Part shown: piece after piece, positions 1-64,000 of the stretch
Layout of the letters: the number at the start of each line of letters is the position of its first letter
How positions within the stretch are numbered: the stretch's first letter is position 1
Origin: Gemmatimonadota bacterium
GTDB lineage: Bacteria > Gemmatimonadota > Gemmatimonadetes > Gemmatimonadales > Gemmatimonadaceae
Length of the DNA: 64,000 nucleotides
Direction of reading: 5' to 3'
NCBI GenBank assembly: GCA_021413975.1
Contig: JAIOPJ010000039.1
Span: 1-64,000, forward strand
The notes under the pieces: model-generated
Database searches by the model: none
Seen by the model: the letters and a program-made list of their open reading frames with translations, nothing else
What the model was told of the DNA's origin: nothing
Translations under genes and position numbers: made by a program

Positions 1-272
1 CGGCGGCGCGCGTGCTCCTGGCGCAGATGGAGGCGCCCCCCAACCTCGGGGCCGCGTACACGCGGGCCTTCCACGACACGTTCATGACCGTGGCGCGGGA
101 CGAGGGAGTGACGCTCATCCCGTTCTTCCTGGACGGGATCGCGGGGACGCGCGACCTCAACCAGGACGACGGGATCCACCCCAACGAGGAGGGGTCGCGC
201 CGGGCGGCACGGCAGATGTGGAAGACGCTGGCGCCGGTGCTGCGGGACATTCCCGGCGTCGTGGCCCGCTGA
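1..272 (+). CDS. GDSL/SGNH-family lysophospholipase or esterase, C-terminal part
   Basis: The last ~90 residues of a protein whose start lies outside the window; the open frame runs from base 3. It carries the C-terminal SGNH-hydrolase block: a DGIHPN motif (catalytic Asp and His, block V) followed by an amphipathic helix ending in APVLRD, as in TesA-type arylesterases/acyl-CoA thioesterases. The nucleophile serine block is outside the window, so substrate cannot be judged. It ends ~120 bases before the efp locus, which has its own promoter, so it is probably a separate transcription unit. Confidence 0.8.
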   Translation, partial: AARVLLAQMEAPPNLGAAYTRAFHDTFMTVARDEGVTLIPFFLDGIAGTRDLNQDDGIHPNEEGSRRAARQMWKTLAPVLRDIPGVVAR

Positions 273-314
273 TGGCGTGGCGGGCGACGACGTGAATCCG
301 TGGTGTGGGCTCGG

Positions 315-343
315 TTGACCGGGGCCACGAGATGGGCTAAACT
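315..343 (+). promoter_or_regulatory. sigma-70-type promoter of efp
   Basis: TTGACC at 315-320, a 17-base spacer and TAAACT at 338-343, 50 bases ahead of the efp ATG. Hexamers and spacing are near consensus and A+T-rich in a GC-rich setting. Confidence 0.6.
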
Positions 344-393
344 TAAAGGCTGTCTTCGTTTAGACCCGTTCTCACCCCGTTTTTCCGAGTCCT

Positions 394-922
394 ATGGCGA
401 TCCCAGCCACTCAGATCCGTCGCGGCATGGTCATTGTTTGGGAAGGTGACCCGTGCCGCATCATCGAGTTCCGCCACCACACGCCGGGCAACCTGCGCGC
501 GATGGTGCAGGCGAAGCTCAAGAATCTCCGCTCGGGCAACAACTTCGAGCACCGCTTCCGCGCCGACGACCAGCTCCACAAGGCGGACATACTCGTACCA
601 CTTCATGAACACCGAGAACTACGAGCAGCTGGAGATGGACGAGGAAGCGCTCGGGGACAACGCGCCCTGGATGCAGGACAACATGAACGTGATCGTCGAG
701 TTCTATAACGGGAAGCCGATGTCGTTGCAGCTCCCGCAGTTCATGAACTACACGATCACGGACACGGCGCCGGTGATGAAGACGGCGACCAAGACGGCGA
801 GCTCCAAGCCGGCGCTGCTCGAGAACGGCGTGTCGATCAACGTGCCGGAGTTCATCGCGTCGGGGGAGCGGGTACGGGTGAACCCGAACACCGGCGAGTA
901 CATGGATCGGGCGAAGGACTGA
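394..922 (+). pseudogene. efp: elongation factor P, disrupted by a ~38-base internal deletion
   Basis: EF-P resolves ribosomes stalled at polyproline. The ATG at 394 opens a normal N-terminal KOW-like domain (IRRGMVI, then TPGNLRAMVQ; the tip position equivalent to E. coli Lys34 is Asn). The frame is lost after HKAD. The OB domains continue in the +1 frame from HFMNTENYEQ through INVPEF to the stop at 922. Only 10 bases (589-598) separate KAD from HFMN, where E. coli EF-P has 16 residues (48 bases); the missing ~38 bases explain both the gap and the frame change. Everything else is conserved, so this is either a very recent lesion or an assembly error. Confidence 0.85.
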
Positions 923-940
923 CCGCGACGCGACTTGCGG

Positions 941-969
941 TTGATTCGGGCCGCGGTCGGGACTATTTT
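941..969 (+). promoter_or_regulatory. promoter of the tRNA cluster
   Basis: TTGATT at 941-946, 17-base spacer, TATTTT at 964-969, about 30 bases before tRNA-His. It is the only A+T-rich stretch between efp and the tRNAs. Confidence 0.5.
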
Positions 970-1000
970 TCCCTGCTCCCCGGGACCGTGACCGGGACAT

Positions 1001-1075
1001 GGTGGCTGTAGCTCAGTCGGTTAGAGCATCGGATTGTGGTTCCGAGGGTCGCGGGTTCGATTCCCGTCAGCCACC
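1001..1075 (+). tRNA. tRNA-His (GTG)
   Basis: Cloverleaf with acceptor GTGGCTG/CAGCCAC, GTG anticodon in the ATTGTGGTT loop region, a T-loop TTCGATT, and the extra 5' G (G-1) opposite C73 that is diagnostic of tRNA-His. The CCA end is not encoded. Confidence 0.95.
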
Positions 1076-1085
1076 CTCCAAGCTG

Positions 1086-1112
1086 CAGGTGGTAGGTGGG
1101 AGGTGGTAGGTG
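1086..1112 (+). repeat. 27-base direct repeat in a tRNA spacer, copy 1
   Basis: A GGTGGTAGG-type purine-rich string identical over 27 bases to 1821-1847. A 12-base core (CAGGTGGTAGGT) also appears in inverse orientation at 27797-27808, beside the 3' end of flgE. Other tRNA spacers here hold a related GGATGAAGG string (about 1215-1235, 1350-1382, 1484-1500, 1964-1995). Confidence 0.85.
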
Positions 1113-1134
1113 AACGGACTTGCTCTCCCCTCCT

Positions 1135-1207
1135 AGGTCCGTAGCTCAATTGGTAGAGCACCGGTCTCCAAAACCGGCGGTTGGGGGTTCGATTCCCTCC
1201 GGGCCTG
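1135..1207 (+). tRNA. tRNA-Trp (CCA)
   Basis: Acceptor AGGTCCG/CGGGCCT with a G:T pair, discriminator G, anticodon loop CTCCAAA giving CCA, standard D and T arms. No encoded 3' CCA. Confidence 0.95.
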
Positions 1208-1270
1208 CTCTAGGCAGAAGGATGAAGGATGGAAGATCGGCTCCGGCGGTTCGCGGAGAGTACGACCCGC

Positions 1271-1343
1271 GGCGGTATCGTCTAGGGGACTAGGACACGG
1301 CCCTCTCAAGGCTGGAACACGGGTTCGAATCCCGTTACCGCTA
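1271..1343 (+). tRNA. tRNA-Glu (CTC)
   Basis: Acceptor GGCGGTA/TACCGCT (terminal G:T), D arm beginning TCGTCTAG as in tRNA-Glu, anticodon loop CTCTCAA giving CTC, T-loop TTCGAAT, discriminator A. It reads GAG, a codon heavily used in the flagellar genes here. Confidence 0.93.
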
Positions 1344-1392
1344 CTGTTCTCAGGATGAAGGATGAAGGTTGAAGGATGAAGGCTCAGAGATC

Positions 1393-1464
1393 GGCCCCAT
1401 CGTCTATCGGTTAGGACGACACCCTTTCAAGGTGTAGAGACGGGTTCGATTCCCGTTGGGGCTA
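1393..1464 (+). tRNA. tRNA-Glu (TTC)
   Basis: Acceptor GGCCCCA/TGGGGCT, anticodon loop CTTTCAA giving TTC, T-loop TTCGATT, discriminator A. The second glutamate isoacceptor in the same cluster. Confidence 0.94.
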
Positions 1465-1557
1465 CTCCGGCCCCTGCGGGGCGGATGAAGGGTGAAGGAG
1501 ATTGGGCAGGGCGAGTACGGTCCTCCGTCACCAGCCTGTCGCACGGTCTGTAGGTCT

Positions 1558-1632
1558 GGGGGCGTAGCTCAGTTTGGTTAGAGCACTCGACTGTCACTCG
1601 AGAGGTCGCGGGTTCGAGCCCCGTCGCTCCCG
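1558..1632 (+). tRNA. tRNA-Asp (GTC)
   Basis: Acceptor GGGGGCG/CGCTCCC with one G:T pair, anticodon stem CTCGA/TCGAG around CTGTCAC giving GTC, T-loop TTCGAGC, discriminator G. Confidence 0.95.
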
Positions 1633-1726
1633 TTCGATGCAGAAGACGTTGGTCGCAGGCGGATCGATCGAGCCACACCGAGCAGCACTGATCCTGCGCC
1701 CGACGTCTCCCATCCGAAGTTGCAGC

Positions 1727-1808
1727 GCCCTGGTGGTGAAATTGGTAGACACGCCATCTTGAGGGGGTGGTGCCGTAAGGCGTCGCGGTTCGAGTCCGCG
1801 CCAGGGCA
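1727..1808 (+). tRNA. tRNA-Leu (GAG)
   Basis: Class II tRNA of 82 bases: acceptor GCCCTGG/CCAGGGC, anticodon loop TTGAGGG giving GAG, a long variable arm, T-loop TTCGAGT, discriminator A. Confidence 0.95.
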
Positions 1809-1820
1809 TTCTTCGTACGA

Positions 1821-1847
1821 CAGGTGGTAGGTGGGAGGTGGTAGGTG
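1821..1847 (+). repeat. 27-base direct repeat in a tRNA spacer, copy 2
   Basis: Identical to 1086-1112. It sits between tRNA-Leu and tRNA-Thr. Confidence 0.85.
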
Positions 1848-1886
1848 TGAAGTCGCACCGCTCCCCACTCGCTCGCTTCCTGAACC

Positions 1887-1958
1887 GCCACAGTAGCTCA
1901 GGGGTAGAGCACTCGATTCGTAATCGAGCGGTCGTGGGTTCAATTCCCACCTGTGGCT
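1887..1958 (+). tRNA. tRNA-Thr (CGT)
   Basis: Acceptor GCCACAG/CTGTGGC, anticodon stem CTCGA/TCGAG around TTCGTAA giving CGT, T-loop TTCAATT, discriminator T. Last gene of the cluster. Confidence 0.95.
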
Positions 1959-1995
1959 CTCGGCAGGATGCAGGATGGAGGATGAAGGATGGAAG

Positions 1996-2028
1996 AGCGG
2001 GGCCGCGCACGAAGTGCGCGGCCCCGCT
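1996..2028 (+). terminator. hairpin closing the tRNA cluster
   Basis: A perfect 15-bp stem (1996-2010 with 2014-2028) and a 3-base GAA loop, almost all G:C. There is no T-run after it. It lies between the last tRNA and the convergent gene ending at 2073, so it may serve both strands. Confidence 0.7.
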
Positions 2029-2072
2029 GGTGCGTTCAGCCGTCTCCCGTCCTGCATTCGACGTGGCAGGAC

Positions 2073-3203
2073 TCAGGACACTCGCCGCGGCGCGAACCTC
2101 AGCCCGAGTCCGAGCCCGAGCAGCAGCAGCGCCATGCCGAGCGCGGTCGGCACCGCCGGCAGCCCCGGCCCTGCCCGATAAGGGAGCGTTCGTTGCGCCA
2201 CTTGATCCTCGACCCAGGCCGTCAGCGGACGCCCGGCCTCGGCCTGGTAGCTCTCCGCGAGGGACTTCGGTCCCCGCCACATCTGGCCGAAGCGCTCCCA
2301 TCCCACGTCCTTCGCGAGCGCGGCGAGCAGGCCGCTCTGCACCTCGATGCGGCTGGCCTCGGACCATTGAGAACCCGCGGAGTAGACCTCGGTCCCCGGT
2401 TCGTAACTCGCGAGCTCGTCCCAGAGCGCCGGTCGCGCGGACTCCAAGGGCGGGAGGGCGCGCGGATCGGGCGACAGGAGGTCGGCGCAGGCGGAGATCC
2501 GGCCCGAGCGGCAAGCCGCCAACTCGATGCTCCCCCCATAGTAGAACGCGTATCCCGAGCGCAGGTCGAGTCGCGAGCTGTCGTCGTCGATCGACCAGGG
2601 GACGGCCAGATAGCGCGCGCTCGCGAGCCGGGTCGCCCGGAGCCACGAGGCGACCTCGGTCCCCGGAGCCCCGAACGCCGCGAAGAAGCCGCACGCGCCG
2701 AGGAATCGTTGCGATCCGGCGAGCCCCAGGAACCGCAGTTGCACCCGCGAGACGGAGACGACGATCGCGCAGGGAGCGCCGGGCGACTCCGGGAGCGCCA
2801 CTGCTCGCCTGAACCACCTCTCGGCCACGGCGGTGTCGACGCGCACGACGAGGGCCACCGGATACCGCGGAGCGTTCCCTGTCGCCTCGCGCCATTCCGT
2901 GGCGAACCGGTCGCGCACACGAGCCGCGTCGCCGGGGGGAACACGCGGATCGATGCGTACGAGTGGTTCCTGTGGTGACACGGCCGGGAGCGCGACCGCG
3001 AGCGCGCGCACCTCGGCGCGCGCCCTGAGCTCGTGCAGCGCGATGGCCCGGTCGCGCGCGGCCTGATACTCGTTCCACGCATCGCGCCGCAGACGCGCGT
3101 CGTCGGTCAGGTAGCTGTCGCTGACGCGCTTGGGGACCAACAGCGTGAAGGCCACGACCGCGGCGAGCAACGTGCCCGCGACCCACTTCAGGAGGGGGAT
3201 CAC
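2073..3203 (-). CDS. two-anchor membrane protein of unknown function, last gene of the GntR-ABC operon
   Basis: About 376 residues. The GTG at 3203 overlaps the TGA of the upstream gene as GTGA; an ATG at 3245 lies inside that gene and is less likely. There is one membrane segment at the N-terminus (LLKWVAGTLLAAVVAF) and one at the C-terminus (ALGMALLLLGLGLGL), with a ~300-residue presumably extracytoplasmic domain between. No catalytic motif is recognised. The shape matches the upstream protein at 3200-4336, suggesting a related or duplicated pair that acts with the ABC transporter. Function unknown. Confidence 0.7.
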   Translation of the reverse strand: MIPLLKWVAGTLLAAVVAFTLLVPKRVSDSYLTDDARLRRDAWNEYQAARDRAIALHELRARAEVRALAVALPAVSPQEPLVRIDPRVPPGDAARVRDRFATEWREATGNAPRYPVALVVRVDTAVAERWFRRAVALPESPGAPCAIVVSVSRVQLRFLGLAGSQRFLGACGFFAAFGAPGTEVASWLRATRLASARYLAVPWSIDDDSSRLDLRSGYAFYYGGSIELAACRSGRISACADLLSPDPRALPPLESARPALWDELASYEPGTEVYSAGSQWSEASRIEVQSGLLAALAKDVGWERFGQMWRGPKSLAESYQAEAGRPLTAWVEDQVAQRTLPYRAGPGLPAVPTALGMALLLLGLGLGLRFAPRRVS

Positions 3204-4336
3204 AGGAATCTCCGGCGCAAGGAGACGAGCAGGAGCAGGCCGCACCAGGCCAGTGTCGTGAGGAAGGCAGGGATCGCTCCCGTCACGCCATGCGTCACCG
3301 AGGAGAAGAGATCGGCGTGCCAGGACGCGATCAGCGCGTCCTCGCTGAGTCCCGCGACCGTAGCGAGGATCGCGATCGGGGGTCCGTCCGCTTGGGCGGC
3401 GAGGCGCGCCAGCGCGTTCTCACCACCCACGGCGATCGCGTGGGCGAGCAGGCTGCCGCGGACGGACGAGCCGAAGGGATCCGTCGGCACGATGCGGTCG
3501 ATGATCAGGGCGCACGAAGCGTCCTTGCCCTTGAGGCACTGATGGCGCGCGACGGAGAAAGCGCTGTCGGGGAGTCCGGGGAGCCGCGCCGAGGTGACCA
3601 CCGCCTGGACGTCACTGGCGTCGAAGTAGTGGTCGTAACCCGCCGCGGCGTCGAACGGTGCGAGCACCACCTTGCAGGCAGCCACCGCGCGCGTCGCACA
3701 CCGTCGACCGGTGGCGGCCCAGGATGTCGCGAGACGACGGGCGATCTCGTCCGACGGCACCTGGTCGGGGAGGAATGCGGTCCAACCGGAGTAGCCGCGC
3801 AGCGCGGGCGTGGTGGCCGTGAGTCGGTCCCCGGCTTGCGCGATCACGAAGTCCGCGACCGACGCCGGCGAGATGGGGCGCGGGAGCGTGGCGCGCGCGC
3901 CGTTCGGATCGCGCTGCGGGTAGAGTTCGACGATCCAGCGCTGCCGGGTGCGACCCCCGGTGATGACCCAGCTGGCGGTGTCGATGAGCGCCGTCCCGGC
4001 GTCGCCGAATCGTGCCGCGAGCTGTGCACGGCCGAGTTCGAGACCCGCCGCGACGCGCGCGGAGTCGCGCGGCGAGATCTGCGCCTTGCGGTAGCGCACC
4101 ACCCGGCCGCCGCTGCGGATCTCACCGTCACCATCGAACCGACCGAACTCACTGAGCTGGCGCTGACGCACCACTACCACAGCGAGAGCGGAATCAGCCG
4201 ACCGGCTCCGCGCGCGCAGCTCGTCGAGCGTCTGCGCGTGCATCGTGTGTGGCACGGCGAGCAGAGCAACGAGCGCCGCGAAGAGCGCTGCGAAGAGCGC
4301 CGCGGCCCGAGAGAGGGAATGCCGGTGGTCAGACAT
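3200..4336 (-). CDS. exported, C-terminally anchored protein of unknown function
   Basis: About 378 residues. The N-terminus has a basic region and long hydrophobic stretch ending HTMHAQ, typical of a signal peptide. A C-terminal segment (AIPAFLTTLAWCGLLLLVSL) is followed by RRRFL, a stop-transfer anchor. Four cysteines lie in the central domain. The start overlaps the end of the permease gene by 8 bases, so it is translationally coupled to the ABC transporter. The fold and architecture echo the next protein. No function can be assigned; a substrate-handling or sensing role for the transporter is only a guess. Confidence 0.7.
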   Translation of the reverse strand: MSDHRHSLSRAAALFAALFAALVALLAVPHTMHAQTLDELRARSRSADSALAVVVVRQRQLSEFGRFDGDGEIRSGGRVVRYRKAQISPRDSARVAAGLELGRAQLAARFGDAGTALIDTASWVITGGRTRQRWIVELYPQRDPNGARATLPRPISPASVADFVIAQAGDRLTATTPALRGYSGWTAFLPDQVPSDEIARRLATSWAATGRRCATRAVAACKVVLAPFDAAAGYDHYFDASDVQAVVTSARLPGLPDSAFSVARHQCLKGKDASCALIIDRIVPTDPFGSSVRGSLLAHAIAVGGENALARLAAQADGPPIAILATVAGLSEDALIASWHADLFSSVTHGVTGAIPAFLTTLAWCGLLLLVSLRRRFL

Positions 4337-4985
4337 CGATGAGCATCCAGGACTCGCCGAACACGGCGAGCGGCCCCGGCGAGTGGAAGAGATAGTCCAA
4401 CAGTCGTACGAGGGTCTTCGTGTTGCCCGAGAACTCCGACCCGAGCGCGACGATGGCCAGGATGAGCATCAACACCAGGAGCACATGCGCCGCCTTGCGA
4501 CCCGAGATGTACTGGACCGCGAAGATGCCGGCATAGGACAACAGCGCGCCGAGCAGGAACCGGAACGCCAGCGTGCCGGGGTAGGCGTTCAGCGTGGCGG
4601 GGAGATCGATCATCGAGAGGACGAGGAGGCAGCCGAGCCAGAGTGCGGCGGTCGGGATGAGGGTGAGGAGGGCGCCCGCGCCGAACCGCATGCCGACGTA
4701 GCGCGACCAGGGCACGGGGAGCGAGAGCGGATACACGTGCCGTGCCGCGGCGTCGACCGCCCAGGGCTGCGCGACCGCCATGAAGCCGGCGAAGAACGCG
4801 AGCAGGACGAGTGCGGGACCGAGCACCTCGAAGCCGCACATCACCTCCATGGCGGTCGCGGTCCCGAAGTAGCTGTCGTGCGAGAGGCGCCAGAGACCGG
4901 CCGGCAGGGCGAAGGCCACGATCGAGAGGACCGCCAGCGTGCTGCGCGTCCACTTCAGTTGAGTGTAGAGGATCTGCCCGAACAT
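4329..4985 (-). CDS. ABC-2-type transporter permease
   Basis: About 218 residues with roughly six hydrophobic segments (for example VLGPALVLLAFFAGFMAV, LIPTAALWLGCLLVL, AHVLLVLMLILAIVAL), the size and layout of an ABC-2 permease half. The ATG at 4985 overlaps the TGA of the ATPase gene (ATGA). With the YtrA-type regulator and ATPase this forms a GntR-ABC module of the kind often induced by cell-envelope stress. The substrate is unknown. Confidence 0.82.
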   Translation of the reverse strand: MFGQILYTQLKWTRSTLAVLSIVAFALPAGLWRLSHDSYFGTATAMEVMCGFEVLGPALVLLAFFAGFMAVAQPWAVDAAARHVYPLSLPVPWSRYVGMRFGAGALLTLIPTAALWLGCLLVLSMIDLPATLNAYPGTLAFRFLLGALLSYAGIFAVQYISGRKAAHVLLVLMLILAIVALGSEFSGNTKTLVRLLDYLFHSPGPLAVFGESWMLIDV

Positions 4986-5890
4986 CAGCGGGTCTCCTGG
5001 TTGGAAGTGCGCGCGCCGCGCAGCAACTCGACGAAACTCTCCTCGAGGTCCAAGTCCTGCACGTCGCGCACGTCGGCACCGGCGCGCTGGAACCACTCCC
5101 GCATCTCCGGCTGCCACCCGCGCACGACCCATTCCTCCTGGTCGACCGTGAGCGCCTCGCGCGAGAGCAGCGCGAACGGCGCCGCATCGCGCACGGCGGG
5201 CGCGCGGTCGATGCGCAGCCGCTTGATGCCGCTGCGGAACTCCTGCATGGGCAACTCGGCGATGAGTCGGCCACCGTCCATGATGCCGACCCAGTCGCAG
5301 ATGCGTTCCTGCTCGTGCACGAGGTGGCTCGAGATGAACACCGTCGCGCTCCGGGATTCGACGTACTCCACGAGCGCGCCGAGAACTTCGCGGCGGATCA
5401 CGGGGTCGAGACCGTCGGTCGGCTCGTCGAGCACGAGGAGTTCGGCCCGCTGCGAGAGCGCGAGCATCATCATGAGCTTGCCGGCCTCGCCCTTGGAGAG
5501 GCGCTGCACGAGCTGGTCCTCGCGCAGGCCGAAACGCTTGCGCAGCCGCTCGGCTTCGGCGCCATCGAAGTTCGCGTAGAAGGCACGGTGGTAGCGGATC
5601 GATTCGTCGACCGTGAGGCCCTGGTACAGGTGGAGCCGCTCGGGAACGTAGCCGATGCCGGCCAGTGCGCGGTGCGCGAAGCGGGGCACGCTGTGGCCGA
5701 GGACCTCGATGGTGCCGTCCTCGGGCGGAAGCATCCCGAGCATGAGGCGGATGGTGGTGGTCTTGCCCGAACCGTTGGGTCCGAGGAAGCCGTAGATGGC
5801 GCCGGTCGGCACGGTCATGGCGAGCTCGCGGATGGCGAACTCCTTGCCGGCGCGCCAGGCGAGGTTGCGGATGCGGACGGCGTCGGTCAC
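4985..5890 (-). CDS. ABC transporter ATP-binding protein
   Basis: About 301 residues; GTG start at 5890 overlapping the repressor stop as GTGA. Walker A GPNGSGKTTT, a signature region LSKGEAGKLMMMLAL (relaxed from LSGGQ), Walker B LLVLDEPTDGLDP and H-loop SSHLVHE are all present. The C-terminal ~80 residues follow the ATPase core as in YtrB/BcrA-like exporters with a regulatory tail. It energises the permease encoded directly downstream. Confidence 0.92.
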   Translation of the reverse strand: MTDAVRIRNLAWRAGKEFAIRELAMTVPTGAIYGFLGPNGSGKTTTIRLMLGMLPPEDGTIEVLGHSVPRFAHRALAGIGYVPERLHLYQGLTVDESIRYHRAFYANFDGAEAERLRKRFGLREDQLVQRLSKGEAGKLMMMLALSQRAELLVLDEPTDGLDPVIRREVLGALVEYVESRSATVFISSHLVHEQERICDWVGIMDGGRLIAELPMQEFRSGIKRLRIDRAPAVRDAAPFALLSREALTVDQEEWVVRGWQPEMREWFQRAGADVRDVQDLDLEESFVELLRGARTSNQETR

Positions 5891-6264
5891 TTGGACTCCG
5901 GGAGTTCGCGGTCGAGCGCGAGACGAAGGTCGGCGGGGGAGAGACCGGTTCGTGCGGCCTCCTGGAGCATCTGGCGGACGAAGCGCTGGGCGGCGGCGGT
6001 GCGTTCGCGGGCGCGGGTCTCGGTGGCCATCTCCGAGATGAAGGTGCCGGCGCCCTGGCGCATCTCGACGATCCTGTCGCGTTCGAGATCGCGGTAGGCC
6101 TGGACGACGGTCGCGGGGTTCACGCGCAGCTTGGTCGCGAGGGCGCGGACGCTGGGGAGGCTCTCGCCGGGGCTCAGTTCGCCCGAGGCGATCGCGAGGC
6201 GCACGCGGTCGGAGATCTGGGCGTAGAGCGGGGTGGGGGAGCGTGGGTCGATGGTCGAGAACAT
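5887..6264 (-). CDS. GntR-family transcriptional regulator, YtrA subfamily
   Basis: About 125 residues: an N-terminal winged helix (DPRSPTPLYAQI, then GESLPSVRALATKLRVNPATVVQAYRDLE) and a short helical tail, the compact YtrA layout without a large effector domain. I prefer the ATG at 6264, since MFSTIDPRSPTPLYAQ matches the family N-terminus; the ATG at 6291 would add nine residues and lies inside a likely promoter/operator. It is first gene of the ABC operon and probably autorepresses it. Confidence 0.87.
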   Translation of the reverse strand: MFSTIDPRSPTPLYAQISDRVRLAIASGELSPGESLPSVRALATKLRVNPATVVQAYRDLERDRIVEMRQGAGTFISEMATETRARERTAAAQRFVRQMLQEAARTGLSPADLRLALDRELPESK

Positions 6265-6281
6265 CGGGGTCCGGTGTGTTG

Positions 6282-6295
6282 GTGTGACCATACAC
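6282..6295 (-). promoter_or_regulatory. GTGT-N6-ACAC inverted repeat, candidate operator
   Basis: A short inverted repeat just upstream of the preferred repressor start. TAGTGTAT on the minus strand overlaps it and could serve as a -10 region. Autorepression here would fit YtrA-type regulators, but the site is short. Confidence 0.35.
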
Positions 6296-6342
6296 TAGGA
6301 CTCTCCGATCAGGATGTCAAGGACCCACTGCGGGAACGGCGG

Positions 6343-6487
6343 TTCACCACCGAGGCACCGAGGACACCGAGGGGGCTCGTGTCAGCTTCGATGGAGTGGG
6401 ACTCACGCGAACCAGGACGCTGGAAGCGGAATCGGCCCCCGTTTGGGCCGTCGCAGTTCTCGGTGCCCCCGGTGACTCGGTGGTGAA
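6343..6487. repeat. 145-bp imperfect inverted repeat element
   Basis: Arms at 6343-6371 and 6459-6487 match as inverted repeats at 26 of 29 positions; they contain the periodic unit ACCGAGG-CACCGAGG. The 87-base centre has no open frame. It lies between the divergent ABC operon and the end of the CoA-transferase gene. It could be a non-autonomous repeat element or a long transcript hairpin. Confidence 0.7.
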
Positions 6488-6508
6488 CGCCGTTGCCGTC
6501 TCGACGGT

Positions 6509-7801
6509 CTACCCGACGATCCCCTTCCGCGCATCGCGCGCCAGCTCGGCCCGGAAATCCGGATGCGCGATGCTCGTGAGCAGTGCCGCCCGCTCCCGCA
6601 GCGACTTGGCGTGCAGGTTGACGGCGCCGTACTCGGTGACGACCCAGTGCACATGGCCCCGTGTGGTCACCACACCCGACCCGGGTGAGAGCACGGACGC
6701 GATGCGCGAGAACCTGCCGCCGCTCGCGGTCGACGGCAGCGCGATGATCGGTTTCCCGCCCGCGCTGCGCGCGGCACCGCGGATGAAGTCCATCTGGCCG
6801 CCGATCCCCGAATAGATGCGCGATCCGATCGAATCGGCGCAGACCTGCCCGGTCAGGTCGAGTTGGATCGCCGAGTTGATGGCGACGACCTTCGGGTTGC
6901 GACCGATGCGACCGGTGTCGTTGGTCATGTCGGCACTGATGAACTCGACCTCGGAGTTGTCGTCGACGAAGTCGAAGACGCGCCGGGAACCGATGACGAA
7001 GCTCGTGACGATGCGGCCGGGGAAGATCGCCTTCAGCCGGTTGTTCACGGCGCCGGCCTCGACGAGGTCCACGAGCCGGTCGGAGAACATCTCGGTGTGG
7101 ACCCCGAGGTCATGGCGGTCGTGCAGGCGCGCGAGGACGGCGTCGGGGATGGCGCCGATGCCCATCTGCAGCGTGCTGCCGTCCTCCACGAGTGCGGCGA
7201 CGAGTTCGCCGATGCGTGCGATCACCGCCGTCTCGGGCTCGGGCGGATGCTCGGGGAGCGGACGGTCGGTGTGCGTGAAGGCCTCGAGCTGGTCGAACGG
7301 CACGCTGGTGTCGCCATGCGTGCGCGGCATGCGCTCGTTGATCTCGGCGATGATCATCGGCGCGTTGTCGACGGCGGCGCGGGCGGCGTCGATCGATGTG
7401 CCGAGGGAGCAGTATCCGTGTCGGTCGGGCGGCGAGAGCTGGACGATGGCGGCGTCGAGCTTCACGCGGCCGCTCGAGAAGAGGCTGGGCACGTCCGAGA
7501 GGAAGATCGGGACGTAGTCGGCGCGGCCGTCGTTCACGGCCTCGCGCATGGAAGCGCCGGTGAAGAGCGAGACCGACCGGAAGCGGCCCTGCATCCCCGG
7601 GGCGATCCAGGCCGCGGTGCCTTCGGTGTGCAGGTGATAGAGCGTGACGTTCTCGACGTCGGTGCGCCGGGCGAGCGCGTCGAGCAGGGTGGTGGGTGTG
7701 GCGGCGCCGCCGTGGACGAAGACCTGCATCCCGCTCGAGATGCCGCGTACGGCTTCGTCGGGGGTGAGGGAACGGGTGTACCAGTCGGGGATCTTTCGCA
7801 T
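6509..7801 (-). CDS. acetyl-CoA hydrolase/transferase-family protein (4-hydroxybutyrate CoA-transferase-like)
   Basis: 430 residues, starting at the ATG at 7801 (MRKIPDW). The two CoA-transferase halves are visible: the N-terminal part (VFVHGGAATP, near residue 30) and the C-terminal part (GIGAIPDAVL, TEMFSDRLVDL, GIGGQMDFIRGA, PSTASGGRFSRI, TEYGAVNLHAKS). The glutamate in EMFSD is the expected CoA-thioester-forming residue of family I transferases. It moves CoA between an acyl-CoA and a free acid such as acetate; the exact acid cannot be read from sequence. It is monocistronic, with a palindrome and tRNA-Gly upstream. Confidence 0.87.
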   Translation of the reverse strand: MRKIPDWYTRSLTPDEAVRGISSGMQVFVHGGAATPTTLLDALARRTDVENVTLYHLHTEGTAAWIAPGMQGRFRSVSLFTGASMREAVNDGRADYVPIFLSDVPSLFSSGRVKLDAAIVQLSPPDRHGYCSLGTSIDAARAAVDNAPMIIAEINERMPRTHGDTSVPFDQLEAFTHTDRPLPEHPPEPETAVIARIGELVAALVEDGSTLQMGIGAIPDAVLARLHDRHDLGVHTEMFSDRLVDLVEAGAVNNRLKAIFPGRIVTSFVIGSRRVFDFVDDNSEVEFISADMTNDTGRIGRNPKVVAINSAIQLDLTGQVCADSIGSRIYSGIGGQMDFIRGAARSAGGKPIIALPSTASGGRFSRIASVLSPGSGVVTTRGHVHWVVTEYGAVNLHAKSLRERAALLTSIAHPDFRAELARDARKGIVG

Positions 7802-7871
7802 GAACACAATCTGAGCGGGGGCGCGGTGTGTGGGGAGCGGGAGGAGCCTGACCCCCCGTGGGCGGAAGGTG

Positions 7872-7888
7872 GACAAGCGCCGCTTGTC
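7872..7888. promoter_or_regulatory. perfect GACAAGCG-C-CGCTTGTC palindrome
   Basis: An 8-bp perfect inverted repeat around one base. It overlaps the -35 of the tRNA-Gly promoter and lies 71 bases upstream of the divergent CoA-transferase start. It has the size of a TetR- or GntR-type operator. Confidence 0.45.
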
Positions 7889-7912
7889 GGTCCTGCGGCC
7901 GGGGGCTATACT
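7884..7912 (+). promoter_or_regulatory. sigma-70-type promoter of tRNA-Gly
   Basis: TTGTCG at 7884-7889, 17-base spacer, TATACT at 7907-7912, ending 8 bases before the tRNA, so the transcript has almost no leader. Confidence 0.65.
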
Positions 7913-7920
7913 CAGGTCAC

Positions 7921-7993
<73 letters not shown>

Positions 7994-8004
7994 CCTCGCT
8001 CCGC

Positions 8005-8041
8005 CGAACGCCCCCGGGCTCTCCGAGTCCGGGGGCGTTCG
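8005..8041. terminator. 13-bp hairpin between tRNA-Gly and chrA
   Basis: Arms 8005-8017 and 8029-8041 pair perfectly around an 11-base loop. There is no T-run. Its position between two convergent units suggests bidirectional termination. Confidence 0.7.
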
Positions 8042-8093
8042 AGTGAGGGACGATCGTGCCCGCGACGACGGGCTCGGGCTCAGCGACGCCGGC

Positions 8094-9284
8094 TCAATCG
8101 GCCAGCAGCCCGATCGACGCACCCGCGATCACGAGCCACGCCGAGTTCGCGCGCCAGTGCACGAGCGCGACGAAGGATGCGAGGAAGAGCGGCACCGCGA
8201 GCATCGGCCGCGCGAACGCCTGCGCCGCGAGCGGCACGCACACCACCGCCATGAGTGCGAGCGACGCCGCATTGAGGCCCGAGAGCGCGGCGCGCAGCAC
8301 GGGGTCATGTCGCAATCGAGCGAGCACCGGCGCGGTGAGCGCGACGAAGACGAACGCCGGCAGGAAGATGCCCAGCGTCGCCACGAGGGCGCCGCTGTTC
8401 CCCGCGAGCAGGTAGCCCACGAAGGTGGCGGTCGTGAACACCGGGCCCGGAGTGAACTGTCCGACCGCGATCGCGTCCAGCAGCTGCGACTCGGTGAGCC
8501 AGCCCAGCCGGACCACGAGGTCGGTGCGAAGGAACGCGATCAGCACGTAGCCGCTGCCGAAGAGCAGACCGCCGGCCTTGAGGAAGACGAGGAAGAGCTT
8601 CCCGAGCGAGACGGCGAGCGCGGCGGGACTGGAGGCCACTGTGATCGCGAGCGGCGGCGTGAACGGTGGGGCGACCGGTGGGGCGACCGGTGGTGCGAGC
8701 GCCATGGGCGGCCGCTCCCACGGATTCCCGCCGCGCGTGACCCGCGCATCCAGCAGGGTCACGGCCGCCGCCGCAGCGAGCACGATGAACTCGTGCACGC
8801 CGAGCAGGAGCGCCACGCCGGCCACGACCGCGACCGCGAGCGTCATCGCCGACGAGAGCGCCGTGCGCGCGAAACCCCAGAGCGCCTGCGTCACGACCGC
8901 GAGCACGACCGGCTTCACGCCGGCGAGCAGGCCGGCCATCTCCGGCAACGTGCCGTACGTGACGTAGCCCCACGCGATCAGCCAGACGATCGCCATCGCG
9001 GGCGCGATGAAGCAGGTCCCGGCGACGAGCAGCCCCCGCCAACCGGCGCGCGCATAGCCCACGTGCAGCGCGAGCTCGGTGGAGTTGGGTCCCGGGATCA
9101 ACTGCGACGCGCCGACGAGGTCGAGGAACGCCTCGCGCGACAGCCAGCCGCGCTGGCGCACGACCTCGTCCTCCATGATCGCCATGTGGGCGGCAGGTCC
9201 GCCGAACGCCGTGGAGCCGACGCGCAGGAAGAGGGCGGCGAGTGCCCGCAGGGGCTGCTCGGGTGACGGACGTGGGAGGTTCAC
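8094..9284 (-). CDS. chrA: ChrA-family chromate efflux transporter (CHR superfamily)
   Basis: 396 residues from a GTG at 9284. It has the two homologous CHR domains of the long bidomain form. The first contains STAFGGPAAHMA and GASQLIPGPNSTELA; the second contains AGGLLFGSGYVLIAFL and AVGQFTPGPVFTTATFVGYL. About ten hydrophobic helices are visible. A proline-rich linker (APPVAPPVAPPF) joins the halves and is encoded by a short tandem repeat at ~8670-8700. ChrA exports chromate, reducing its toxicity. No chrB-type regulator is adjacent. Confidence 0.9.
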   Translation of the reverse strand: MNLPRPSPEQPLRALAALFLRVGSTAFGGPAAHMAIMEDEVVRQRGWLSREAFLDLVGASQLIPGPNSTELALHVGYARAGWRGLLVAGTCFIAPAMAIVWLIAWGYVTYGTLPEMAGLLAGVKPVVLAVVTQALWGFARTALSSAMTLAVAVVAGVALLLGVHEFIVLAAAAAVTLLDARVTRGGNPWERPPMALAPPVAPPVAPPFTPPLAITVASSPAALAVSLGKLFLVFLKAGGLLFGSGYVLIAFLRTDLVVRLGWLTESQLLDAIAVGQFTPGPVFTTATFVGYLLAGNSGALVATLGIFLPAFVFVALTAPVLARLRHDPVLRAALSGLNAASLALMAVVCVPLAAQAFARPMLAVPLFLASFVALVHWRANSAWLVIAGASIGLLAD

Positions 9285-9307
9285 GTCGGGAAGTATCTGC
9301 CGATACT
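9280..9307 (+). promoter_or_regulatory. sigma-28-like promoter ahead of a small membrane protein
   Basis: GCCGATACT at 9299-9307, with a TTCACGTC-like -35 beginning 19 bases earlier at 9280. The -10 lies in an AGTATC-TGCC-GATACT inverted repeat between chrA (minus) and the gene at 9315 (plus), so regulation of chrA from the same site is possible. Confidence 0.5.
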
Positions 9308-9314
9308 CTGGACG

Positions 9315-9728
9315 ATGCGAGTCTCCGAGGCGCGCGTGCTCACCACGCCCCGCGGCACCCCTTCGGTGCCGGTGGGGACTCCCGTGCGTCCGCTCCGCGC
9401 CATCCGTGGTGAGCGGGCAGTGCCCTTGGCCCCGCGAGCGGCGCGGCTGATCCTCCTGAACGCGGTCGTCGGGATCGCCGCGCTGATCCGGCTCCTGCCT
9501 TCGCCCTGGGGCGGCATGGTGCCCGTGGCCGTGCTGGCACAGGCGGTCTGGTACCGGCACGGGGCCGCCGCGGCGTCGTTCGGGGTGCTGGCGGGCGCCG
9601 GGGCGGGGGCGGGACTGGGTCAGCTGCTCGGCATGGATGACTGGCGCCGCGCCATGGTGGCCATGCTGCTGCTCGCGTTGCCGGCGATGTTGGCCTGGCC
9701 CGCGCGCGCGGACTCAGAGCGTCGGTAG
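9315..9728 (+). CDS. small integral membrane protein, unknown function
   Basis: About 137 residues with an unstructured basic N-terminus, then three or four hydrophobic segments (RLILLNAVVGIAALIRLL, VPVAVLAQAVW, a Gly/Ala-rich stretch, MVAMLLLALPAMLAW). The start may lie further downstream. A sigma-28-like promoter lies 8 bases before the ATG, giving a very short leader. The 3' end overlaps the convergent receiver gene by 15 bases. No family is recognised. Confidence 0.55.
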   Translation: MRVSEARVLTTPRGTPSVPVGTPVRPLRAIRGERAVPLAPRAARLILLNAVVGIAALIRLLPSPWGGMVPVAVLAQAVWYRHGAAAASFGVLAGAGAGAGLGQLLGMDDWRRAMVAMLLLALPAMLAWPARADSERR

Positions 9729-10148
9729 GACCCCGAGCAGACGCTCGACCTCGACCCGCAGTGCCTGGATGCGGAGCGGCTTGGGCACGAAGCCGTTCAC
9801 CGAACTCATGAGCTCGGCGATGCGCTGCTCGGTGCCGCGCAGGTCCCCCGACATGAGCAGGATGAGCACCGGCGGCACGCGTCGCTTGACCTCGGCGATC
9901 AGGACCTCGATCGGCGGTCCGGGCATCTGCACGTCCGAGACGATCAACGAGACCTCGTCGCCGCGCGAGCGCCAGTGGACGAGCGCCGAGGGGACGTCGC
10001 TCGCGCTGAGGACCTCGTACCCGAGGCGCTCGAACGCGAGGGCGAACGCGCGCAACAACGACTGCTCATCCTCGACGATGAGCAGGCAATGCGTTCGCGC
10101 TCCCACCGGTGAGTCAGGCGACACTGGACCTGGGTTGCTGGGGGGCAT
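9714..10148 (-). CDS. single-domain response regulator (REC)
   Basis: 144 residues: a ~20-residue lead-in, then one receiver domain with the acidic pair in LLIVEDE, acceptor Asp in IVSDVQMPG, Ser in LMSGD and Lys in VPKPL. No output domain. It follows motB by 30 bases, so it is probably cotranscribed with motAB from the sigma-28 promoter; a motility or chemotaxis role (CheY-like) is inferred from context. It matters because the other cheY-like sequence here (47740-47879) is only a fragment. Confidence 0.85.
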   Translation of the reverse strand: MPPSNPGPVSPDSPVGARTHCLLIVEDEQSLLRAFALAFERLGYEVLSASDVPSALVHWRSRGDEVSLIVSDVQMPGPPIEVLIAEVKRRVPPVLILLMSGDLRGTEQRIAELMSSVNGFVPKPLRIQALRVEVERLLGVLPTL

Positions 10149-10178
10149 TCAATGATCGACGAGTCGGCGACGCCGTGG

Positions 10179-11012
10179 TCACGGTGCGGGACCGGCTGCG
10201 ACGGCGGCCCCTTCGGCCGTCGCGACCGTGGCGGCCGGCGTCCGGAAAGGTAGCAGGATGGAAATACGCCGGTTCCTGGGGTCATTCGGGAAGTCGGCGA
10301 TCTTGGGCGCGCGGTCGGCGAAGCCACGCACCGAGACGACGCGTCCGCCGTCGACACCCTGCGTCTGCAGTGCCCGGCGCGCGGCGTTCGCGCGGTCGGC
10401 CGAGAGTTCCCAGTTGGAGTATCCGCCGGGCCGCATGAGCGGCACGCCGTCGGTGTGCCCCTCGATGATGACGTTGTTCGGCAGCGGCGCGATCTCGGCG
10501 CCGAGGAAGGCGAGCGCCCGCAGCATCGGTTCGGTCATGACCGCGGAGCCCGAGGCGAAGGTGGCGTCGCCGACCAGGCCCTCCCCGAACTCGACCCGGA
10601 GTCCCTCCGGCGAGAGGGAGACGCTCACGTTCTCGCTGAAGCCCGCGAGCGTGCTGTCCCTGAAGGCCTGCTGGAGTCGCTGCGCGGCGGAGGCCATGGC
10701 GGTCTCCTCCGCCAGGCGCGCGGGCATGGGTGTCTCGCGACGGCCGAGTACCGGCGTGTTCCCCGAGCCCATGGGACTCGAGCCCGAGCCGTAGCCCTTC
10801 TTGAATCCGACGGGGTTCGCGAAGTAGCCCTCGATGGAGTCCTTGGCCTGGTCGTCCATGCCGACGATCCACATGACCATGAAGAAGGCCATCATCGCGG
10901 TGACGAAGTCGGCGTACGCGACCTTCCAGGAGCCGCCGTGATGGCCGCCGCCATGGCCGGCGACCTTCTTCTTGATGATGATCTTCTTCTGGTCCTTCGC
11001 GCCGGGAGGCAT
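10179..11012 (-). CDS. motB: flagellar motor stator protein MotB
   Basis: 277 residues. The basic, His/Gly-rich N-terminus (IIIKKKVAGHGGGHHGG) leads into the single membrane helix AYADFVTAMMAFFMVMWIV, with the proton-binding Asp in YADF. The plug/linker follows, then an OmpA-like peptidoglycan-binding domain (IIEGHTDGVPL, LSADRANAARRAL, GFADRAP, RRISILL). It binds peptidoglycan and, with MotA, forms the ion channel that drives the rotor. It starts 6 bases after motA. Confidence 0.95.
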   Translation of the reverse strand: MPPGAKDQKKIIIKKKVAGHGGGHHGGSWKVAYADFVTAMMAFFMVMWIVGMDDQAKDSIEGYFANPVGFKKGYGSGSSPMGSGNTPVLGRRETPMPARLAEETAMASAAQRLQQAFRDSTLAGFSENVSVSLSPEGLRVEFGEGLVGDATFASGSAVMTEPMLRALAFLGAEIAPLPNNVIIEGHTDGVPLMRPGGYSNWELSADRANAARRALQTQGVDGGRVVSVRGFADRAPKIADFPNDPRNRRISILLPFRTPAATVATAEGAAVAAGPAP

Positions 11013-11018
11013 GGAGGG

Positions 11019-11885
11019 CTACGCGGTCTGGGTCTTGGCGCTCTTCATGAGCCCCTCGAGCTTGCTGAAGCTGGGGCGCACGTGCGGCTCGAGGGTGCGG
11101 CGCGCGGCCTCGGTCGTCTGCTTGGGGGCGTCACCGCGGGCGAAGGCGAGCAGCGCGGCGCGCAGGACCTGCAGATAGGCGTGCTCCGAGGCGAGCCGCG
11201 ACTCGACGGCCGAGGCGAGGGGGCCGATGACGCCATAGGCGAGCAGGATGCCGAGGAAGGTCCCGACGAGGGCCGCCGCGACCTTCTCGCCGATCTCCGA
11301 GGCGGCACCGCCGATCGACTGCATGGTGATGACGACGCCGAGCACGGCGGCGACGATGCCGAACGCGGGCATGGCATCGCCGATCTTGTTGATCGCCGCC
11401 GGGATGAGGGCCTCCTCCGCATGGTGCTTGTCGAGGTCGGCGTCGAGGACGTCGGCGAGGTGATGGTCCTCGATCGCGCCGGACGAGAGTGACTTGAGCG
11501 TGTCGGTGAAGAAGTCGACGGCGTGATGGTTCTTGAGGAAGAAGGGGTACTTCTTGAAGACCGCGCTCTTCTCGGGCTCCTCGATGTGCTGGTCGAGTCC
11601 CACCAGTCCGTCGCGGGCCGCGATCTGCATCATCTCGTAGATCATCTGCAGGAGCTCGGCGTAGACCTGCGGGGTATAGGGGTTGGGCTTGAGGAGTGCG
11701 AGCAAGCGTGCCACACTCCCCTTGATGACGGGTGTGGTGTTGCTCACGACGAACGCGCCGGCCCCGGCGCCTCCGATGATGAGGAACTCCGACCACTGCA
11801 GCAGCACGCCGACCTGGCCGTGGTGCAGTGTGTAGCCGCCGAGGATGCTGGCGAAGAGGATGACGAAGCCGCCGACGACTTGCAC
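11019..11885 (-). CDS. motA: flagellar motor stator protein MotA
   Basis: 288 residues from a GTG at 11885. Four membrane segments are visible: near the N-terminus, around IIGGAGAGAFVVS, and the C-terminal pair MPAFGIVAAVLGVVITM and VGTFLGILLAYGVIGPLA. The large cytoplasmic loop with KYPFFLKNHHAVDFFTDTLKS is where rotor contacts lie. It forms the stator with MotB. A sigma-28-like promoter lies 67 bases upstream. Confidence 0.95.
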   Translation of the reverse strand: MQVVGGFVILFASILGGYTLHHGQVGVLLQWSEFLIIGGAGAGAFVVSNTTPVIKGSVARLLALLKPNPYTPQVYAELLQMIYEMMQIAARDGLVGLDQHIEEPEKSAVFKKYPFFLKNHHAVDFFTDTLKSLSSGAIEDHHLADVLDADLDKHHAEEALIPAAINKIGDAMPAFGIVAAVLGVVITMQSIGGAASEIGEKVAAALVGTFLGILLAYGVIGPLASAVESRLASEHAYLQVLRAALLAFARGDAPKQTTEAARRTLEPHVRPSFSKLEGLMKSAKTQTA

Positions 11886-11951
11886 AGGATCCCGGTAGGG
11901 TTGCAGGAAGGACGCGCACGACCGCGCTCAGGCGGTGGTGCCGACATCTCC

Positions 11952-11979
11952 AGTATCGGCCTCCAAGGGGGAAAGGTGA
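11952..11979 (-). promoter_or_regulatory. sigma-28-like promoter of motA-motB
   Basis: On the minus strand: TCACCTTT (11979-11972), 11 further bases, then GCCGATACT (11960-11952). It is 67 bases upstream of the motA GTG and overlaps the ribosome site and start of the divergent gene at 11976. Confidence 0.7.
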
Positions 11980-12503
11980 CCGAGGATCGCGCCAAGGACG
12001 GGACGGTGACACTGGTGATGCGCGGGCTGCTGCACGAGCTCGCGAACCTCGCCACGGCGGCCGACGGGGTGCAGTCGGCGCTCCGTCACGACGGCACGGC
12101 GGCGCTGCCGCGCGCACAGGAGGACCTGGCGTCGGCGGTCGACCGGCTCTTCGCGTTGCACGGCGACCTGCGCTCGCTGCTCCCCGATCGCGAGGGTCCC
12201 GCCCCGCTCGATCCGCGCGCGCTCGGCGCCGACGTCGCGCGTCTGCTCGCGTGGCACGTGGAACGACCGGCCACCGTGACGATCGACGAGGGGAGTGTGC
12301 CTCCGATCCTGGCCGAGGCGTGGCTCGCACGCCGTCAGTTGCTCGAGGCCGTGGACTCCGCGTTGGGGTCGGCGACGACCTTCCGTTTCGCCTTTCGCGT
12401 GGACGGTGATCTGGTGGTCGCGGTGTCGGACGACGGCACCGCGCTCTGGTCGGCGACGTCGCTGGCCGCCGCACGGCGCCGGGAGCGCGACGCAGCGGGT
12501 TGA
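11976..12503 (+). CDS. orphan histidine-kinase-core-like protein (DHp plus degenerate ATPase-like domain)
   Basis: 175 residues from a GTG at 11976 preceded by GGGGGAAAG. The N-terminal LLHELANLATAADGV resembles a dimerisation/phosphotransfer helix with a candidate His in LLHEL. The C-terminal half resembles an HK ATPase fold stripped of its G boxes. This layout recalls ChpT-type phosphotransferases, though that is a structural guess. It is divergent from motA, and its last 169 bases overlap the tail of csrA on the other strand. Confidence 0.55.
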   Translation: MTEDRAKDGTVTLVMRGLLHELANLATAADGVQSALRHDGTAALPRAQEDLASAVDRLFALHGDLRSLLPDREGPAPLDPRALGADVARLLAWHVERPATVTIDEGSVPPILAEAWLARRQLLEAVDSALGSATTFRFAFRVDGDLVVAVSDDGTALWSATSLAAARRRERDAAG

Positions 12504-12721
12504 ACGGGACCTATCCCGAGCCGCGCCAATGCCTCCGGCGTGGCGACCGCGGCCACGGTCCCCGCGATGATGTCGTCCACGATCTCCTGCCGGAGGATGT
12601 TGACCTCCGGCGGCGCCTCGATGCCGAGCCGCACCTGCCCCCGTTCGGTGGCGATCACGATGACGCGGATCCCGCCGTCGAGGAGGATCGCCTCGCCGGC
12701 GCGCCGGGTGAGGATGAGCAT
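12335..12721 (-). CDS. csrA: carbon storage regulator CsrA with a long C-terminal extension
   Basis: 128 residues. Residues 1-~70 are canonical CsrA (MLILTRRAGEAILL, RGQVRLGIEAP, VNILRQEI). CsrA dimers bind GGA motifs in mRNA hairpins and block translation; in Bacillus the target is flagellin mRNA and FliW is the antagonist. Residues ~75-128 form a Ser/Arg/Lys-rich tail not usual for the family; its DNA overlaps the convergent gene ending at 12503. It is 18 bases after flgK, so it is probably expressed with flgN-flgK. FliW is encoded at 41898. Confidence 0.93.
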   Translation of the reverse strand: MLILTRRAGEAILLDGGIRVIVIATERGQVRLGIEAPPEVNILRQEIVDDIIAGTVAAVATPEALARLGIGPVQPAASRSRRRAAASDVADQSAVPSSDTATTRSPSTRKAKRKVVADPNAESTASSN

Positions 12722-12739
12722 GGTCGCGCCGGTCGCCGA

Positions 12740-14173
12740 TCAGCGGATGTCGAGCAACGACTGCGACATCGTCTCGGCGATGGAGATCAGCCGCGCGGCG
12801 GCCGCATAGCTCTGCTGGAACTTGATGAGCCGGACGAGTTCCTCGTCGACCGACACGCCCGACACCGACTGCCGGCGCGAGTCGGACTGCTCCGCGATCG
12901 CCGCGTCGACGTCGGCCGCGTCGGAGGCGCTGCGCGTCGTGAAGGCGACGTCGGTGGTGATCCGCTGCAGGAACGCGCTGGAGGACTCGCTCACGCGCGG
13001 CGACCCGTCGGCGTTCGTGAAGCTCACGGCGGCCGTGCGCAGCCCGGCGAGCTGGAGCGCGACGCTGCCGTCTCCCGGGCCGGTCGCGGCCGCGTCGGAC
13101 GCGGCGATCGCGTTCGATGACGTCGCGACGGCACTGTCGAGCCGGATGCCGCGTGCGGTGCGGAGGGGATCGGTCTCGGGCGTGAAGGTGGCGTCGCTCG
13201 CGAAGAAGTCGCCGGCGGGGGCCGACACCGGCGGCGTGCCCGACCAGGTCACACCCTGCCGATGGATCGCGTTCACACCGTCGACGACGCCGCGGGCGAA
13301 GGCGTCGAGGTCCTTCTGCATCGTGGGGATGTCGACGACCGAGAGTCGCCGCAACGCGCCGAGTTCGCCGCCGATCTGGACGGGCCGCGTCGTCAGGTTC
13401 GCGCGCGTGACCTCGGTGACGCCGCTGAGCGTGGTGGCGCTGAGCGGCTGCACCTGCGTCCCGTCCACGAGCGTGAGCCCGCCGAGCAGGAAGCCGACGC
13501 TGCCGTTGTCGGCCTCGATGACCTCACCGCCCGTGAGCTCCACGAGCCGGTCGATCCGGGTGTCGCGCGCGTCGCGCAGCGTGTTCGCGCTGTGGCCCCC
13601 GGACTCCTGCGCGACGATCTCCTTGTTGAGACCGGCGACCTCGTTCGCGAGCGCGTTCACCTCGTCGACCGACGAGGTCATGCGCAGGCGCGTCTCCGCC
13701 TGCATCGCGTCCAGCTGCTCCGACGCGCGGTTCAGCTGCTGCGCGACCTGTGCGCCGGTCTCCTGCACCGCGCCCCGCACGCCGCTCGCGGTGGGACGCG
13801 TGGCGAGGTCGCTCCATGCCGAGTGGAACGCGTCGAGCGCCGCCGCCAGGCGATTGTCCCCCGGCTCGCCGAGGATGGTCTCCATCCGTTTGAGCGTCTC
13901 GGCACGCATCCGTCCCCCGGCGGCATCGCCGGCGGCGCGCCGATAGGATGCGTCGAGGAAGACGTCGCGCGCGCGCGAGGAGCCCGTGATGCGGACGCCG
14001 GAACCGAACTCGCCGCTGGGGAAGCGGATCGGCTGCTCGCCCGCGAGGTCGACACGCTGGCGCGAATAGCCCTCGGTCTGCGCGTTGGCGATGTTGTTCG
14101 ACGAGACTTCGACCGCCCGCTGCGAGGCGATCAGTCCGGAGCGGGCCGTGTTGAGGATCGAGCCGATGGACAT
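12740..14173 (-). CDS. flgK: flagellar hook-associated protein 1 (hook-filament junction)
   Basis: 477 residues. The N-terminus (LNTARSGLIASQRAVEVSSNNIANAQTEGYSRQRVDL) is the signature of FlgK, and the C-terminus (VSVDEELVRLIKFQQSYAAAARLISIAETM) is the matching coiled coil. The middle third is variable. It forms the first junction ring between hook and filament and is exported late with its chaperone FlgN, encoded immediately upstream. Confidence 0.96.
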   Translation of the reverse strand: MSIGSILNTARSGLIASQRAVEVSSNNIANAQTEGYSRQRVDLAGEQPIRFPSGEFGSGVRITGSSRARDVFLDASYRRAAGDAAGGRMRAETLKRMETILGEPGDNRLAAALDAFHSAWSDLATRPTASGVRGAVQETGAQVAQQLNRASEQLDAMQAETRLRMTSSVDEVNALANEVAGLNKEIVAQESGGHSANTLRDARDTRIDRLVELTGGEVIEADNGSVGFLLGGLTLVDGTQVQPLSATTLSGVTEVTRANLTTRPVQIGGELGALRRLSVVDIPTMQKDLDAFARGVVDGVNAIHRQGVTWSGTPPVSAPAGDFFASDATFTPETDPLRTARGIRLDSAVATSSNAIAASDAAATGPGDGSVALQLAGLRTAAVSFTNADGSPRVSESSSAFLQRITTDVAFTTRSASDAADVDAAIAEQSDSRRQSVSGVSVDEELVRLIKFQQSYAAAARLISIAETMSQSLLDIR

Positions 14174-14176
14174 CGG

Positions 14177-14731
14177 TCAGCCCCTCAGGTCCATGAGACG
14201 CGGCCCGACGGCCGAGGCGGCGACGGCGGCGGCGTTCGGCGCCGTGCGGTTCGCGGTCGGATACGCCTGCGTGGCCGCGCCGGCGCCCGTGAGCAGCCGG
14301 AAGAAGGCATCGCCCGACGACATCGCGGCCTGGAGCAGCTTTCGGTTCTGGTCGACCGCCCTGACGAGGCGGCGGGCGGCCGAACGCAGGTCATCGCTCG
14401 CGAGCCGTTCGGCGTCGCTGAGCGGCGTGCCGATCGCCTGACCGAGGTCCTCGATGCTGCCCTCGCCGCCGCCGCAGGCCACGATCACCACGCTGCGCCG
14501 CCGCGTGCGCGCCTCACGGTACGCACCGAGGAGACGGTGGGCCGCGAAGACCGAGTCGTTGACGGCATCGATGTCGTCGCGCGCGACCGCGCTCCGTTGC
14601 CGCTCGAGGGTCAGCACCAGATCCTCGAGCACGGCATGCTCGTCGCGCAGCGCGCGGACGAGATGACCGGGCGCGAGGGTCCCTGCGCGTGCGGCGGAAG
14701 ACGACATCGGGACGGCGGCGGGGGTCGACAT
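14177..14731 (-). CDS. flgN: FlgN-like chaperone for FlgK/FlgL
   Basis: 184 residues, mostly helical. It contains LVRALRDEHAVLEDLVLTLERQRSAVARDDIDAV, the FlgN-type N-terminal helices, and ends with an Ala-rich tail. Sequence identity to FlgN is weak and the call rests on position (directly before flgK, after flgJ), size and helical pattern. A sigma-28-like promoter 30 bases upstream would start an flgN-flgK-csrA unit. Confidence 0.75.
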   Translation of the reverse strand: MSTPAAVPMSSSAARAGTLAPGHLVRALRDEHAVLEDLVLTLERQRSAVARDDIDAVNDSVFAAHRLLGAYREARTRRRSVVIVACGGGEGSIEDLGQAIGTPLSDAERLASDDLRSAARRLVRAVDQNRKLLQAAMSSGDAFFRLLTGAGAATQAYPTANRTAPNAAAVAASAVGPRLMDLRG

Positions 14732-14751
14732 GATCGGAGGCGGGGAGGGGC

Positions 14752-15096
14752 CTATCGGACAGTATCGGCCGGTGGGCCGAGACGTTCACGGAGGGACTCG
14801 AAGAGGGAGGTGGAGAGATCGCGCGGACCGTTGTCCCGGCGGGCGACGTCCCCGGCGATGTGCTCGTCGAGCATCGAGCTGAACATGTCCTCGCCGGGAC
14901 CGCGCTCCATGAGGCCGTCGGTGGGGACCGACGCGCGCATGGCCTGGAAGAGCTGCTGCACGAAGAGACCCTCCATGGAGTCGGCCGACTTCTTGAGCGC
15001 GAGTTCGTCCGCGGCGCGGCCGCGCGCCACCGGGGCCGCCGCCTTGGCGCCGGCGATGCGGGACGGGGGATCGGAGGGACCGATGCGGATGCTCAT
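14752..15096 (-). CDS. flgJ: FlgJ-type rod-binding protein without muramidase domain
   Basis: 114 residues. The ATG at 15096 overlaps the flgI stop (ATGA). It has the rod-binding core (MEGLFVQQLFQAMRASVP, GEDMFSSMLDEHIAGDVA). The C-terminal glucosaminidase domain of enterobacterial FlgJ is absent, as in many phyla, so another enzyme must open the peptidoglycan for the rod; the M15-like domain in FliK is a candidate. The sigma-28 site for flgN overlaps its 3' end. Confidence 0.88.
   Translation of the reverse strand: MSIRIGPSDPPSRIAGAKAAAPVARGRAADELALKKSADSMEGLFVQQLFQAMRASVPTDGLMERGPGEDMFSSMLDEHIAGDVARRDNGPRDLSTSLFESLRERLGPPADTVR
14761..14788 (-). promoter_or_regulatory. sigma-28-like promoter of flgN-flgK-csrA
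   Basis: On the minus strand: TGAACGTC (14788-14781), then GCCGATACT (14769-14761) at the constant 19-base offset. It is 30 bases upstream of the flgN start and lies within the end of flgJ. Confidence 0.7.
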
Positions 15097-16241
15097 CGGA
15101 CGACGACCTCGACGGAGAGCGCGCCCACGGCGCGGAGTGCGAGCAGGATGGCGCTCACGTCGCTCGGCTGCGCGTCCACGGCGCGCAGTGCCGCGGTGAC
15201 CTCGAGCACCGAGGTGCCCACGGGGAGACGCAGCGCGATGCCGCCGTCCGTCGGCGGCGACGAGGAGTCGCGTGGCGCGGCGGCACCGGCCGCGGCGGCA
15301 CCGGCCGCGACGGGGCCGGTGATCGACAACTGGATGCGCCCCTGCCGCACGACCGCGGCGCCGACGGCCGCATCGCCACCGGCGACCACCAGGCCGCTGC
15401 GCGCGTCGAGGAAGATGGCATTGCGCTGCGAGGGCCGGATGCGCAGGTCGCGCACCTTGCCGATCGCCTCGGCCTTCTCGTCGGTGGTGCCGGCGAGTTC
15501 GAGCGCGACCGCGCCGGGATCCTCGACCTTGGCCTTGCCGGCGCCGAGCGCGGAGTTGATCGCCGCGGCGATGCGTTGCGCGGTGGCGAGGTCCGGTTCC
15601 TTCAGCCAGAGCTTCGTCGCGAGGGCGACGGTGGGGCGGGGGAGGTCGGCCTCGAGCACGCCACCGTCGGGGATGACGGCGTGATTCACCTGCGAGACGG
15701 AGCGACTGCGCCACCGCACGTTGGTGAGGCCGCCGTCGGTGGCCGCGGCATCGTCGATCATCAACGAGCCTTGCGCGGTGGCGAAGGCCGGGCCGTTCGG
15801 ACCCGCGACGAGCGGCGTGACCCAGAGGACGCCGCCGCGCAGCGACCTCGCGTCGCCGAGCGCCGAGACGTGCGTGACGAACCGGCCGCCCGGCCGCAGG
15901 TAGGGCGAGACCTCGGCGGTGACGAGCACCACCGCGACGTTCGCGGTGCGCAGCATCTCCGGCGGGACGGACAGATCGAAGCGCCGGAGGAGATTCACGA
16001 CGGCCTGGACCGTCATGCCGCCGTCGCGCGTGGACATGGAACGATCCCCGGTGCCGTCGAGTCCGACCACGAGGCCGTAGCCCACGAGTCGCTGCGGCAC
16101 GGCCGAGCCCTCGATGGTGAGGTCGGCGATGCGCAACTCCTGCGCGCCGAGCGCCTGCGCGCGCGTCCGCACGAGCGGCGCCGCCGCGAGAGCGAAGAAC
16201 GCGAGCGCGTGGATGAGGCCGAGTCCGTCGCGGGTCCTCAT
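15093..16241 (-). CDS. flgI: flagellar P-ring protein FlgI
   Basis: 382 residues with an N-terminal signal peptide (ALAFFALAAAPLVRTRAQA) and the FlgI core (LVGYGLVVGLDGTGDRS, the conserved NVAVVLVTAEVSPYLRPGGRFVTHVSALGDA and GGVLWVTPL blocks). FlgI polymerises around the rod in the peptidoglycan layer. ATGA overlaps couple it to flgH and flgJ. Its usual periplasmic chaperone FlgA is not encoded in this window. Confidence 0.96.
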   Translation of the reverse strand: MRTRDGLGLIHALAFFALAAAPLVRTRAQALGAQELRIADLTIEGSAVPQRLVGYGLVVGLDGTGDRSMSTRDGGMTVQAVVNLLRRFDLSVPPEMLRTANVAVVLVTAEVSPYLRPGGRFVTHVSALGDARSLRGGVLWVTPLVAGPNGPAFATAQGSLMIDDAAATDGGLTNVRWRSRSVSQVNHAVIPDGGVLEADLPRPTVALATKLWLKEPDLATAQRIAAAINSALGAGKAKVEDPGAVALELAGTTDEKAEAIGKVRDLRIRPSQRNAIFLDARSGLVVAGGDAAVGAAVVRQGRIQLSITGPVAAGAAAAGAAAPRDSSSPPTDGGIALRLPVGTSVLEVTAALRAVDAQPSDVSAILLALRAVGALSVEVVVR

Positions 16242-16891
16242 GGCCAGATCAACCCGACGATGCGGCCGATCATGCCACCGCGCGGCTTGCCGAGGCGCCC
16301 CTTCTGCTTGACGATGATCTTCGCGTCGGCGAGACGGTCGCCGTCGGCTTCGTTGTCGACGGTCACGTCCTGCGGACGGAGGATCCCTTCGACGGTGACC
16401 TCCTGCACGTTCTTGTCGACGTTGAGCGACCGCGTGCCGCGCACCTGATAGGTGCCGTCGGCGGCGCGCGCGACGATGCGCACCGCGACCGTCGTGCGCA
16501 GACCGGAGGTGCGGCTCATGTCGCCGCTCTGCTCGGAGTTCGCGCGGCGACTGGAGTTGAAGCTGCCGCTGATGGGCGCGGCGCCGCCCGGCGGGGCGAT
16601 GCCCACGCCGAGGTCGCGCTGGTTCTGGTCGCGGCCGTTCTGCGTCTTTCGCGCCGAGGCGATGACCGCCTCGTCGACGTAGAGCGTGACGACGTCGCCG
16701 ACGGCGAGCTGACGCGAGTCGGCGAGCCAGCTCGTGGGGGCCGGGCGGAGCGCCGCGGCTGGGGCCGCCGGAGCGGCGCCGCGACCGGCGGCGGGGCGCG
16801 CCTGCGCGCCGAGGGGCGCGGTGAGCGGCGCCGCGAGCGTCACGACGAGGAGCGCGGTGGCCGCGCCCGTGAGACGGGATGAGGTGTTCAT
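16238..16891 (-). CDS. flgH: flagellar L-ring protein FlgH, lacking a lipobox
   Basis: 217 residues. The core is FlgH (VGDVVTLYVDEAVIASA, GTYQVRGTRSLNVDKNVQEVTVEGILRPQDV). FlgH forms the outer-membrane bushing around the rod. The N-terminus has a cleavable-looking signal (LLVVTLAAPLTAPLGAQA) followed by an Ala/Pro-rich linker, but there is no cysteine anywhere in the protein, so it cannot be a conventional lipoprotein as most FlgH proteins are. ATGA overlaps join it to flgG and flgI. Confidence 0.94.
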   Translation of the reverse strand: MNTSSRLTGAATALLVVTLAAPLTAPLGAQARPAAGRGAAPAAPAAALRPAPTSWLADSRQLAVGDVVTLYVDEAVIASARKTQNGRDQNQRDLGVGIAPPGGAAPISGSFNSSRRANSEQSGDMSRTSGLRTTVAVRIVARAADGTYQVRGTRSLNVDKNVQEVTVEGILRPQDVTVDNEADGDRLADAKIIVKQKGRLGKPRGGMIGRIVGLIWP

Positions 16892-17673
16892 CGGATCATC
16901 TGGGTGGCGACCTCGGACATCTCGTCCGCGGTCTTGACCGACTTGGAGTTGATCTCGTAGGCGCGCTGGGCGGCGATCATCTCGACCATCTCCTGCACGA
17001 TCTCGACGTTGCTCGCCTCGGTGTAGCCCTGCACGATGCGGCCGAAGCCCTCGTCCTCGGGCGCGCCCTCGAGCGGCGCACCGCTCGCCGGCGTCTCCGA
17101 GTACAGGTTCTCGCCGAGCGCGAGCATGCCGCTGGGATTGGGGAAGCGGTGCAGCGAGATGCGACCGATCTCGACGAGTTCCCCGCCGGGCCGCAGGACG
17201 CTCACCACGCCGGTGCGGCCGATGCTGATCTCGGAGGCGCCGTCGGGGAGCTTGATCCCGGGCTCGATGGTGAGGCCGCCCTTGGTGACGAGCACTCCCT
17301 GATCGGAGACCTCGAGCGAGCCGTCGCGCGTGTAGACGCGTCCGCCGCTGTTGGTGCGCACCGCGAGGAGTCCCTCGCCCTCGATCGCGATGTCGAGCGG
17401 GCGGCCCGTCTGCTCGAGCGAGCCCTGCGCGTTGATGCGGCTCACCGAGGCGAGGCGGACGCCGCGGCCCACCTGGATGGCGCCGGTGGTGTCGGCGTCG
17501 GCGTTACCGACGACCTGCACGTCGCGGATCGACTGATAGAGCAGGTCCTCGAACGAGGCGCGGCTGCGCTTGAACGCGGTGGTGTTGATGTTCGCCAGGT
17601 TGTTGGCGATCACCTCGGTGCGCGTCTGCTGGGCGGCCATGCCGGTGGCGGCGGTGCGGAGGGCGGAGTTCAT
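16888..17673 (-). CDS. flgG: flagellar distal rod protein FlgG
   Basis: 261 residues, the usual FlgG length. N-terminal MNSALRTAATGMAAQQTRTE leads into VIANNLANINTTAFKRSRASFEDL; the C-terminal block contains VQGYTEASNVEIVQEMVEMI and QRAYEINSKSVKTADEM. It builds the distal rod that passes through the P and L rings. It follows flgF by 20 bases. Confidence 0.97.
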   Translation of the reverse strand: MNSALRTAATGMAAQQTRTEVIANNLANINTTAFKRSRASFEDLLYQSIRDVQVVGNADADTTGAIQVGRGVRLASVSRINAQGSLEQTGRPLDIAIEGEGLLAVRTNSGGRVYTRDGSLEVSDQGVLVTKGGLTIEPGIKLPDGASEISIGRTGVVSVLRPGGELVEIGRISLHRFPNPSGMLALGENLYSETPASGAPLEGAPEDEGFGRIVQGYTEASNVEIVQEMVEMIAAQRAYEINSKSVKTADEMSEVATQMIR

Positions 17674-17693
17674 ATCGAAGGGGGGTCAGGGGA

Positions 17694-18407
17694 TCAGACG
17701 GGCTTGCCGAGTTGCGACGCGGCGGTCTCGCGTGCCTCGTCGAGCACGCGGATGGCGCGCTCGAGCAGGGCGTGATGGCGCTGGATGCCGAGCATCTCGA
17801 CCATCGTCGAGACCGGTTCGACGTTGCTGGCCTCGAGCGCGCCCTGCCGGAGCTTGCGCTCGGCCGGGCCGGTCTCGCGACGCGCGACGCCGGTGGGATC
17901 GAAGGTGCCCTGCGGTTCATGCCTGAGCTCGGCGGCGCGGTCCACCGGGAGCTCGACGCGCAGCCGATCGATCAGGACGCCGTCGGCGATGACGCGCCCG
18001 TCGGGCTGGATCTCGAGTTGCTGCAGCGCCGGCGGCAGCGTGATCGTGCCATGCTCGCCGAGGAGCGGAGCGCCGCTGACGGTGAGTCGGTTGCCGGGGT
18101 CGATGGTGAGAGTGCCGCCTCGCACCCAGCGCTCGCCGCGCGGCGTGTTCACCACCGTGAAGCCTTCACCGTCGATCGCGAGGTCGAGCGGCGCACCGGT
18201 CTCGCGGAGATCGCCCTGACGCACGTCGGCGCGCGTGGTGATCACGGGCGCCCCCTGGGCGGCATCGAGCAGCTGCGAGAACGAGCGCTCCGCCTTGAAG
18301 CCGTCGGTGGAGACGTTGGCCAGGTTGTTGGCGACGACCTCGAGCCGACGCTCCGCGGAGCGGATCGCCGAGGCCGCGATGCCGAGACCGGAGACCGGGG
18401 CTGTCAC
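17694..18407 (-). CDS. flgF: flagellar proximal rod protein FlgF
   Basis: 237 residues from the GTG at 18407, which overlaps the fliA stop as GTGA. It has the rod/hook N-terminus (ANNLANVSTDGFKAERSFSQLL) and C-terminal ASNVEPVSTMVEMLGIQR. FlgF lies between FlgB/FlgC and FlgG in the rod. Confidence 0.93.
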   Translation of the reverse strand: MTAPVSGLGIAASAIRSAERRLEVVANNLANVSTDGFKAERSFSQLLDAAQGAPVITTRADVRQGDLRETGAPLDLAIDGEGFTVVNTPRGERWVRGGTLTIDPGNRLTVSGAPLLGEHGTITLPPALQQLEIQPDGRVIADGVLIDRLRVELPVDRAAELRHEPQGTFDPTGVARRETGPAERKLRQGALEASNVEPVSTMVEMLGIQRHHALLERAIRVLDEARETAASQLGKPV

Positions 18408-19276
18408 TTGGCGACCTGGCGATAGCCGGTGGTGGGCGTCATGGAGCGGCGTGCGCCTGACACGCGCGGTGCCGGCGCGGCCACGGTCGCCTTCGCGACC
18501 ACAGGGAGTTCGGCGACCTGCCCATCTTCCCGCAGCGGCGACATGACCGTGCGGAGCCGCGTGATGGCGCGCGACCGGATCTGCGAGACGCGCGACTCGG
18601 TGAGCCCGAGCACCGACGCGATCTGGTGCATCTTGAGCTCCTCGTAGTAGTAGAGGGCGAGGACCGTGCGCTCCTGCTCCTTGAGCTGCCCGAGCGCGCT
18701 CTTGAGCTTGTCCTGTTCCGCCTCGGCCGTGAGGACGTCCTCGATCGTGGGAGCGTCGTCGTGCAACGACGATTCCCAGTCGGTGTAGGGGGCCTCGCTG
18801 TCGTCCTTGGCGGAGCGCTCGAGCGGCACGCGCACCCCGGTCTCCAGGTCGGCCTCCCAGCGCCAGAGCGTGAGCTTGTCGATGCCGAGCTGCGCGGCGA
18901 GTTCGGTGTCGTCGGGCTGACGGCCGAGCTTCGCGTGCAACGCGTCGCGGGCCGCGGCCATGTCGCGCGCGCGGCGGCGGATCGACCGGGGGACGTTGTC
19001 GAGCCGGCGCAACTCGTCGAGGATCGACCCGCGGATGCGCGGCACGGCGAGCGTGCTGAAGGCCAGTCCGCGCGTGTGATCGAAGGTCTCGATCGCCTGG
19101 ATGAGACCGAGCGTCCCGGCGCTGACGAGCTCGTCGAGGTCCATCTCCGACGAGAGCGAGCGCGAGAGCTGCTGCGCCACATGGTGCACGAGACTGAGAT
19201 GCTCGCGGATGAGGGCGTCGCGCGCGTCGAGGTCGCCGGCGGCGAGTGCGATCCAGTGGTTCTCTGACGGGTTCAT
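18404..19276 (-). CDS. fliA: flagellar sigma factor sigma-28 (FliA)
   Basis: 290 residues. Region 2 (LVHHVAQQLSRSLSSEMDLDELVSAGTLGLIQA, then RGLAFSTLAVPRIRGSILDELRRLD), region 3 and region 4 (LKEQERTVLALYYYEELKMHQIASVLGLTESRVSQI) are clear. The C-terminal ~40 residues form an extra basic tail. It directs RNA polymerase to late flagellar promoters; eight matching sites with GCCGATACT-like -10 elements lie in this window. FlgM, its anti-sigma factor, is encoded at 47378. Confidence 0.96.
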   Translation of the reverse strand: MNPSENHWIALAAGDLDARDALIREHLSLVHHVAQQLSRSLSSEMDLDELVSAGTLGLIQAIETFDHTRGLAFSTLAVPRIRGSILDELRRLDNVPRSIRRRARDMAAARDALHAKLGRQPDDTELAAQLGIDKLTLWRWEADLETGVRVPLERSAKDDSEAPYTDWESSLHDDAPTIEDVLTAEAEQDKLKSALGQLKEQERTVLALYYYEELKMHQIASVLGLTESRVSQIRSRAITRLRTVMSPLREDGQVAELPVVAKATVAAPAPRVSGARRSMTPTTGYRQVAK

Positions 19277-19968
19277 GCGAGTGCTCCGGGGAGTGCGGAG
19301 GTGGCGAGGGCGGACCAGAGTGCGGCGGCGGCCGTCGTGAGGGCCGTGCTGGCGACGGCCTCGGCGAGCGGGATTCCTGCGCCCAGCGCGATCGGCAGCG
19401 TGGGGTCGATCGGGATGGCCGGAGCCACCGACAGCGAATGCCCGAGCCACCGCTCGGCGGCGTCGAAGAGCGCCGAGACGTCGGCCTCCCCACAGGCGGC
19501 GACCGACGCCGAGCACTGCGGGCGACGGCCGATGATGAGCTTGAGCACCGCGAAGGTCGCCGCGAGCGAGGCGCCGCCCCGCTGCGCGAGGATGAGTGCA
19601 CTGGTCGGCGACGTGTGGGCGCAGAGTTCGTCCACCGCGTCGAGCAGCACCTGGGCCCGCGCCGAGGGGACGCTGATGATGACGTCGGCGTCGCAGAGGT
19701 TCGGGATGGAGCCGCACACGTGGATGTCGCGCCCGAGGCGCACCGGCGTGTCGGCCGACGACGGCATCGCGATGCCGAACATCGCGGCGATGCGCTGGGC
19801 GCGGAGCGCCGGCCCCACGATCAGCACGCGCGCGCCATCGGCGCGCGCCTCGGCGGCGAGGAGGGAGGCCGTGACGCTCGCACCGACGCCGTCCTCGCCG
19901 GCGGCGACCAGCAGGCCCAGGCGGGTGCGCGAGTTGTGGCGCACGGTGAAGGGCTCAGGCCGCAGCAC
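19273..19968 (-). CDS. FlhG/MinD-like protein with degenerate nucleotide site
   Basis: 231 residues from a GTG at 19968, overlapping flhA by 14 bases. Position between flhA and fliA is that of flhG (fleN/ylxH), which sets flagellar number and placement. The fold looks MinD-like (LGLLVAAGEDGVGASVTASLLAAEARADGARVLIVG), but the P-loop reads GEDGVGAS where FlhG has KGGVGKT/S: both the signature lysine and the phosphate-binding lysine are missing. It is unlikely to hydrolyse ATP. No flhF partner gene is present. Confidence 0.7.
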   Translation of the reverse strand: MLRPEPFTVRHNSRTRLGLLVAAGEDGVGASVTASLLAAEARADGARVLIVGPALRAQRIAAMFGIAMPSSADTPVRLGRDIHVCGSIPNLCDADVIISVPSARAQVLLDAVDELCAHTSPTSALILAQRGGASLAATFAVLKLIIGRRPQCSASVAACGEADVSALFDAAERWLGHSLSVAPAIPIDPTLPIALGAGIPLAEAVASTALTTAAAALWSALATSALPGALA

Positions 19969-22030
19969 GTGGCACCTCCCACATGGCGATCGCCGAGAGC
20001 TGGACGTTCGCCGGGAGTTCGGCGAGCGAGAGGACCGGCTGATGCGGAAGCACCGGCTCGAGGACGTTGCGGATGCCGAGGCGCAGCGCGCTCGGCACGA
20101 CCAGTGGCGGCACTCGGCCGTCGATCGCGCGCGACGACGCGGTGTGCTCGAGGTCGCGGATGAGCTGCGAGACCATGTCGGGCGTGAGCGTGGTCGGCGG
20201 CTGACCCTGGCGCGGCGAGAGCAGTGCGCTGAGCGACTGCTCGAGGCGCGGTCCGAGGGTGATCGCCGGCAGCAGGCCCTGGTCGTCGAGATGGCCGCGG
20301 GCGATCGCGTCGGAGAGCGCGCGGCGCACGTGCTCGGTGAGCATGACCGGATCCTTGGTGCTGTCGGCGGCGTCGCCGAGGGCCTCGAGGATCGTGACCA
20401 GGTCGCGGATGGGCACGCGCTCGCGCAGCAGGCGCTGCAGCACGCGGTGCACGGTGCCGAGCGAGAGCTTCCCCGGGACCACTTCGTCGACGACGGCGGG
20501 ATGCGTGCGCTTGAGCGCGTCGAGCATCTGTTGCACGTCCTGCCGGCCGAGCAGCTCGGCGGCGGAGCGCTTGACCGTCTCGATGAGGTGCGTGGCGATG
20601 ACCGTGGAGGGCTCGACCACGTCGTAGCCGGCGGCGAGCGCGTCGGCGCGGCGCGAGGACGCGACCCAGCGGGCCCGCATGCCGAAGCTCGGGTCGATCG
20701 TGTCGATGCCCTCGACGGAGCCATTCACGCGACCGGTGTCGAGCGCGAGCAGGAACTGCGGCATCACGTCACCGCGCGACTTCTCGGTGCCGCGCACCTT
20801 CACGACGTAGGTGCCGCCGGGGAGGCCGAGGTTGTCGAGGATGCGGACCGGCGGCACGAGGATGCCGGGGTCCTGCGCGCACTGCTGTCGCAGGAGACCG
20901 ATGCGCTTGAGCAGGTCGCCGCCTTGCGATGCGTCGGCGAGCGGGATGAGCAGGTAGCCGACCTCGAGCTCGATCGGCTCGATCTGCAGCAGGTCGTCGA
21001 GCGGATCGGCGGAGACCGGGGCGGCGGCCGTGGCCGCTGCCACCGGCAGGGCGGCCTCGGCGCGGGCCTTGACCTGCTGCGCATCGGCACCGCGCGCGAG
21101 CAGGGTGAGGCCGATCGCGATGCCGATGAACGGCATCTTGGGCAGTCCCGGAACGAGACCGAACGCGGCGATCACCCAGGCCGCGAGCTTGAGCGCCTTG
21201 GGGTTGGCCGAGAGCTGGTTGGAGAGGACGGTGCCGACCTGCACGCCGGCCGAGGCGTGGGTCACCATGATGCCGGCGGCGGTGGAGATGATGAGCGCCG
21301 GGATCTGCGAGACCAGGCCTTCGCCGACCGTGAGGATGGTGTACTTGGATGCGGCGTCCACCAGGGAGAGGCCCTGCTGGGCCACGCCGATCACGATGCC
21401 GCCGACGATGTTGACCGCCGTGATGAGGAGGGCGGCGATCGCGTCGCCCTTCACGAAGCGCGAGGCGCCGTCCATGGCGCCGAAGAAATCCGCTTCGCGT
21501 CCCACCTCGTCACGGCGGATGCGGGCCTCGGTGGCGTCGATCGCGCCATGCGCGAGTTCGCCGTCGATGGCCATCTGCTTCCCGGGGAGGGCGTCGAGCG
21601 TGAAGCGTGCCGAGACCTCGGCGACGCGACCCGCGCCCTTGGTGATCACGATGAAGTTGATCGCGACCAGGATCAGGAACAGGACTAGACCCACAACATA
21701 GTTGCCTCCGATGACGAATTCGCCGAAGGCCGGGATGATGTCCCCGGCATGACCGCCCGACAGGATCAGGCGAGTGGAGCTGACGTTCATCGCGAGGCGA
21801 AAGAGCGTCAGCAGCAGCAGCACCGTGGGGAAGCTCGAGAAGTCGAGCGGCTTGGTGCTTTGGAGCGCGACGAGCAGGACGATGATGGCCGAGCCGAGCG
21901 AGGCCGCGATGAAGAGGTCCACCAGGACGCCCGGGAGGGGCACGATCAGCAGCGCGAGCACGAAGAGGACGCCAAGGGCGGTCCATGCTTCCGTGTAGCG
22001 ATGTGACTTCATGGTAGGAGTGCGGCTCAT
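19955..22030 (-). CDS. flhA: flagellar export gate protein FlhA
   Basis: 691 residues. The N-terminal half has about eight membrane segments with the family block RFTLDALPGKQMAIDGEL and TRLILSGGHAGDIIPAFGEF; the C-terminal cytosolic half begins after residue ~340. FlhA is the main component of the export gate. The ATG at 22030 has AGAGG five bases ahead; an alternative ATG is at 22012. A sigma-54 element at 22043-22058 would initiate close to 22032, which would remove that ribosome site, so start and promoter assignments are partly in conflict. Read-through from flhB is possible. Confidence 0.96.
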   Translation of the reverse strand: MSRTPTMKSHRYTEAWTALGVLFVLALLIVPLPGVLVDLFIAASLGSAIIVLLVALQSTKPLDFSSFPTVLLLLTLFRLAMNVSSTRLILSGGHAGDIIPAFGEFVIGGNYVVGLVLFLILVAINFIVITKGAGRVAEVSARFTLDALPGKQMAIDGELAHGAIDATEARIRRDEVGREADFFGAMDGASRFVKGDAIAALLITAVNIVGGIVIGVAQQGLSLVDAASKYTILTVGEGLVSQIPALIISTAAGIMVTHASAGVQVGTVLSNQLSANPKALKLAAWVIAAFGLVPGLPKMPFIGIAIGLTLLARGADAQQVKARAEAALPVAAATAAAPVSADPLDDLLQIEPIELEVGYLLIPLADASQGGDLLKRIGLLRQQCAQDPGILVPPVRILDNLGLPGGTYVVKVRGTEKSRGDVMPQFLLALDTGRVNGSVEGIDTIDPSFGMRARWVASSRRADALAAGYDVVEPSTVIATHLIETVKRSAAELLGRQDVQQMLDALKRTHPAVVDEVVPGKLSLGTVHRVLQRLLRERVPIRDLVTILEALGDAADSTKDPVMLTEHVRRALSDAIARGHLDDQGLLPAITLGPRLEQSLSALLSPRQGQPPTTLTPDMVSQLIRDLEHTASSRAIDGRVPPLVVPSALRLGIRNVLEPVLPHQPVLSLAELPANVQLSAIAMWEVPRAAA

Positions 22031-22042
22031 GGTGGCCTCTAA

Positions 22043-22058
22043 TGCAGGGGTCGTGCCA
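22043..22058 (-). promoter_or_regulatory. sigma-54 promoter element upstream of flhA
   Basis: Minus-strand TGGCACG-N4-CTGCA, with GG and GC separated by exactly 10 bases, close to consensus TGGCACG-N4-TTGCA. It is part of a shared three-part architecture with 22072-22098 and 22155-22169. Confidence 0.75.
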
Positions 22059-22071
22059 CTGGAGGAACGCT

Positions 22072-22098
22072 GTTAACTCGTTCTCACATAATAGGTTA
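22072..22098 (-). promoter_or_regulatory. conserved IHF-like element between dyad and sigma-54 promoter (flhA)
   Basis: A 27-base A+T-rich element. On the minus strand it starts TAACCTATTA and ends GAACGAGTTAAC. It aligns with elements at 27638-27664, 34093-34119 and 39271-39297, sharing an AA-N4-TTR core (CAA in the other three). This resembles the IHF consensus WATCAA-N4-TTR. Confidence 0.6.
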
Positions 22099-22154
22099 GG
22101 TCACTATCACGAGGGCGGAAGAAATCGCCTAGTCCGGCGGTGGATCGGTCCGCG

Positions 22155-22169
22155 CGGCACGATTTGCCG
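22155..22169 (-). promoter_or_regulatory. activator dyad upstream of flhA
   Basis: CGGCAC-GAT-TTGCCG, 11 of 12 arm positions matching the consensus CGGCAA-N3-TTGCCG, centred ~112 bp upstream of the sigma-54 element. It lies between the flhB stop and flhA. Confidence 0.65.
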
Positions 22170-22185
22170 AGCGCGGTCGGCACGA

Positions 22186-23277
22186 TCAGCCGCGCGCGCT
22201 ACCGCGCCAGGCGCCGCGCTGCGTGCGCGAGCGGTAGACGTAGGCGAGGATCTCGGCGACGGCCATGTAGAGCTCGATGGGGATGACCGATCCGACCTTC
22301 GCGGCCTTGAAGAGGGCGCGCGCGACCGGGACGTTCTCGACGATCGGCACCCCCGCCTCGGCGGCGAGCTCCTTGATCCGTTCCGCGACCTTGTCCTGTC
22401 CCATCGCGACGACGACGGGTACCGGGGCGTCGGCGTCGTCGTACTGGATCGCGACGGCGATATGCGTCGGATTGGTGATCACGACGCTGGCCTTGGAGAC
22501 ATCCTTGAGCATCTGGCCGAACGCGACCTCGCGGGCGAAGCGGCGGCGCGCCGACCGGATGAACGGGTCGCCCTGCTCCTCCTTGGCCTCGCGCTTCACC
22601 TCGTCCTTGCTCATGCGGAGGCTCTTCTCGAGCTGGAAGCGCTGCCAGAAGTAGTCGGCGCCGCCGACGAAGGCATAGGCGAGTCCGACCGTGAGGAGCA
22701 GGCGGCCGACATGCACCGCGACCCAGGGCGCGAGGGCGCCGGGGCCGGCCTGCGAGAGCGCCGCCGTGGAGGGGATGGAGAGGGCGAGCGCCTTCCAGAG
22801 CAGTGTCCCCACCACCACGACCTTGAGCATCGCCTTGCCCGTCTCGACGAGCTGCGTCGGCGAGACGAGGCGCTGGAAGTTCTTGAGGACGTCGAGCCGC
22901 TCCCAATGCAGCTTGAGCGCCTTGCCGCTGATCTGGCCGCCCGACTGCAGCGCCGCGACGGTGAAGGTCGCGCCGGCGATCAGCAGCATGAAGGCGGCGC
23001 CCGCGGCGGCGAAGCGCGTGGTGGTGTCGCGGAGGATCGCGACCGCGCTGCCTTCGTCGAGCGAGATCGTCCCGGCGGAGGCGAGCCCGCGACCGAGCAG
23101 GTCGCGCAGGGCGAAGCCGGCGTCGTCGGAGAGCATCCTCACGCCGGCGGCGGCGGCGAGGATGGCGGCGGCGATGCCCGCTTCCTGGCTTCGCGCGATG
23201 CGGCCTTCGTCGGTCGCATCGCGCTTGCGTTTGTCGGTGGCTTCCTCTGTCTTCTCGCCTTCGTCGCCGTCAGCCAT
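22186..23277 (-). CDS. flhB: flagellar export apparatus protein FlhB
   Basis: 363 residues. The N-terminal KTEEATDKRKRDATDEGRIARSQE, four membrane segments and the cytoplasmic domain with NPTH (VITNPTHIAVAIQY) are present. Autocleavage between N and P of NPTH switches export specificity from hook to filament substrates, in concert with FliK. The C-terminus is extended by a short Arg-rich tail. It follows fliR by 6 bases. Confidence 0.96.
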   Translation of the reverse strand: MADGDEGEKTEEATDKRKRDATDEGRIARSQEAGIAAAILAAAAGVRMLSDDAGFALRDLLGRGLASAGTISLDEGSAVAILRDTTTRFAAAGAAFMLLIAGATFTVAALQSGGQISGKALKLHWERLDVLKNFQRLVSPTQLVETGKAMLKVVVVGTLLWKALALSIPSTAALSQAGPGALAPWVAVHVGRLLLTVGLAYAFVGGADYFWQRFQLEKSLRMSKDEVKREAKEEQGDPFIRSARRRFAREVAFGQMLKDVSKASVVITNPTHIAVAIQYDDADAPVPVVVAMGQDKVAERIKELAAEAGVPIVENVPVARALFKAAKVGSVIPIELYMAVAEILAYVYRSRTQRGAWRGSARG

Positions 23278-23283
23278 GGGCGG

Positions 23284-24081
23284 TCAGCGCGGGGCGCGCA
23301 GCAGGGCCGTCATGACCTCGTTGCCCATGGAGCGGACCTGCTCTCCCCAACCCGACGTGACGAGCCCGAGGAACGGGAGCGATGCGGCGAGCGAGACGAG
23401 GCCGACCGAGATCTGCACCGGGAAGGCGAGGTTCATCAGGTTGAGTTGCGGCACCGCGCGGCTCAGGATGCCGAGGCCGACGTTGGTCACGAGCGCCGCC
23501 GCGATCACCGGCGCGGCGATCTGCAGTCCGAGCGCGAACATGATGCCGCCGTCCTGCGTGAGCACGCGGAGTCCGCTCGCGAGATCGAGCGCGGCCCCGA
23601 CCGGTACGCGGGCGAAGCTCTGCGCCACCGCGTCGAGCATGACGAGGTGTCCGTTCCCGGCGAGGAGCAGTGTCGCGGCGAGGAGCGCGAACGCCTGGCC
23701 GATGACCGAGGTCTGATGGCCGCCGATCGGGTCGACGACCGCGGCACCGGAGAGCCCGATCGCCTGTCCCATGAGGTCGGCGGCGAGTTCGGCCGCGGCG
23801 ACGAGCAGCGCGGCGCCGAACCCGAGCGAGAAGCCGATCAGGCTCTCGGTGAGGAAGGTGGCCGGCGTGATCGCCGCGCCCTGCAGCGCCGTGGCCTGCG
23901 CGGCCGGCTGCATGACGATCGTGAGCACGAGCAGGATCGCGGTGCGGACCGGCATGGGGACCATCTTCGACGAGAACATCGGCGCGACCAGGATCAGTCC
24001 GCCCACGCGGCAGGCGGAGAGGATCGTGACCTCGGCCGACCCCGGCGCGATGAGGTCCCAGGGGCTCGTGCCCACGCTCAT
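23284..24081 (-). CDS. fliR: flagellar export apparatus protein FliR
   Basis: 265 residues, almost entirely hydrophobic, with RVGGLILVAPMFSSKMVPMPVRTAILLVLTI near the N-terminus and LAANLP-like segments through the centre, as in FliR. It forms the export-gate core with FliP and FliQ. Its ATG overlaps the fliQ stop (ATGA). Confidence 0.94.
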   Translation of the reverse strand: MSVGTSPWDLIAPGSAEVTILSACRVGGLILVAPMFSSKMVPMPVRTAILLVLTIVMQPAAQATALQGAAITPATFLTESLIGFSLGFGAALLVAAAELAADLMGQAIGLSGAAVVDPIGGHQTSVIGQAFALLAATLLLAGNGHLVMLDAVAQSFARVPVGAALDLASGLRVLTQDGGIMFALGLQIAAPVIAAALVTNVGLGILSRAVPQLNLMNLAFPVQISVGLVSLAASLPFLGLVTSGWGEQVRSMGNEVMTALLRAPR

Positions 24082-24347
24082 CGCGGCATGTCGGCGAGGC
24101 CGATCAGGATCGTGCGCGTGTAGGCGACGAGCGATTGCAGCATCCAGGGCAGCGAGAGCACGAAGACGAGCCCGATCACCACGAGCTTGGGCACGAACGC
24201 GAGCGTCTGCTCCTGGATCTGCGTGAGCGACTGCAGGATGCCCATGATCAGGCCGACGATGAGCGCGGCGATCAGGAACGGGGCGGCGAGTTGCAGCGCC
24301 ATGAGCAGCGCCTGGCGCGCGAGATCGAGGACGAACTGGTCGTTCAT
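24078..24347 (-). CDS. fliQ: flagellar export apparatus protein FliQ
   Basis: 89 residues, the standard length, with two membrane hairpins (LAAPFLIAALIVGLIMGILQSLTQIQEQTLAFVPKL and VIGLVFVLSLPWMLQSLVAYT). IQEQTLAFVPKL is the conserved FliQ/SctS loop. It begins 10 bases after the FliO-FliP frame. Confidence 0.96.
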   Translation of the reverse strand: MNDQFVLDLARQALLMALQLAAPFLIAALIVGLIMGILQSLTQIQEQTLAFVPKLVVIGLVFVLSLPWMLQSLVAYTRTILIGLADMPR

Positions 24348-24357
24348 GGCGCGTCCC

Positions 24358-25617
24358 CTAGCGGAAGCCGGCCACGAGGCTCTGCGTGATCAGGCCCCAC
24401 CCGTCCACGAGGACGAAGAGCAGGAGCTTGAACGGCAGGGCGATCATGGTGGGCGGGAGCATGAACATGCCGAGCGACATGAGCACCGAGGCGACGACCA
24501 CGTCGATGACGATGAACGGCAGGAAGAGCGCGAAGCCGATCGCGAACGCGGTGCGCAGCTCGCTGATGACGAAGGCGGCCATGAGCGTGATGAACGGCAC
24601 CTGCTCGCCGGCCACGACGGGCTGGCGCGAGAGCCGCACCATCCGCCGCACGTCGGCGGGACGCGTCTGGCGCAGCATGAAGTCGCGCAGCGGCACGGTG
24701 CCCTTCTCGAGCATCTCGACCTGCTGGATCCGGCCGTCGAGCCAGGGCGTGATCGCCTCCTGATTCAGGCGCGTCATGGTGGGGGCCATGACGAAGCCGG
24801 TGAGGATCAGCGCGAGACCGGCGATGAGTGGGGCGGGGGGCGAGGTCTGCGTGCCGAGGGCCTGCCGCAGGAAGTAGAGCACGACGAGGATGCGCGTGAA
24901 TCCCGTCGTCATGAGGACGAGCGTCGGGAGCAGGCTCAGCAGGCCCATCATGATGACGACGCCGACGGTGCCGTTCATGCGGAGCCCCTCGCCGCCGTTC
25001 TCGGCGCCGAGCCGCAGGTCCATGCGCGGGGCGAGGCGTTCGACGACCGTGGCCGCGGTGGCGGCGGGGTTCTGGATCGCGCCGGTGCTCGTGCCGGTCG
25101 CGACCTTGCCGGCGGCACCGGGCGTCGACGCGGTGATCGGGGCGGCGGCCGGGGCTGCCTGCGCACCGAGCGGCGACGAGGTGGCGACCGCGAACAGCAG
25201 CAGCAGTGCCGCTCCCTTGAGCCCGACGGCGTGCGCGAACGCGCGCCTGAAGATCTCGGTGCCCGCAGGGCGCGGCGTGGCGACGGGGGCGTAGGTGTTG
25301 TCCGCGGTCCGCTCGACCACCGTGTCCGTCCTGACGCCGCGCGCGGCGAGCATCTGGAGGGCGTCGTCGTCCTCGACCTGCATGAGCCGATGCACGCCGC
25401 CGTCACCGATCGAGACGAGCATCACGCGCGATCCGACGCGCAGCAGGGCCACACCCTGCCGAGGTCCCAGGGCCGTGCGCTGCAGCACGTCGAGCGGGGC
25501 CGCGGTGCGGTCGCGCGACGCGCCCATGCCGAAGCGGCGATACGCACGGCCGAGGCCGGCGACGAGCGCGAGGATCGCGACGAGCGCGAGCAGGACGCCG
25601 ACGTAGGTGAGGAGCAC
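24358..25617 (-). CDS. fliP: FliO-FliP fused in one reading frame
   Basis: 419 residues from a GTG at 25617, with no stop between two normally separate proteins. Residues 1-~105 look like FliO: one membrane helix (LLALVAILALVAGLG), then PLDVLQRTALGPRQGVALLRVGSRVMLVSIGDGGV. Residues ~125-419 are FliP: a signal-peptide-like segment (GAALLLLFAVATSSPLGAQA), an Ala/Pro-rich spacer and the canonical core (LPTLVLMTTGFTRILVVLYFLRQALGTQ, VPFITLMAAFVISELRTAF). FliP is the export gate pore; FliO assists its assembly. Internal ATGs occur at residues 79 and 89, but none lies just before the FliP signal segment. Confidence 0.93.
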   Translation of the reverse strand: MLLTYVGVLLALVAILALVAGLGRAYRRFGMGASRDRTAAPLDVLQRTALGPRQGVALLRVGSRVMLVSIGDGGVHRLMQVEDDDALQMLAARGVRTDTVVERTADNTYAPVATPRPAGTEIFRRAFAHAVGLKGAALLLLFAVATSSPLGAQAAPAAAPITASTPGAAGKVATGTSTGAIQNPAATAATVVERLAPRMDLRLGAENGGEGLRMNGTVGVVIMMGLLSLLPTLVLMTTGFTRILVVLYFLRQALGTQTSPPAPLIAGLALILTGFVMAPTMTRLNQEAITPWLDGRIQQVEMLEKGTVPLRDFMLRQTRPADVRRMVRLSRQPVVAGEQVPFITLMAAFVISELRTAFAIGFALFLPFIVIDVVVASVLMSLGMFMLPPTMIALPFKLLLFVLVDGWGLITQSLVAGFR

Positions 25618-25620
25618 GGA

Positions 25621-27024
25621 TTACGGCTCGAGCGCTGCGGTGGGCAGCTGCGCGACGATGCGGCGCAGCCGGAACCCGTAGTGCTCGTTCACCACGACGA
25701 CCTCGCCTTCGGCGAGCTTGAGGTCGCTCACGTAGAGATCCATGGGGTCGCCCGCGAGACGGTCGAGCTGGAGCACCGAGCCGCGCCCGAGGCGCAGGAG
25801 CTCGCCCACGGTGACGGTGGAGCGCCCCACTTCGATGCGGACCGGGAGCGTGATGTCGATCAGCGCGGCGAAGGGCACCTCGCCGCCGGCCAGGAGCGCG
25901 GCACCGAGATCGGCGAACTCCGGTGACTGATGGTCGGTGGCGAGCGCGGCGAGGCCGGCGTCGGCATCGGTGGACGGAGCGGTCATGTGTCGGACCTCGG
26001 GCGCGGTGCGACCGCGCGGTAGTGGGACCAGGGAGTCGAAGGCGGGACCATTCAGGACGTCGGTGACGCTCACGGCGCGCAGCTGCTTCACGCGCCCGGC
26101 CTGCACGCGGAACCGCGGCTGGCCGCCGACGATCAGTTCGAGCGGCGTGCCCATCGGGATGCCGGTCGCGATCGTCGTGCCCGCCGCGAACCGCAGCAGG
26201 TCGCGCATGGGGATGCGGAACTCGGGGAGTCGTGCGATCGCCGGGACCGTCGTCATGCGCAGCGACTGCTCCGTCTGCTCGCGCGATGTCTTGCGCTCGG
26301 CCTCGGTGCCGACCGGGTCGCTGAGGCGGCGGTCCGCGGAGCGCGTGAAGAACTGCTCGACGACGTTGAGCGGGAGGCAGATCGAGAGGAGGCCGTTGCC
26401 GCCGGCGAACTTGGCGTTGACCGTGGCGACGAGGCACGGGACGTCACGCTCGACCGCCTGCATGATCTCGGGGATCGACTCGAAGCCGGTGACCGCGAGC
26501 TGCAGCTTGGCGTGATCCCACCATACCTCCATGAGGTCCGAGACCGCGCGGTCGGCCACCGTGTCGAGCGCCAGGCGCTCGATCGGCGAGACCACCCGGT
26601 CCAGGATCGTCGGCGCGCCGCCGCCACCGAAGAGGCGGTCGATCAGGAAGTAGGCGAGCGAGGGGTTGAAGTCGACGACGCCCTGCTGCGACCCGGCGTC
26701 CTCGATCCGCACGAGGAAGCTCGCGCTCGGCGTGTTGAGCGTGAGCAGGTACTCCGCGTACGAGACCTGCTCGACCGACTGCAACCGGAGATCGATCGTG
26801 TCGCGGAGCCGCGAGACGAGCCAGCCCTCGAGCGAGCGCACCAGGCGCTCGTACATGGCCTCGAGCGTGCGCAGGCGGTCGCGCGAGACGCGCGCGGGAC
26901 GGCGGAAGTCGTAGAGCTGGACGTCGGCATCGCCGGCGACGGTCGCGGTGGCGGCACCGCCGCCGCCCTTGAGGAGGCGGTCGATGTCGTCCTGCGAGAA
27001 CGCGGCGGCTGCTGGTGTGCTCAT
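25621..27024 (-). CDS. fliM: flagellar switch proteins FliM and FliN in one reading frame
   Basis: 467 residues. Residues 1-~335 are FliM: N-terminal SQDDIDRLLKG (the CheY-binding motif), the CheC-like middle domain (VDFNPSLAYFLIDRLFGG) and a first SpoA domain (~275-325). Residues 347-467 match FliN: a linker and a second SpoA domain (DITLPVRIEVGRSTVTVGELLRLGRGSVLQLDRLA). No stop separates them. M347 (ATG at 25986) is preceded by GAGG at an 8-base spacing, so a separate ~121-residue FliN may be made by internal initiation. Together they form the C-ring that controls rotation direction. Confidence 0.94.
   Translation of the reverse strand: MSTPAAAAFSQDDIDRLLKGGGGAATATVAGDADVQLYDFRRPARVSRDRLRTLEAMYERLVRSLEGWLVSRLRDTIDLRLQSVEQVSYAEYLLTLNTPSASFLVRIEDAGSQQGVVDFNPSLAYFLIDRLFGGGGAPTILDRVVSPIERLALDTVADRAVSDLMEVWWDHAKLQLAVTGFESIPEIMQAVERDVPCLVATVNAKFAGGNGLLSICLPLNVVEQFFTRSADRRLSDPVGTEAERKTSREQTEQSLRMTTVPAIARLPEFRIPMRDLLRFAAGTTIATGIPMGTPLELIVGGQPRFRVQAGRVKQLRAVSVTDVLNGPAFDSLVPLPRGRTAPEVRHMTAPSTDADAGLAALATDHQSPEFADLGAALLAGGEVPFAALIDITLPVRIEVGRSTVTVGELLRLGRGSVLQLDRLAGDPMDLYVSDLKLAEGEVVVVNEHYGFRLRRIVAQLPTAALEP
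25984..25998 (-). promoter_or_regulatory. fliN: internal ribosome site and ATG for FliN
   Basis: GAGG (25998-25995), 8 bases, then ATG (25986-25984), in frame inside the FliM-FliN gene and exactly at the domain boundary. Confidence 0.55.
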
Positions 27025-27033
27025 GGTCGACGA

Positions 27034-27531
27034 CTACTGGATGACGAACTGGGGGAGCAGGACCCGCTTCACGACGCCTTCGGGGAAGAGCGCGCCGATG
27101 GCGGCGGCGAGGTCGGTCTTGAGCGCCTCGCGTCGTGCGGGGTCGCCGAGCTCCTCGATGGTGCGGCCGCTGAGCAGGTCGACGATCCGGTCGCGGATCT
27201 CGGCGTCGCGCGCGGCGAGCTCCTCGGCCGCGCTGGCGTCCTTCACCACGATCGCGGTGGTCACGAGCAGGAAGCGTGCGCCGTTCGTGCTCGCCGGATT
27301 CACGACGAGGTTCTCGATCTCGTGCACCGAGATCGGGCCGGTCGGTTCCGCCGGCTCGGCTTCGACGACCGCCTCGGGGGCGTGGCCCATCTTCGGCGCG
27401 ATCACGAACCCTCCGACGGCGCCGCCGAGCAGGAGTCCGGCGAACGCTCCGATCATGATGCGCTTCTTGCCTCCCGCCGGGGCGGCGGGGGCGTCAGCGA
27501 CGGCGGGTGCGGGGGTGGCGGCAGTGGCCAT
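27034..27531 (-). CDS. fliL: flagellar basal-body-associated protein FliL
   Basis: 165 residues: a short Ala/Pro-rich cytoplasmic N-terminus with GGKKR, one membrane helix (IMIGAFAGLLLGGAVGGFVIA), and a periplasmic FliL domain (SVHEIENLVVNPASTNGARFLLVTTAIVV, then DRIVDLLSGRTIEEL, ending VLLPQFVIQ). FliL surrounds stators and supports torque. First gene of the sigma-54 unit that continues into fliMN and the export genes. Confidence 0.94.
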   Translation of the reverse strand: MATAATPAPAVADAPAAPAGGKKRIMIGAFAGLLLGGAVGGFVIAPKMGHAPEAVVEAEPAEPTGPISVHEIENLVVNPASTNGARFLLVTTAIVVKDASAAEELAARDAEIRDRIVDLLSGRTIEELGDPARREALKTDLAAAIGALFPEGVVKRVLLPQFVIQ

Positions 27532-27595
27532 GGGTCCGAGAGCGGCGAAGGTTGTCGAGTGGATCGGCGGATCGAGCTCCGTCGGGAGCAGTTAA

Positions 27596-27611
27596 AGCAG
27601 GAGCTGGGCCA
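27596..27611 (-). promoter_or_regulatory. sigma-54 promoter element upstream of fliL
   Basis: Minus-strand TGGCCCA-GCTC-CTGCT with the exact 10-base GG-GC spacing, 65 bases before the fliL start. It is nearly identical to the flgB element, including a following TTAA. Confidence 0.72.
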
Positions 27612-27637
27612 CGATCTCCAGGCACCGGCGCGGAGCT

Positions 27638-27664
27638 GGTAAACTCATTGTCAGTAAGCACTTA
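27638..27664 (-). promoter_or_regulatory. conserved IHF-like element (fliL)
   Basis: Minus-strand TAAGTGCTTACTGA then CAATGAGTTTACC, aligning with the equivalents at flhA, fliI and flgB; core CAA-N4-TT. It lies between the sigma-54 element and the dyad. Confidence 0.6.
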
Positions 27665-27731
27665 GGGGGAACATGTCGGGCGGCTCGCACGCAGAAGCGC
27701 TCGGCAAAAGCGAGCCCGCCGCCGGACGCAT

Positions 27732-27746
27732 CGGCAAAGGTTGCCG
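27732..27746 (-). promoter_or_regulatory. activator dyad upstream of fliL
   Basis: A perfect CGGCAA-AGG-TTGCCG dyad, ~135 bp upstream of the sigma-54 element. Extra half-sites lie at 27702-27707 (CGGCAA) and 27765-27770 (TTGCCG). The 280-base gap between flgE and fliL holds only these regulatory elements. Confidence 0.7.
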
Positions 27747-27811
27747 TGCGACCGACGGCGGGCGTTGCCGCACCGCTGATCTCCTACCGTCTACGACCTA
27801 CCACCTGATCC

Positions 27812-29152
27812 CTAGCGCTTGAGCGAGACGAGCTCCTCGAGCAGGCGGTCCGACGTCGTGATCACGCGGCTGTTGGCCTGGTAGCCGCGCTCGGCGACGA
27901 TCATGCTCGTGAACTCCTGCGCGAGGTCGACGTTCGACATCTCGAGCGCGCCCGAGACCATGACGGACTGCGAGCCCTCGAGCGAGAAGCCGTAGACCGG
28001 TGAGCCGGAGTTGCCCGACGTGGAGTACATGTTGTCGCCGACGCGCATGAGGCCGCCGGGGTTGTTGAAGTCGCTGAGGACGATCTGGCCGAGGGCCGAC
28101 GTGGTGCCGTTGGTGAAGGCCCCGACGATCGTGCCGGAGCGATCGATCGAGAAGTCCATCAGCGTGCCCGACGTGTACCCGTTCTGGTCGCGGAGGACGG
28201 AGTTGGACGTCCCGGCGAACTGGCTCAGGCCGTTCACGCCGGCGCCGCGCGGGTCGATCGTGATGGTGACGTCGTTCGCACCCGAGTTCGGGCGGAAGGT
28301 GATCGTCGGCGGCGTGAAGGTCGCCGGGTTGGTGTCGAGCGTGCCGTCGGGCAGGAAGGTGAACGGATTGGAGCCGCCGTTCACCTGGATGCCGCCGGTG
28401 CCGAAAGTGTTGTCGATGTCCATTCCCGACGTGTCGACCTGCCAGCTCCACTCACTCGGGCCGGTCTTGTAGAGGACGACCTTGAGCTCATGCTCCTCGC
28501 CGAGCGAGTCGAAGACGGTGATCGCGACGTCCTTGTAGGACTTCTCGTTGCCGGTGACGGTGCGCTGCGCGGGGTCGAGCGGATCGAGCGTCGCGGCCGT
28601 GCCCTGGTCGAACACCTGCGCCGAGGCGTCGACGTTCCCGGCCAGCGTGACCTTCGTGGTGGAGAAGGCGGCGGTCTTCTGGCCGAACGGCAGGGTGATG
28701 TCGCTGATGCCGTCCTGGAAGACGCCGTTGACGGCGGTGCGGCCCTGCACCACGAACCCGTTCGACGGCGAGACGAGGCGGCCGTCGGCGTCGAGCTGGA
28801 AGTTGCCCGAGCGCGTGTAGAAGAACTGGTTGCCCTTCGCGACGACGAAGAACGAGTCGCCCTGGATCGCGAGGTCGGTCGCGAGACCGGTGGTCTCGAC
28901 GTTACCCTGGCTGAACAGCGTGTCGACCGACGCGACCTGCGAGCCCAGTCCGACCTGCACCGGGTTCACGCCGCCCTGGTCGCCCGGCGGGCGCGTGGCG
29001 CCGCTGACGAGCTGCGCGAAGCCTTCCTTGAAGGCGACGCGTCCCGACTTGAACGCGATGGTGTTGACGTTGGCGACGTTGTTGCCGATGACGTCGAGGC
29101 GCAGCTGGTGGTTGCGCAGGCCGGTGACGCCGGAGAACAGTGAGCGGAGCAT
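27812..29152 (-). CDS. flgE: flagellar hook protein FlgE
   Basis: 446 residues. N-terminal SLFSGVTGLRNHQLRLDVIGNNVANVNTIAFKSGRVAF and C-terminal SNVDLAQEFTSMIVAERGYQANSRVITTSDRLLEELVSLKR are canonical. The central domain (ITVFDSLGEEHELKVVLYKTG) is the FlaE-type insertion. It polymerises into the hook, with FlgD as cap and FliK as length ruler, both encoded just upstream. Confidence 0.97.
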   Translation of the reverse strand: MLRSLFSGVTGLRNHQLRLDVIGNNVANVNTIAFKSGRVAFKEGFAQLVSGATRPPGDQGGVNPVQVGLGSQVASVDTLFSQGNVETTGLATDLAIQGDSFFVVAKGNQFFYTRSGNFQLDADGRLVSPSNGFVVQGRTAVNGVFQDGISDITLPFGQKTAAFSTTKVTLAGNVDASAQVFDQGTAATLDPLDPAQRTVTGNEKSYKDVAITVFDSLGEEHELKVVLYKTGPSEWSWQVDTSGMDIDNTFGTGGIQVNGGSNPFTFLPDGTLDTNPATFTPPTITFRPNSGANDVTITIDPRGAGVNGLSQFAGTSNSVLRDQNGYTSGTLMDFSIDRSGTIVGAFTNGTTSALGQIVLSDFNNPGGLMRVGDNMYSTSGNSGSPVYGFSLEGSQSVMVSGALEMSNVDLAQEFTSMIVAERGYQANSRVITTSDRLLEELVSLKR

Positions 29153-29160
29153 GTGGACCT

Positions 29161-29201
29161 CGGAGGAAGGACGAAGGAAGAAGGACGGAGGAGGAAGGAA
29201 C
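29161..29201 (-). repeat. polypurine/polypyrimidine tract before flgE
   Basis: About 40 bases of GGAGGAAGG-type repeats on the plus strand, so a C/T-rich mRNA leader directly before the flgE ribosome site (GAGG). It resembles the GGATGAAGG strings in the tRNA spacers. Confidence 0.7.
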
Positions 29202-29213
29202 GGTCGCGGTGCC

Positions 29214-29486
29214 CTACGGCACCGGGGTGATCGGGATCAAACCCATGTTGTCGAGCTTCTCGTTGATGCCGACGAGCTGCTCGAGGCTCGAGAACTGCGC
29301 GAGCTGCGCGGCGAGCTGGTCGGGCGAGGCGGGGTTGGACGGATCCTGGTTCTTCATCTGCGCGACGAGGAGCTTGAGGAACATGTCCTTCGTCTGCTTC
29401 GCCTTGTTCCGCTCGACGGCGGTCGACGAGCCGGTCGGACCGGTGTCGACGTTCGCGGTGGCGGGCATGGTGCTGGGGATGTTCAT
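29214..29486 (-). CDS. flgD: short hook-capping protein FlgD
   Basis: 90 residues. It contains the FlgD N-terminal block DMFLKLLVAQMKNQDPSNPASPDQLAAQLAQFSSLEQLVGINEKL and stops shortly after. The Fn3/Tudor-like C-terminal region of typical ~220-residue FlgD proteins is missing. The N-terminal part is the section normally essential for export and hook assembly, so the protein may still be functional. It lies between fliK and flgE. Confidence 0.9.
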   Translation of the reverse strand: MNIPSTMPATANVDTGPTGSSTAVERNKAKQTKDMFLKLLVAQMKNQDPSNPASPDQLAAQLAQFSSLEQLVGINEKLDNMGLIPITPVP

Positions 29487-29509
29487 GCGGTGACCTGTGG
29501 GATGGGGGA

Positions 29510-31453
29510 CTAGAAGGGGCGCTGGCGGCGGGACGTGAACTGCCGGGCGTGCTGCTGTTCGCGCTGTTGTTCGCGCTGCTGTTCGCGCCCGGAGTCGGGA
29601 GCGGGCTGTCGGTCGCGACCTTCGAGCGCGGCATCGCTGTCGCCGCGGAGGCCGCGGGCCCGGGCGCTCGCTTCGGAGGCGGCCACGGTGTCGAGCGCGG
29701 TCGCCCGCGCCTGCTGTGCGGCATCGAGCTGCACCGAGACCCGCGCGGCATCGAAGCCCTGGCGCTCGAGCGAACGCGTGAGCGTCGCGATCTCCGACTG
29801 GAGCCCGCGGGCGACGCCCGCGTCGGAGGTGCGGAGCGTCGCGTCGAGCGCGCCGTTCTGCAGCGCGAGCCGGACCTCGCTCAACCCGTCGCGCACGGGA
29901 TCCAGCGCGAGGCGCAACTCGCCGACGGTGCCCGCAGGCTGCGCATCGCGCGCGGCGAGCAGTTCGGCGACGCGCTCGGCGGCGAGTCCGTTCGGGCGCA
30001 TGATCGGCGCCGCACTGCCGACGAGGCCGGTGCGCGCTCCCATGAGCGGCATCGCGTCGCGCTGGGGGTCCAGCGTGGTGCGCCCTGCGACGTCGCTGGC
30101 GAACGCGGCGAGGGCCGCGGCCGTGCGACCGCGGGCCTGACGCGCGGTGCGCGCCTCGGCGGCGCTGCGGTCGTTCGCGCGTTCGTTCGTGCGGTCGCTC
30201 GTGCGGTCCGTGTTGCGAGTGGCGTCGCCGGTCAGGCGCCGCGAGGGATCGCGCCCGGCGTCACGCTCGGCATCGCGTCCGGCATCGCGTCCGGTATCGT
30301 TTCCGGCATCGCGTCCGGCGTCGCGACCGGTTTCGCGTCCGGCTTCGCTTGAACTGCCCGCAGCGCTGACGCCGCCCTGGCCATCGGTGGGAACGGTCGC
30401 GAGGATCGGGTCCGACGCGGCACCGTTGCCGCGCACCGGCTTCGCCGCGTCGGTCACCGCGATCGTGACCGTCCGCGCTGGTGCTCCGTTGGTTCGGTTC
30501 GTCGTACTCTCGATGCCGGTGCCGGTGCCCATGCCGGTGCCGCCCGACGTGACCTCCACGCCGGCATCCGCACGGCTCACGGCGCGGGTGCGCGACGCGG
30601 TCATGGCCGACTGTCCGGGCACCGCGACGCGCGCGGTGCTCGCGATCTGCGCCACCTGCGCGACCTGAGCGGGAGCCGCGAGCATGCCGCCTTGGCGCAG
30701 TGGTCGCACGATGAGGTCGCCCGTCCCGCGACGAGCAGCGGCGCCTTCCCTGGCATCCACTGTCGTCCGGGGCAATTCGATGTGGCCGGGATCGCGGGAA
30801 CCGAGCGTGCGCAGCCCCTCTTCCTCGGCGATGCGCTGCAGCAGCGCATAGCCCTTGCCCGACGTGCGACCGTCGATGATGACGTCGGCGGCCTTGCCCT
30901 CGATGTGCCGCGAGTCGCGCGTCCAGGTGACGATCGGGCCCGGTGTGGTGCGTCCCTGGGCGTAGAGCGCCTCCTGCCGCGCGCTGCTGCGCACCGTCTC
31001 GCGCACCTCCACGCGATGGCCGGCGCTGCGCATGCGATCGAGCACGCGCGTGAGGCGCTCCGAGAAGTCGGCGTCGAGTCCATCCGCGGACCTGAGCACC
31101 TCGGTGGTGGTCAGTGAGCGTGTCGACTCGATCGAGAGCTCCACCGGCACGCGACGATCGTTCCCGGGCGATGCGGCGGCGCGAGTCGCAGCGGGATCAT
31201 CCGGCGACGTCGCCTCGTTGGACGCAGTGGCTTCCTCCTCGGACGCGGGCGCGGCCTCGTCGGTCGGATCGGCATCGGCGAGCGCGTCGATCGACAGGCG
31301 CGCAGGCGCGGCCGCGACCGGGGCGGGACCGATCAGCGTCTGGAGCATCGCCGCGAATGCGCTCTTGGAGCTCTCCTCGGTGCGGGGTGCGGCCGGTTCG
31401 GCCGCGGGCCCACCGAGCACGGCCGCGAGGAGAGGCGTGGCTCCGGCGATCAT
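29510..31453 (-). CDS. fliK: FliK hook-length control protein with an inserted M15 peptidase-like domain
   Basis: 647 residues. The C-terminal domain (~507-580: VGELRLALDPVRDGLSEVRLAL, then LTRSLERQGFDAARVSVQLD) is the Flg_hook/FliK switch domain, followed by a Gln/Arg-rich tail. Residues ~125-230 look like an M15 D,D/L,D-peptidase: RSSARQEALYAQGRT, the zinc-type motif SRHIEGKAAD (H183, D190) and DPGHIEL (D221, H224). Residues ~370-405 are a GRDA repeat, then an Arg/Asp/Thr-rich segment. FliK measures the hook and triggers FlhB switching. Its ATG overlaps the next upstream gene. Confidence 0.88.
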   Translation of the reverse strand: MIAGATPLLAAVLGGPAAEPAAPRTEESSKSAFAAMLQTLIGPAPVAAAPARLSIDALADADPTDEAAPASEEEATASNEATSPDDPAATRAAASPGNDRRVPVELSIESTRSLTTTEVLRSADGLDADFSERLTRVLDRMRSAGHRVEVRETVRSSARQEALYAQGRTTPGPIVTWTRDSRHIEGKAADVIIDGRTSGKGYALLQRIAEEEGLRTLGSRDPGHIELPRTTVDAREGAAARRGTGDLIVRPLRQGGMLAAPAQVAQVAQIASTARVAVPGQSAMTASRTRAVSRADAGVEVTSGGTGMGTGTGIESTTNRTNGAPARTVTIAVTDAAKPVRGNGAASDPILATVPTDGQGGVSAAGSSSEAGRETGRDAGRDAGNDTGRDAGRDAERDAGRDPSRRLTGDATRNTDRTSDRTNERANDRSAAEARTARQARGRTAAALAAFASDVAGRTTLDPQRDAMPLMGARTGLVGSAAPIMRPNGLAAERVAELLAARDAQPAGTVGELRLALDPVRDGLSEVRLALQNGALDATLRTSDAGVARGLQSEIATLTRSLERQGFDAARVSVQLDAAQQARATALDTVAASEASARARGLRGDSDAALEGRDRQPAPDSGREQQREQQREQQHARQFTSRRQRPF

Positions 31454-32142
31454 GGCGCGACCGTCTTGGGGAGCAGCGCCAGCGTCGCCTGCAGGAGCGA
31501 TGCGGCCTTCTCCGGCGTGAGTTGCGAGAGCACGAGCGCGGCCTGCTTGTCCGACATCGCCGCGAGCGCGCGGGCGGCCTCGGTCCCGCCGAGCCGCTCG
31601 ATGGTACGCGCGGCCTCACGCGGTCCCATGCGGGAGAGGAGCCGTGCCATGCGCGCATAATCGGGGAGCGAGTCGGGCGCGCCGCCGCCGATGGTCCCGT
31701 CCGGGCCCATCGTGACGGTGCCGCCTGACTGCGCCCGCAGGAGCGACCCGATGGTCAGTTGACCGGGGCGCGCAGGTGTGGTGCCCGCGGGCGTCGTGCC
31801 CGGCGGAGCCGTACTCGAATGCGTCGCGCCGTCGGGCGAACCCGCAGGCGTCGTGCCGGCGACCGCGCGCGAGGGATCGGCCGCGTGCGCGTCGAGCGCC
31901 GCGGTCGATCCGTCACGGCCCGTGTCGACGTCGTGCGGGACCGAGGTCGACGCCGTGTCACCGGTGGACGACCCGGCGTGGCCCGGATCGCGTGGCGCGC
32001 CCTCGCCATGGGTGGAGTCCGCGTGCGTGGAATCGACGTGCGTCGAGTCGGAGCCCGCGGGTCGCATGACGTACGCGCCGGCGCCACCCCCGAGCGCGAA
32101 GAAGGCGAGGAATGCGACGAGGGGAAGGATCAGCGGCTTCAT
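31450..32142 (-). CDS. MotE/MgtE-N-like flagellar accessory protein
   Basis: 230 residues with one N-terminal membrane helix (LILPLVAFLAFFALGGGAGAYV). A long Ser/Thr/His/Asp-rich low-complexity segment with three DSTH repeats follows. The C-terminal helical domain (YARMARLLSRMGPREAARTIERLGGTEAARALAAMSDKQAALVLSQLTPEKAASLLQ) resembles the MgtE N-terminal domain and MotE, which stabilises motor proteins in some bacteria. Its place between fliJ and fliK is typical of such genes. Exact role unproven. Confidence 0.75.
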   Translation of the reverse strand: MKPLILPLVAFLAFFALGGGAGAYVMRPAGSDSTHVDSTHADSTHGEGAPRDPGHAGSSTGDTASTSVPHDVDTGRDGSTAALDAHAADPSRAVAGTTPAGSPDGATHSSTAPPGTTPAGTTPARPGQLTIGSLLRAQSGGTVTMGPDGTIGGGAPDSLPDYARMARLLSRMGPREAARTIERLGGTEAARALAAMSDKQAALVLSQLTPEKAASLLQATLALLPKTVAP

Positions 32143-32627
32143 GCGTCGGTCTCCACGGCATCGGCATCCTGGTCGGAACGGCGGGCGTGCCGTTCGACGG
32201 CGAGGGCGTCCATCGCCGTCCGTTCGTGACGGGTGTGGGATTGCCGCCATTCCTCCTCGCGCCGCTCGCGCAGGCGCGAGATGACGCGGCGGGATTGCAT
32301 GGCGACGTTGAGTTCACCGCGGACCAGGTCCACCTGCGCCTCGCGCGAGGCGACTTCCTGCTCCGCGACGTCGAGGTGGGCGTCGAGCGAGGCGATCAGG
32401 CGCTCCTTCTGGTGGAGCGCGCCGACGTGCTGCGCGGTGGTGTGCGCGCGGGCCAGGTCGGCACCGCTCGCCTGTCGCACCGCGGCCAGCGCGTCCATCG
32501 CCGAACGCGCGTCGGCGGCGGCTTCCGATGCGGCGCCGAGCTGGCCGGCGATCGCCTGCTCGCGCTGGTGGCGCAGGTCCAGCACGCGCTGCAGTCCGAA
32601 GGAGAAACGACTCGAGGGAGCGGTCAC
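32139..32627 (-). CDS. fliJ: flagellar export chaperone FliJ
   Basis: 162 residues, a long coiled coil beginning FSFGLQRVLDLRHQREQ, as in FliJ. FliJ sits in the FliI ATPase ring and couples it to FlhA. ATGA-type overlaps link it with fliI upstream and the MotE-like gene downstream. Confidence 0.88.
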   Translation of the reverse strand: MTAPSSRFSFGLQRVLDLRHQREQAIAGQLGAASEAAADARSAMDALAAVRQASGADLARAHTTAQHVGALHQKERLIASLDAHLDVAEQEVASREAQVDLVRGELNVAMQSRRVISRLRERREEEWRQSHTRHERTAMDALAVERHARRSDQDADAVETDA

Positions 32628-34015
32628 GCGGTCATCCGGTGGAGGGTCGGTTGCGGGTTCACGCGCGGGGCGGCACCGGGGCGGGGGACCGCCGCCGCAC
32701 CGCGCACGCCGATGTCGGCGAGCTGGGCGATCGTGCGGTCCATCGGCGTGTAATCCTCCGGCGGCTGCTGGAGCAGGTCGAGGATCGGGCTGCGGAGTTC
32801 GATCGCGGCGTCGACCAACGGATTGGATCCCCGCTGGTATGCCCCGACGAGGATCAGGTCCTCCTTCTCGCGATAGGCGGCCTCGAGTCGCTGCAGCATC
32901 CCCGCGTGGTCGCGCTGCGTGCGCGTGATCACGTGGTCACGCACGCGGCTCTTGCTGTCCAGGATGTCGATCGCCGGATAGTGGCCCGCGCTGGCGAGCC
33001 GCCGTGTGAGCACGATGTGACCGTCGAGGATCGAACGGCTCGCGTCCGCGACCGGTTCGGAGAAGTCGTCGCCGTCGACGAGCACGGTATAGATGCCGGT
33101 GATGCCGCCGACGCTGCTGTTGCCGGCGCGCTCGAGCAGGCGAGGGAGATACGCGAAGACCGAGGGCGGATAGCCCTTGGTGGTGGGCGGCTCGCCCACC
33201 GCGAGACCGATCTCGCGCCAGGCCATCGCCACGCGCGTCACGGAGTCGACCATCAGGAGCACCTGTTTGCCCTGATCCCGGAACCACTCGGCGATGGCCG
33301 TGGCGACCAGCGCGCCGCGGGCCCGGAGCAGCGCGGACTCGTCGCCGGTGGAGACGATCACGACGGAACGGGCGAGGCCCTCGGCCCCGAGGGCGTTCTC
33401 GATGAACTCGCGCACCTCGCGGCCACGCTCACCGAGCAGGGCGATCACGTTCACCTCGCTCTCGGCCTTGCGGGCGATCATGCCGAGGAGCACCGACTTG
33501 CCGACGCCGGAACCGGCGAAGATGCCGACGCGCTGGCCGCGGCCCACCGTGAGCAGACCATCGATCGCGCGGACCCCGGTGACGAAGGGCGTGTCGATGC
33601 GCTCGCGTTCGAGCGGGTTGGGCGGATCGGCGGAGAGGGGGACGCGCTTCTCGAACTCGATCTTGCCCAGGCCGTCGATCGGCTCCCCGAGTGCGTTCAC
33701 CACGCGGCCGAGAAGCCCCGCACCCACACGCACGCCGAGGTTGCGGCCCAGGTCCGAGACGGTCGCGCCGGGATGCATGCCCTCGATGTCACCGAGCGGC
33801 ATGAGCAGCGCGCCACGCTCATGGAACCCCACGACCTCGGCGAGCACCGAGCGATCGTCGGAGAGACTCGTCACGCGACAGAGCGCGCCCATGCCGAGCT
33901 CCATCCCGCTCGCTTCCATCACGAGTCCCACGATCCGCGTCACCCGCCCGAGGGGGCGGAGACGCGGGATCTCGGGAAGACGATCCTGGAGGGCGTTGAA
34001 TGTGGCTGCGACCAT
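32624..34015 (-). CDS. fliI: flagellum-specific ATPase FliI
   Basis: 463 residues from the ATG at 34015. It has Walker A (FAGSGVGKSVLLGM), the F1-beta-like core (ERGREVREFIENALG, LLMVDSVTRVAMAWREIGLAVGEPPTTKGYPPSVFAYLPRLLERAG) and the C-terminal substrate-binding region. It energises export together with FliH and FliJ. A sigma-54 element lies 38 bases ahead of the start. Confidence 0.97.
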   Translation of the reverse strand: MVAATFNALQDRLPEIPRLRPLGRVTRIVGLVMEASGMELGMGALCRVTSLSDDRSVLAEVVGFHERGALLMPLGDIEGMHPGATVSDLGRNLGVRVGAGLLGRVVNALGEPIDGLGKIEFEKRVPLSADPPNPLERERIDTPFVTGVRAIDGLLTVGRGQRVGIFAGSGVGKSVLLGMIARKAESEVNVIALLGERGREVREFIENALGAEGLARSVVIVSTGDESALLRARGALVATAIAEWFRDQGKQVLLMVDSVTRVAMAWREIGLAVGEPPTTKGYPPSVFAYLPRLLERAGNSSVGGITGIYTVLVDGDDFSEPVADASRSILDGHIVLTRRLASAGHYPAIDILDSKSRVRDHVITRTQRDHAGMLQRLEAAYREKEDLILVGAYQRGSNPLVDAAIELRSPILDLLQQPPEDYTPMDRTIAQLADIGVRGAAAVPRPGAAPRVNPQPTLHRMTA

Positions 34016-34052
34016 GGGAGCGATTGGGTTGCGAGTGTACGCGAGAGGGAAA

Positions 34053-34068
34053 AGCAACTCGCGTGCCG
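34053..34068 (-). promoter_or_regulatory. sigma-54 promoter element upstream of fliI
   Basis: Minus-strand CGGCACG-CGAG-TTGCT: the strongest -12 of the four, exact 10-base GG-GC spacing, 38 bases before the fliI ATG. Confidence 0.78.
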
Positions 34069-34092
34069 CCTGTCGATTCGGTCCGCAGAACT

Positions 34093-34119
34093 CGTAACCC
34101 GTTGTTCGGTAGGAGGTTA
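34093..34119 (-). promoter_or_regulatory. conserved IHF-like element (fliI)
   Basis: Minus-strand TAACCTCCTACCGAA then CAACGGGTTACG, with CAA-N4-TTA core. Its ends (CGTAACC and GGTTACG) also form an inverted repeat. Confidence 0.6.
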
Positions 34120-34158
34120 CGATGTCGGACCGGGTCATCGTCCGAGGGTCGCGGCGCT

Positions 34159-34173
34159 CGGCAAAGTGTGCCG
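34159..34173 (-). promoter_or_regulatory. activator dyad upstream of fliI
   Basis: CGGCAA-AGT-GTGCCG (11 of 12 arm positions), ~105 bp upstream of the sigma-54 element, with a further CGGCAA half-site at 34176-34181, just outside the 3' end of fliH. Confidence 0.65.
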
Positions 34174-34196
34174 TGCGGCAATCGCGACCGAGCCGC

Positions 34197-34883
34197 TCAG
34201 GCGTCGGTGCCGGTGAGACGGCGGAAGACCTGCTCGAGCGCGAGGTCGACGCGACCATCGACGATCCGATCGCGGCCCTCGACCACGCACCCACCGCGTT
34301 CCACGCGCGAGTCGGCGATCCACGTGACATCGGGATAACTCGAGTCGCCGGTGAGCAATGCGTGGTCCGCCGGGTTGAGCCGAACGCGGAGCGTGCTCTC
34401 CTGCGGGAACTCGGCGATCGCATTGCGGACGAGTCCCCTGATCTGCGACGGGTCGAGCTGCACCTCGCGCTGGATCACGTGCCGCGCGATCGCGCAGGCG
34501 AGCGCGGTGAGGTTCTCCTCGAGGACCCCGGCGTAGAGCTCGGAGTGCTTCTGCACCGTGTCGGCCGCCCGCGAGACCGCGTCCACCGCATCGACGACCC
34601 GCCGATCGGCGGAGACCTGGGCCTCGACGCGTCCTGCCACGCGGCCCTCCTCGAACGCGGCGCGCCGTGCCTCGGCGACCGCGCGCACGTGCTGCTCCTG
34701 CATCTCCTCGCGCAGCGCCGTGAGCTCGGCTCCCGAGCAGCCGAGCTCGAAGCCGAAGCCGCTCGCGCCCCCCTGGGCGGTCGGATTGAACTCGGCCAGG
34801 TTCCAGGGCACGCTCGCGATCGGCGCGCGCGGGAACGGCGCCGCGGGGCTCGAGGGCGGGGTGACGCGACGCGGTGCGCTCAT
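34197..34883 (-). CDS. fliH: flagellar assembly protein FliH
   Basis: 228 residues: a Pro/Ala-rich N-terminus containing a WNLAEFN segment, a long coiled coil (LREEMQEQHVRAVAEARRAAFEEGRVAGRVEAQ) and the V/A-type ATPase E-subunit-like C-domain (LEENLTALACAIARHVIQREV, RVRLNPADHALL). It regulates FliI. The ATG overlaps the fliG stop. Confidence 0.92.
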   Translation of the reverse strand: MSAPRRVTPPSSPAAPFPRAPIASVPWNLAEFNPTAQGGASGFGFELGCSGAELTALREEMQEQHVRAVAEARRAAFEEGRVAGRVEAQVSADRRVVDAVDAVSRAADTVQKHSELYAGVLEENLTALACAIARHVIQREVQLDPSQIRGLVRNAIAEFPQESTLRVRLNPADHALLTGDSSYPDVTWIADSRVERGGCVVEGRDRIVDGRVDLALEQVFRRLTGTDA

Positions 34884-35911
34884 GCGACGACGTCGTCGCT
34901 GGATCCGGAGAGCACGAGTTCCCCGCTCTCCTCGAGCGTGCGGATCGCGGCGATGATCGCGGCCTGCGCCTTCTCGATATCGCTCCGCCGCTGCGGGCCG
35001 AGGTTCTCGATCTCCTCCTGCAGTGACGAGACCGCGCGGGAGGACATGCCTCCCATGATCTTCTTCGTGAGCGGTTCGCTGGCACCCTTGAGTGCGAGCG
35101 CCAGAGTCTTGACCTCCACCTCGCGGAGGAGGCGCTGCACCGACTTGTCGTCGAGCTTCGCGACGTCCTCGAAGACGAACATGAGGTCGCGGATCTGCTG
35201 GGCGAGCGCGGCGTCGCGATGACTCACGCCTTCGAGCAGCGACTTCTCGGCCGACCCGGGGACGAGCGCCAGGATCGCCGCGACCGCCTGCGGGCCACCG
35301 GAGGTCGAGAGACCCTGCTGGGTCTCCATGTCCTCCGTCCAGATCGAACGCTCGATGAGCTGCAGCATGTCGGGCGAGACCTTCGCCATCGTCGCCATGC
35401 GATAGACGACCTCCGAGCCGAGGTCCGCGGTGAGCTCCTTGAGCACGGTCGCGGTCTGGGCCGGATTGAGGTGCGCCAGGATCAGGGCGATGGTCTGCGG
35501 ATGTTCGTTGCGCAGCATGGTGCTCAGCTGCGCCGGATCGGCACTGCGCAGGCGATGCAGTCCCGCCGTGTCGGCGAGCTGCGTCTGGATGCGCTTGAAG
35601 ATCGCCGCCGCCTGCGGTCCGCCGTAGGCGCGTTCGAGCACGCGCTGCGCGTACTCGAGGCCGCCATGGGCGATCGAGTCCGCGACCGTGAGCAGGTTCA
35701 TCCACTCCTTGAGCACATCCTCCGCCAGCGACGACTCGACCGCGTTGAGGCGCGCGATCTCGACACCGATCGCCTCCGACTCCTCGGGGCTGAGGTTCTT
35801 CTGCAGCTTGGCCGCCGGCTCGGCACCGACCACCATGCAGAGGATCGCGGCCTTCTGGCGACCGTTGAGGTCGGCGAGCTTGTGCGGCCGGTTGGCTGAG
35901 GCTTGGCTCAT
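34880..35911 (-). CDS. fliG: flagellar motor switch protein FliG
   Basis: 343 residues with N-, middle and C-domains. GRQKAAILCMVVGAEPAAKL starts the FliF-binding N-domain, NEHPQTIALILAHLNPAQTATVL carries the EHPQ surface, and the C-terminal helix set (LIMFVFEDVAKLDDKSVQRLLREVEVKTLALALKGA) carries the torque-generating charges. It couples the MS ring to the C-ring. Confidence 0.96.
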   Translation of the reverse strand: MSQASANRPHKLADLNGRQKAAILCMVVGAEPAAKLQKNLSPEESEAIGVEIARLNAVESSLAEDVLKEWMNLLTVADSIAHGGLEYAQRVLERAYGGPQAAAIFKRIQTQLADTAGLHRLRSADPAQLSTMLRNEHPQTIALILAHLNPAQTATVLKELTADLGSEVVYRMATMAKVSPDMLQLIERSIWTEDMETQQGLSTSGGPQAVAAILALVPGSAEKSLLEGVSHRDAALAQQIRDLMFVFEDVAKLDDKSVQRLLREVEVKTLALALKGASEPLTKKIMGGMSSRAVSSLQEEIENLGPQRRSDIEKAQAAIIAAIRTLEESGELVLSGSSDDVVA

Positions 35912-35976
35912 GACGGGTCAGGCAGGGACGGTGGGTGAGCGCAGGGCGGTGGACGCGGAACGGGGCGCGGAGCGGA

Positions 35977-37563
35977 TCAGCCGTCGCGCAGCCAGGCGCG
36001 CATGAGCTTGGCCGCCACTTCGGGCTGCTGTTCGACCGACGCGAGCACCTGGTCGCGCATCGGGTTGTTCGGCACGTGGATCATCGGGACGGAGCGCTGT
36101 GGGAAGGGCTGGCCCCCGGGGAGCGTGCCACCGGTCGCTCCGGCCGACTGGAACTGCGCCGCGAAGGCCGCGGCGTTGCCGCCGCCCTCGCCGGGGAAGT
36201 AGCCCGTTGGCATGCCGGCGGCGGCGAGTTGCGTGACGCTCTCGGTCGTCTTGCCCGCCGCGCGCAGCGTGAGCATCGCGATGATGAAGGCGAAGAGGAT
36301 GCCGAGGGCGCTCAGCGCCGGGCGCTGCACCGACTGGAGCGTCTCGATCGTCGTCGGCGGTGCGGCGTCGGGCAGCGTCGGCTTCGGGACGAAGGGGAGC
36401 ATGGAGACCGTGACGACGTCACCGCGCGTCTCATCGAAGCCCACGGCACTCTTGACGAGCGTCTCGACCTGCGTGCGCAGCGCGGTGGAGTCCACGGGCG
36501 GGGCGACCGGGGCGGCGGCGCCGTTTGCGCCGGCGGCGGCTACCGCCGGTGCCGGCGTCGCGAGGAGCACGGCGACCGAGAGCCGCTTGAGCGATCCGAC
36601 CGCCGACGAGACGCTCTCGGTGGCGGTGCTGTTCGAGTACGAGGCGGCACTCTGCACCGAGGCCGCGCCCCCTTCGGCGCCGGGGATGACCTCCGACTTC
36701 TGTTCGGTCGCGACGGCCTGCTTGTCGGGATTCACGGTGACGGAACTGCGCTCGACCCGGTCGAAGCTCAGCGTCGCGTTCACCTGCACGCGCGCATTGC
36801 CGGCGCCGAGCACGGGGGCCAGCAGCTTCTCGACCTTCTCGCGCAGTCCCTTCTCCGTCTCCATCTGCACCGAGAGCTGGCGGCTCGAGAGCGAGGTCAT
36901 GCTGCCTTCCTCGTCGCCTTCGCTGAGCGTGCGCCCCGCGTCGTCGACGATCGTCACATGATCGGTCGTGAGGCCCTCCACGCTCGCGGCGACGGTGCGC
37001 GCGATGCCGCGCACCACATCGGCGCCGATCGCGTCGGTGCCCTGCGGCTCGAGCACCACGCTCGCCTCGGCCGGCAGTGGCGCGACGCCGTAGTTCTCGG
37101 CCGAGTTCATCACGATCTGCACCTTGGCGCTCTTGATCCCGCGCATCCCGCCGATGGTGCGTTCGAGTTCGCCGGCGAGGGCGCGTTGGTAGTTCACCTG
37201 CTGGGTGAGGTCCGTCTGACCCCAGCTCGGCTGGTCGAAGAGTTCGAATCCGGGGCGATCGGTCGAGGGCAGCACGCCGGCGCGGGCGAGTGCCACGCGC
37301 GCCTTGGGCACGTCGTCCGACTTCACGAGCACCGTGCCGCCTCCGCTGCCGAGCTTGAACTCGACGCCGGCCTGCGTGAGGCGGTCCGTGAGCGGCCCCA
37401 CGTCGCCGATCGGCACGTCGGCGAAGGCGGGGATCCAGGTGGGGGCGCTCGCCCACCGGGCGAGGCCGAAGACGCCGACCGCGGCCGCGAGGCCGACGAG
37501 GAGGATCGTCGCGCGGCGCGGGCCGCCGATCTTGTCGAGCAGGGAAAGCAGGGCAGGGGGCAT
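35977..37563 (-). CDS. fliF: flagellar MS-ring protein FliF
   Basis: 528 residues. The N-terminal membrane helix (ATILLVGLAAAVGVFGLARWA), YscJ-like ring domain (VNYQRALAGELERTIGGMRGIKSAKVQIVM), a Ser/Ala-rich variable loop, second helix (LGILFAFIIAMLTLRAA) and a C-terminal FliG-binding tail (VAAKLMRAWLRDG) are all present. It is the first ring assembled. A 65-base gap without notable features separates it from fliG. Confidence 0.95.
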   Translation of the reverse strand: MPPALLSLLDKIGGPRRATILLVGLAAAVGVFGLARWASAPTWIPAFADVPIGDVGPLTDRLTQAGVEFKLGSGGGTVLVKSDDVPKARVALARAGVLPSTDRPGFELFDQPSWGQTDLTQQVNYQRALAGELERTIGGMRGIKSAKVQIVMNSAENYGVAPLPAEASVVLEPQGTDAIGADVVRGIARTVAASVEGLTTDHVTIVDDAGRTLSEGDEEGSMTSLSSRQLSVQMETEKGLREKVEKLLAPVLGAGNARVQVNATLSFDRVERSSVTVNPDKQAVATEQKSEVIPGAEGGAASVQSAASYSNSTATESVSSAVGSLKRLSVAVLLATPAPAVAAAGANGAAAPVAPPVDSTALRTQVETLVKSAVGFDETRGDVVTVSMLPFVPKPTLPDAAPPTTIETLQSVQRPALSALGILFAFIIAMLTLRAAGKTTESVTQLAAAGMPTGYFPGEGGGNAAAFAAQFQSAGATGGTLPGGQPFPQRSVPMIHVPNNPMRDQVLASVEQQPEVAAKLMRAWLRDG

Positions 37564-37577
37564 CGTGTCGTCTCAGC

Positions 37578-37958
37578 TCAGCTCTGCATGTTGATCAGGG
37601 TGCGGTAGGCCTCGACGACCTTGTTCCGCATCTCGATGGCGAGATCGAGGGCCAGGCCGGCCTCCTCGCTCGCCGCCATCACGGTATGGAGTTCCACCGG
37701 CTCGCCGGCGGCGAAGCGTTGTGCGAGGTTCGCGCCGCGCTCACGCGTGTCGCTGATCTCGTTCATGGCGCGCGAGAACGTGTCCTTGAAGCTCGGCCCC
37801 GCGTCGCCGATCTCGCCGGCACCGCCGGCGCCGTTCCCGTTGCCGGAGCCCGGCAGCACCGGCACCACGATCCCGCGCGCCGCGTCCTGCGCGCGCTGGG
37901 CGATCTGCGTGAAGTTCGACGAGAGGCTCGAGCCGAGCGGACCGATGGGCGCGGTCAT
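37578..37958 (-). CDS. fliE: MS-ring/rod junction protein FliE
   Basis: 126 residues. The C-terminal half is FliE-like (FKDTFSRAMNEISDTRERGANLAQRFAAGEPVELHTVMAASEEAGLALDLAIEMRNKVVEAYRTLINMQ). The N-terminus has a short Gly/Asn insert (GSGNGNGAGGAGE). It joins the rod to FliF and is needed before rod export. Confidence 0.95.
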   Translation of the reverse strand: MTAPIGPLGSSLSSNFTQIAQRAQDAARGIVVPVLPGSGNGNGAGGAGEIGDAGPSFKDTFSRAMNEISDTRERGANLAQRFAAGEPVELHTVMAASEEAGLALDLAIEMRNKVVEAYRTLINMQS

Positions 37959-37965
37959 CTCCGGC

Positions 37966-38307
37966 TCAGCCGCGCAGGTTGAGGCGGCCGCCGCGCGCCG
38001 GCAATGACGGCGTGGTCGCGATGCGGTGTCCGTAGCTCAGCGGCCCCATGGCGTCCTCGCGAGCGAAGAAGGCGCGCTCGTCGGAGGTGAGGACCTTCCA
38101 GAGTTCGGGATCGGTGCCCTTGGGCGGGCGGAGCGACGCGGTCTCCTCGTCGGGCGTCGACGGGCGCTCGATCAGGATCGGCTGAGTGCGGGTCGGGAAG
38201 GTCGGACGCACGCCCGGCATCGTGGCCGGCGTGCTCGTCTCGAGGCCGTATGGGGAACGGGGGCTGACGGTGCGGGGCATCGGTGCGCCGAGTCCGTTGG
38301 TCTGCAT
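37966..38307 (-). CDS. unknown small protein between flgC and fliE
   Basis: 113 residues, no membrane helix or signal peptide. The N-terminal ~60 residues are Pro/Thr/Arg-rich and look disordered. The C-terminal part has a compact, likely conserved block (DPELWKVLTSDERAFFAREDAMGPLSYG). It is packed between flgC (20 bases) and fliE (7 bases) in the first flagellar operon, where no known flagellar gene normally sits. Function unknown; a rod or export accessory is a contextual guess. Confidence 0.7.
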   Translation of the reverse strand: MQTNGLGAPMPRTVSPRSPYGLETSTPATMPGVRPTFPTRTQPILIERPSTPDEETASLRPPKGTDPELWKVLTSDERAFFAREDAMGPLSYGHRIATTPSLPARGGRLNLRG

Positions 38308-38327
38308 CGGTGAGTCCAGGGAGGGGG

Positions 38328-38828
38328 TCAGATGTCGATCGCGCGACGGAGCATCGCTTTCATGGAGGAGAAGGCGGTCGCGTTCGCTTCGTACAGCCGG
38401 CGCGCTTCCATGAGCGTCACCAGTTCCTGCGTCGGGTCGACGTTCGGCATGCGCACGTAGCCCGCCGCATCGGCGTCGGGGTGCGTGGGGTCGTAGATCA
38501 GGTCGCCGAGCGAGGCGTCGCGGGCGACGCCGGTGATGCGCACGCCGCCTTCGACGGGAGCGTAGTCGCCCATCGCCTGACCGGCGGGTCCGTATGCGGG
38601 AGCGGGTTCCATGGTGACGACCCTCCGTTGATACGCCCCGCCCTCGGCGGTGCGCGTGGTCTCTGCGTTGGCGAGGTTCGCGGTGGCGATCTCCATGCGG
38701 AGCCGCTGCGCCGAGATGCCGGTGCTCGCGATCGCGAGGCCCTGGAACGGCGCCGGCGTCGGACGATCCGGTGATCGGCCGACGAACGGGAGGAGCAGCG
38801 GGAGCGACGGGGGCTTGATCGACGTCAT
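38328..38828 (-). CDS. flgC: flagellar proximal rod protein FlgC
   Basis: 166 residues. After a ~25-residue Pro-rich N-terminal extension the FlgC core begins (FQGLAIASTGISAQRLRMEIATANLANAETTRTAEGGAYQRR) and ends with VRMPNVDPTQELVTLMEARRLYEANATAFSSMKAMLRRAIDI. A later start would remove the extension, but no ATG or GTG is obvious there. Confidence 0.94.
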   Translation of the reverse strand: MTSIKPPSLPLLLPFVGRSPDRPTPAPFQGLAIASTGISAQRLRMEIATANLANAETTRTAEGGAYQRRVVTMEPAPAYGPAGQAMGDYAPVEGGVRITGVARDASLGDLIYDPTHPDADAAGYVRMPNVDPTQELVTLMEARRLYEANATAFSSMKAMLRRAIDI

Positions 38829-38850
38829 GAAGTGGGTTCCTCAGTCGTGG

Positions 38851-39153
38851 TCAGCGGTCGCGGATCGCGCTCTTGAGAGAGGCATAGGCCTTCTCGAGGA
38901 GCTTGGCAGTGGCTTCGAATCGGAGCTGTTCGTCGGCGAGTGCGACCATCTCGGCCTCGACGTCCACCGGTCCGGTGACGCCGTCACCGGGAACGCGGGG
39001 ACCCTGACTCGCGCTCGTGAGCGCGAAGCCGTCGCCGTTGAGCGAAGCCCGTGCGACGCGCGACTGGATCCCGCGCACGCGGGCCTGGTTGTCGTCCAGG
39101 GCCTGCTTGAGCGATGTCGCGGTCGTGGTGCGGTCGACGAATCCGAAGAGCAT
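38851..39153 (-). CDS. flgB: flagellar proximal rod protein FlgB, divergent
   Basis: 100 residues from the ATG at 39153 (GGAG seven bases ahead); a GTG at 39198 would add 15 residues. The C-terminal half matches FlgB (DVEAEMVALADEQLRFEATAKLLEKAYASLKSAIRDR). The N-terminal half (LKQALDDNQARVRGIQSRVARASLNGDGFAL) occupies the place of the usual NIANA-TPGYK rod motif but does not contain it. First gene of the sigma-54 unit flgB-flgC-unknown-fliE-fliF-fliG-fliH. Confidence 0.82.
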   Translation of the reverse strand: MLFGFVDRTTTATSLKQALDDNQARVRGIQSRVARASLNGDGFALTSASQGPRVPGDGVTGPVDVEAEMVALADEQLRFEATAKLLEKAYASLKSAIRDR

Positions 39154-39218
39154 CGGTACTCCGCTGAGGTCGCAGGCCGGCGGGATTGCCGGACGCACGT
39201 CTCTCGGGGAGTCGTTAA

Positions 39219-39234
39219 AGCATGGGCTGGGCCA
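39219..39234 (-). promoter_or_regulatory. sigma-54 promoter element upstream of flgB
   Basis: Minus-strand TGGCCCA-GCCC-ATGCT with exact 10-base GG-GC spacing, 66 bases before the flgB ATG, almost the same sequence and distance as at fliL. Confidence 0.75.
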
Positions 39235-39270
39235 AACCGGAACGACGCCCCTTGGGGCGTCGCGCTGAGG

Positions 39271-39297
39271 CCTTAAGATATTGTGGGATAACTACTT
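39271..39297 (-). promoter_or_regulatory. conserved IHF-like element (flgB)
   Basis: Minus-strand AAGTAGTTATCCCA then CAATATCTTAAGG, with CAA-N4-TTA core, between the sigma-54 element and the dyad. Confidence 0.6.
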
Positions 39298-39348
39298 GGC
39301 GCGTTCCATCGAGGCGTCGGACGGTCCACGACGCCGAGGTGCGCTGGT

Positions 39349-39363
39349 CGGCAACGATTGCCG
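39349..39363 (-). promoter_or_regulatory. activator dyad upstream of flgB
   Basis: Perfect CGGCAA-CGA-TTGCCG dyad ~129 bp upstream of the sigma-54 element, with an extra TTGCCG at 39376-39381. It lies only ~46 bases past the stop codon of the regulator gene that probably binds it. Confidence 0.72.
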
Positions 39364-39408
39364 GAGGAGCAGAGTTTGCCGCGAGGGGAGCCCACCCGCT
39401 GCCGGAAG

Positions 39409-40842
39409 TCAGTCTTCTTTGCCGGGCACGTTCAGTTTATGCCGTAGCGTCCGGACGCTCATGTTCAGCAGCAGCGCCGCTTTCGTACGGTTGCCCTCGG
39501 CCCGCTCGAGCGCTTCGGCGATCAGGAGGCGCTCCGCTTCGGCGATGTCGAGCGTGGGAAGCCGGAAGCCGCCTGCGTCCGGCTCGGGTGAGCCGATGCC
39601 CGGGATCGCGGCGGCGACCGGTCGGATGATCGGGTTCCCGCGGATCGGGGTCGGACCGCCTCCACCGGCGACGAGTCCGAACCGCGCCGAGTCGAAGTGA
39701 TGCGGCTGGATGATCGGGTCGGTCGCGAGGATCACGGCGCGCTCGACCGCGTGCTGCAACTCGCGCACGTTCCCGGGCCACTCGTAGTCCTGGAGGAGCT
39801 GCACCGTCGCGGGGCTCAGCCCCTCGAAGGCGCGCCCGATCTCCCGGGCCGACTTGAGCGCGAACCGATAGGCGAGCACCGCGATGTCGTCGCGCCGTTC
39901 GCGGAGCGGCGGGATCCGGATCGGGATGACCGACAGTCTATAGAACAGGTCCTGCCGGAAGCGGCCCTCGGCGGACTCGACCGCGAGGTCGCGGTTGGTC
40001 GTGGCGATGATGCGCACGTCGACGGTGATGGGGCTCGTGCCTCCCACGCGCTCGAACCGCATCTCCTGCAGCACGCGGAGGAGCTTGGCCTGGAGGTCGA
40101 GCCGCATCTCCGAGATCTCGTCGAGCAGCAGCGTGCCGCCGTCGGCCCGTTCGAAGGCCCCCTCGACGCGCTTGAGGGCGCCGGTGAAGGCCCCCTTCTC
40201 GTGCCCGAAGAGCGCCGACTCCACGAGGTGCTCGGGGATGGCGGCGCAGTTGAGCTGGATGAACGGCCGGTCGCGGCGCGGGCTCTCCTCATGGATGGCG
40301 CGGGCCGCGAGTTCCTTGCCGGTGCCGGACTCGCCCTGCAGGAGGACCGTCGCCCGGGTGGGGGCGGCCACGGTGATCACATGGAGCATCTGCCGGATCT
40401 GCGGGGAGTCCCCGACGATCTCGCGCTCGTTGCGGAGGGCCATGACCTCGCGCCGCAGGGACTCGTTCTCGCGTCGGAGCCGGACGAGCTCCAGCGCCGA
40501 GCTCACGGCGACCTCGAGCTGGTCGGCGCGGACCGGCTTCGTGATGTAGTCGACGGCGCCGGCCTTGATCGCGGCGACCGCGTGCTCGATGGAGCCGTGG
40601 CCGGTGAGCATGATCACCGGGACGTCGGAGCCCTCCTCCTTGAGATACTCGAGGAACTCGAGCCCGGTCATGCCGGGCATGCGATGGTCGAGAATGATGA
40701 GGTCGAGCGATTCCCGCTGGAGCACGCCGAGCGCCTCGGGGATGTTCGACGCGCCGAACGGCTGGTGCCCGAGCCGGTGGAGCGTGTCGTGCAGGATCGC
40801 GCCCACGGTGGGGTCGTCGTCGACGAAGAGGATCTGGGCCAT
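39409..40842 (-). CDS. sigma-54-dependent response regulator (FlgR/FleR/NtrC type)
   Basis: 477 residues: receiver domain (LFVDDDP; acceptor Asp in LIILDHRMPG; Lys in ITKPV), sigma-54 AAA+ domain (Walker A GESGTGKE; the sigma-54-contact loop GAFTGA; Walker B LLLDEISEM) and a C-terminal Fis-type helix-turn-helix (AEGNRTKAALLLNMSVRTLRHKL). It remodels sigma-54 polymerase at enhancer-dependent promoters. No cognate kinase is adjacent. Given its position and the four shared promoter architectures, it is the likely master activator of early flagellar operons. The ATG at 40842 is preferred; an upstream ATG at 40899 is in frame. Confidence 0.95.
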   Translation of the reverse strand: MAQILFVDDDPTVGAILHDTLHRLGHQPFGASNIPEALGVLQRESLDLIILDHRMPGMTGLEFLEYLKEEGSDVPVIMLTGHGSIEHAVAAIKAGAVDYITKPVRADQLEVAVSSALELVRLRRENESLRREVMALRNEREIVGDSPQIRQMLHVITVAAPTRATVLLQGESGTGKELAARAIHEESPRRDRPFIQLNCAAIPEHLVESALFGHEKGAFTGALKRVEGAFERADGGTLLLDEISEMRLDLQAKLLRVLQEMRFERVGGTSPITVDVRIIATTNRDLAVESAEGRFRQDLFYRLSVIPIRIPPLRERRDDIAVLAYRFALKSAREIGRAFEGLSPATVQLLQDYEWPGNVRELQHAVERAVILATDPIIQPHHFDSARFGLVAGGGGPTPIRGNPIIRPVAAAIPGIGSPEPDAGGFRLPTLDIAEAERLLIAEALERAEGNRTKAALLLNMSVRTLRHKLNVPGKED

Positions 40843-40998
40843 CGGATCGAGGGGCGGGGTGGCGGGACTCAAGTGTGGGACGGGCGGGCCGACACTCATC
40901 ACATGGACGTGTAGCCGCGCGGATTCGTTTCCGACCGCGGCGCTCGTCCCGTTGCAAAGGTAGTCCCGCGTTCCGTCCCTCGGCATCCCGGAGGCCCC

Positions 40999-41901
40999 AT
41001 GCGAGTCACGAGCAATCTCCTCGTGCGTGACCAGATCACCGCGCTGCAGACCTCCGCCCAGGCGATGGCCAAGGCGCAGGCGCGCATCACCTCGGGCAAG
41101 CGCATCGGCGTCGGGTCCGACGATCCGGTGGGCGCGCGCGAGGTGATGGTGTCGGACGGTCGCTTGCGCGCGATCACCCAGTACAAGCGCGGACTCGACA
41201 CCGCCAAGAGCCGGCTCGCGACGCAGGATGCGGTGATGGGGCAGGTGACCTCGTTGCTCTCGCGCGCGCAGGAACTCACCGTGGCGGCGTCGACCGACAC
41301 GGTCGACGCCACGGCGCGCGCCGCGATCCAGAAGGAGGTGGAGGGGATCTTCACCGAACTCGTCGCGCTCGGCAACACCTCCGTGGAGGGCGAATACCTG
41401 TTCGGCGGCCAACGCGCGACCGAACGGCCCTTCACCGACGCCGGGACCGGTGCGGCGCTCACCTACACCACCACCGGAGCGTCGGGCGACCGGCCGATCG
41501 AGATCGACGTGGGTCGCGTGATCGTGCCGACCGACGACGGCGACACGCTCTTCATCGACAGCGGGGTGCTCGACTCGGTGCGCGACCTCGCCGTGGCGCT
41601 CGCCGGCAACCCGGGCGCGGGGAACGCGGCGCTCGCTTCGGCGGGGCGCTCGGTGGGCGCGGCGTTCGACCGCGTGCAGGAGCGCGTCGGCGCCCTCGGG
41701 GCGCGGGCGAGCACCATGGACCTGGTGAGCGCGAACCTCGATGCCTTCGAGGGCAGCCTCCAGGCCTTCCGCTCGTCGGTGCAGGACGTCGACTTCGAGC
41801 AGGCCGCGGTGGAGCTGATCAGCCGGCAGAACGCCTATCAGTCGGCGCTGCTCGCGAGCAGCAAGGTGCTCGGCCTCAACCTCTCGGACTACCTGCGATG
41901 A
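40999..41901 (+). CDS. flgL: flagellar hook-associated protein 3 (FlgL)
   Basis: 300 residues. N-terminal MRVTSNLLVRDQITALQTSAQAMAKAQARITSGKRI and C-terminal DVDFEQAAVELISRQNAYQSALLASSKVLGLNLSDYL are the FlgL signature; GGAG precedes the ATG. It is the second junction protein between hook and filament. The 156-base divergent gap to the regulator gene contains no clear sigma-54 or sigma-28 site. Confidence 0.95.
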   Translation: MRVTSNLLVRDQITALQTSAQAMAKAQARITSGKRIGVGSDDPVGAREVMVSDGRLRAITQYKRGLDTAKSRLATQDAVMGQVTSLLSRAQELTVAASTDTVDATARAAIQKEVEGIFTELVALGNTSVEGEYLFGGQRATERPFTDAGTGAALTYTTTGASGDRPIEIDVGRVIVPTDDGDTLFIDSGVLDSVRDLAVALAGNPGAGNAALASAGRSVGAAFDRVQERVGALGARASTMDLVSANLDAFEGSLQAFRSSVQDVDFEQAAVELISRQNAYQSALLASSKVLGLNLSDYLR

Positions 41902-42491
41902 CTGCGACCGCTCCCGTAGGATCCTCCCGGCGCACGCCCGGGCACTCGCACCAGCCCGTGGCCACTGCGCCGGTGCACCGGATGCGGCGCCGGCGCCTCC
42001 GCTCGGAGTTGCTCGGCGACCTGATCGTCGAGGAGGACGCGATCCTCGAGTTCCCCGATGGCCTGTTCGGGTTCGCGAGCTGCAAGGAGTGGGTGCTCGT
42101 GGGCGCCGGGCGTCCCGGGTGGTGCTGGCTGCACGCGGTGGACCATGCGGCGCTGGCGTTCCTGCTGGTGGATCCGTTCGACGCGGTGCCGGAGTTCTCG
42201 GTGGCGCTCACGCCGCAGGATCTCGCCGCGCTCGACGCGCAGAGCGCGACCGAGGTGGGCGTGTTCGCGATCGTGACGCTGCCGCGCACGGCCGCCGATG
42301 TGATGACCGTGAACCTGCAGGGACCGGTGGCGATCGTGGCGTCGTCCCGGCGCGGCCGCCAGCTGGTGATCGGCGATGCGCGCGCGAGCGACCCGCGCTT
42401 CGGCGCCCGCGCCCCGCTGTCAGCGTCGTTCGACGCGACCGTGGAAGCCGGCGCTCAAGTCCTGCGCGAACGCACCGACACTGAATCGTGA
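41898..42491 (+). CDS. fliW: flagellar assembly factor FliW
   Basis: 197 residues, ATGA overlap with flgL. The FliW fold is visible (DAILEFPDGLFGFASCKEWVLVGAGRPGWCWLHAVDHAALAFLLVDPF, then VFAIVTLPRTAADVMTVNLQGPVAIVASSRRGRQLVI). FliW binds free flagellin and, when released, binds CsrA and lifts its repression of flagellin translation. An N-terminal ~30-residue extension is unusual. The flagellin promoter is inside its 3' end. Confidence 0.94.
   Translation: MTATAPVGSSRRTPGHSHQPVATAPVHRMRRRRLRSELLGDLIVEEDAILEFPDGLFGFASCKEWVLVGAGRPGWCWLHAVDHAALAFLLVDPFDAVPEFSVALTPQDLAALDAQSATEVGVFAIVTLPRTAADVMTVNLQGPVAIVASSRRGRQLVIGDARASDPRFGARAPLSASFDATVEAGAQVLRERTDTES
42455..42482 (+). promoter_or_regulatory. 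sigma-28-like promoter of flagellin
   Basis: TCAAGTCC at 42455, then ACCGACACT at 42474-42482, with the same 19-base offset and the same -35 as the flgM promoter. The -10 is a weaker match (CCGA-ACT). It predicts a leader of ~80 bases. Confidence 0.55.
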
Positions 42492-42498
42492 AGTCGCA

Positions 42499-42560
42499 GA
42501 CGGGTGTTCGCCCGTCACGAAACGGAGCACGGACGCTCCAATCACCGTTCCAAGGGAGGA
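42499..42560 (+). promoter_or_regulatory. flagellin mRNA leader with two hairpins and candidate CsrA sites
   Basis: GACGGG/CCCGTC (42499-42516) forms one hairpin. GGAGC-ACGGAC-GCTCC (42524-42539) forms a second with ACGGA in its loop, the kind of site CsrA binds. The ribosome site GGGAGGA (42554-42560) supplies another GGA. Two GGA sites ahead of flagellin mirror the Bacillus hag leader. Confidence 0.5.
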
Positions 42561-42569
42561 ACACCCGTT

Positions 42570-43673
42570 ATGCGTATCAACACGAACACCGGCGCCAACG
42601 ATGCATTCCGCAACCTGAGCCGCGTCGAGGCTGACGTCCAGACCTCGATGGCCAAGCTCTCGTCCGGCTTCCGCATCAACAAGGCGGGCGACGACGCCGC
42701 CGGACTCGGCATCGCGAACAAGCTTCGCGCCGACATCCGTTCGCTCACGCAGGCCTCGAAGAACGCCGAGCAGGCCAACTCGCTGCTCGCCGTCGCCGAA
42801 GGCGGGCTCCAGACCGTCGGCAAGATCCTCGAGCGCATGAAGGAACTCGCCACGCAGTCGGCGTCGGACAACACCGACACCGGCGGCCGCGTCGCGATCC
42901 AGGCGGAGTTCGCGGTGCTGCGCACCGAGATCGACGCGATCACGTCGACCACGAAGTTCCAGGGCAAGACGCTGCTCGACGGCTCGTTCGGCAACAGCGT
43001 GAACGCGTTCTCGCCGGCCGACATCGGCACCGGCTTCGCCGCGGTCCGCATCTCGGGCGCCGCTGCGAGCACCTACACCCTCACGTCGTCGGCCGCCGGC
43101 ACCTACACCCTCACCGCGACGTCGGGCGATGCCCAGACGATCACCGGCGTGGCTTCCGGCGCGGGCACGCTGGACTTCAACGGCCTCGGCATCAAGATCG
43201 AGACCAACTCGGCCTTCGTCAACACGGCGACTCCGGCCGCGACGACCGTCGTGACGGCCGGTGCGGGCGGCGGCTCCTTCATGGTCCGCTCGTCGGGCGA
43301 CTACACCGGCGACGACAACGTGAGCCTCTCCGGGCTCGACGTCGACGCCACGGCGCTGGGCATCAGTGCGTCGTCGCTCTCCACGCTCGCGCTCTCGCAG
43401 GCCGCCCTGTCCGACATCGATGCCGCGATCGGCGTCGTGAACACGGCGATCGGCGACGTCGGTGCGGCGCAGAACCGGATCAACTACGCGCTCGAGAACG
43501 TGCGCGCCCAGGTCACCAACTTCTCGGCGGCCGAGTCGGTCATCCGTGACGTCGACATGGCGGAAGAGATGACGAAGTTCTCGAAGAACCAGATCCTCGC
43601 GCAGGCCGGCACCGCGATGCTGGCGCAGGCGAACCAGTCGGCCCAGGGCGTGCTGCAGCTCCTCCGCGGCTGA
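42570..43673 (+). CDS. fliC: flagellin
   Basis: 367 residues, strong ribosome site AAGGGAGGA ten bases ahead. D0/D1 ends are canonical: MRINTNTGANDAFRNLSRVEADVQTSMAKLSSGFRINKAGDDAAGLGIANKLRADIRSL and RDVDMAEEMTKFSKNQILAQAGTAMLAQANQSAQGVLQLLRG. The variable centre is short and Thr/Ala/Gly-rich, with a small internal duplication (TYTLTSSAAG/TYTLTATSG). It forms the filament. The only flagellin in the window. Confidence 0.97.
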   Translation: MRINTNTGANDAFRNLSRVEADVQTSMAKLSSGFRINKAGDDAAGLGIANKLRADIRSLTQASKNAEQANSLLAVAEGGLQTVGKILERMKELATQSASDNTDTGGRVAIQAEFAVLRTEIDAITSTTKFQGKTLLDGSFGNSVNAFSPADIGTGFAAVRISGAAASTYTLTSSAAGTYTLTATSGDAQTITGVASGAGTLDFNGLGIKIETNSAFVNTATPAATTVVTAGAGGGSFMVRSSGDYTGDDNVSLSGLDVDATALGISASSLSTLALSQAALSDIDAAIGVVNTAIGDVGAAQNRINYALENVRAQVTNFSAAESVIRDVDMAEEMTKFSKNQILAQAGTAMLAQANQSAQGVLQLLRG

Positions 43674-43690
43674 GCCCGATCCGGTCGGGG

Positions 43691-43709
43691 CCGGCGGCAG
43701 CGCCGCCGG
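43691..43709 (+). terminator. GC hairpin after flagellin
   Basis: CCGGCGGC-AGC-GCCGCCGG, a perfect 8-bp stem 18 bases after the fliC stop; no T-run. Confidence 0.5.
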
Positions 43710-43739
43710 ACCTCGGTCGGAGCACGAGTCGTGAACCGC

Positions 43740-43769
43740 ATCCCGCATCGCCGTTCGGCGGTGCGGGAT
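43740..43769 (+). terminator. second hairpin between fliC and fliD
   Basis: A 13-bp stem (one G:T) with a GTTC loop, 43740-43752 with 43757-43769. Together with 43691-43709 it probably separates flagellin transcription from fliD. It could also be an mRNA stability element. Confidence 0.5.
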
Positions 43770-43794
43770 CGCGGCCATACCGGAGTCCTACCAG

Positions 43795-46458
43795 ATGACC
43801 GCACCGCTCTCGTCGTTCCAGGGCCTCGCCAGCAACATCCAATGGCGGGACCTCGTCGACCAGATCATCGAACTCGAGACCTCGCGGGCCCTTGGCCCGA
43901 TCTCGCGCAATCTCCTCGCGGCCAACGCCCGCGTGGAAGGCTGGGGCGCGCTGGGGGCGGTCGTCTCGAAGGTGCGGGATTCACTGAAGGCACTGCAGGA
44001 CGGGACGGCCTTCCGGACCCGCTCCGCCACCGTCGGCACGACGGGGACCGGGCGATCCCTCGGCGCGATCTCGAACTTCGGGACCGCGGCCCCGGGGCGT
44101 TACCAGGTGGAGGTGCAGAACCTCGCGCAGTCGGAGAAGCTCACCGGCACCGCGGTGGCGGATCCAACGGCGGACCTCGTCGTGAGCGGCCGCATCTCGA
44201 TCAACGGCGTCGCCGTGACGATCGAGACCGGGGACTCGCTCAACCGGGTGCGTGACAAGATCAATGCCGCGAACACGGGCAGCGCCGCCTCGCGCGTGAG
44301 CGCCAGCATCGTGGGGAACGGGTCGTCGTCGCGGCTCGTGCTCAATGCCGACGCCACCGGCGCCAACGGCATCGAGCTGGCCGACGACCGGAGCGGGACC
44401 GGCGGCACGAGCACGCTCGAGGCGCTCGGCTTCATCGACAGCACGCGCCGCCTCAACACCGGCACCGACGGCCGGGTGCGCTCGACGCGCGTCTCGTCCA
44501 CCACGCTCGCCGCGGCCGCGGCCCTCGGCGTCAACACCGCGACCACGCCGGCCACGATCCTGGTGAACGGCCGTTCGATCGCGATCGACCTCGAGACCGA
44601 TTCGATCACCGACATCGTCGCCCGCATCAATGCGCTGAGCGTCAATGCCGCCAAGGTGGAGACCGAGACCGACGGCGGCACCACCTGGTCGCGGATCGCG
44701 ATCGCGGGGAGCGTCGTCGGCGACGGCTCCACCGCCGCCAACACGCTGCTCGAGACGCTCGGCATGCGCGTGGGCGGACGCACGAGCGCGGTGCGCCAGG
44801 TGCTCACCACCGGGACCGCGCTCACCGGATTCGGCGGTGCCACCGCGACCGGTGCCACCCTGCTCGCCGACCTCGGGGCCGGATCGAGCGCGGGCATGCA
44901 GGCGGGTGACGTGATCACCCTGTCGGGGACCGATGGGGCCGGTGCGGCGGCGACGCTCAGCTACACCGTCTCCGGGACCGACACCGTGGACGACCTGATC
45001 GGCGCGATCGAGAGCGCCTTCTCCGGTGGGCGCGCCGTCGACGTGTCGATCGTCAACGGCCAGCTCACCTTCGCCGACAGCGTCACCGGCGAATCGCGGC
45101 TCGACGTCACGCTCTCGGCGGGATTGCAGGGCGGGGGCACGCTCGACTTCGGCGCGAACACGACCCAGTTCGGCCGGGTGCGCCAGCTCTCCGCCGGCGA
45201 GGATGCGCGCATCGTCGTGGACGGTGCGCTCTTCGTGGGGCGCACCAACACGATCGCCGGCGCCGTCGGCGGCGGTACGCTCACGATCTCCGGCGAGGAG
45301 CCGGGCAGCACCTTCGACGTCACGGTGTCGGCCACGCCCGAGACCTCCGTGGACGGCGTGCAGTCGTTCGCCACCGCCTACAACGAGCTGCTCGCCGCCG
45401 TCGCCAAGGAGACGAAGGCCGGTGGCCGGCTCGCCAACGCGAGCAGCGCGCGCGCGATCCTCGGGGCGCTCAAGGGCTCGCTGCTCAACGACATGCAGGG
45501 ACTCGGCGACGGCGCGCGCTACAACCGTGCCGGCAGCGTGGGACTCGAGCTCCAGCGCGATGGCACGCTCAAACTGGACGCGGACAAGTTCCGCGCGGCA
45601 CTCGCGTCCGACGCGCGTGGCGTGGAGGCGCTCTTCGGCACCGGTGGTTCCTCGAGCAACGGCAACGTGCAGTTCGTCGGATCCGACGGCGTCTCGCCGG
45701 CCGGGGTGTACGCGCTCGCGGTCACCCAGGCCGCCACGCGCAGCGCGGCGACGGGCAGCGTGATGTCACCGTACGTGATCGGCGGCACTCCGGCGACCAT
45801 GACCGTGACGGGCGAGGGCTCCGGACGCAGCGCGACGATCACCTTCGCGTCCGGCGACACGCCGGCGATCCTCGCGGCGCGACTGCAGGCCGCGCTCGGG
45901 GAACAGTCCGTGGGCGTCTCGGCGTCGGTCGTCGGCGGCGCGCTCCGCCTCACGAGCGACGCGTACGGGAGCCCGGGTGGGTTCACGGTCTCCTACGGCG
46001 ACCCCGGCGGCGAGGATCCGGCGGCGCAGCTCGGCATCGCGGCCGCGGTGTTCGACAACGGCATCGATGCGGCCGGCACGCTCAACGGCGTGGCCCTCAC
46101 GGGCTCCGGCCAACTGCTGACCGCGGTGAACGGGATCGTGCTCCGCTACACCGGTCTCGACGCGAGCGCCACGTCGACCGTGCGCTTCGCGCGCGGACTC
46201 GCGGGCTCGCTCTCGCGCAGCGCCGACCTCGTGCTCAACGCGGGCACGGGGACGATCGCACTGCAGCAGACTTCGGCGCAGACGGGCATCGCGTCGCTCG
46301 AACGGCGCGAGGTCGACGTGCAGGCGCGACTCGACCGCCGGCGGGAGTCGTTGGTCGCGCAGTTCGTGCGCATGGAGTCGTTGCTCAGCCGGTTGCAGTC
46401 ACAGGGCCAGTACCTCACGTCGCAGATCGGCGCGATCAATGCGTCGAATGGCAACTAA
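43795..46458 (+). CDS. fliD: filament cap protein FliD (large)
   Basis: 887 residues, well above the common 450-650. The N-terminus (FQGLASNIQWRDLVDQIIELE) and the FliD-N block are clear; the C-terminus (QLDRR-type QARLDRRRESLVAQFVRMESLLSRLQSQGQYLTSQIGAI) is FliD-C. The expanded centre holds several Thr/Gly-rich repeats of a flagellin-IN-like unit (VSGRISINGVAVTIETGDSL, TILVNGRSIAIDLETDSI and more). It caps the filament and folds incoming flagellin. A weak GCCATACC -10-like sequence lies upstream. Confidence 0.94.
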   Translation: MTAPLSSFQGLASNIQWRDLVDQIIELETSRALGPISRNLLAANARVEGWGALGAVVSKVRDSLKALQDGTAFRTRSATVGTTGTGRSLGAISNFGTAAPGRYQVEVQNLAQSEKLTGTAVADPTADLVVSGRISINGVAVTIETGDSLNRVRDKINAANTGSAASRVSASIVGNGSSSRLVLNADATGANGIELADDRSGTGGTSTLEALGFIDSTRRLNTGTDGRVRSTRVSSTTLAAAAALGVNTATTPATILVNGRSIAIDLETDSITDIVARINALSVNAAKVETETDGGTTWSRIAIAGSVVGDGSTAANTLLETLGMRVGGRTSAVRQVLTTGTALTGFGGATATGATLLADLGAGSSAGMQAGDVITLSGTDGAGAAATLSYTVSGTDTVDDLIGAIESAFSGGRAVDVSIVNGQLTFADSVTGESRLDVTLSAGLQGGGTLDFGANTTQFGRVRQLSAGEDARIVVDGALFVGRTNTIAGAVGGGTLTISGEEPGSTFDVTVSATPETSVDGVQSFATAYNELLAAVAKETKAGGRLANASSARAILGALKGSLLNDMQGLGDGARYNRAGSVGLELQRDGTLKLDADKFRAALASDARGVEALFGTGGSSSNGNVQFVGSDGVSPAGVYALAVTQAATRSAATGSVMSPYVIGGTPATMTVTGEGSGRSATITFASGDTPAILAARLQAALGEQSVGVSASVVGGALRLTSDAYGSPGGFTVSYGDPGGEDPAAQLGIAAAVFDNGIDAAGTLNGVALTGSGQLLTAVNGIVLRYTGLDASATSTVRFARGLAGSLSRSADLVLNAGTGTIALQQTSAQTGIASLERREVDVQARLDRRRESLVAQFVRMESLLSRLQSQGQYLTSQIGAINASNGN

Positions 46459-46478
46459 TCGCGGGACCTGCCGATACT
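46451..46478 (+). promoter_or_regulatory. sigma-28-like promoter of fliS
   Basis: GCAACTAA at 46451, then GCCGATACT at 46470-46478 with the 19-base offset, overlapping the fliD stop codon and 33 bases before the fliS ATG. Confidence 0.68.
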
Positions 46479-46510
46479 CGAAGGGAATCGGCAGACCACC
46501 ACTCCCGCCC

Positions 46511-46912
46511 ATGACCTACGCCACCCGCCCTCGCTCCTCCGCCCGCCGCGGCGACCGCTACAAGGAGATGGAAGTCCTCTCGGCCACGCCGGGCGCGCTC
46601 GTGGTGATGGTCTACGACCATCTCATCACGAGCCTCCTGCGGGCGCGCGCGGCGATCGTCGCCGGCGATGCGGAAGCGCGCATGGAGGAGGTCGGCCGCG
46701 CGCGTGACGCGGTCGGGGAGCTCCTCGCGACGCTGGACGTCGAGCGCGGCGGGGCGGTCGCGGGGCAACTCGGCGGACTCTACACCTTCTTCCTCCGCGA
46801 GTTGACGTTCGTCGGCACCGAGCCTGCCGTGGGCCGGATCGACCGGGTGGTCGCGATGGTGCGGGACCTGCGCGAAGCCTTCGTGGGAATCCAGACCGGA
46901 GTCGATCGATGA
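46511..46912 (+). CDS. fliS: flagellin export chaperone FliS
   Basis: 133 residues. YKEMEVLSATPGALVVMVYDHLITSLLRARAAI is FliS-typical, followed by a four-helix pattern ending DRVVAMVRDLREAFVGI. FliS holds flagellin unfolded for export. The sigma-28 site gives it expression alongside flagellin. Confidence 0.93.
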   Translation: MTYATRPRSSARRGDRYKEMEVLSATPGALVVMVYDHLITSLLRARAAIVAGDAEARMEEVGRARDAVGELLATLDVERGGAVAGQLGGLYTFFLRELTFVGTEPAVGRIDRVVAMVRDLREAFVGIQTGVDR

Positions 46913-47319
46913 GCACCGTCCAGACGCGCGGCGAGATCATGGCGGAGTACGCCCTCGGCATCACGCACCGTCTCGCCACCGCCGATGACGCGCTGCGCCT
47001 CGCGGTCGTCGCGGGCGACACCGAGGCCCTGCTGGTCGGCATGGCCGAGCGGGAGGCCTCGCTGACCGCCACCGAGGACCTCGTCGGCGAGCTCGACCTC
47101 GCGGGTCTCTCCGCGGCCGAGCACGCCTCGATCATCCGCCAGATGGTCCAGGCGCTCGAGCGGAGCCAGGTGGCCCAGGCCGCGCTCGAGGCCGAGCTCT
47201 TCGTCGCCCGGCGCGAGGCCGCCCGGGCCCTGGCCCTCCCGGTCCGCCGGTTCAGGCCGGCCGAGGTCACCGGCTACGCGGTCCAGGCGCCGAAGCGGCT
47301 GCTCCGGTCGACCGGCTGA
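46909..47319 (+). CDS. FliT-like helical chaperone
   Basis: 136 residues with an ATGA overlap to fliS. All-helical, no cysteines, with pattern MAEYALGITHRLATADDALRLAVVAGDTEALLVGMAEREASL resembling FliT/FlgN-type export chaperones. The position after fliS fits fliT (chaperone of FliD), but sequence similarity is weak. The 3' end has an Arg/Lys-rich tail. Confidence 0.6.
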   Translation: MSTVQTRGEIMAEYALGITHRLATADDALRLAVVAGDTEALLVGMAEREASLTATEDLVGELDLAGLSAAEHASIIRQMVQALERSQVAQAALEAELFVARREAARALALPVRRFRPAEVTGYAVQAPKRLLRSTG

Positions 47320-47328
47320 TATTGCCGG

Positions 47329-47355
47329 TCAAGTCGGCCGACCTGTGGCCGATAA
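47329..47355 (+). promoter_or_regulatory. sigma-28 promoter of flgM
   Basis: TCAAGTCG at 47329 and the perfect consensus GCCGATAA at 47348-47355, 19-base offset. The best sigma-28 match in the window; 22 bases from the GTG start. Confidence 0.82.
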
Positions 47356-47377
47356 TGCTGTACAAAGGAGGTTCACC

Positions 47378-47692
47378 GTGACGATCCAGCCCAGTGGTCC
47401 CAGCCGCCCCCGCCTCGAAGGGGCTACTCCGACCCGACCCATACTCGCCATCTCGCACGTCGCCGACGAGACGCAGTTGCGTCAGACCGACGCGGCGGCC
47501 GCGGGGCAGCGCGATGTGCTCGACCTGTCACCGGCCGCGCGCGCCCTGGTGGCGCGCAGCGACGAGGACGGTTCCCTCTCGGCGGAGCGCCTGCTGCAGA
47601 TCCGGCAGCGCATCCTCGATGGCAGCTACGATTCGCCGGCCATCGTCGACGCCGTGGCCTCTGCCCTCCGGGCGAGTGGCGACCTCCGCTGA
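47378..47692 (+). CDS. flgM: anti-sigma-28 factor FlgM
   Basis: 104 residues from a GTG at 47378, with AAAGGAGG six bases ahead. The C-terminal half matches FlgM (DVLDLSPAARALVARSDEDGSLSAERLLQIRQRILDGSYDSPAIVDAVASAL). The N-terminal half is disordered, as usual. FlgM holds FliA until it is exported through the finished hook. A sigma-28 promoter makes a feedback loop. Confidence 0.93.
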   Translation: MTIQPSGPSRPRLEGATPTRPILAISHVADETQLRQTDAAAAGQRDVLDLSPAARALVARSDEDGSLSAERLLQIRQRILDGSYDSPAIVDAVASALRASGDLR

Positions 47693-47739
47693 CCGGCCTC
47701 GCTCCGCGCTCTTCACCCTCGCGGGAGATCCATTCCTCA

Positions 47740-47879
47740 TGGTCGCCACGCGTTCGGCGCGCGAGGACATCCTCGCCGCCGTCGAGGCGGGCGTGAACGA
47801 CTACGTGCTCAAGCCATTCACCCCCACCGTGCTCACGGAGAAGGTCGATGCCATCCTCTCCGCCCGCGCGGCGGCCTGA
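47740..47879 (+). pseudogene. C-terminal remnant of a CheY-type receiver
   Basis: The frame reads MVATRSAREDILAAVEAGVNDYVLKPFTPTVLTEKVDAIL, the last ~45 residues of CheY including the conserved Lys (LKPF). The half with the acidic pair and acceptor Asp is missing: 47693-47739 does not translate to receiver sequence and abuts the flgM stop. A deletion joined flgM to the tail of cheY. Not expected to be functional. Confidence 0.8.
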
Positions 47880-47898
47880 CCCGGAGGCGTGCCGTCCG

Positions 47899-48177
47899 AT
47901 GGCGACCCGGATGCAGAGGCACCACGATGTGCTCCACGCGACGGACACGGCCCTGCGGCTCGTGAACCAGGCGCTGGGCGATCTCGGCGCCGCCGACCCC
48001 CTCGTGAGTCCGGTCACCCCGATCCCGGCCGTCGGCATGCGCGAGGGCCTCGACCGTGCGCTCGCGGCGGTCGCGGAGCTCGAGCAGGAGGCCGCGGATT
48101 CGCGGGATGCGGTGCGCCACGCCCGGTACGCGGCGCTGCGCGAGACGCTGCGTGACGTCGTGGCGCAGGCGCGCTGA
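47899..48177 (+). CDS. small helical protein, unknown function
   Basis: 92 residues from the ATG at 47899 (GGAGG 11 bases ahead). Mostly helical, with a Pro-rich break (VSPVTPIPAVG) and a C-terminal helix of alternating Glu/Ala/Arg (AVAELEQEAADSRDAVRHARYAALRETL). It follows the cheY remnant where cheZ might be, but no CheZ phosphatase motif is visible. Confidence 0.5.
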   Translation: MATRMQRHHDVLHATDTALRLVNQALGDLGAADPLVSPVTPIPAVGMREGLDRALAAVAELEQEAADSRDAVRHARYAALRETLRDVVAQAR

Positions 48178-48195
48178 CTACCAGGGAGAATGGGA

Positions 48196-48762
48196 ATGCA
48201 TCCCGTCAGGCGCAACCTGCTGCTCACCGCCGCCCTCGTAGCGGCGGGAGCGCTGTCATGCCGTCGTTCGGCCCCCGACACCGGCCCGGATGTGCGCGGC
48301 AATGCGCCCTCGATCTCGGAGCGCGAGGCACGCGCCCGCGCCGGAGCGGTGCGGCTCGAGCCGTACCAGTCGGTGGATCACGCGTTCCGGGATGCCAAGA
48401 GTCACCTCGCCAACTCGGTGCGCCTGACGGTGCAGGACAGCGCCGACTGGCGCACCGTCTGGGCGCGGATCGCCGGGCCCAACGCCAGCGCCGATCCGCC
48501 GCCGGTCGATTTCACGCGCGAGATGTTGCTCGTGGCGGGGATGGGGGAACAGCCCTGCATGGGGTCGCTGATCAACATCGACACGATCTTCCGTGACGAC
48601 GACCGCCGGATCTATGCCGTGGTCCGCGAACGGCATCGTGGTGCCGGGTGCGGGTGCCTGAACGAGGTGGTCTCGCCGGTGGACGTCGTGCGCGTCCCGC
48701 GCACCATCCGGCCGGTCACGTTCCTCGAGCGGCGCGAGTCGAACGTCTGCGAAGTGCGCTGA
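48196..48762 (+). CDS. lipoprotein with PrcB_C-like domain
   Basis: 188 residues from the ATG at 48196 (GGGAG at a 7-base spacing; the ATG at 48190 is too close to it). The signal ends in the lipobox AGALSC. The mature part resembles the PrcB C-terminal domain (DSADWRTVWARIAG, VDFTREMLLVAGMGEQPCMGSLINIDTIF, IYAVVRERHRGAGCGC), known from a Treponema protease complex. Likely anchored in a membrane facing the periplasm. Role unknown and not obviously linked to motility. Confidence 0.78.
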   Translation: MHPVRRNLLLTAALVAAGALSCRRSAPDTGPDVRGNAPSISEREARARAGAVRLEPYQSVDHAFRDAKSHLANSVRLTVQDSADWRTVWARIAGPNASADPPPVDFTREMLLVAGMGEQPCMGSLINIDTIFRDDDRRIYAVVRERHRGAGCGCLNEVVSPVDVVRVPRTIRPVTFLERRESNVCEVR

Positions 48763-48786
48763 CGCGTCGGTGGTCGCGACGAACCG

Positions 48787-51087
48787 TCACCGCTCGCCGT
48801 CGGTCCCCGCGCCGCGCGCCACCTCGTCGATGGCCTCGAGCAGCCGCTGGGGCCGGAACGGCTTGTGCAGCACGAGGGTGTTCGCGCCGGCCTCGGCTTC
48901 CTCGCTCGGCGTGATCTGTCGCCCCGAGATGAGCACGGTGCCGCCGGCAGCACCGCGTGCACGCAGCGCGCCCGCCAGTGCCGAGCCGCGGACGCCGGGC
49001 AGGCCGACATCGCAGACCAGCAGGTCCGCTCGTTCGGTCGCGGCCATCGCTTCGGCCTCCGCCGGGCTCGCCGCGAGCCGCACCTGATGCCCGCCCTCCT
49101 GCAGCAGCCGGCGCAGGATCTTCCCCAACTGCGGGTCGTCCTCGACGACGAGGATCCGGCGCGAGGCCCGCACCCCGTTGCTGAGGCTGCGGCGCGGAGC
49201 ACTCATCCGTTCCGACTCGGTCACGTGCCGCGGGAAGTAGCAGCGGAACTCGGTGCCCGCGTTCGGCGCACTGAGCACGTCGATAGCGCCGCCGGATTGC
49301 AACACCGTTCCCAGGACGGCCGGCAGCCCCAGCCCGGATCCGCTGCCCTGCGGCTTGGTCGTGAAGAACGGCTCGAAGATCCGGCGCCGCGTCGCTTCGT
49401 CCATGCCCACGCCTGCGTCGCGCACCTCCACGACCACGTGCTCGCCCGCGCCGAGCGGGCCGATCGACGCCGCATGCTCGGCCGAGAGCACGTCGTTGCG
49501 CACGGTCACCTGCACCTTCCCACCCTGGGGCATGGCATCGCGGGCATTCATGATGAGGGCGGTGAGGGCGCGCTCGATCTGGGAGCGGTCCGCCTCGATC
49601 ATCCAGGCCGCATCCGGGACCGTCACCTCGAGCCGATGGTCCGCGCCGATCACGCGATCCATCCATCGCTTGAGTCGCACGGCGACCTCGCCCAGGTCCA
49701 GCGGGCGCGGATCGAGCAGCTGCCGCCGACCGAACGCGAGCAGCTGCCGCGTGAGTTCGGCGCCCCGCTCGGCCGCGGTGCGGATCTCGTCGAGCGCCTG
49801 CGTGACCGGGTTGGCCGTCCCGAGTTCGTCGGCGGCGATGTCGACCCAGGCGAGGATCCCCGTCAGCATGTTGTTGAAGTCGTGCGCCACGCCTCCCGCC
49901 AGCAGGCCCACGGCTTCCACCTTCTCGGCCTCCGCCATCCGCAGCTGCAGTGCCCTCGCCTCGGTCATGTCGGTGACGGTGCAGAGCAGGGCGGGGTTGC
50001 CGCCGAAGTCGACGACGCTGGTCGCGAGATCGACATCGACCGGTCCGCCCGTCGGGGACTGTCGGCGCAGCTGGATCCGCGTCGCCTGATGCGTTCCCGT
50101 CGCCAGCTCGGTGCGCAGGCCGCGCAAGGCGGGCACCGACCGCCGTTCGACGAGGGAGAAGACGCGCGGACGTTCGGCGAGCCGCTCGGCGTCGAGTCCG
50201 ATCATCTGGGCGAAGCGTGGGTTGGCGTACACGACGCGTCCGCGTTGGACCACCACGATGCCGGTCCGCGCCTGCTCGACCAGCTGGCCGAACCGGTACT
50301 CGACCTCGCGAAGCGCCGCCTCGGTGCGTTCGCGGGAGGTGACGTCGCGCGCGTTGACCACGAAGAACGCATTGCCGAGCACGGCGGGATTGAACCCCGA
50401 GGTGGTCGACTCGAGCGTGCGCCAGCCGCCGTCCCGGTGCCGGGCGCGGATCACCACGGTCCGCACGGCGGTCGGATCGCGCTGGAGGTCGGCGAGCAGC
50501 GCCGCGAGCGTGCCGATGTCCTCGCCGTGCACGTACTCGCTGAGCAGCTTCCCCTCGAGCTCGCGCGCGGACCAGCCGAGGTGCACCGAGATCGACTCGC
50601 TCATGGAGAGCATCGTGCCGGCGCGGTCGAGCAGGGTCCAGATGTCGAGCGAGTGGGCGGTGAGGGCGCGCAGGCCATCCTGATACTCCCGCAGCGACCG
50701 CGACGCCTCGCGCTCCGCGGTGAGGTCGGTGGCGTGGATCCGCACGCGCTGGGCCTCGTCGGGCTCGACGACCAGCCGCACGGCGCGGTCGGCGCGCCCG
50801 TGTTGCAGGAAGCCCACCTCGAGGGAGCAACCCGGCCAATCGCCCGAGGCCACCGCGGCGATGGCATGGGCGAGGGCGGGACGGTCCTCGACCCGGACCG
50901 CCAACGGCAGCGGGTTGGTGAAGACCTCGTCGCGGCGGACCCGGAGTGCCGCCGTGAAGCCCGCGCTCACCGCCCGGACCTTGCCGTTCGCGTCCACGAT
51001 CGCCGTCGGCCGGGAGGCGGACCCTTCCGGCTCGGTCGGCAGCGGGCGGTTCAAGGCGTCCGCGAGGGGAGTGGCAGAGTTCGACAC
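48787..51087 (-). CDS. hybrid sensor histidine kinase (PAS-PAS-PAS-HisKA-HATPase-REC)
   Basis: 766 residues, no membrane helix, so cytosolic. Three PAS-like domains (~25-125, 140-255, 265-380), HisKA with GGVAHDFNNML (H402), HATPase (MNARDAMPQGG; DAGVGM; GSGSGLGLP) and a C-terminal receiver (ILVVEDDP; acceptor Asp in LLVCDVGLPG; HKPF). Its divergent partner at 51237 is a receiver-EAL protein. Signal unknown. Confidence 0.92.
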   Translation of the reverse strand: MSNSATPLADALNRPLPTEPEGSASRPTAIVDANGKVRAVSAGFTAALRVRRDEVFTNPLPLAVRVEDRPALAHAIAAVASGDWPGCSLEVGFLQHGRADRAVRLVVEPDEAQRVRIHATDLTAEREASRSLREYQDGLRALTAHSLDIWTLLDRAGTMLSMSESISVHLGWSARELEGKLLSEYVHGEDIGTLAALLADLQRDPTAVRTVVIRARHRDGGWRTLESTTSGFNPAVLGNAFFVVNARDVTSRERTEAALREVEYRFGQLVEQARTGIVVVQRGRVVYANPRFAQMIGLDAERLAERPRVFSLVERRSVPALRGLRTELATGTHQATRIQLRRQSPTGGPVDVDLATSVVDFGGNPALLCTVTDMTEARALQLRMAEAEKVEAVGLLAGGVAHDFNNMLTGILAWVDIAADELGTANPVTQALDEIRTAAERGAELTRQLLAFGRRQLLDPRPLDLGEVAVRLKRWMDRVIGADHRLEVTVPDAAWMIEADRSQIERALTALIMNARDAMPQGGKVQVTVRNDVLSAEHAASIGPLGAGEHVVVEVRDAGVGMDEATRRRIFEPFFTTKPQGSGSGLGLPAVLGTVLQSGGAIDVLSAPNAGTEFRCYFPRHVTESERMSAPRRSLSNGVRASRRILVVEDDPQLGKILRRLLQEGGHQVRLAASPAEAEAMAATERADLLVCDVGLPGVRGSALAGALRARGAAGGTVLISGRQITPSEEAEAGANTLVLHKPFRPQRLLEAIDEVARGAGTDGER

Positions 51088-51124
51088 GGGACGGAATATG
51101 CCACCGGTCTCGGACGGCGGTAGC

Positions 51125-51152
51125 TCCAGTTCCCCATCTCGCCGCCGATACT
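51125..51152 (+). promoter_or_regulatory. sigma-28-like promoter of the REC-EAL gene
   Basis: TCCAGTTC at 51125, then GCCGATACT at 51144-51152, 19-base offset, 84 bases before the start. It ties c-di-GMP breakdown to late flagellar expression. Confidence 0.7.
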
Positions 51153-51236
51153 CGTTGGAGACAGTACGGATTCCACCGTCCGGGAGGCGGTATCACCATC
51201 AGTCCCGATCTCCATTCGCCCGCCCCTGGGCGCGAT

Positions 51237-52508
51237 GTGTCGCGATCCGCGGAGCGGAGCCGGCCATCGGCGGCCCGCACCCCCAGCGGGGAGGCGGAGG
51301 GCGAGACACGCCACCTCACGGTGCTGATCCTGGAGGATCATCCGTTCCAGCGGCGCATGCTGGGTCGGCTGCTCCAGGGGCTCGGGCACGTGACCGTGGT
51401 CGAGGCGGGCACCGGCGACGAGGCCCTCGCCGCCGCGCGCGGTGGCGCGCCCGACCTCGTGATCGCCGACCTCGAGACGCCCGGCATGGACGGCGTGACC
51501 TTCCTGCGCATGCTGTCGCAGGAGGCGATCACTCCGCGCGTCGTGATCACGAGCGCGCACGATCCCTCGGTGCTCCGGTCGGTGGACGAGATGGCGAAGA
51601 TGTACGGCCTGACCGTGCTCGGCGCGATGCCCAAGCCGGTCTCGCTCGAGTCGTTGCGCGGGTTCCTCCGGCAGGTGCGCACGGAGGCGTCCGGGAAGGG
51701 ACGGCCCGCCGCCCGCGGCAAGGCTCCGGCCGACAGCTACACGCCGGACCAGATCGGCGAGGCGATCGCCAATGGGGAGATCATCCCCTGGTTCCAGCCC
51801 AAGATCGAGGTGCACTCGGGGCGGCTCGCCGGTGTCGAGGCGCTCGCCCGCTGGATGCACCCCACGCGCGGGCTGATCGGCCCCGGCGCCTTCATCCCGG
51901 TGATCGAGACGCTGCCGCTCATGGACACGCTGAGCCAGAGCATGCTCACGCAGGCCATCACCTGGGTGCGCAAGTGGGAGAAGGTCGGGCTCTCCACCGC
52001 GGTCTCGGTCAACCTGCCGGGCGGCGCACTTGCGGATCCCGGACTCGCCGACCGCCTGGTCAAGCTGGTGCGTGGCATCGGCGTCGAGCCCCAGTCGCTC
52101 ATCATCGAGGTAACCGAGACCACGGTCAGTCGGGAGCGCGCCCTCGCGATCGAGACGCTCGCGCGACTGCGCATGGCGGGCTTCGGCCTCTCGCTCGACG
52201 ACTACGGCACCGGCTACGCCTCCATGGAGATGCTCAAGACCATGCCGGTCACCGAGGTCAAGATCGACCGCCGCTTCGTGCACGGGGCGTCGCGCGATCC
52301 CAAGGCGACCGCCGTGCTCGGGTCGCTGCTCGAACTCGCTTCCGGTCTCTCGCTCGCCGCCGTGGCCGAAGGGGTCGAGACGCACGAGGATCTCGTGCTG
52401 CTCGACGCCCTCGAGTGCCCGTATGCGCAGGGGTTCGTGATCGCGAAGCCGATGAATGGCGATGATCTGCTGACCTGGGCTCAGCAGAACGGTCCGGCGG
52501 AGGGCTGA
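51237..52508 (+). CDS. response regulator with EAL c-di-GMP phosphodiesterase domain
   Basis: 423 residues from a GTG at 51237 (weak ribosome site, start uncertain). Receiver: LTVLILEDHPFQRRML, acceptor Asp in LVIADLETPGMDG, MPKPV. EAL domain: VEALARW (catalytic Glu), the metal-binding EVTE, SLDDYGTGYASM, EVKIDRRFV and EGVETHEDL; the residues needed for c-di-GMP hydrolysis appear intact. Its output should favour motility. Its stop overlaps the following kinase start by one base (TGATG), so the two are coupled. Confidence 0.93.
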   Translation: MSRSAERSRPSAARTPSGEAEGETRHLTVLILEDHPFQRRMLGRLLQGLGHVTVVEAGTGDEALAAARGGAPDLVIADLETPGMDGVTFLRMLSQEAITPRVVITSAHDPSVLRSVDEMAKMYGLTVLGAMPKPVSLESLRGFLRQVRTEASGKGRPAARGKAPADSYTPDQIGEAIANGEIIPWFQPKIEVHSGRLAGVEALARWMHPTRGLIGPGAFIPVIETLPLMDTLSQSMLTQAITWVRKWEKVGLSTAVSVNLPGGALADPGLADRLVKLVRGIGVEPQSLIIEVTETTVSRERALAIETLARLRMAGFGLSLDDYGTGYASMEMLKTMPVTEVKIDRRFVHGASRDPKATAVLGSLLELASGLSLAAVAEGVETHEDLVLLDALECPYAQGFVIAKPMNGDDLLTWAQQNGPAEG

Positions 52509-55500
52509 TGCCGCCGGCCCTCTCCGAGACGGCCGCGGCAGCCGTGGTCGGCCGAGACCGCCTCATGCGCCTGCTCGCTTGGAGCGCCGGGTTGAGCCTG
52601 TTGGCGCTCGCGCTCGCGCTGGGGTGGCGCGCCCAGGTGGCGTTGCTCACTTCCATGGAGGAGACGGCGCTCACGTCGCGTGCCCATGGGGCGTCGGAAC
52701 TCGTGGCCCGGCAGAAGGCGCTGGCGGCGCGGATCGCGGCGGTCGCACAGGCGCAGGACGGCGGACTCTCCCCCGAACGCAGCGGCGTGCGTGTCGAACG
52801 CCAGTCGCGCCCCGATGCGGCGGAGATCATCGCATCGGACCTGACCACGCGGCTCGCCGTGGGCGGCGTGCTCGCGCTCGAAGGCGCCGCGGCGTCGTCC
52901 GGTCAGGCCGACGCTATCGCGCGCCTCCTCGGGTCGCTGCCGGCGCAGCGGGTCGCACTCGAGACGACGCCCGAGGTCGAGGGGATCTACGTGGCCATTC
53001 CGCAGGCGCAGGTCGTCTCCCGCGTCCCGTACGTGGGTGCCGAGCAGCTGCGCGTGCGGCAACGCGAGGCGAATCTGGCCAGTTGGTTCGAGCGCGAGGT
53101 CTTCGGCGCTCGGCCCGATGCGTCGGGTCGTTCGCCGCAGGAGCCCTGGCTGGCGCACGACCCGGCCACCGGCGCGAACGTGCTGCGGGTGGACCAGTCC
53201 ACCTGGCTCGGCGCGTCGGCCGCGACCGCCACGGTGAGTGTCACCGTCCCGGTGCGGGCGTACCTGCTCCGAATCGCCGCCGCGGATGGCCCGGTGACGG
53301 TCGTCGCCAGCCTCGTCGGCAAGGATGGCACCGTCACCGGCACCGCATCACGGTCCGCCACCGGCGAGGTCACCACGCTCGCGGCGCTTCCGGCCGAGGT
53401 CGCGCAGGCGATCCCCACGCTCGGCGGACGCTTCGCGCGCGTGGCCGGATGGTTCGCGCTCAGCCTGCCGGTGGAGGGCACGGACTTCGTCGCCGTGGTG
53501 GCCGTCCCGGTGGATCGGGTCTTCGCGGTGACGTTGCGCCGGGTGGCGTGGGAGCTGTCGCTCGTGTTCGCGGCCGCGGGCGCGCTCGGATTCCTGCTCC
53601 TGATCGTCCGGCGCCGGGTGCTCGAACCCGCCGACCGTGCGGTGCGCGATCTCTCGGCCGCGGAGGCGCTGGTCCGTGACATCACCGACGGCGTCCCCGG
53701 GCTCGCGGTGTTCAAGGTCGTGCGGAGCGACAGCGGGACCATGGCGGTCGAGTTCGTCAGTCGCGGTGCGGTCGCCGTGCTCGGCGTGCCGGCGGTGGCC
53801 ATCGCCGCCGACTGGCAGCACGTCTTCGAGACCGTGCTGCCCGACGAACGGGCCGCGGTGCGCGCGGACTGCGAGCGCGCGTTCGTCGAGTGTGCTCCGT
53901 GGCAGCTCGAGTTCCGCGTCCGCCGCCGCGACGAGGATCGCTGGGTGCGCGTCGAGGCGCGCGCCAGTCGCGTGGGCACGGCCGTGGAACTCATCGGCTC
54001 CTGGCGAGACGTGACCGAGAGCCGGGTGCACACGGAACTCCTGGCCGACGCGCATCGCCGCCTGATCGACCTCGCCGATGGCGTGCCCGGCGCGGTGATC
54101 CAGTGGCGCGTGACGGCCGACGGCCGGCAGGAGGTCGCGTTCGTGGGCAACCGGCTGCCCGAGATCGCCGGCATCGGCGCCTCCGACCTCTACGGTGGGC
54201 TCCACGCGTTCGAACAGGTCCAGCTGGCCGAGGATGTGGATGCGGTGCGTCGCGCCCGGCAGCAGGCGATCGCGAGTGACACCGGGTATGCGGTGGAGTA
54301 CCGCGTGATGCATCCGGGGCGGGGCATGCGCTGGCTCCGCGAGGAAGCGGTGTCGCATCGCCTCGCCGGCTGCCTCGCCGCCTTCACCGTGCACATCAGC
54401 GACGTCACCCAGCAGCGCAAGGAAGCCGGGGAACTCCGGCGGGCGAAGGAGGAGGCCGAGACGGCGACGCGGGCCAAGTCGGTCTTCCTGGCGACCATGT
54501 CGCACGAGATCCGCACGCCCATGACGGGCATCAGCGGCATGATCGAGGTGCTCGCGCGCACCGTCCTCGACGCCGACCAGCGTGCCCAGCTCGCGACCGT
54601 CTCCGACTCGGCCCGCACGCTGCGTCGCATCCTCGACGACGTGCTCGACTTCTCGCGCATCGAGGCCGGGAAGATGACGGTCGAACGGCGCCCGATGTCG
54701 ATCGACGACGTGATCGAGTCCACCGCCGGTCTCTATGTGGCGGCGGCGGAGGAGAAGGGCGTCCGCCTGCGCGCGACCGTCGACCCCAAGATCGGGGAGC
54801 TCGTGATGGGCGATGCCGTGCGCCTGCGCCAGATCCTCGGCAACCTCCTCTCCAATGCCGTGAAGTTCACGGCCCGCGGCACCGTCCGGCTCTCGGTCCA
54901 CCAGGAGTCGGTGTCCGAGACGCAGCGGGTGCTGCGGTTCGAGGTGACCGACACGGGCGCCGGCATCCCGTACGACGTGCAACCGCGTCTCTTCGCACCG
55001 TTCGAGCGCGGGGAGCACGAGATCACCACGCAGATCGGGGGAACCGGTCTGGGTCTCGCGCTCGTGCGCCGCATCGTCGACCTCATGGATGGCACGGTGG
55101 AGTTGCGCAGCCTCCCCGGTGTGGGCACCTCGGCGCAGGTGCGGATCGCGTTCGAGCGGTTGAACGAGGAGACCTCGGAGGCGCGCATCCCGCTGCATGG
55201 CCTCCGCGTGGCGGTCATGCACGACACCGAGATCGATGCGCGGTTCCTCGCCACGTTGCTCGAGGGCCGCGGCGCCTCGGTGCTCATGGTCCCGCCGGAG
55301 AACGTCACCGTGGTGCCCGAGGGCACGAGCGCCGACGTGGTCGTGACGGGACCCGATGTGCCGCGCGAGGTGCAGCACGCCCTGCGCGCGCGGCTCGCCG
55401 CCGGCGTCACGGGTCGCACGCAGGTCGTGCGCCTCTTCGACGGCGCCGGCCTGCGCCCCGAGGTCCGCGGGGACGGCGGGGTGACCCTCGCCCCCTATGC

Positions 55501-56443
55501 GCGGCGCAGCACCTTCCTGCGTGCGGTCGCGATCGCGTCCGGCCGGGACGAGCCCGACCTGCCCAACGCCACCGCCGAGCACCGCACCACCGCCGCCCCC
55601 GAAGCGGTGACCGTCGACGAGGCGGTCTCGGAGCGCCGCCTCATCCTCGTCTGCGAGGACCATCCGATCGCCCAGCGCGTGATCGAGAAACAGCTGCGCG
55701 TACTCGGCTACACGGCCGAACTGCACAACAACGGGCACAGCGGACTCACGGCCTGGCGCACCGGCCGCTACGGCCTCGTGCTCACCGACCTGCAGATGCC
55801 GGAGATGGACGGGCTCACGCTCGCGCGCCGCATCCGCGCCGAGGAGAGCCGCGACTCGTCACTCGGTCGTACACCGATCATCGCGTTGAGCGGCAATGCC
55901 TTCGACGAGCAACGTGTCGTCTGCGTCGAGTCGGGGATGGACGACTTCCTCGCGAAGCCGGCCTTGCTCAAGGAACTGGACGCGACGCTCCGGTTCTGGC
56001 TGCCGCCCTCGTCGCGCCCCACGGCCGACGCCGGCAAGCCCGTGGCATCGAGCGCGCTGCCGGTGACGCTGCCGGCACCCCTCAGCCACAAGGCGTTGCA
56101 GGAGAGTCTCGGGGACGATCCGGAGATGCTACGGCAGGCGCTCGGCGAGTTCCTCGACGCCGACGCCGAGGACATCGCAGCGCTGCTCGCCGCGGTCGAG
56201 CGCGACGACCGGACGAAGGTCGTGGGTTCGGCGCACCGGATCGAGGGGGCCGCCCGGATGCTCGGCGCCATGCCGTACGCGCGCGCCGCCGAGCGCGTGA
56301 AGCGGCTGTTCGGTCTCGAGCAGGACGCGGGCGAGCGCGCCGAGGCGGTGCAGTTGCTGCAGCAGGAGGGGGAGCGCCTGCGGACCTGGCTGCACACGAC
56401 GCGCGACTGGTTCGAGCGCGTGGCGGTCGGCGCGGCGATCTGA
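52508..56443 (+). CDS. membrane hybrid sensor kinase (sensor-PAS-PAS-HisKA-HATPase-pseudoREC-REC-HPt)
   Basis: 1311 residues. Two membrane helices (~18-40 and ~345-365) flank a ~300-residue extracytoplasmic sensor. Two PAS-like domains follow, then HisKA (MSHEIRTPM; H666), HATPase (GGTGLGLALVRRIVDLMDG), a receiver-like domain without a clear acceptor, a full receiver (LVLTDLQMPEMDG; D1094) and an HPt domain (SAHRIEGAARMLG; H1243): a BvgS-type phosphorelay in one chain. Coupled to the EAL response regulator upstream, a plausible relay target. Confidence 0.92.
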   Translation: MPPALSETAAAAVVGRDRLMRLLAWSAGLSLLALALALGWRAQVALLTSMEETALTSRAHGASELVARQKALAARIAAVAQAQDGGLSPERSGVRVERQSRPDAAEIIASDLTTRLAVGGVLALEGAAASSGQADAIARLLGSLPAQRVALETTPEVEGIYVAIPQAQVVSRVPYVGAEQLRVRQREANLASWFEREVFGARPDASGRSPQEPWLAHDPATGANVLRVDQSTWLGASAATATVSVTVPVRAYLLRIAAADGPVTVVASLVGKDGTVTGTASRSATGEVTTLAALPAEVAQAIPTLGGRFARVAGWFALSLPVEGTDFVAVVAVPVDRVFAVTLRRVAWELSLVFAAAGALGFLLLIVRRRVLEPADRAVRDLSAAEALVRDITDGVPGLAVFKVVRSDSGTMAVEFVSRGAVAVLGVPAVAIAADWQHVFETVLPDERAAVRADCERAFVECAPWQLEFRVRRRDEDRWVRVEARASRVGTAVELIGSWRDVTESRVHTELLADAHRRLIDLADGVPGAVIQWRVTADGRQEVAFVGNRLPEIAGIGASDLYGGLHAFEQVQLAEDVDAVRRARQQAIASDTGYAVEYRVMHPGRGMRWLREEAVSHRLAGCLAAFTVHISDVTQQRKEAGELRRAKEEAETATRAKSVFLATMSHEIRTPMTGISGMIEVLARTVLDADQRAQLATVSDSARTLRRILDDVLDFSRIEAGKMTVERRPMSIDDVIESTAGLYVAAAEEKGVRLRATVDPKIGELVMGDAVRLRQILGNLLSNAVKFTARGTVRLSVHQESVSETQRVLRFEVTDTGAGIPYDVQPRLFAPFERGEHEITTQIGGTGLGLALVRRIVDLMDGTVELRSLPGVGTSAQVRIAFERLNEETSEARIPLHGLRVAVMHDTEIDARFLATLLEGRGASVLMVPPENVTVVPEGTSADVVVTGPDVPREVQHALRARLAAGVTGRTQVVRLFDGAGLRPEVRGDGGVTLAPYARRSTFLRAVAIASGRDEPDLPNATAEHRTTAAPEAVTVDEAVSERRLILVCEDHPIAQRVIEKQLRVLGYTAELHNNGHSGLTAWRTGRYGLVLTDLQMPEMDGLTLARRIRAEESRDSSLGRTPIIALSGNAFDEQRVVCVESGMDDFLAKPALLKELDATLRFWLPPSSRPTADAGKPVASSALPVTLPAPLSHKALQESLGDDPEMLRQALGEFLDADAEDIAALLAAVERDDRTKVVGSAHRIEGAARMLGAMPYARAAERVKRLFGLEQDAGERAEAVQLLQQEGERLRTWLHTTRDWFERVAVGAAI

Positions 56444-56445
56444 GG

Positions 56446-56529
56446 CGGCAGGGGACGCGGCAGTGGACGCGGCAGTGGACGCGGCTGGGGATGCGGCTGG
56501 GGACGCGGCTGGGGACGCGGCGAGGCCGG
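56446..56529. repeat. 12-bp tandem repeat between convergent kinase genes
   Basis: About six full copies of a CGGC-(A/T)GGGGACG-like 12-mer plus a partial seventh, beginning right after the stop of the 52508 gene. The three first copies carry CAGTGGACG/CAGGGGACG variants and the later ones CTGGGGACG, indicating stepwise expansion. Confidence 0.85.
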
Positions 56530-56545
56530 GCCGCGGTGTGAGGCG

Positions 56546-59500
56546 CTACGCCGGCGCGGGCCGGTCGAGTGCGGTGCGCACGCGGCGCGCCAGGACCGCG
56601 GTCGAGTACGGCTTCGCCAGGAAGTCCACGCCGGGATCCAGCACGCCCTGGTTCGCGAGCACGTCGTCGGTGTAGCCCGACGCGAAGAGCACGCGGAGGT
56701 CGGGGCGCCGCGCGATCAGGCGGTCGGCGAGTTCGCGTCCCTTCATCTCGGGCATCATCACGTCGGTGAGCAGCAGGTCCACGCGCCGCGCCGGCGCCTC
56801 GGCGAGCGCCTCGAGCGCTTCACGCCCGGTGCGGAACGCGAGCACGTCATAGCCCAGTCCGCCGAGGACGCGTGCCGCGAGCACGCGGATCGCGTCCTCG
56901 TCCTCGACGACGGCGATGGTCTCGCTGCCGTGCGGCAGCGTCCCCAGTGGCGGCGAGATGCGCGGCGACGCGTCGGGATTCACGCGCGGCAGGTAGATCT
57001 TGAACGTGGTGCCGTGTCCGGGCTCCGAGTAGACCTCGATCCGCCCATGGCTCTGCGTGACGGCACCGAAGACCATCGGCAGGCCCAAGCCGGTGCCGCG
57101 GCCCAGCTCCTTCGTGGTGAAGAAGGGCTCGAACAGGTGCGAACGCACCTCGGGTGTCATGCCGACGCCGGTGTCCGACACGGCGAGCATGACGTACTCG
57201 CCGGGCTCGACGTCGGGGTCCGCGTCGTCGACTAGCTCATCGAGCCGCACGTTCGACGTCTCGAGCGTCAGCGTTCCGCCGTCGGGCATCGCGTCGCGCG
57301 CGTTGACGGCCAGGTTCACGAGGATCTGCTCGGCCTGCGCCGGGTCGAACCGCACGAGGCCGAGGTCGGGCACGGTCGTCTGGCGCAGCTCGATGTCCTC
57401 GCCGAGCAGCCGGAGGAGCATCGCGTGCATGCGTGTCACGGATTCGTTCAGGTCGAGCACGCGCGGGTCGATGATCTGCTTGCGGGAGAACGCGAGGAGC
57501 TGTTGGGTGAGGCTCGACGCCGAGTCGACGGCGCGATCCACTTCGGAGAGGTCCCGCGCGAGAGGGGCGTCGGCCGGCAGATCCAGTCGGGCGAGGTCGA
57601 GGTACCCCTTCATGACGGTGAGCAGGTTGTTGAAGTCGTGTGCCACGCCGCCGGCCAGGCGCCCCACCGTCTGCATCTTCTGCGACTGGAGGAGCTGCCC
57701 CTGCAGCTTCTTCGACTCGGTCACGTCGAGCATCGAGGCCATGATGTGCTGTACGCGGCCGTCCGCGTCGCGCACCACGTTCGCCGCGAGCACCACGTCG
57801 ACGGGCGTCCCGTCCTGCCTCCGCACCGAGAACTCGCTCTGCAGTGCGCCGCGTTCCATCAACGCCGCCATCGTCGCGGCCCGCGCCCCGGGATCGCCGA
57901 GCGCCATCATGGACCGTCCGACCACGTCACCGGCGTCGGCGAAGCCCCAGAGTCGCACGAAGGCGGGGTTCGCGTACACGACCTTCCCCTCGGCATCCGC
58001 GATGAGGATCGCGCTGAGCGAGGTCGCGATGGTCTCGTCCTTGAGACGCAGGTCCGCCTCGGCCCGCTTGCGCTCCGTGACGTCGATGAACGACGCGAGC
58101 ATGCCGATCCGTGTGCCGTCGGCGCCCGCGAAGGCATTCGCATTGTACTGGAAGGTGCGTGTCGCGCCGTCGGTACGCACCGCGAGCATCTCCCCGGTGT
58201 CGGATCCGCGCGCTTCGATGTTGCGGAGCATCTCCTCGGCGCGTTCGGCCGACGCGAAGAAGTCGGCGGCGTGGCGCCCGAGCACCTCGCTCGCGTCCCG
58301 GTACCCCCAGAGGTCGAGGCAGCTCCGGTTCACGTAGGTGACGCGCAACTGCAGGTCGATGATCGCGATCCCGTTCATGGAGGACGCGATGGCCGCGTTG
58401 AGGCGGAGCAACTCGGCCTGCGCCGCGCGGCGGGCGGAGATGTCGGTGATGCTGCCGCGGAGGAGCCGCTGCGCGCTGGAAGGCAGTCGCACGAGGCGCA
58501 GCTCACACGGGAAGTCCCGGCCGTCGCTGGAGCGGTGCGTCCATTCGAAGACCGGGGCCTCACCGGCGAGTGCCGCGTCGATGTACTCGATCGACTTCAC
58601 CGCCGACGGTATGCCGTCGGATTGCACTGGGGGGCTCAGGTCGACGGGCGAGAGGAGGAGCAACGCCGCGCGGTCGAGCCCGAACAGCTCGAGCGCGTTC
58701 ATGTTGGCGTCCGTGAATCGCCCGGTGTCGGCGTCGAGCACCACGATCGCCTCGGGCGCGTGCTCGATCTGCACACGGAGCCGCGCCTCGCTCTCCGCGA
58801 GCGCCGCCTGCGCCAGCTCCCGCTCGGTGCTGTCGCTGATGAAACCGTGCCAGAGCGTGCTGCCGTCGGGCAGCCGCTCGGGACGGGCGATCCCGCTCCG
58901 CCACCGCAGCCCCTGACGCGGCAACACGACCCGGTAGTCCCACTTCCACGTCTCGAGCGTCCGCTCGGATTCCCGGATGCTCCGCACCGCTTCGGCGAGA
59001 TCGTCCGGGTGGATCCGCGTGAAGACCACGGAGGCGTCCTCGCGCACCTCGTCCGGAGTCACTTCGTAGATCGCTTCGATCGCCTCGCTCGCGAACGGGA
59101 AGCAGGAGCGACCGTCAGGGAACATCCGGTACTGGTAGATCACTCCCGGCACCTGCTTGGCGAGCTTCGCCAGGAGGTCCGAACTCGCCCGCAGCGTCGC
59201 CTCGGCCTGCACGCGTAGGGTGATGTCCGCGACCGTGGCGAAGCAGCGGTCGACGCTGCCGTCAGGCAGTCGCTCCGCGAGCACGTCGATCGTCGCATGT
59301 ACCACCGCGCCATCCTTCCGGATGAAGCGCTTGTCCATCTTGTACCCGTTCGCCTCGCCGCGGAGCACCCGCTCGAACGCGGCGACGTCGGCCGGGAGGT
59401 CCTCAGGATGCGTGAGCTCGGCCCACGTCTTGGTGACGAGCTCGTCCCGGGGGTAACCGAGCAGCTCGCAGAGGGTCTGGTTCACGTGCAACCAGCGCTT

Positions 59501-59584
59501 GGACGACACGGACGTCACGGCCATGCCGATGAATGGCAGGTCGTAGAACCGTCCGAATTCGGCGGTCAGCCTGATGTCGTCCAT
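56546..59584 (-). CDS. cytosolic multi-PAS hybrid sensor histidine kinase with receiver
   Basis: 1012 residues, no membrane helix. Five PAS-like domains occupy residues ~1-630 (PAC-type ends such as DSTERE and DVTERKRAEADL). Then HisKA (GGVAHDFNNLLTVMKGYL; H649), HATPase (VNARDAMPDGG; DTGVGM; GRGTGLGLPMV) and a receiver (AVVEDEDAIRVLA; LLTDVMMPEMKG; AKPY). The domain order is like the 48787 gene but with more PAS units. Signal unknown. Confidence 0.92.
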   Translation of the reverse strand: MDDIRLTAEFGRFYDLPFIGMAVTSVSSKRWLHVNQTLCELLGYPRDELVTKTWAELTHPEDLPADVAAFERVLRGEANGYKMDKRFIRKDGAVVHATIDVLAERLPDGSVDRCFATVADITLRVQAEATLRASSDLLAKLAKQVPGVIYQYRMFPDGRSCFPFASEAIEAIYEVTPDEVREDASVVFTRIHPDDLAEAVRSIRESERTLETWKWDYRVVLPRQGLRWRSGIARPERLPDGSTLWHGFISDSTERELAQAALAESEARLRVQIEHAPEAIVVLDADTGRFTDANMNALELFGLDRAALLLLSPVDLSPPVQSDGIPSAVKSIEYIDAALAGEAPVFEWTHRSSDGRDFPCELRLVRLPSSAQRLLRGSITDISARRAAQAELLRLNAAIASSMNGIAIIDLQLRVTYVNRSCLDLWGYRDASEVLGRHAADFFASAERAEEMLRNIEARGSDTGEMLAVRTDGATRTFQYNANAFAGADGTRIGMLASFIDVTERKRAEADLRLKDETIATSLSAILIADAEGKVVYANPAFVRLWGFADAGDVVGRSMMALGDPGARAATMAALMERGALQSEFSVRRQDGTPVDVVLAANVVRDADGRVQHIMASMLDVTESKKLQGQLLQSQKMQTVGRLAGGVAHDFNNLLTVMKGYLDLARLDLPADAPLARDLSEVDRAVDSASSLTQQLLAFSRKQIIDPRVLDLNESVTRMHAMLLRLLGEDIELRQTTVPDLGLVRFDPAQAEQILVNLAVNARDAMPDGGTLTLETSNVRLDELVDDADPDVEPGEYVMLAVSDTGVGMTPEVRSHLFEPFFTTKELGRGTGLGLPMVFGAVTQSHGRIEVYSEPGHGTTFKIYLPRVNPDASPRISPPLGTLPHGSETIAVVEDEDAIRVLAARVLGGLGYDVLAFRTGREALEALAEAPARRVDLLLTDVMMPEMKGRELADRLIARRPDLRVLFASGYTDDVLANQGVLDPGVDFLAKPYSTAVLARRVRTALDRPAPA

Positions 59585-59605
59585 TGACTGTGAAGATGCC
59601 GGTGT

Positions 59606-59632
59606 GCGCGCGCGGCCGCCACCCGCGCGCGC
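59606..59632 (-). terminator. GC-only hairpin after the 59639 kinase gene
   Basis: A 10-bp perfect stem (59606-59615 with 59623-59632) and 7-base loop in the 54-base gap between two kinase genes on the same strand. No T-run. Confidence 0.55.
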
Positions 59633-59638
59633 GCCCGG

Positions 59639-62600
59639 TCAGCTCGCCAGGCGTTCCAATCCGGCGGGACGCCGTTCGATCGCGCTCTGGATCGTCTCCG
59701 GCGTGATCGGCTTGATCACCACATCGTCCATCCCCGCCGCGATGTAACGGTCGTGCTCCTCGGGCGATGCCGAGGTGCCGAGAGCGACGATGTGCACCCG
59801 TGCGTGGGCCGGGTCGAGCTGGCGGATCAGCTTGGTCGCGGCGAGTCCATCCATGTTGGGCATCTGGATGTCCATGAAGATGAGGTCGTACTCGTGCCGC
59901 GCCGCCTGCCGCACCGCCTCCGTCCCGTCACCCACCACCTCCACGCGGCATCCGAGACGCTGCAGGAGGTTCGTCGCCACGATCTGGTTCACGCGGTTGT
60001 CCTCCGCGAGCAGCACACGCAACCGGCCATCGGCGATGCGCGGCGGCGGCTCGGGCTTGCGGAACGAGGGTTCCTCGATGATCTGGATGTGACCGTCCAC
60101 GCGCTCGGCGGCGGGAGGATGTGGCGCCGAGACGGATTCCGGGCGCGGCGCCGTTGTCGGCGCCGCCCCCGCGTGCGCGTCGGCGACCGCGAGCGAGTCG
60201 GCGCGGATGATCGGCCCGCGGCCGCGCTCTTCGCGCGGCTTCTTCACGACGGCGGCGAGCGTACGCGAGAGCGACTGTGCCCCGAACGGCTTCGCGATCA
60301 CGGCATCGCAGCCGGCCGCGCCGAGCCGGTCCGCCTCCGCCGAGCCGGTGCCGCTGGCGGCGATGAGCAGGCCCACGCCGCTGATCGCCGGATCGGCGCG
60401 CATCCGACGCGCGAAGGCATCGCCGAGCTCACCGACGGTCTGACGGTCGACCATGGCGATCTCCACCGGATCCCCGTCCGAAGCCGCGCGGCGCAGATGC
60501 CCCATGGCCTCCTCGGCGGTCGTGGTCGTCTCCACGCGCATGCCGAAGCTGCGCAGCAACTCGCGCGTGACCTGCGACCCGCCGGGCGCGTTGTCGACGA
60601 TGAGCGCGCGCTGGCCGGCGAGCACCGAGACCGCCTCGGCCTCGGGCGACTCCACGCCGACGGCCGCCTTGAGCCTGACGAGGAAGCTGAAGGTCGTGCC
60701 CTCGCCCTGGAGGCTCTTCACCTCGAGCTTCCCGTGCATGAGCTCGGCGAGGTTCTTCGCCATGCTGATCCCGAGCCCGCCGCCGGCGAGCTTGCTCACG
60801 GTCGTATGGTCCTTCGCGAACAGCCGGCGCTGCGTCTCGGCGTCCATGCCCGGGCCGTTGTCGATCACCTGCACCTTGAGCGCCACGTCCTGGTCCTCGC
60901 GGGTCCCTTCCAATCGCACGTCCACCCGTCCGCCCGGCGCGAACCGGATCCCGTTGCCCACGAGGTTGATCAGCACCTGGCGGAATCGCCCGGCGTCGCC
61001 CACGACCCACGCGGGCGTGCGGTCCTTGATGTGCGCGGCGAGCGTCGTCTCGTTCTCCCGCGACTGCGCGTCGCAGAGGGCCGCGACCTCGGTCACGGCG
61101 GCCCGGACGTCGAACGGCGCCTCGATCAGCTGCAGCGCGCCCGACTCGATCTTCGACAGGTCGAGCACGTCGGTCACGAAGGTCATCATCATCTGCGAGG
61201 ACCGCATGAGCGACTCCACGTACCCCTGCTGCACGGGGGAGAGCGCGCTGTCCTTGAGCAGGTGGGCCATCCCCATCACCCGGCTCATCGGCGTGCGGAT
61301 CTCCTGGCTCATCACCGAGAGGAACTCCGTCTGCGACTTGCGGGCCTTGTCGGCCTCGCCGCGCGCCTCGCGCAGCGACTGCTCCGCACCGTGCAGGGCG
61401 GCGCGATCGAGGAGCACCACGATGTGGATCGCGCGGCCGTCCGACTCGCCGGTACCCACGCGCACGTCCACCGGGACCTCGTCACCGTCGGCGCGCCTCG
61501 CCTTCGCGTCCTTCGCCGCGCCCTCCAGCCACTGCGGGAGACGGTCGGGGCGGAACGGACCGGCGGTCCTGAGCCACCGCTCCAACGACGTCCCCACGAT
61601 CGCATCGGCCTGCGCGTCGAACAGGTGCACCGCGCGACGGTTGGCGCGCGTGATCTGGCCGCGCGCGTCCGCCACCAGGACCGCGTTCGGCGCCGACTCG
61701 ACGACCACCGTGAGCTCCTCGCGCCAGGCGCGGCTCTCCGCGCGCAGGCGGCCGATCCCTCGCTGCTGCACGACTACGAGCAGCGCGGCGATCGCGAGGA
61801 GGCCCGCGAGCAGGTAGCCCAGCGGGATCGGAAGGATCGCCGCCGTCGTGCGTGCCTCCATCTCGAAGACCACGCGCGCCGCGAGCGGCGGCGCCGCCGT
61901 CCACGCCGCGACGACCGCCCGCCCCGTGGGCCCGACATAGGGTCGCACCGAGACCCCCTCGGCCGAGCGGGCCGCCGGCGTGTCGGCAGCGTCGACGGGC
62001 TGGGCGGTCGTGGTCGTGGGGTCCGTCGAGCCCTCACGCCCGAGATTCGAGATCACCATGCCGCGTTCGTCGATCAGGTAGGCGTCGGCGCGTGAATCGG
62101 GGCGCACCGCGACACGCACACGGCGCAGCGGGGCATCGGTGTCGAAGAAGAACGCGAGGACCCCGGCGGCCCGTCCCTCGGCGTCGAGGACCGGCGTGGC
62201 GGCGACGAGCAGCCAGCTGCCCGCCTCCGATCCGTCGCGCGTGGCCGCCGGCCAGATCGGTCCCGCGACCGATGCCGTGCCGGCACGTGCGCGCTGGATC
62301 GACGCGAGTCGCTGACCGAGCATCGGATCGGAGAGCAGTTGTGGCGCGGTCGATGACAGCATCGCCCCCTGTGCGGAGAAGAGCGCGATGGCGCGGATCC
62401 CGTCGCTGTTGACCGCGTTCTTCGCGAGGGCCGCGAGTGGCGCGGGGATCACGCCGGCGGCGGACACCACCGACGGATCCGCCGCCCAGCGCCGGGCGCG
62501 ATCGAGTTCGTCGGCCTCCCATTGCACGACCGCGCCCTTCGCGCGCGAGATGCCGAAACCGAGTCGCGAGACGACCTCGGCCTGCTCCTGTCGCGAGTAC

Positions 62601-62722
62601 ACGACCAGCCCCGTGGCGCTGGCGGCGAGCACGAGCACGATCGCCGCCGGGATCAACCAGGCGGGGAGGCGGGCAGGACGGAGGCCGTCGGCCGATGTGG
62701 GGGCACGCATGAGAGTCGTCAT
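59639..62722 (-). CDS. membrane sensor (pseudo)kinase with PAS, HATPase and two receivers; acceptor His replaced by Gln
   Basis: 1027 residues. Two membrane helices (~20-40 and ~295-318) enclose a dCache-like sensor. A PAS domain follows, then a HisKA domain whose acceptor motif reads MSQEIRTPM: Q473 replaces the phospho-accepting His (codon CAG, 61306-61304). The HATPase boxes are intact (INLVGNGIRFAPGG; DNGPGM; GGGLGISMAKNL). The first receiver is weak; the second is good (LLAEDNRVNQIVATNLL; LIFMDIQMPNMDG; IKPI). It cannot autophosphorylate in the standard way. A sigma-28-like promoter lies immediately upstream. Confidence 0.9.
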   Translation of the reverse strand: MTTLMRAPTSADGLRPARLPAWLIPAAIVLVLAASATGLVVYSRQEQAEVVSRLGFGISRAKGAVVQWEADELDRARRWAADPSVVSAAGVIPAPLAALAKNAVNSDGIRAIALFSAQGAMLSSTAPQLLSDPMLGQRLASIQRARAGTASVAGPIWPAATRDGSEAGSWLLVAATPVLDAEGRAAGVLAFFFDTDAPLRRVRVAVRPDSRADAYLIDERGMVISNLGREGSTDPTTTTAQPVDAADTPAARSAEGVSVRPYVGPTGRAVVAAWTAAPPLAARVVFEMEARTTAAILPIPLGYLLAGLLAIAALLVVVQQRGIGRLRAESRAWREELTVVVESAPNAVLVADARGQITRANRRAVHLFDAQADAIVGTSLERWLRTAGPFRPDRLPQWLEGAAKDAKARRADGDEVPVDVRVGTGESDGRAIHIVVLLDRAALHGAEQSLREARGEADKARKSQTEFLSVMSQEIRTPMSRVMGMAHLLKDSALSPVQQGYVESLMRSSQMMMTFVTDVLDLSKIESGALQLIEAPFDVRAAVTEVAALCDAQSRENETTLAAHIKDRTPAWVVGDAGRFRQVLINLVGNGIRFAPGGRVDVRLEGTREDQDVALKVQVIDNGPGMDAETQRRLFAKDHTTVSKLAGGGLGISMAKNLAELMHGKLEVKSLQGEGTTFSFLVRLKAAVGVESPEAEAVSVLAGQRALIVDNAPGGSQVTRELLRSFGMRVETTTTAEEAMGHLRRAASDGDPVEIAMVDRQTVGELGDAFARRMRADPAISGVGLLIAASGTGSAEADRLGAAGCDAVIAKPFGAQSLSRTLAAVVKKPREERGRGPIIRADSLAVADAHAGAAPTTAPRPESVSAPHPPAAERVDGHIQIIEEPSFRKPEPPPRIADGRLRVLLAEDNRVNQIVATNLLQRLGCRVEVVGDGTEAVRQAARHEYDLIFMDIQMPNMDGLAATKLIRQLDPAHARVHIVALGTSASPEEHDRYIAAGMDDVVIKPITPETIQSAIERRPAGLERLAS

Positions 62723-62729
62723 GCCTCGG

Positions 62730-62757
62730 AGTATCGGCGCGACGCCCTGAGGGCTGA
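62730..62757 (-). promoter_or_regulatory. sigma-28-like promoter of the 59639-62722 sensor gene
   Basis: Minus-strand TCAGCCCT (62757-62750), then GCCGATACT (62738-62730) with the 19-base offset. The -10 is only 8 bases from the annotated ATG, so translation may begin at the second ATG (62710, MRAPTS). Confidence 0.6.
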
Positions 62758-62758
62758 A

Positions 62759-64000
62759 TCACCCGTCGAGGGCCGCCTTCGTCACGCGCAACAGCGTGCT
62801 CAGGTCGAAGGGTTTCTGCAGGAATCCGACGATCCCGCTGCCCTGGACCCGTCCGTTGAGTGATGCCTCGCTGTGCCCCGAGGTCAACACGACGCGGGCC
62901 GTCGGCACCGCCGTGCGCATCTCCCGGCAGGTCTCGCATCCGTCCATCCCCGGCATCGACATGTCGAGCAGGACCAGCCGGATGCGGTCACGCGCCTGGA
63001 TGAGCAGCTTGACGCCGGTGGGTCCGTCCGCGGCTTCGAGGACATCGAAGCCCTGTCGCGTGAGGAGGCGGCGGGTCACGTCGCGCACGGCCGCGTCGTC
63101 GTCCACCACGAGGATCGTGCCGGCGCCTGCGAGGCGCGCGCTGGAACGGCGCTCGACCGGCACCGTGACCGGTTGCGTGGGATCGATCGGCAGGAGGAGC
63201 CGGAAGGTCGTGCCCACGCCCGGTTCACTCGTCACCTCGAGCCCCGCCTTGTGCGCGCGGATCGTGCCGATCGTGGCGGCGAGACCGAGGCCGCGCCCCT
63301 TCGCCTTCGTGGTGAAGAACGGGTCGAAGATCCTCCCCAGCGTGGCGGCGCTCATGCCGCAGCCGGTGTCGCGCACCTCGAGCAGCACCTGACGGCCGGG
63401 TACGACGCCGCCGTCCACCATGAGGGCGCTCTTGCGCGCCTCGTCGACCATCTCGGAGCCCGTGCGGATCGTGATCTCACCCCCCTCCTCGCCGATCGCG
63501 TCGGCGGCGTTCGTCAGGAGGTTCATCACGAGCTGGCGGAGCCGCGTCGCGTCCCCGGTCACGAGCGGCAGCGCGGCGGCGAGCGCGAGCGTCACATGCA
63601 CGCGCGGCGGGATCGTGGACTTGAGTAGTGTGTGCGTCTCCTCCACCGCCGCCGTGAGGTCCACGGGCATCGTCGCGGACGCCCCGCGCCCCGAGAAGGC
63701 GAGCAGTTGCGCCGTCAGTTCCGTCGCACGCTCGGCGGCGAGTCGCAGGTCCTCGAGCGCGGCGCCCGCCTCGCTGGCGGGATCGACATCCATCTGCACC
63801 AGTGCCGCGTTGCCCACGATCCCCACGAGCAGGTTGTTGAAGTCGTGGGCGATCCCCCCTGCCAGCACGCCGAGGCTCTCGAGCTTGTGCGTCCGCTGCA
63901 GCTTCGCTTCGAGGGCACGCGACTGCTCCTCCTCCGCACGCACGCGGGTGATGTCCTCGAGCACACCGGCGATCCCCGTGATCGCGCCGGCCCCGTCGCG
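62759..64000 (-). CDS. hybrid sensor histidine kinase, C-terminal part
   Basis: The frame stays open to the right edge of the window, so the N-terminus is missing. Visible: the end of a PAS/PAC domain (GVLEDITRVRAEEE), HisKA (GGIAHDFNNLLVGI), HATPase (TNAADAIGEEGG; DTGCGM; KGRGLGLAATIG) and a receiver (ILVVDDDAAVRDV; acceptor Asp in LVLLDMSMPGMDG; LQKPF). It is the fifth sensor kinase in 15 kb. Confidence 0.93.
   Translation of the reverse strand, partial: RDGAGAITGIAGVLEDITRVRAEEEQSRALEAKLQRTHKLESLGVLAGGIAHDFNNLLVGIVGNAALVQMDVDPASEAGAALEDLRLAAERATELTAQLLAFSGRGASATMPVDLTAAVEETHTLLKSTIPPRVHVTLALAAALPLVTGDATRLRQLVMNLLTNAADAIGEEGGEITIRTGSEMVDEARKSALMVDGGVVPGRQVLLEVRDTGCGMSAATLGRIFDPFFTTKAKGRGLGLAATIGTIRAHKAGLEVTSEPGVGTTFRLLLPIDPTQPVTVPVERRSSARLAGAGTILVVDDDAAVRDVTRRLLTRQGFDVLEAADGPTGVKLLIQARDRIRLVLLDMSMPGMDGCETCREMRTAVPTARVVLTSGHSEASLNGRVQGSGIVGFLQKPFDLSTLLRVTKAALDG

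Follow-up and report, generated by a model that had tools for sequence, protein, structure and literature searches.

Four flagellar operons in a 64,000-nucleotide stretch of DNA from a Gemmatimonadota bacterium (the window; genome of 3.08 Mb, 92.7% complete) are preceded by regulatory regions that we consider probable variants of the Caulobacter FlbD type, composed of an FlbD-type enhancer, a bend site for a homodimeric IHF-like protein and a sigma-54 promoter. The enhancer dyad is already known, forming the core of the ftr site that FlbD recognises; the unexpected part is the palindromic, IHF-type element in the middle. The sequence itself shows the three elements with their order and spacing, their conservation and their helical phasing, a recognition helix similar to that of FlbD and the single HU/IHF gene that was found.

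Architecture of the four promoters

The features of the window are collected in Table 1. All four minus-strand GG-N10-GC sigma-54 elements, and the four dyads upstream of them, were found as a first-pass annotation had described them, and rpoN, the absence of which had been named there as one of the refuting observations, was found in the genome. The order proposed in that annotation, enhancer, bend site and sigma-54 promoter, is kept across the phylum. The dyad consensus given there, CGGCAA-N3-TTGCCG, describes two exact copies, but CGGCA-N5-TGCCG is the better form, being exact at all four sites.

Table 1. Flagellar genes, promoter elements and neighbouring regulator gene, with positions in the window
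Feature	Position	Strand	Remarks
flhA	19955..22030	-	–
flhA sigma-54 -24/-12 element	22043..22058	-	TGGCACGACCCCTGCA
flhA IHF-type palindrome, 25 bp	22074..22098	-	11/12 consensus positions; start 40 bp upstream of sigma-54 element
flhA FlbD/ftr-type dyad CGGCA-N5-TGCCG	22155..22169	-	exact; 111 bp from sigma-54 element
flhA second dyad	22178..22192	-	one mismatch, CGGCTGATCGTGCCG
fliL	27034..27531	-	–
fliL sigma-54 element	27596..27611	-	TGGCCCAGCTCCTGCT
fliL IHF-type palindrome	27640..27664	-	10/12; start 53 bp upstream of sigma-54 element
fliL FlbD/ftr-type dyad	27732..27746	-	exact; also perfect CGGCAA-N3-TTGCCG; 135 bp from sigma-54 element
fliL second dyad	27756..27770	-	24 bp away; one mismatch, CGGCAACGCCCGCCG
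fliI	32624..34015	-	start set by eye, ATG downstream of sigma-54 element
fliI sigma-54 element	34053..34068	-	CGGCACGCGAGTTGCT
fliI IHF-type palindrome	34095..34119	-	11/12; start 51 bp upstream of sigma-54 element
fliI FlbD/ftr-type dyad	34159..34173	-	exact; 105 bp from sigma-54 element
flgB	38851..39153	-	weak match, 19.6 bits; start set by eye, ATG downstream of sigma-54 element
flgB sigma-54 element	39219..39234	-	TGGCCCAGCCCATGCT
flgB IHF-type palindrome	39274..39298	-	12/12; start 64 bp upstream of sigma-54 element
flgB FlbD/ftr-type dyad	39349..39363	-	exact; also perfect CGGCAA-N3-TTGCCG; 129 bp from sigma-54 element
NtrC-family response regulator, proposed enhancer-binding protein	39409..40842	-	receiver, AAA+ with GAFTGA, Fis-type HTH GNRTKAALLLNMSVRTLRHKLN

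The dyad had been thought undescribed for flagellar activators, a claim that does not hold. In PMC3333781 the Caulobacter FlbD (ftr) site is given as CCCGGCAxxxxxTGCCGGG, the core of which is the window dyad, and a resembling motif, GGCAxxxxTGCC, is reported upstream of flagellar genes for DVU1063 of D. vulgaris and likened to that of FlbD, its printed spacer being four rather than the five seen here. As in Caulobacter, the enhancer lies near sigma-54 flagellar promoters.

The palindromic middle element and its candidate protein

The middle A+T-rich element had been described by its core, which proved real, and its palindromic form had been missed. We examined 52 promoters of flgB, fliL, fliI, flhA and fliF in which a dyad, mismatched at no more than one position, is accompanied at 85–175 bp by a sigma-54 element scoring at least 9; the promoters are thus selected for both, and a few of them are doubtful (fliI of L049). 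AA-N4-TTR occurs in 41 of the 52 against 6.2 expected, a number reached by none of 400 shuffles, and the other spacings tried give 3–12. CAA-N4-TTR, the IHF core, is present in 25 of the 52 in the transcribed-strand reading, with a peak at N4. The complete element is a 25-bp palindrome, TAA-N4-TTG-N5-CAA-N4-TTA, scoring at least 10 of 12 in 38 of the 52 promoters at period 15, compared with 1.1 in shuffles; at other periods (8–33) it is found in 0–14. Its distance from the sigma-54 element varies in helical steps of ~11 bp, with phasing R values at 11 bp of 0.90 for flgB and 0.83 for fliL and a shuffle maximum of 0.41. A separate count in helical bins took in 37 of the 38 loci given, with bins set after the palindrome data were known.

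The IHF consensus is asymmetric, WATCAANNNNTTR. It is matched with at most one mismatch in 10 of the 52 promoters (4.1 expected) and with at most two in 35 (25.7 expected), neither figure being reached in 400 shuffles. For comparison we used the other, mostly proteobacterial, loci of a public-genome site scan, two Gemmatimonadota among its 80 loci having been set aside beforehand: here the asymmetric consensus is matched with at most one mismatch in 31 of 78, against 8.6, and no excess of the palindrome was found. The outer YAA is mirrored in 21 of 32 cores compared with 2 of 29 in those other loci, and the inner TTR mirror is weak (6/32 versus 2/29). The element shares with IHF sites both the core and the location between enhancer and sigma-54 promoter, but is symmetric where IHF sites, including the bend site of Caulobacter FlbD/ftr promoters, are asymmetric.

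IHF is made of alpha and beta chains, whereas one HU/IHF gene was found in this genome (contig C20:67878-68162), as in 40 of the 43 genomes of the family examined; at 92.7% completeness the assembly may have missed a further IHF gene. The product is IHF-beta-like and lies nearest the IHF-beta model. Its scores of 91.8 and 87.0 bits are below the respective IHF cut-offs of 115 and 111, the HU models score lower (60.4 and 53.2 bits), and NIEVRG is present in all 13 such proteins read. A single self-pairing IHF-like protein would fit a mirror-symmetric bend site. We lean towards the view that one gene supplies this family with a homodimeric, sequence-specific IHF. Both subunits would carry IHF-beta-like residues for reading TTR, and at sigma-54 promoters the dimer would recognise YAA-N4-TTG-N5-CAA-N4-TTR, the inner steps of which are 9 bp apart, always from the same side of the helix. 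On this view the alpha/beta IHF with its asymmetric site would be a later or parallel form.

The palindrome might instead belong to a dedicated transcription factor, a sequence-specific co-activator or repressor, a reading that we regard as unlikely but worth weighing. Exact palindromes are few, nine in the genome against none for the reversed control (25 against 17 at one mismatch); the N4 arms mildly prefer [CG]-T-C-[GA] (74 arms from 37 genome-wide palindromes); and helical phasing with sigma-54 would also suit a factor that touches the polymerase. However, the IHF core, together with the enrichment of the asymmetric IHF consensus at the same place in mostly proteobacterial promoters, argues for an IHF-like protein, and the palindrome is not flagellum-specific, occurring also in congeners in which FlhA was not matched and, outside flagellar regions, close to sigma-54-like elements, as would be expected for a global protein.

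The neighbouring regulator

The recognition helix of the regulator, SVRTLR (GNRTKAALLLNMSVRTLRHKLN), is similar to the SIRTLR of FlbD (GNRTHAAKILGISIRTLRNKLN), and betaproteobacterial relatives with an RTLR or RALR helix come from genomes that have the same dyad with a sigma-54 element. Its receiver, by contrast, is complete (acidic pair D8-D9, D52, T80 and K102), whereas all 16 FlbD-type proteins that were read keep the Asp of the pocket but lack the acidic pair, the Thr and the Lys; one of the 16 (L227) falls short of the FlbD cut-off, and two reach it only with in-frame neighbours. The receiver of DVU1063 also differs from that found here, being called atypical in PMC3333781. The regulator scores 361.2 bits with the FlbD model NF050807, below its cut-off of 750, and is scored higher by the AtoC and NtrC models. 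In a tree of 60 rows the Gemmatimonadota regulators form one separate group (100/100) outside the FlbD clade, joining FlbD weakly (76/70).

With a presence cut of ~470 bits, which we chose ourselves, the regulator is found in 73 of 80 FlhA-positive genomes but in only 17 of 218 FlhA-negative ones. Among close copies without flagellar neighbours, an exact dyad follows in 6/8 loci, 8–125 bases past the matched end of the gene; these dyads and the FlbD-like helix make the link between dyad and regulator stronger than did the adjacency from which it was originally drawn. It is nevertheless conceivable, and in our judgement distinctly improbable, that some other enhancer-binding protein reads the dyads: the NtrC family is represented several times in the genome (5 scored matches and 53 first-look candidates), and 7 FlhA-positive genomes are without the regulator at the chosen cut, but the helix, the way in which regulator presence tracks FlhA and the dyads beside lone copies speak against it. 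The 17 genomes that have a close copy of the regulator but no FlhA count against our main reading. A plasmid search for relatives of the regulator returned mostly generic sigma-54 regulators.

In Caulobacter FlbD is accompanied by FliX, which was found neither in this genome nor, above the cut-off, in any of 31 genomes searched. A weak match occurs in G028 only (21.9 bits, cut-off 25), and among 14 control genomes Caulobacter alone was positive. As a probably phosphorylatable NtrC-type protein the regulator resembles those of the FlrBC, FleSR and FlgSR systems, presented in PMC7064773 as phosphorylatable NtrC-type regulators for sigma-54 rod and hook genes. Unlike FlrC and FleR, it has no adjoining sensor kinase detectable by motif scan; a hybrid kinase at 52508–56443 in the window is shared with one congener among 15 relative stretches (motif scan), and another kinase lies outside the window, 24 kb away (C46:64593-66707).

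Conservation of the dyad and proposed mechanism

Exact CGGCAA-N3-TTGCCG occurs twice in the genome, both times in the window (reversed control 0). With at most one mismatch it occurs in nine places, four of them the window sites, compared with 10 for the reversed control, so that position, not count alone, is informative. Exact CGGCA-N5-TGCCG is found in 18 places, the four window sites included, compared with 28 for its control, and in these whole-genome counts signal and background are not separable. Eleven of the 14 other places were covered for sigma-54-like elements, and five have one scoring at least 9 at 40–220 bp, two of them within 80–180 bp (L003 at 91 bp, within an open frame, and L083 at 172 bp).

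Judged by position, an exact dyad lies in relatives upstream of 38 of 97 flgB, fliI, fliL and flhA starts, window promoters included, whereas the remaining flagellar genes have one at 4 of 182 starts. At the same 97 starts, 29 permuted half-sites reach at most 2, and spacers of 0–13 other than 5 at most 4. With one mismatch allowed, the dyad precedes flgB in 26/28 cases and fliL in 22/23 among relatives across the phylum, and those of fliI and flhA are mostly confined to close congeners. The four-operon set stands in the window, where it exceeds chance by position, but it is not general, since of its sites only those of flgB and fliL recur widely among the relatives examined. Forty relative loci were fetched, and 13 gave no flgB row: eight in which nothing flagellar was detected downstream of the copy of the regulator (L044, L045, L046, L053, L061, L062, L064 and L069), four short or without matches (L066, L074, L075 and L079), and L077, in which FlgB was not detected. 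A second dyad lies 10–70 bp from 34 of 43 exact sites (200 shuffles: mean 5.5, maximum 11), at distances that peak at 17–18 and 24 bp. In pooled 20-kb loci CGGCA was counted 61 times and the control half-site GCCGA 29 times, a control signal that is gone once the count is limited to upstream regions. In the scan of public genomes, which used dyad and sigma-54 element only and had no random-locus control, 41 of the 80 loci returned gave a tblastn match with some flagellar protein (L120 matches FliI only, possibly another ATPase); FlbD is above the NCBIfam cut-off in 15 of 35 host genomes, a search that covered 35 of the 80 loci.

The genome-wide counts of CGGCAA-N3-TTGCCG at one mismatch and of exact CGGCA-N5-TGCCG, which do not exceed their controls, would suit dyads and phased A+T-rich blocks arising by chance in a G+C-rich genome, but the location of the elements, which throughout the phylum lie upstream of orthologous genes, the permuted half-site and spacer controls and the shuffles led us to reject a chance origin of the dyad, and leave that explanation with practically no weight.

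Class III/IV flagellar promoters of Caulobacter need sigma-54, IHF and FlbD, according to PMC3096577. For the promoters described here, we infer which protein binds which site from the likenesses set out above. The CGGCA-N5-TGCCG dyads, usually paired and ~100–170 bp upstream, would serve as the enhancer for the regulator encoded next door, which is probably activated through phosphorylation by a kinase and not by FliX. The single IHF-beta-like protein would bind as a homodimer to the symmetric site of 25 bp, always on the same helical face, and the resulting DNA bend would bring the AAA+ hexamer of the activator to the sigma-54 RNA polymerase.

A symmetric bend site, with one protein and one palindrome, would offer a simple in vitro system for the origin of IHF specificity, and natural orthologous promoters, in which the bend site shifts by helical steps, a ready spacing series for sigma-54 looping. 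Among the papers listed by our literature searches, we saw no report of an FlbD/ftr code for flagellar sigma-54 promoters in Gemmatimonadota. The present reading would extend that flagellar code to the phylum, here with a phosphorylation-type receiver, and the enhancer site therefore seems to be more widespread than the FliX control known from Caulobacter.

The dyad in Gemmatimonadota flagellar promoters

As an observation, the first-pass annotation was right: its coordinates for four sigma-54 elements and four dyads, upstream of flhA, fliL, fliI and flgB, were borne out on re-examination of the sequence, and the rpoN check that it had named gave one match in the genome. The exact form CGGCAA-N3-TTGCCG occurs in two places in 3.08 Mb, both inside the window, and all four window sites fit the consensus CGGCA-N5-TGCCG without mismatch. 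This consensus occurs exactly in 18 places genome-wide, compared with 28 for the reversed control, so that the genome count by itself provides no evidence.

Relatives of the regulator, the NtrC-family protein proposed to bind the dyads, were searched in 298 genomes of the phylum, and 40 adjoining stretches were taken. Where these contain flagellar genes, the gene order regulator, flgB, flgC, fliE, fliF, fliG, fliI, flgE, fliL, fliMN, flhB, flhA is conserved over the extent of each. With the window contributing one row per gene, an exact dyad lies upstream of 38/97 flgB, fliI, fliL and flhA starts, compared with 4/182 flgC, fliE, fliF, fliG, flgE, fliMN and flhB starts; 29 other letter arrangements of the half-site each gave at most two of the 97, and spacer lengths of 0–13 other than 5 at most four. 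The proposed set of four operons held in part. The flgB and fliL sites are widespread, with a dyad within one mismatch at 26/28 and 22/23 starts, respectively (relatives plus window), and dyad and sigma-54 element together at 21/28 and 20/23, but those of fliI and flhA are limited, an exact dyad being found at 4/28 fliI starts (outside the window only in loci L041, L042 and L067) and dyad plus sigma-54 element at 3/18 flhA starts (outside the window only in L041 and L042). At L050, L052 and L055 the pair sits at fliF instead. An asymmetric variant, with TTCCG replacing TGCCG as the right arm, recurs in more distant relatives (L048, L054, L057, L063, L068, L070, L071, L073 and L076).

A second dyad (two mismatches or fewer) lies 10–70 bp from 34 of the 43 exact dyads (5.5 expected by shuffling), the dyad-to-dyad distances peaking at 17–18 and 24 bp. 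Such pairs would suit an activator of the NtrC type, with its two dimer sites.

The first-pass annotation had taken the dyad to be undescribed for flagellar activators, and this claim to novelty is wrong: PMC3333781 prints CCCGGCAxxxxxTGCCGGG for the FlbD site of Caulobacter and GGCAxxxxTGCC for the motif of DVU1063 from D. vulgaris. A section of PMC3096577 describes the Caulobacter class III/IV flagellar promoters as FlbD-regulated and requiring both sigma-54 and IHF. For Gemmatimonadota, no paper on flagellar sigma-54 regulation was found among the listed titles and abstracts of open-licence papers. A scan of public genomes for an exact dyad followed at 90–120 bp by TGGCAYGN4TTGC gave at least 119 stretches, 80 of which were taken as loci; among the matches listed, and with no random-locus control, 41/80 have a tblastn match to a flagellar protein of the window and the other 39 have none with these queries. 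The 41 come from alpha- and betaproteobacteria, Planctomycetota and Gemmatimonadota, and include L120, which matches FliI only and may be another ATPase. The FlbD model scored over its cut-off in 15 of the 35 host genomes scanned, which were drawn from the 80 loci listed.

The regulator and its surroundings

Judged by its sequence, the regulator appears FlbD-like at the DNA and, from its receiver, FlrC/FleR-like at the input; it is not a FlbD. Its HTH reads GNRTKAALLLNMSVRTLRHKLN, and that of its relatives NNRTKAAELLGISVRTLRNKLN, compared with GNRTHAAKILGISIRTLRNKLN in FlbD; a betaproteobacterial regulator has GSRRRTAEALNMSERTLRHKLK and other NtrC-family proteins GNQLRAARALGLNRNTLRKRLD. The phosphorylation residues (acidic pair, Asp, Thr and Lys) are all kept in 31/31 aligned Gemmatimonadota receivers, whereas 16 FlbD-type proteins have lost the acidic pair, Thr and Lys, although the contrast is a little weaker because they retain the Asp. 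FliX was over its cut-off in none of the 31 genomes scanned, with a single weak match in G028. Against the FlbD model the regulator scores 361 bits (cut-off 750), and the AtoC and NtrC models score higher. In a tree of 60 proteins the Gemmatimonadota rows form one group (100/100), and FlbD groups with the betaproteobacterial proteins (96/93) and is joined weakly to the Gemmatimonadota group (76/70), several long branches leaving the deep order unsure.

At about 470 bits or more, the regulator is present in 73/80 genomes with FlhA, compared with 17/218 without. The seven FlhA genomes with no orthologue at this cut are G295 and six of family f11 (G001, G003, G005, G007, G009 and G011), in which flagellar control may differ. 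The proposed link between dyad and regulator is well supported. Eight loci hold a regulator copy without flagellar neighbours, and in 6/8 (L046 and L064 being those with no exact dyad) an exact dyad follows 8–125 bases beyond the gene's matched end, which ties the site to the protein. At L044, L053 and L061, likewise lacking flagellar neighbours, the regulator copy and exact dyad are followed by a FliA/WhiG-family sigma factor gene (two over an NCBIfam subfamily cut-off, the third judged by eye), an arrangement that suggests a non-flagellar cascade from sigma-54 to a sigma-28-like factor.

The FliA/WhiG-family gene of the window makes a sigma-54 to sigma-28 hierarchy likely. From the listed ATG the flhA message would be almost leaderless; alternatively, the true start is the ATG at about 22012. 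A hybrid kinase similar to that of the window lies upstream of the regulator in the congener G126; the window's kinase is a possible, though unproven, partner of the regulator.

Features of the window and its genome (palindrome scores are of 12 positions)
Feature	Position	Strand	Palindrome score	Observation
FliA/WhiG-family sigma factor gene	18404-19717			Downstream of flhA
Second flhA ATG	~22012			
Listed flhA ATG	22030			Only ~14 bases from the -12 GC
Likely FliM–FliN fusion (one frame)	25621-27024			Matches FliM (residues 9-324, under cut-off) and FliN (387-458, over cut-off)
Regulator	39409-40842	-		477 aa; receiver, AAA+ and Fis-type HTH domains
Hybrid histidine kinase	52508-56443			PAS, HisKA, HATPase, receiver, Hpt; near flagellar cluster
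flhA middle element			11	
fliL middle element			10	
fliI middle element			11	
flgB middle element			12	
Palindrome, own genome (G000)	C5:414703		Exact	40 bp upstream of sigma-54-like element (score 10)
Palindrome, own genome (G000)	C28:99346		Exact	39 bp upstream of sigma-54-like element (score 10)
Palindrome, own genome (G000)	C40:100584		Exact	52 bp upstream of sigma-54-like element (score 10)

A phased palindrome between dyad and promoter

We studied the middle element in 52 promoters of flgB, fliL, fliI, flhA and fliF, preselected for a dyad within one mismatch and a sigma-54 score of at least 9 at 85–175 bp. Between these two elements AA-N4-TTR is present in 41/52 promoters, compared with 6.2 expected (reached by 0/400 local shuffles), and [CTG]AA-N4-TTR in 40; other core spacings are found in 3 to 12. 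In 44 of the 52 promoters the A+T content is higher at 30–60 bp from the sigma-54 element, on its upstream side, than over the following 30 bp, and in 7 it is lower. Two copies of the core, 15 bp apart, form the overall palindrome TAA-N4-TTG-N5-CAA-N4-TTA; scored as YAA and TTR over 12 positions, it reaches at least 10 in 38/52 promoters at period 15, compared with 1.1 in shuffles, and other periods from 8 to 33 gave 0–14. In those 38 promoters it starts 30, 40–42, 51–54, 62–65 or 74–78 bp upstream of the sigma-54 element. For an 11-bp period the resultant length comes to 0.80 (flgB 0.90, fliL 0.83), whereas 200 shuffled sets averaged 0.14 and reached 0.41 at most, and 11.5 bp was the best-fitting period tried (0.84, compared with 0.71 at 10.5 bp); the promoters are mutually related and these figures not independent, yet the steps are seen for one gene across different genomes.

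The exact palindrome, YAAN4TTRN5YAAN4TTR, occurs in 39/41 relatives, the window's genome included, at 227 places, while its reversed control occurs at 27; allowing one mismatch weakens the signal in the window's genome (25 compared with 17). Sigma-54-like elements scoring at least 9 lie 36–68 bp downstream of 8 of 37 palindromes (10 elements, 1.3 expected), nine of the 10 being in the same helical steps as at flagellar promoters; a score of at least 10 is reached by four (0.3 expected) and of at least 11 by none. A dedicated flagellar regulator might read the palindrome, and exact palindromes are indeed few, with arms that show a mild preference of their own, but this fits less well with exact palindromes in congeners without a FlhA match (G028, G171, G189 and G248) and with the eight at sigma-54-like elements, of which two are flagellar with a dyad (L282 and L318) and the others have no upstream dyad. 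The palindrome is not flagellum-specific, and its reader is better explained as a global protein that acts at sigma-54 promoters. The three exact palindromes tabulated, with no flagellar match found within loci of 3 kb or shorter, mark candidate sigma-54 promoters that would not belong to the flagellar regulon.

Symmetry of the site and the single IHF-like gene

The IHF consensus, WATCAANNNNTTR, has CAA-N4-TTR as its core, and its TTR is read by Glu44 and Arg46 of IHF-beta. The two DNA steps that IHF kinks are separated by 9 bp, as are the inner TpT and ApA steps of the palindrome. For comparison, the same position was inspected in 78 of the 80 dyad and sigma-54 loci among the matches listed, two Gemmatimonadota loci being set aside; most of the 78 are proteobacterial. 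Within one mismatch, 31/78 carry the asymmetric IHF consensus (8.6 expected; reached by 0/200 shuffles), and the 15-bp tandem is not enriched (7, compared with 12, 9, 6 and 7 at 13, 14, 16 and 17 bp). Counted with a single core from each promoter, the mirrored outer YAA is found in 21/32 Gemmatimonadota cores compared with 2/29 in the other loci (Fisher p ~3e-6), the inner TTR mirror being weaker (6/32 compared with 2/29). The putative bend site is symmetric in the Gemmatimonadota promoters, in contrast to the asymmetric IHF site of the mostly proteobacterial loci. No paper describing an IHF site as palindromic or homodimeric was found among the listed titles and abstracts of open-licence papers, and the terms Gemmatimon-, TTR and palindrom- are absent from the main text of the HU/IHF sequence survey PMC5683647.

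The window's genome has one HU/IHF gene, as have 40/43 genomes of its family, compared with often two or more in other families. Its product scores 91.8 bits for IHF beta (NCBIfam cut-off 115), 87.0 for alpha (cut-off 111) and 60.4 for HU. The segment NIEVRGFGTF, present in 13/13 HU/IHF proteins read from the family, resembles IEIRGFGSF of IHF beta rather than VQLIGFGNF of an HU in PDB alignments; four proteins read from other families have NIEIRG in three cases and INLTGFG in L338, which is one of the two copies that G044 carries. Among PDB entries the best match is 2iif, an IHF chain with VELSGFG in its alpha part where 2iie has VKLSGFG. A homodimeric IHF-like protein that carries the IHF-beta-type, TTR-reading residues in each subunit would favour a symmetric site with TTR at either end, and this matches the site observed. 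The middle element, neglected earlier, is in our view the most interesting part of these promoters: a putative symmetric site of the IHF type, in a lineage that has only one IHF-like gene.
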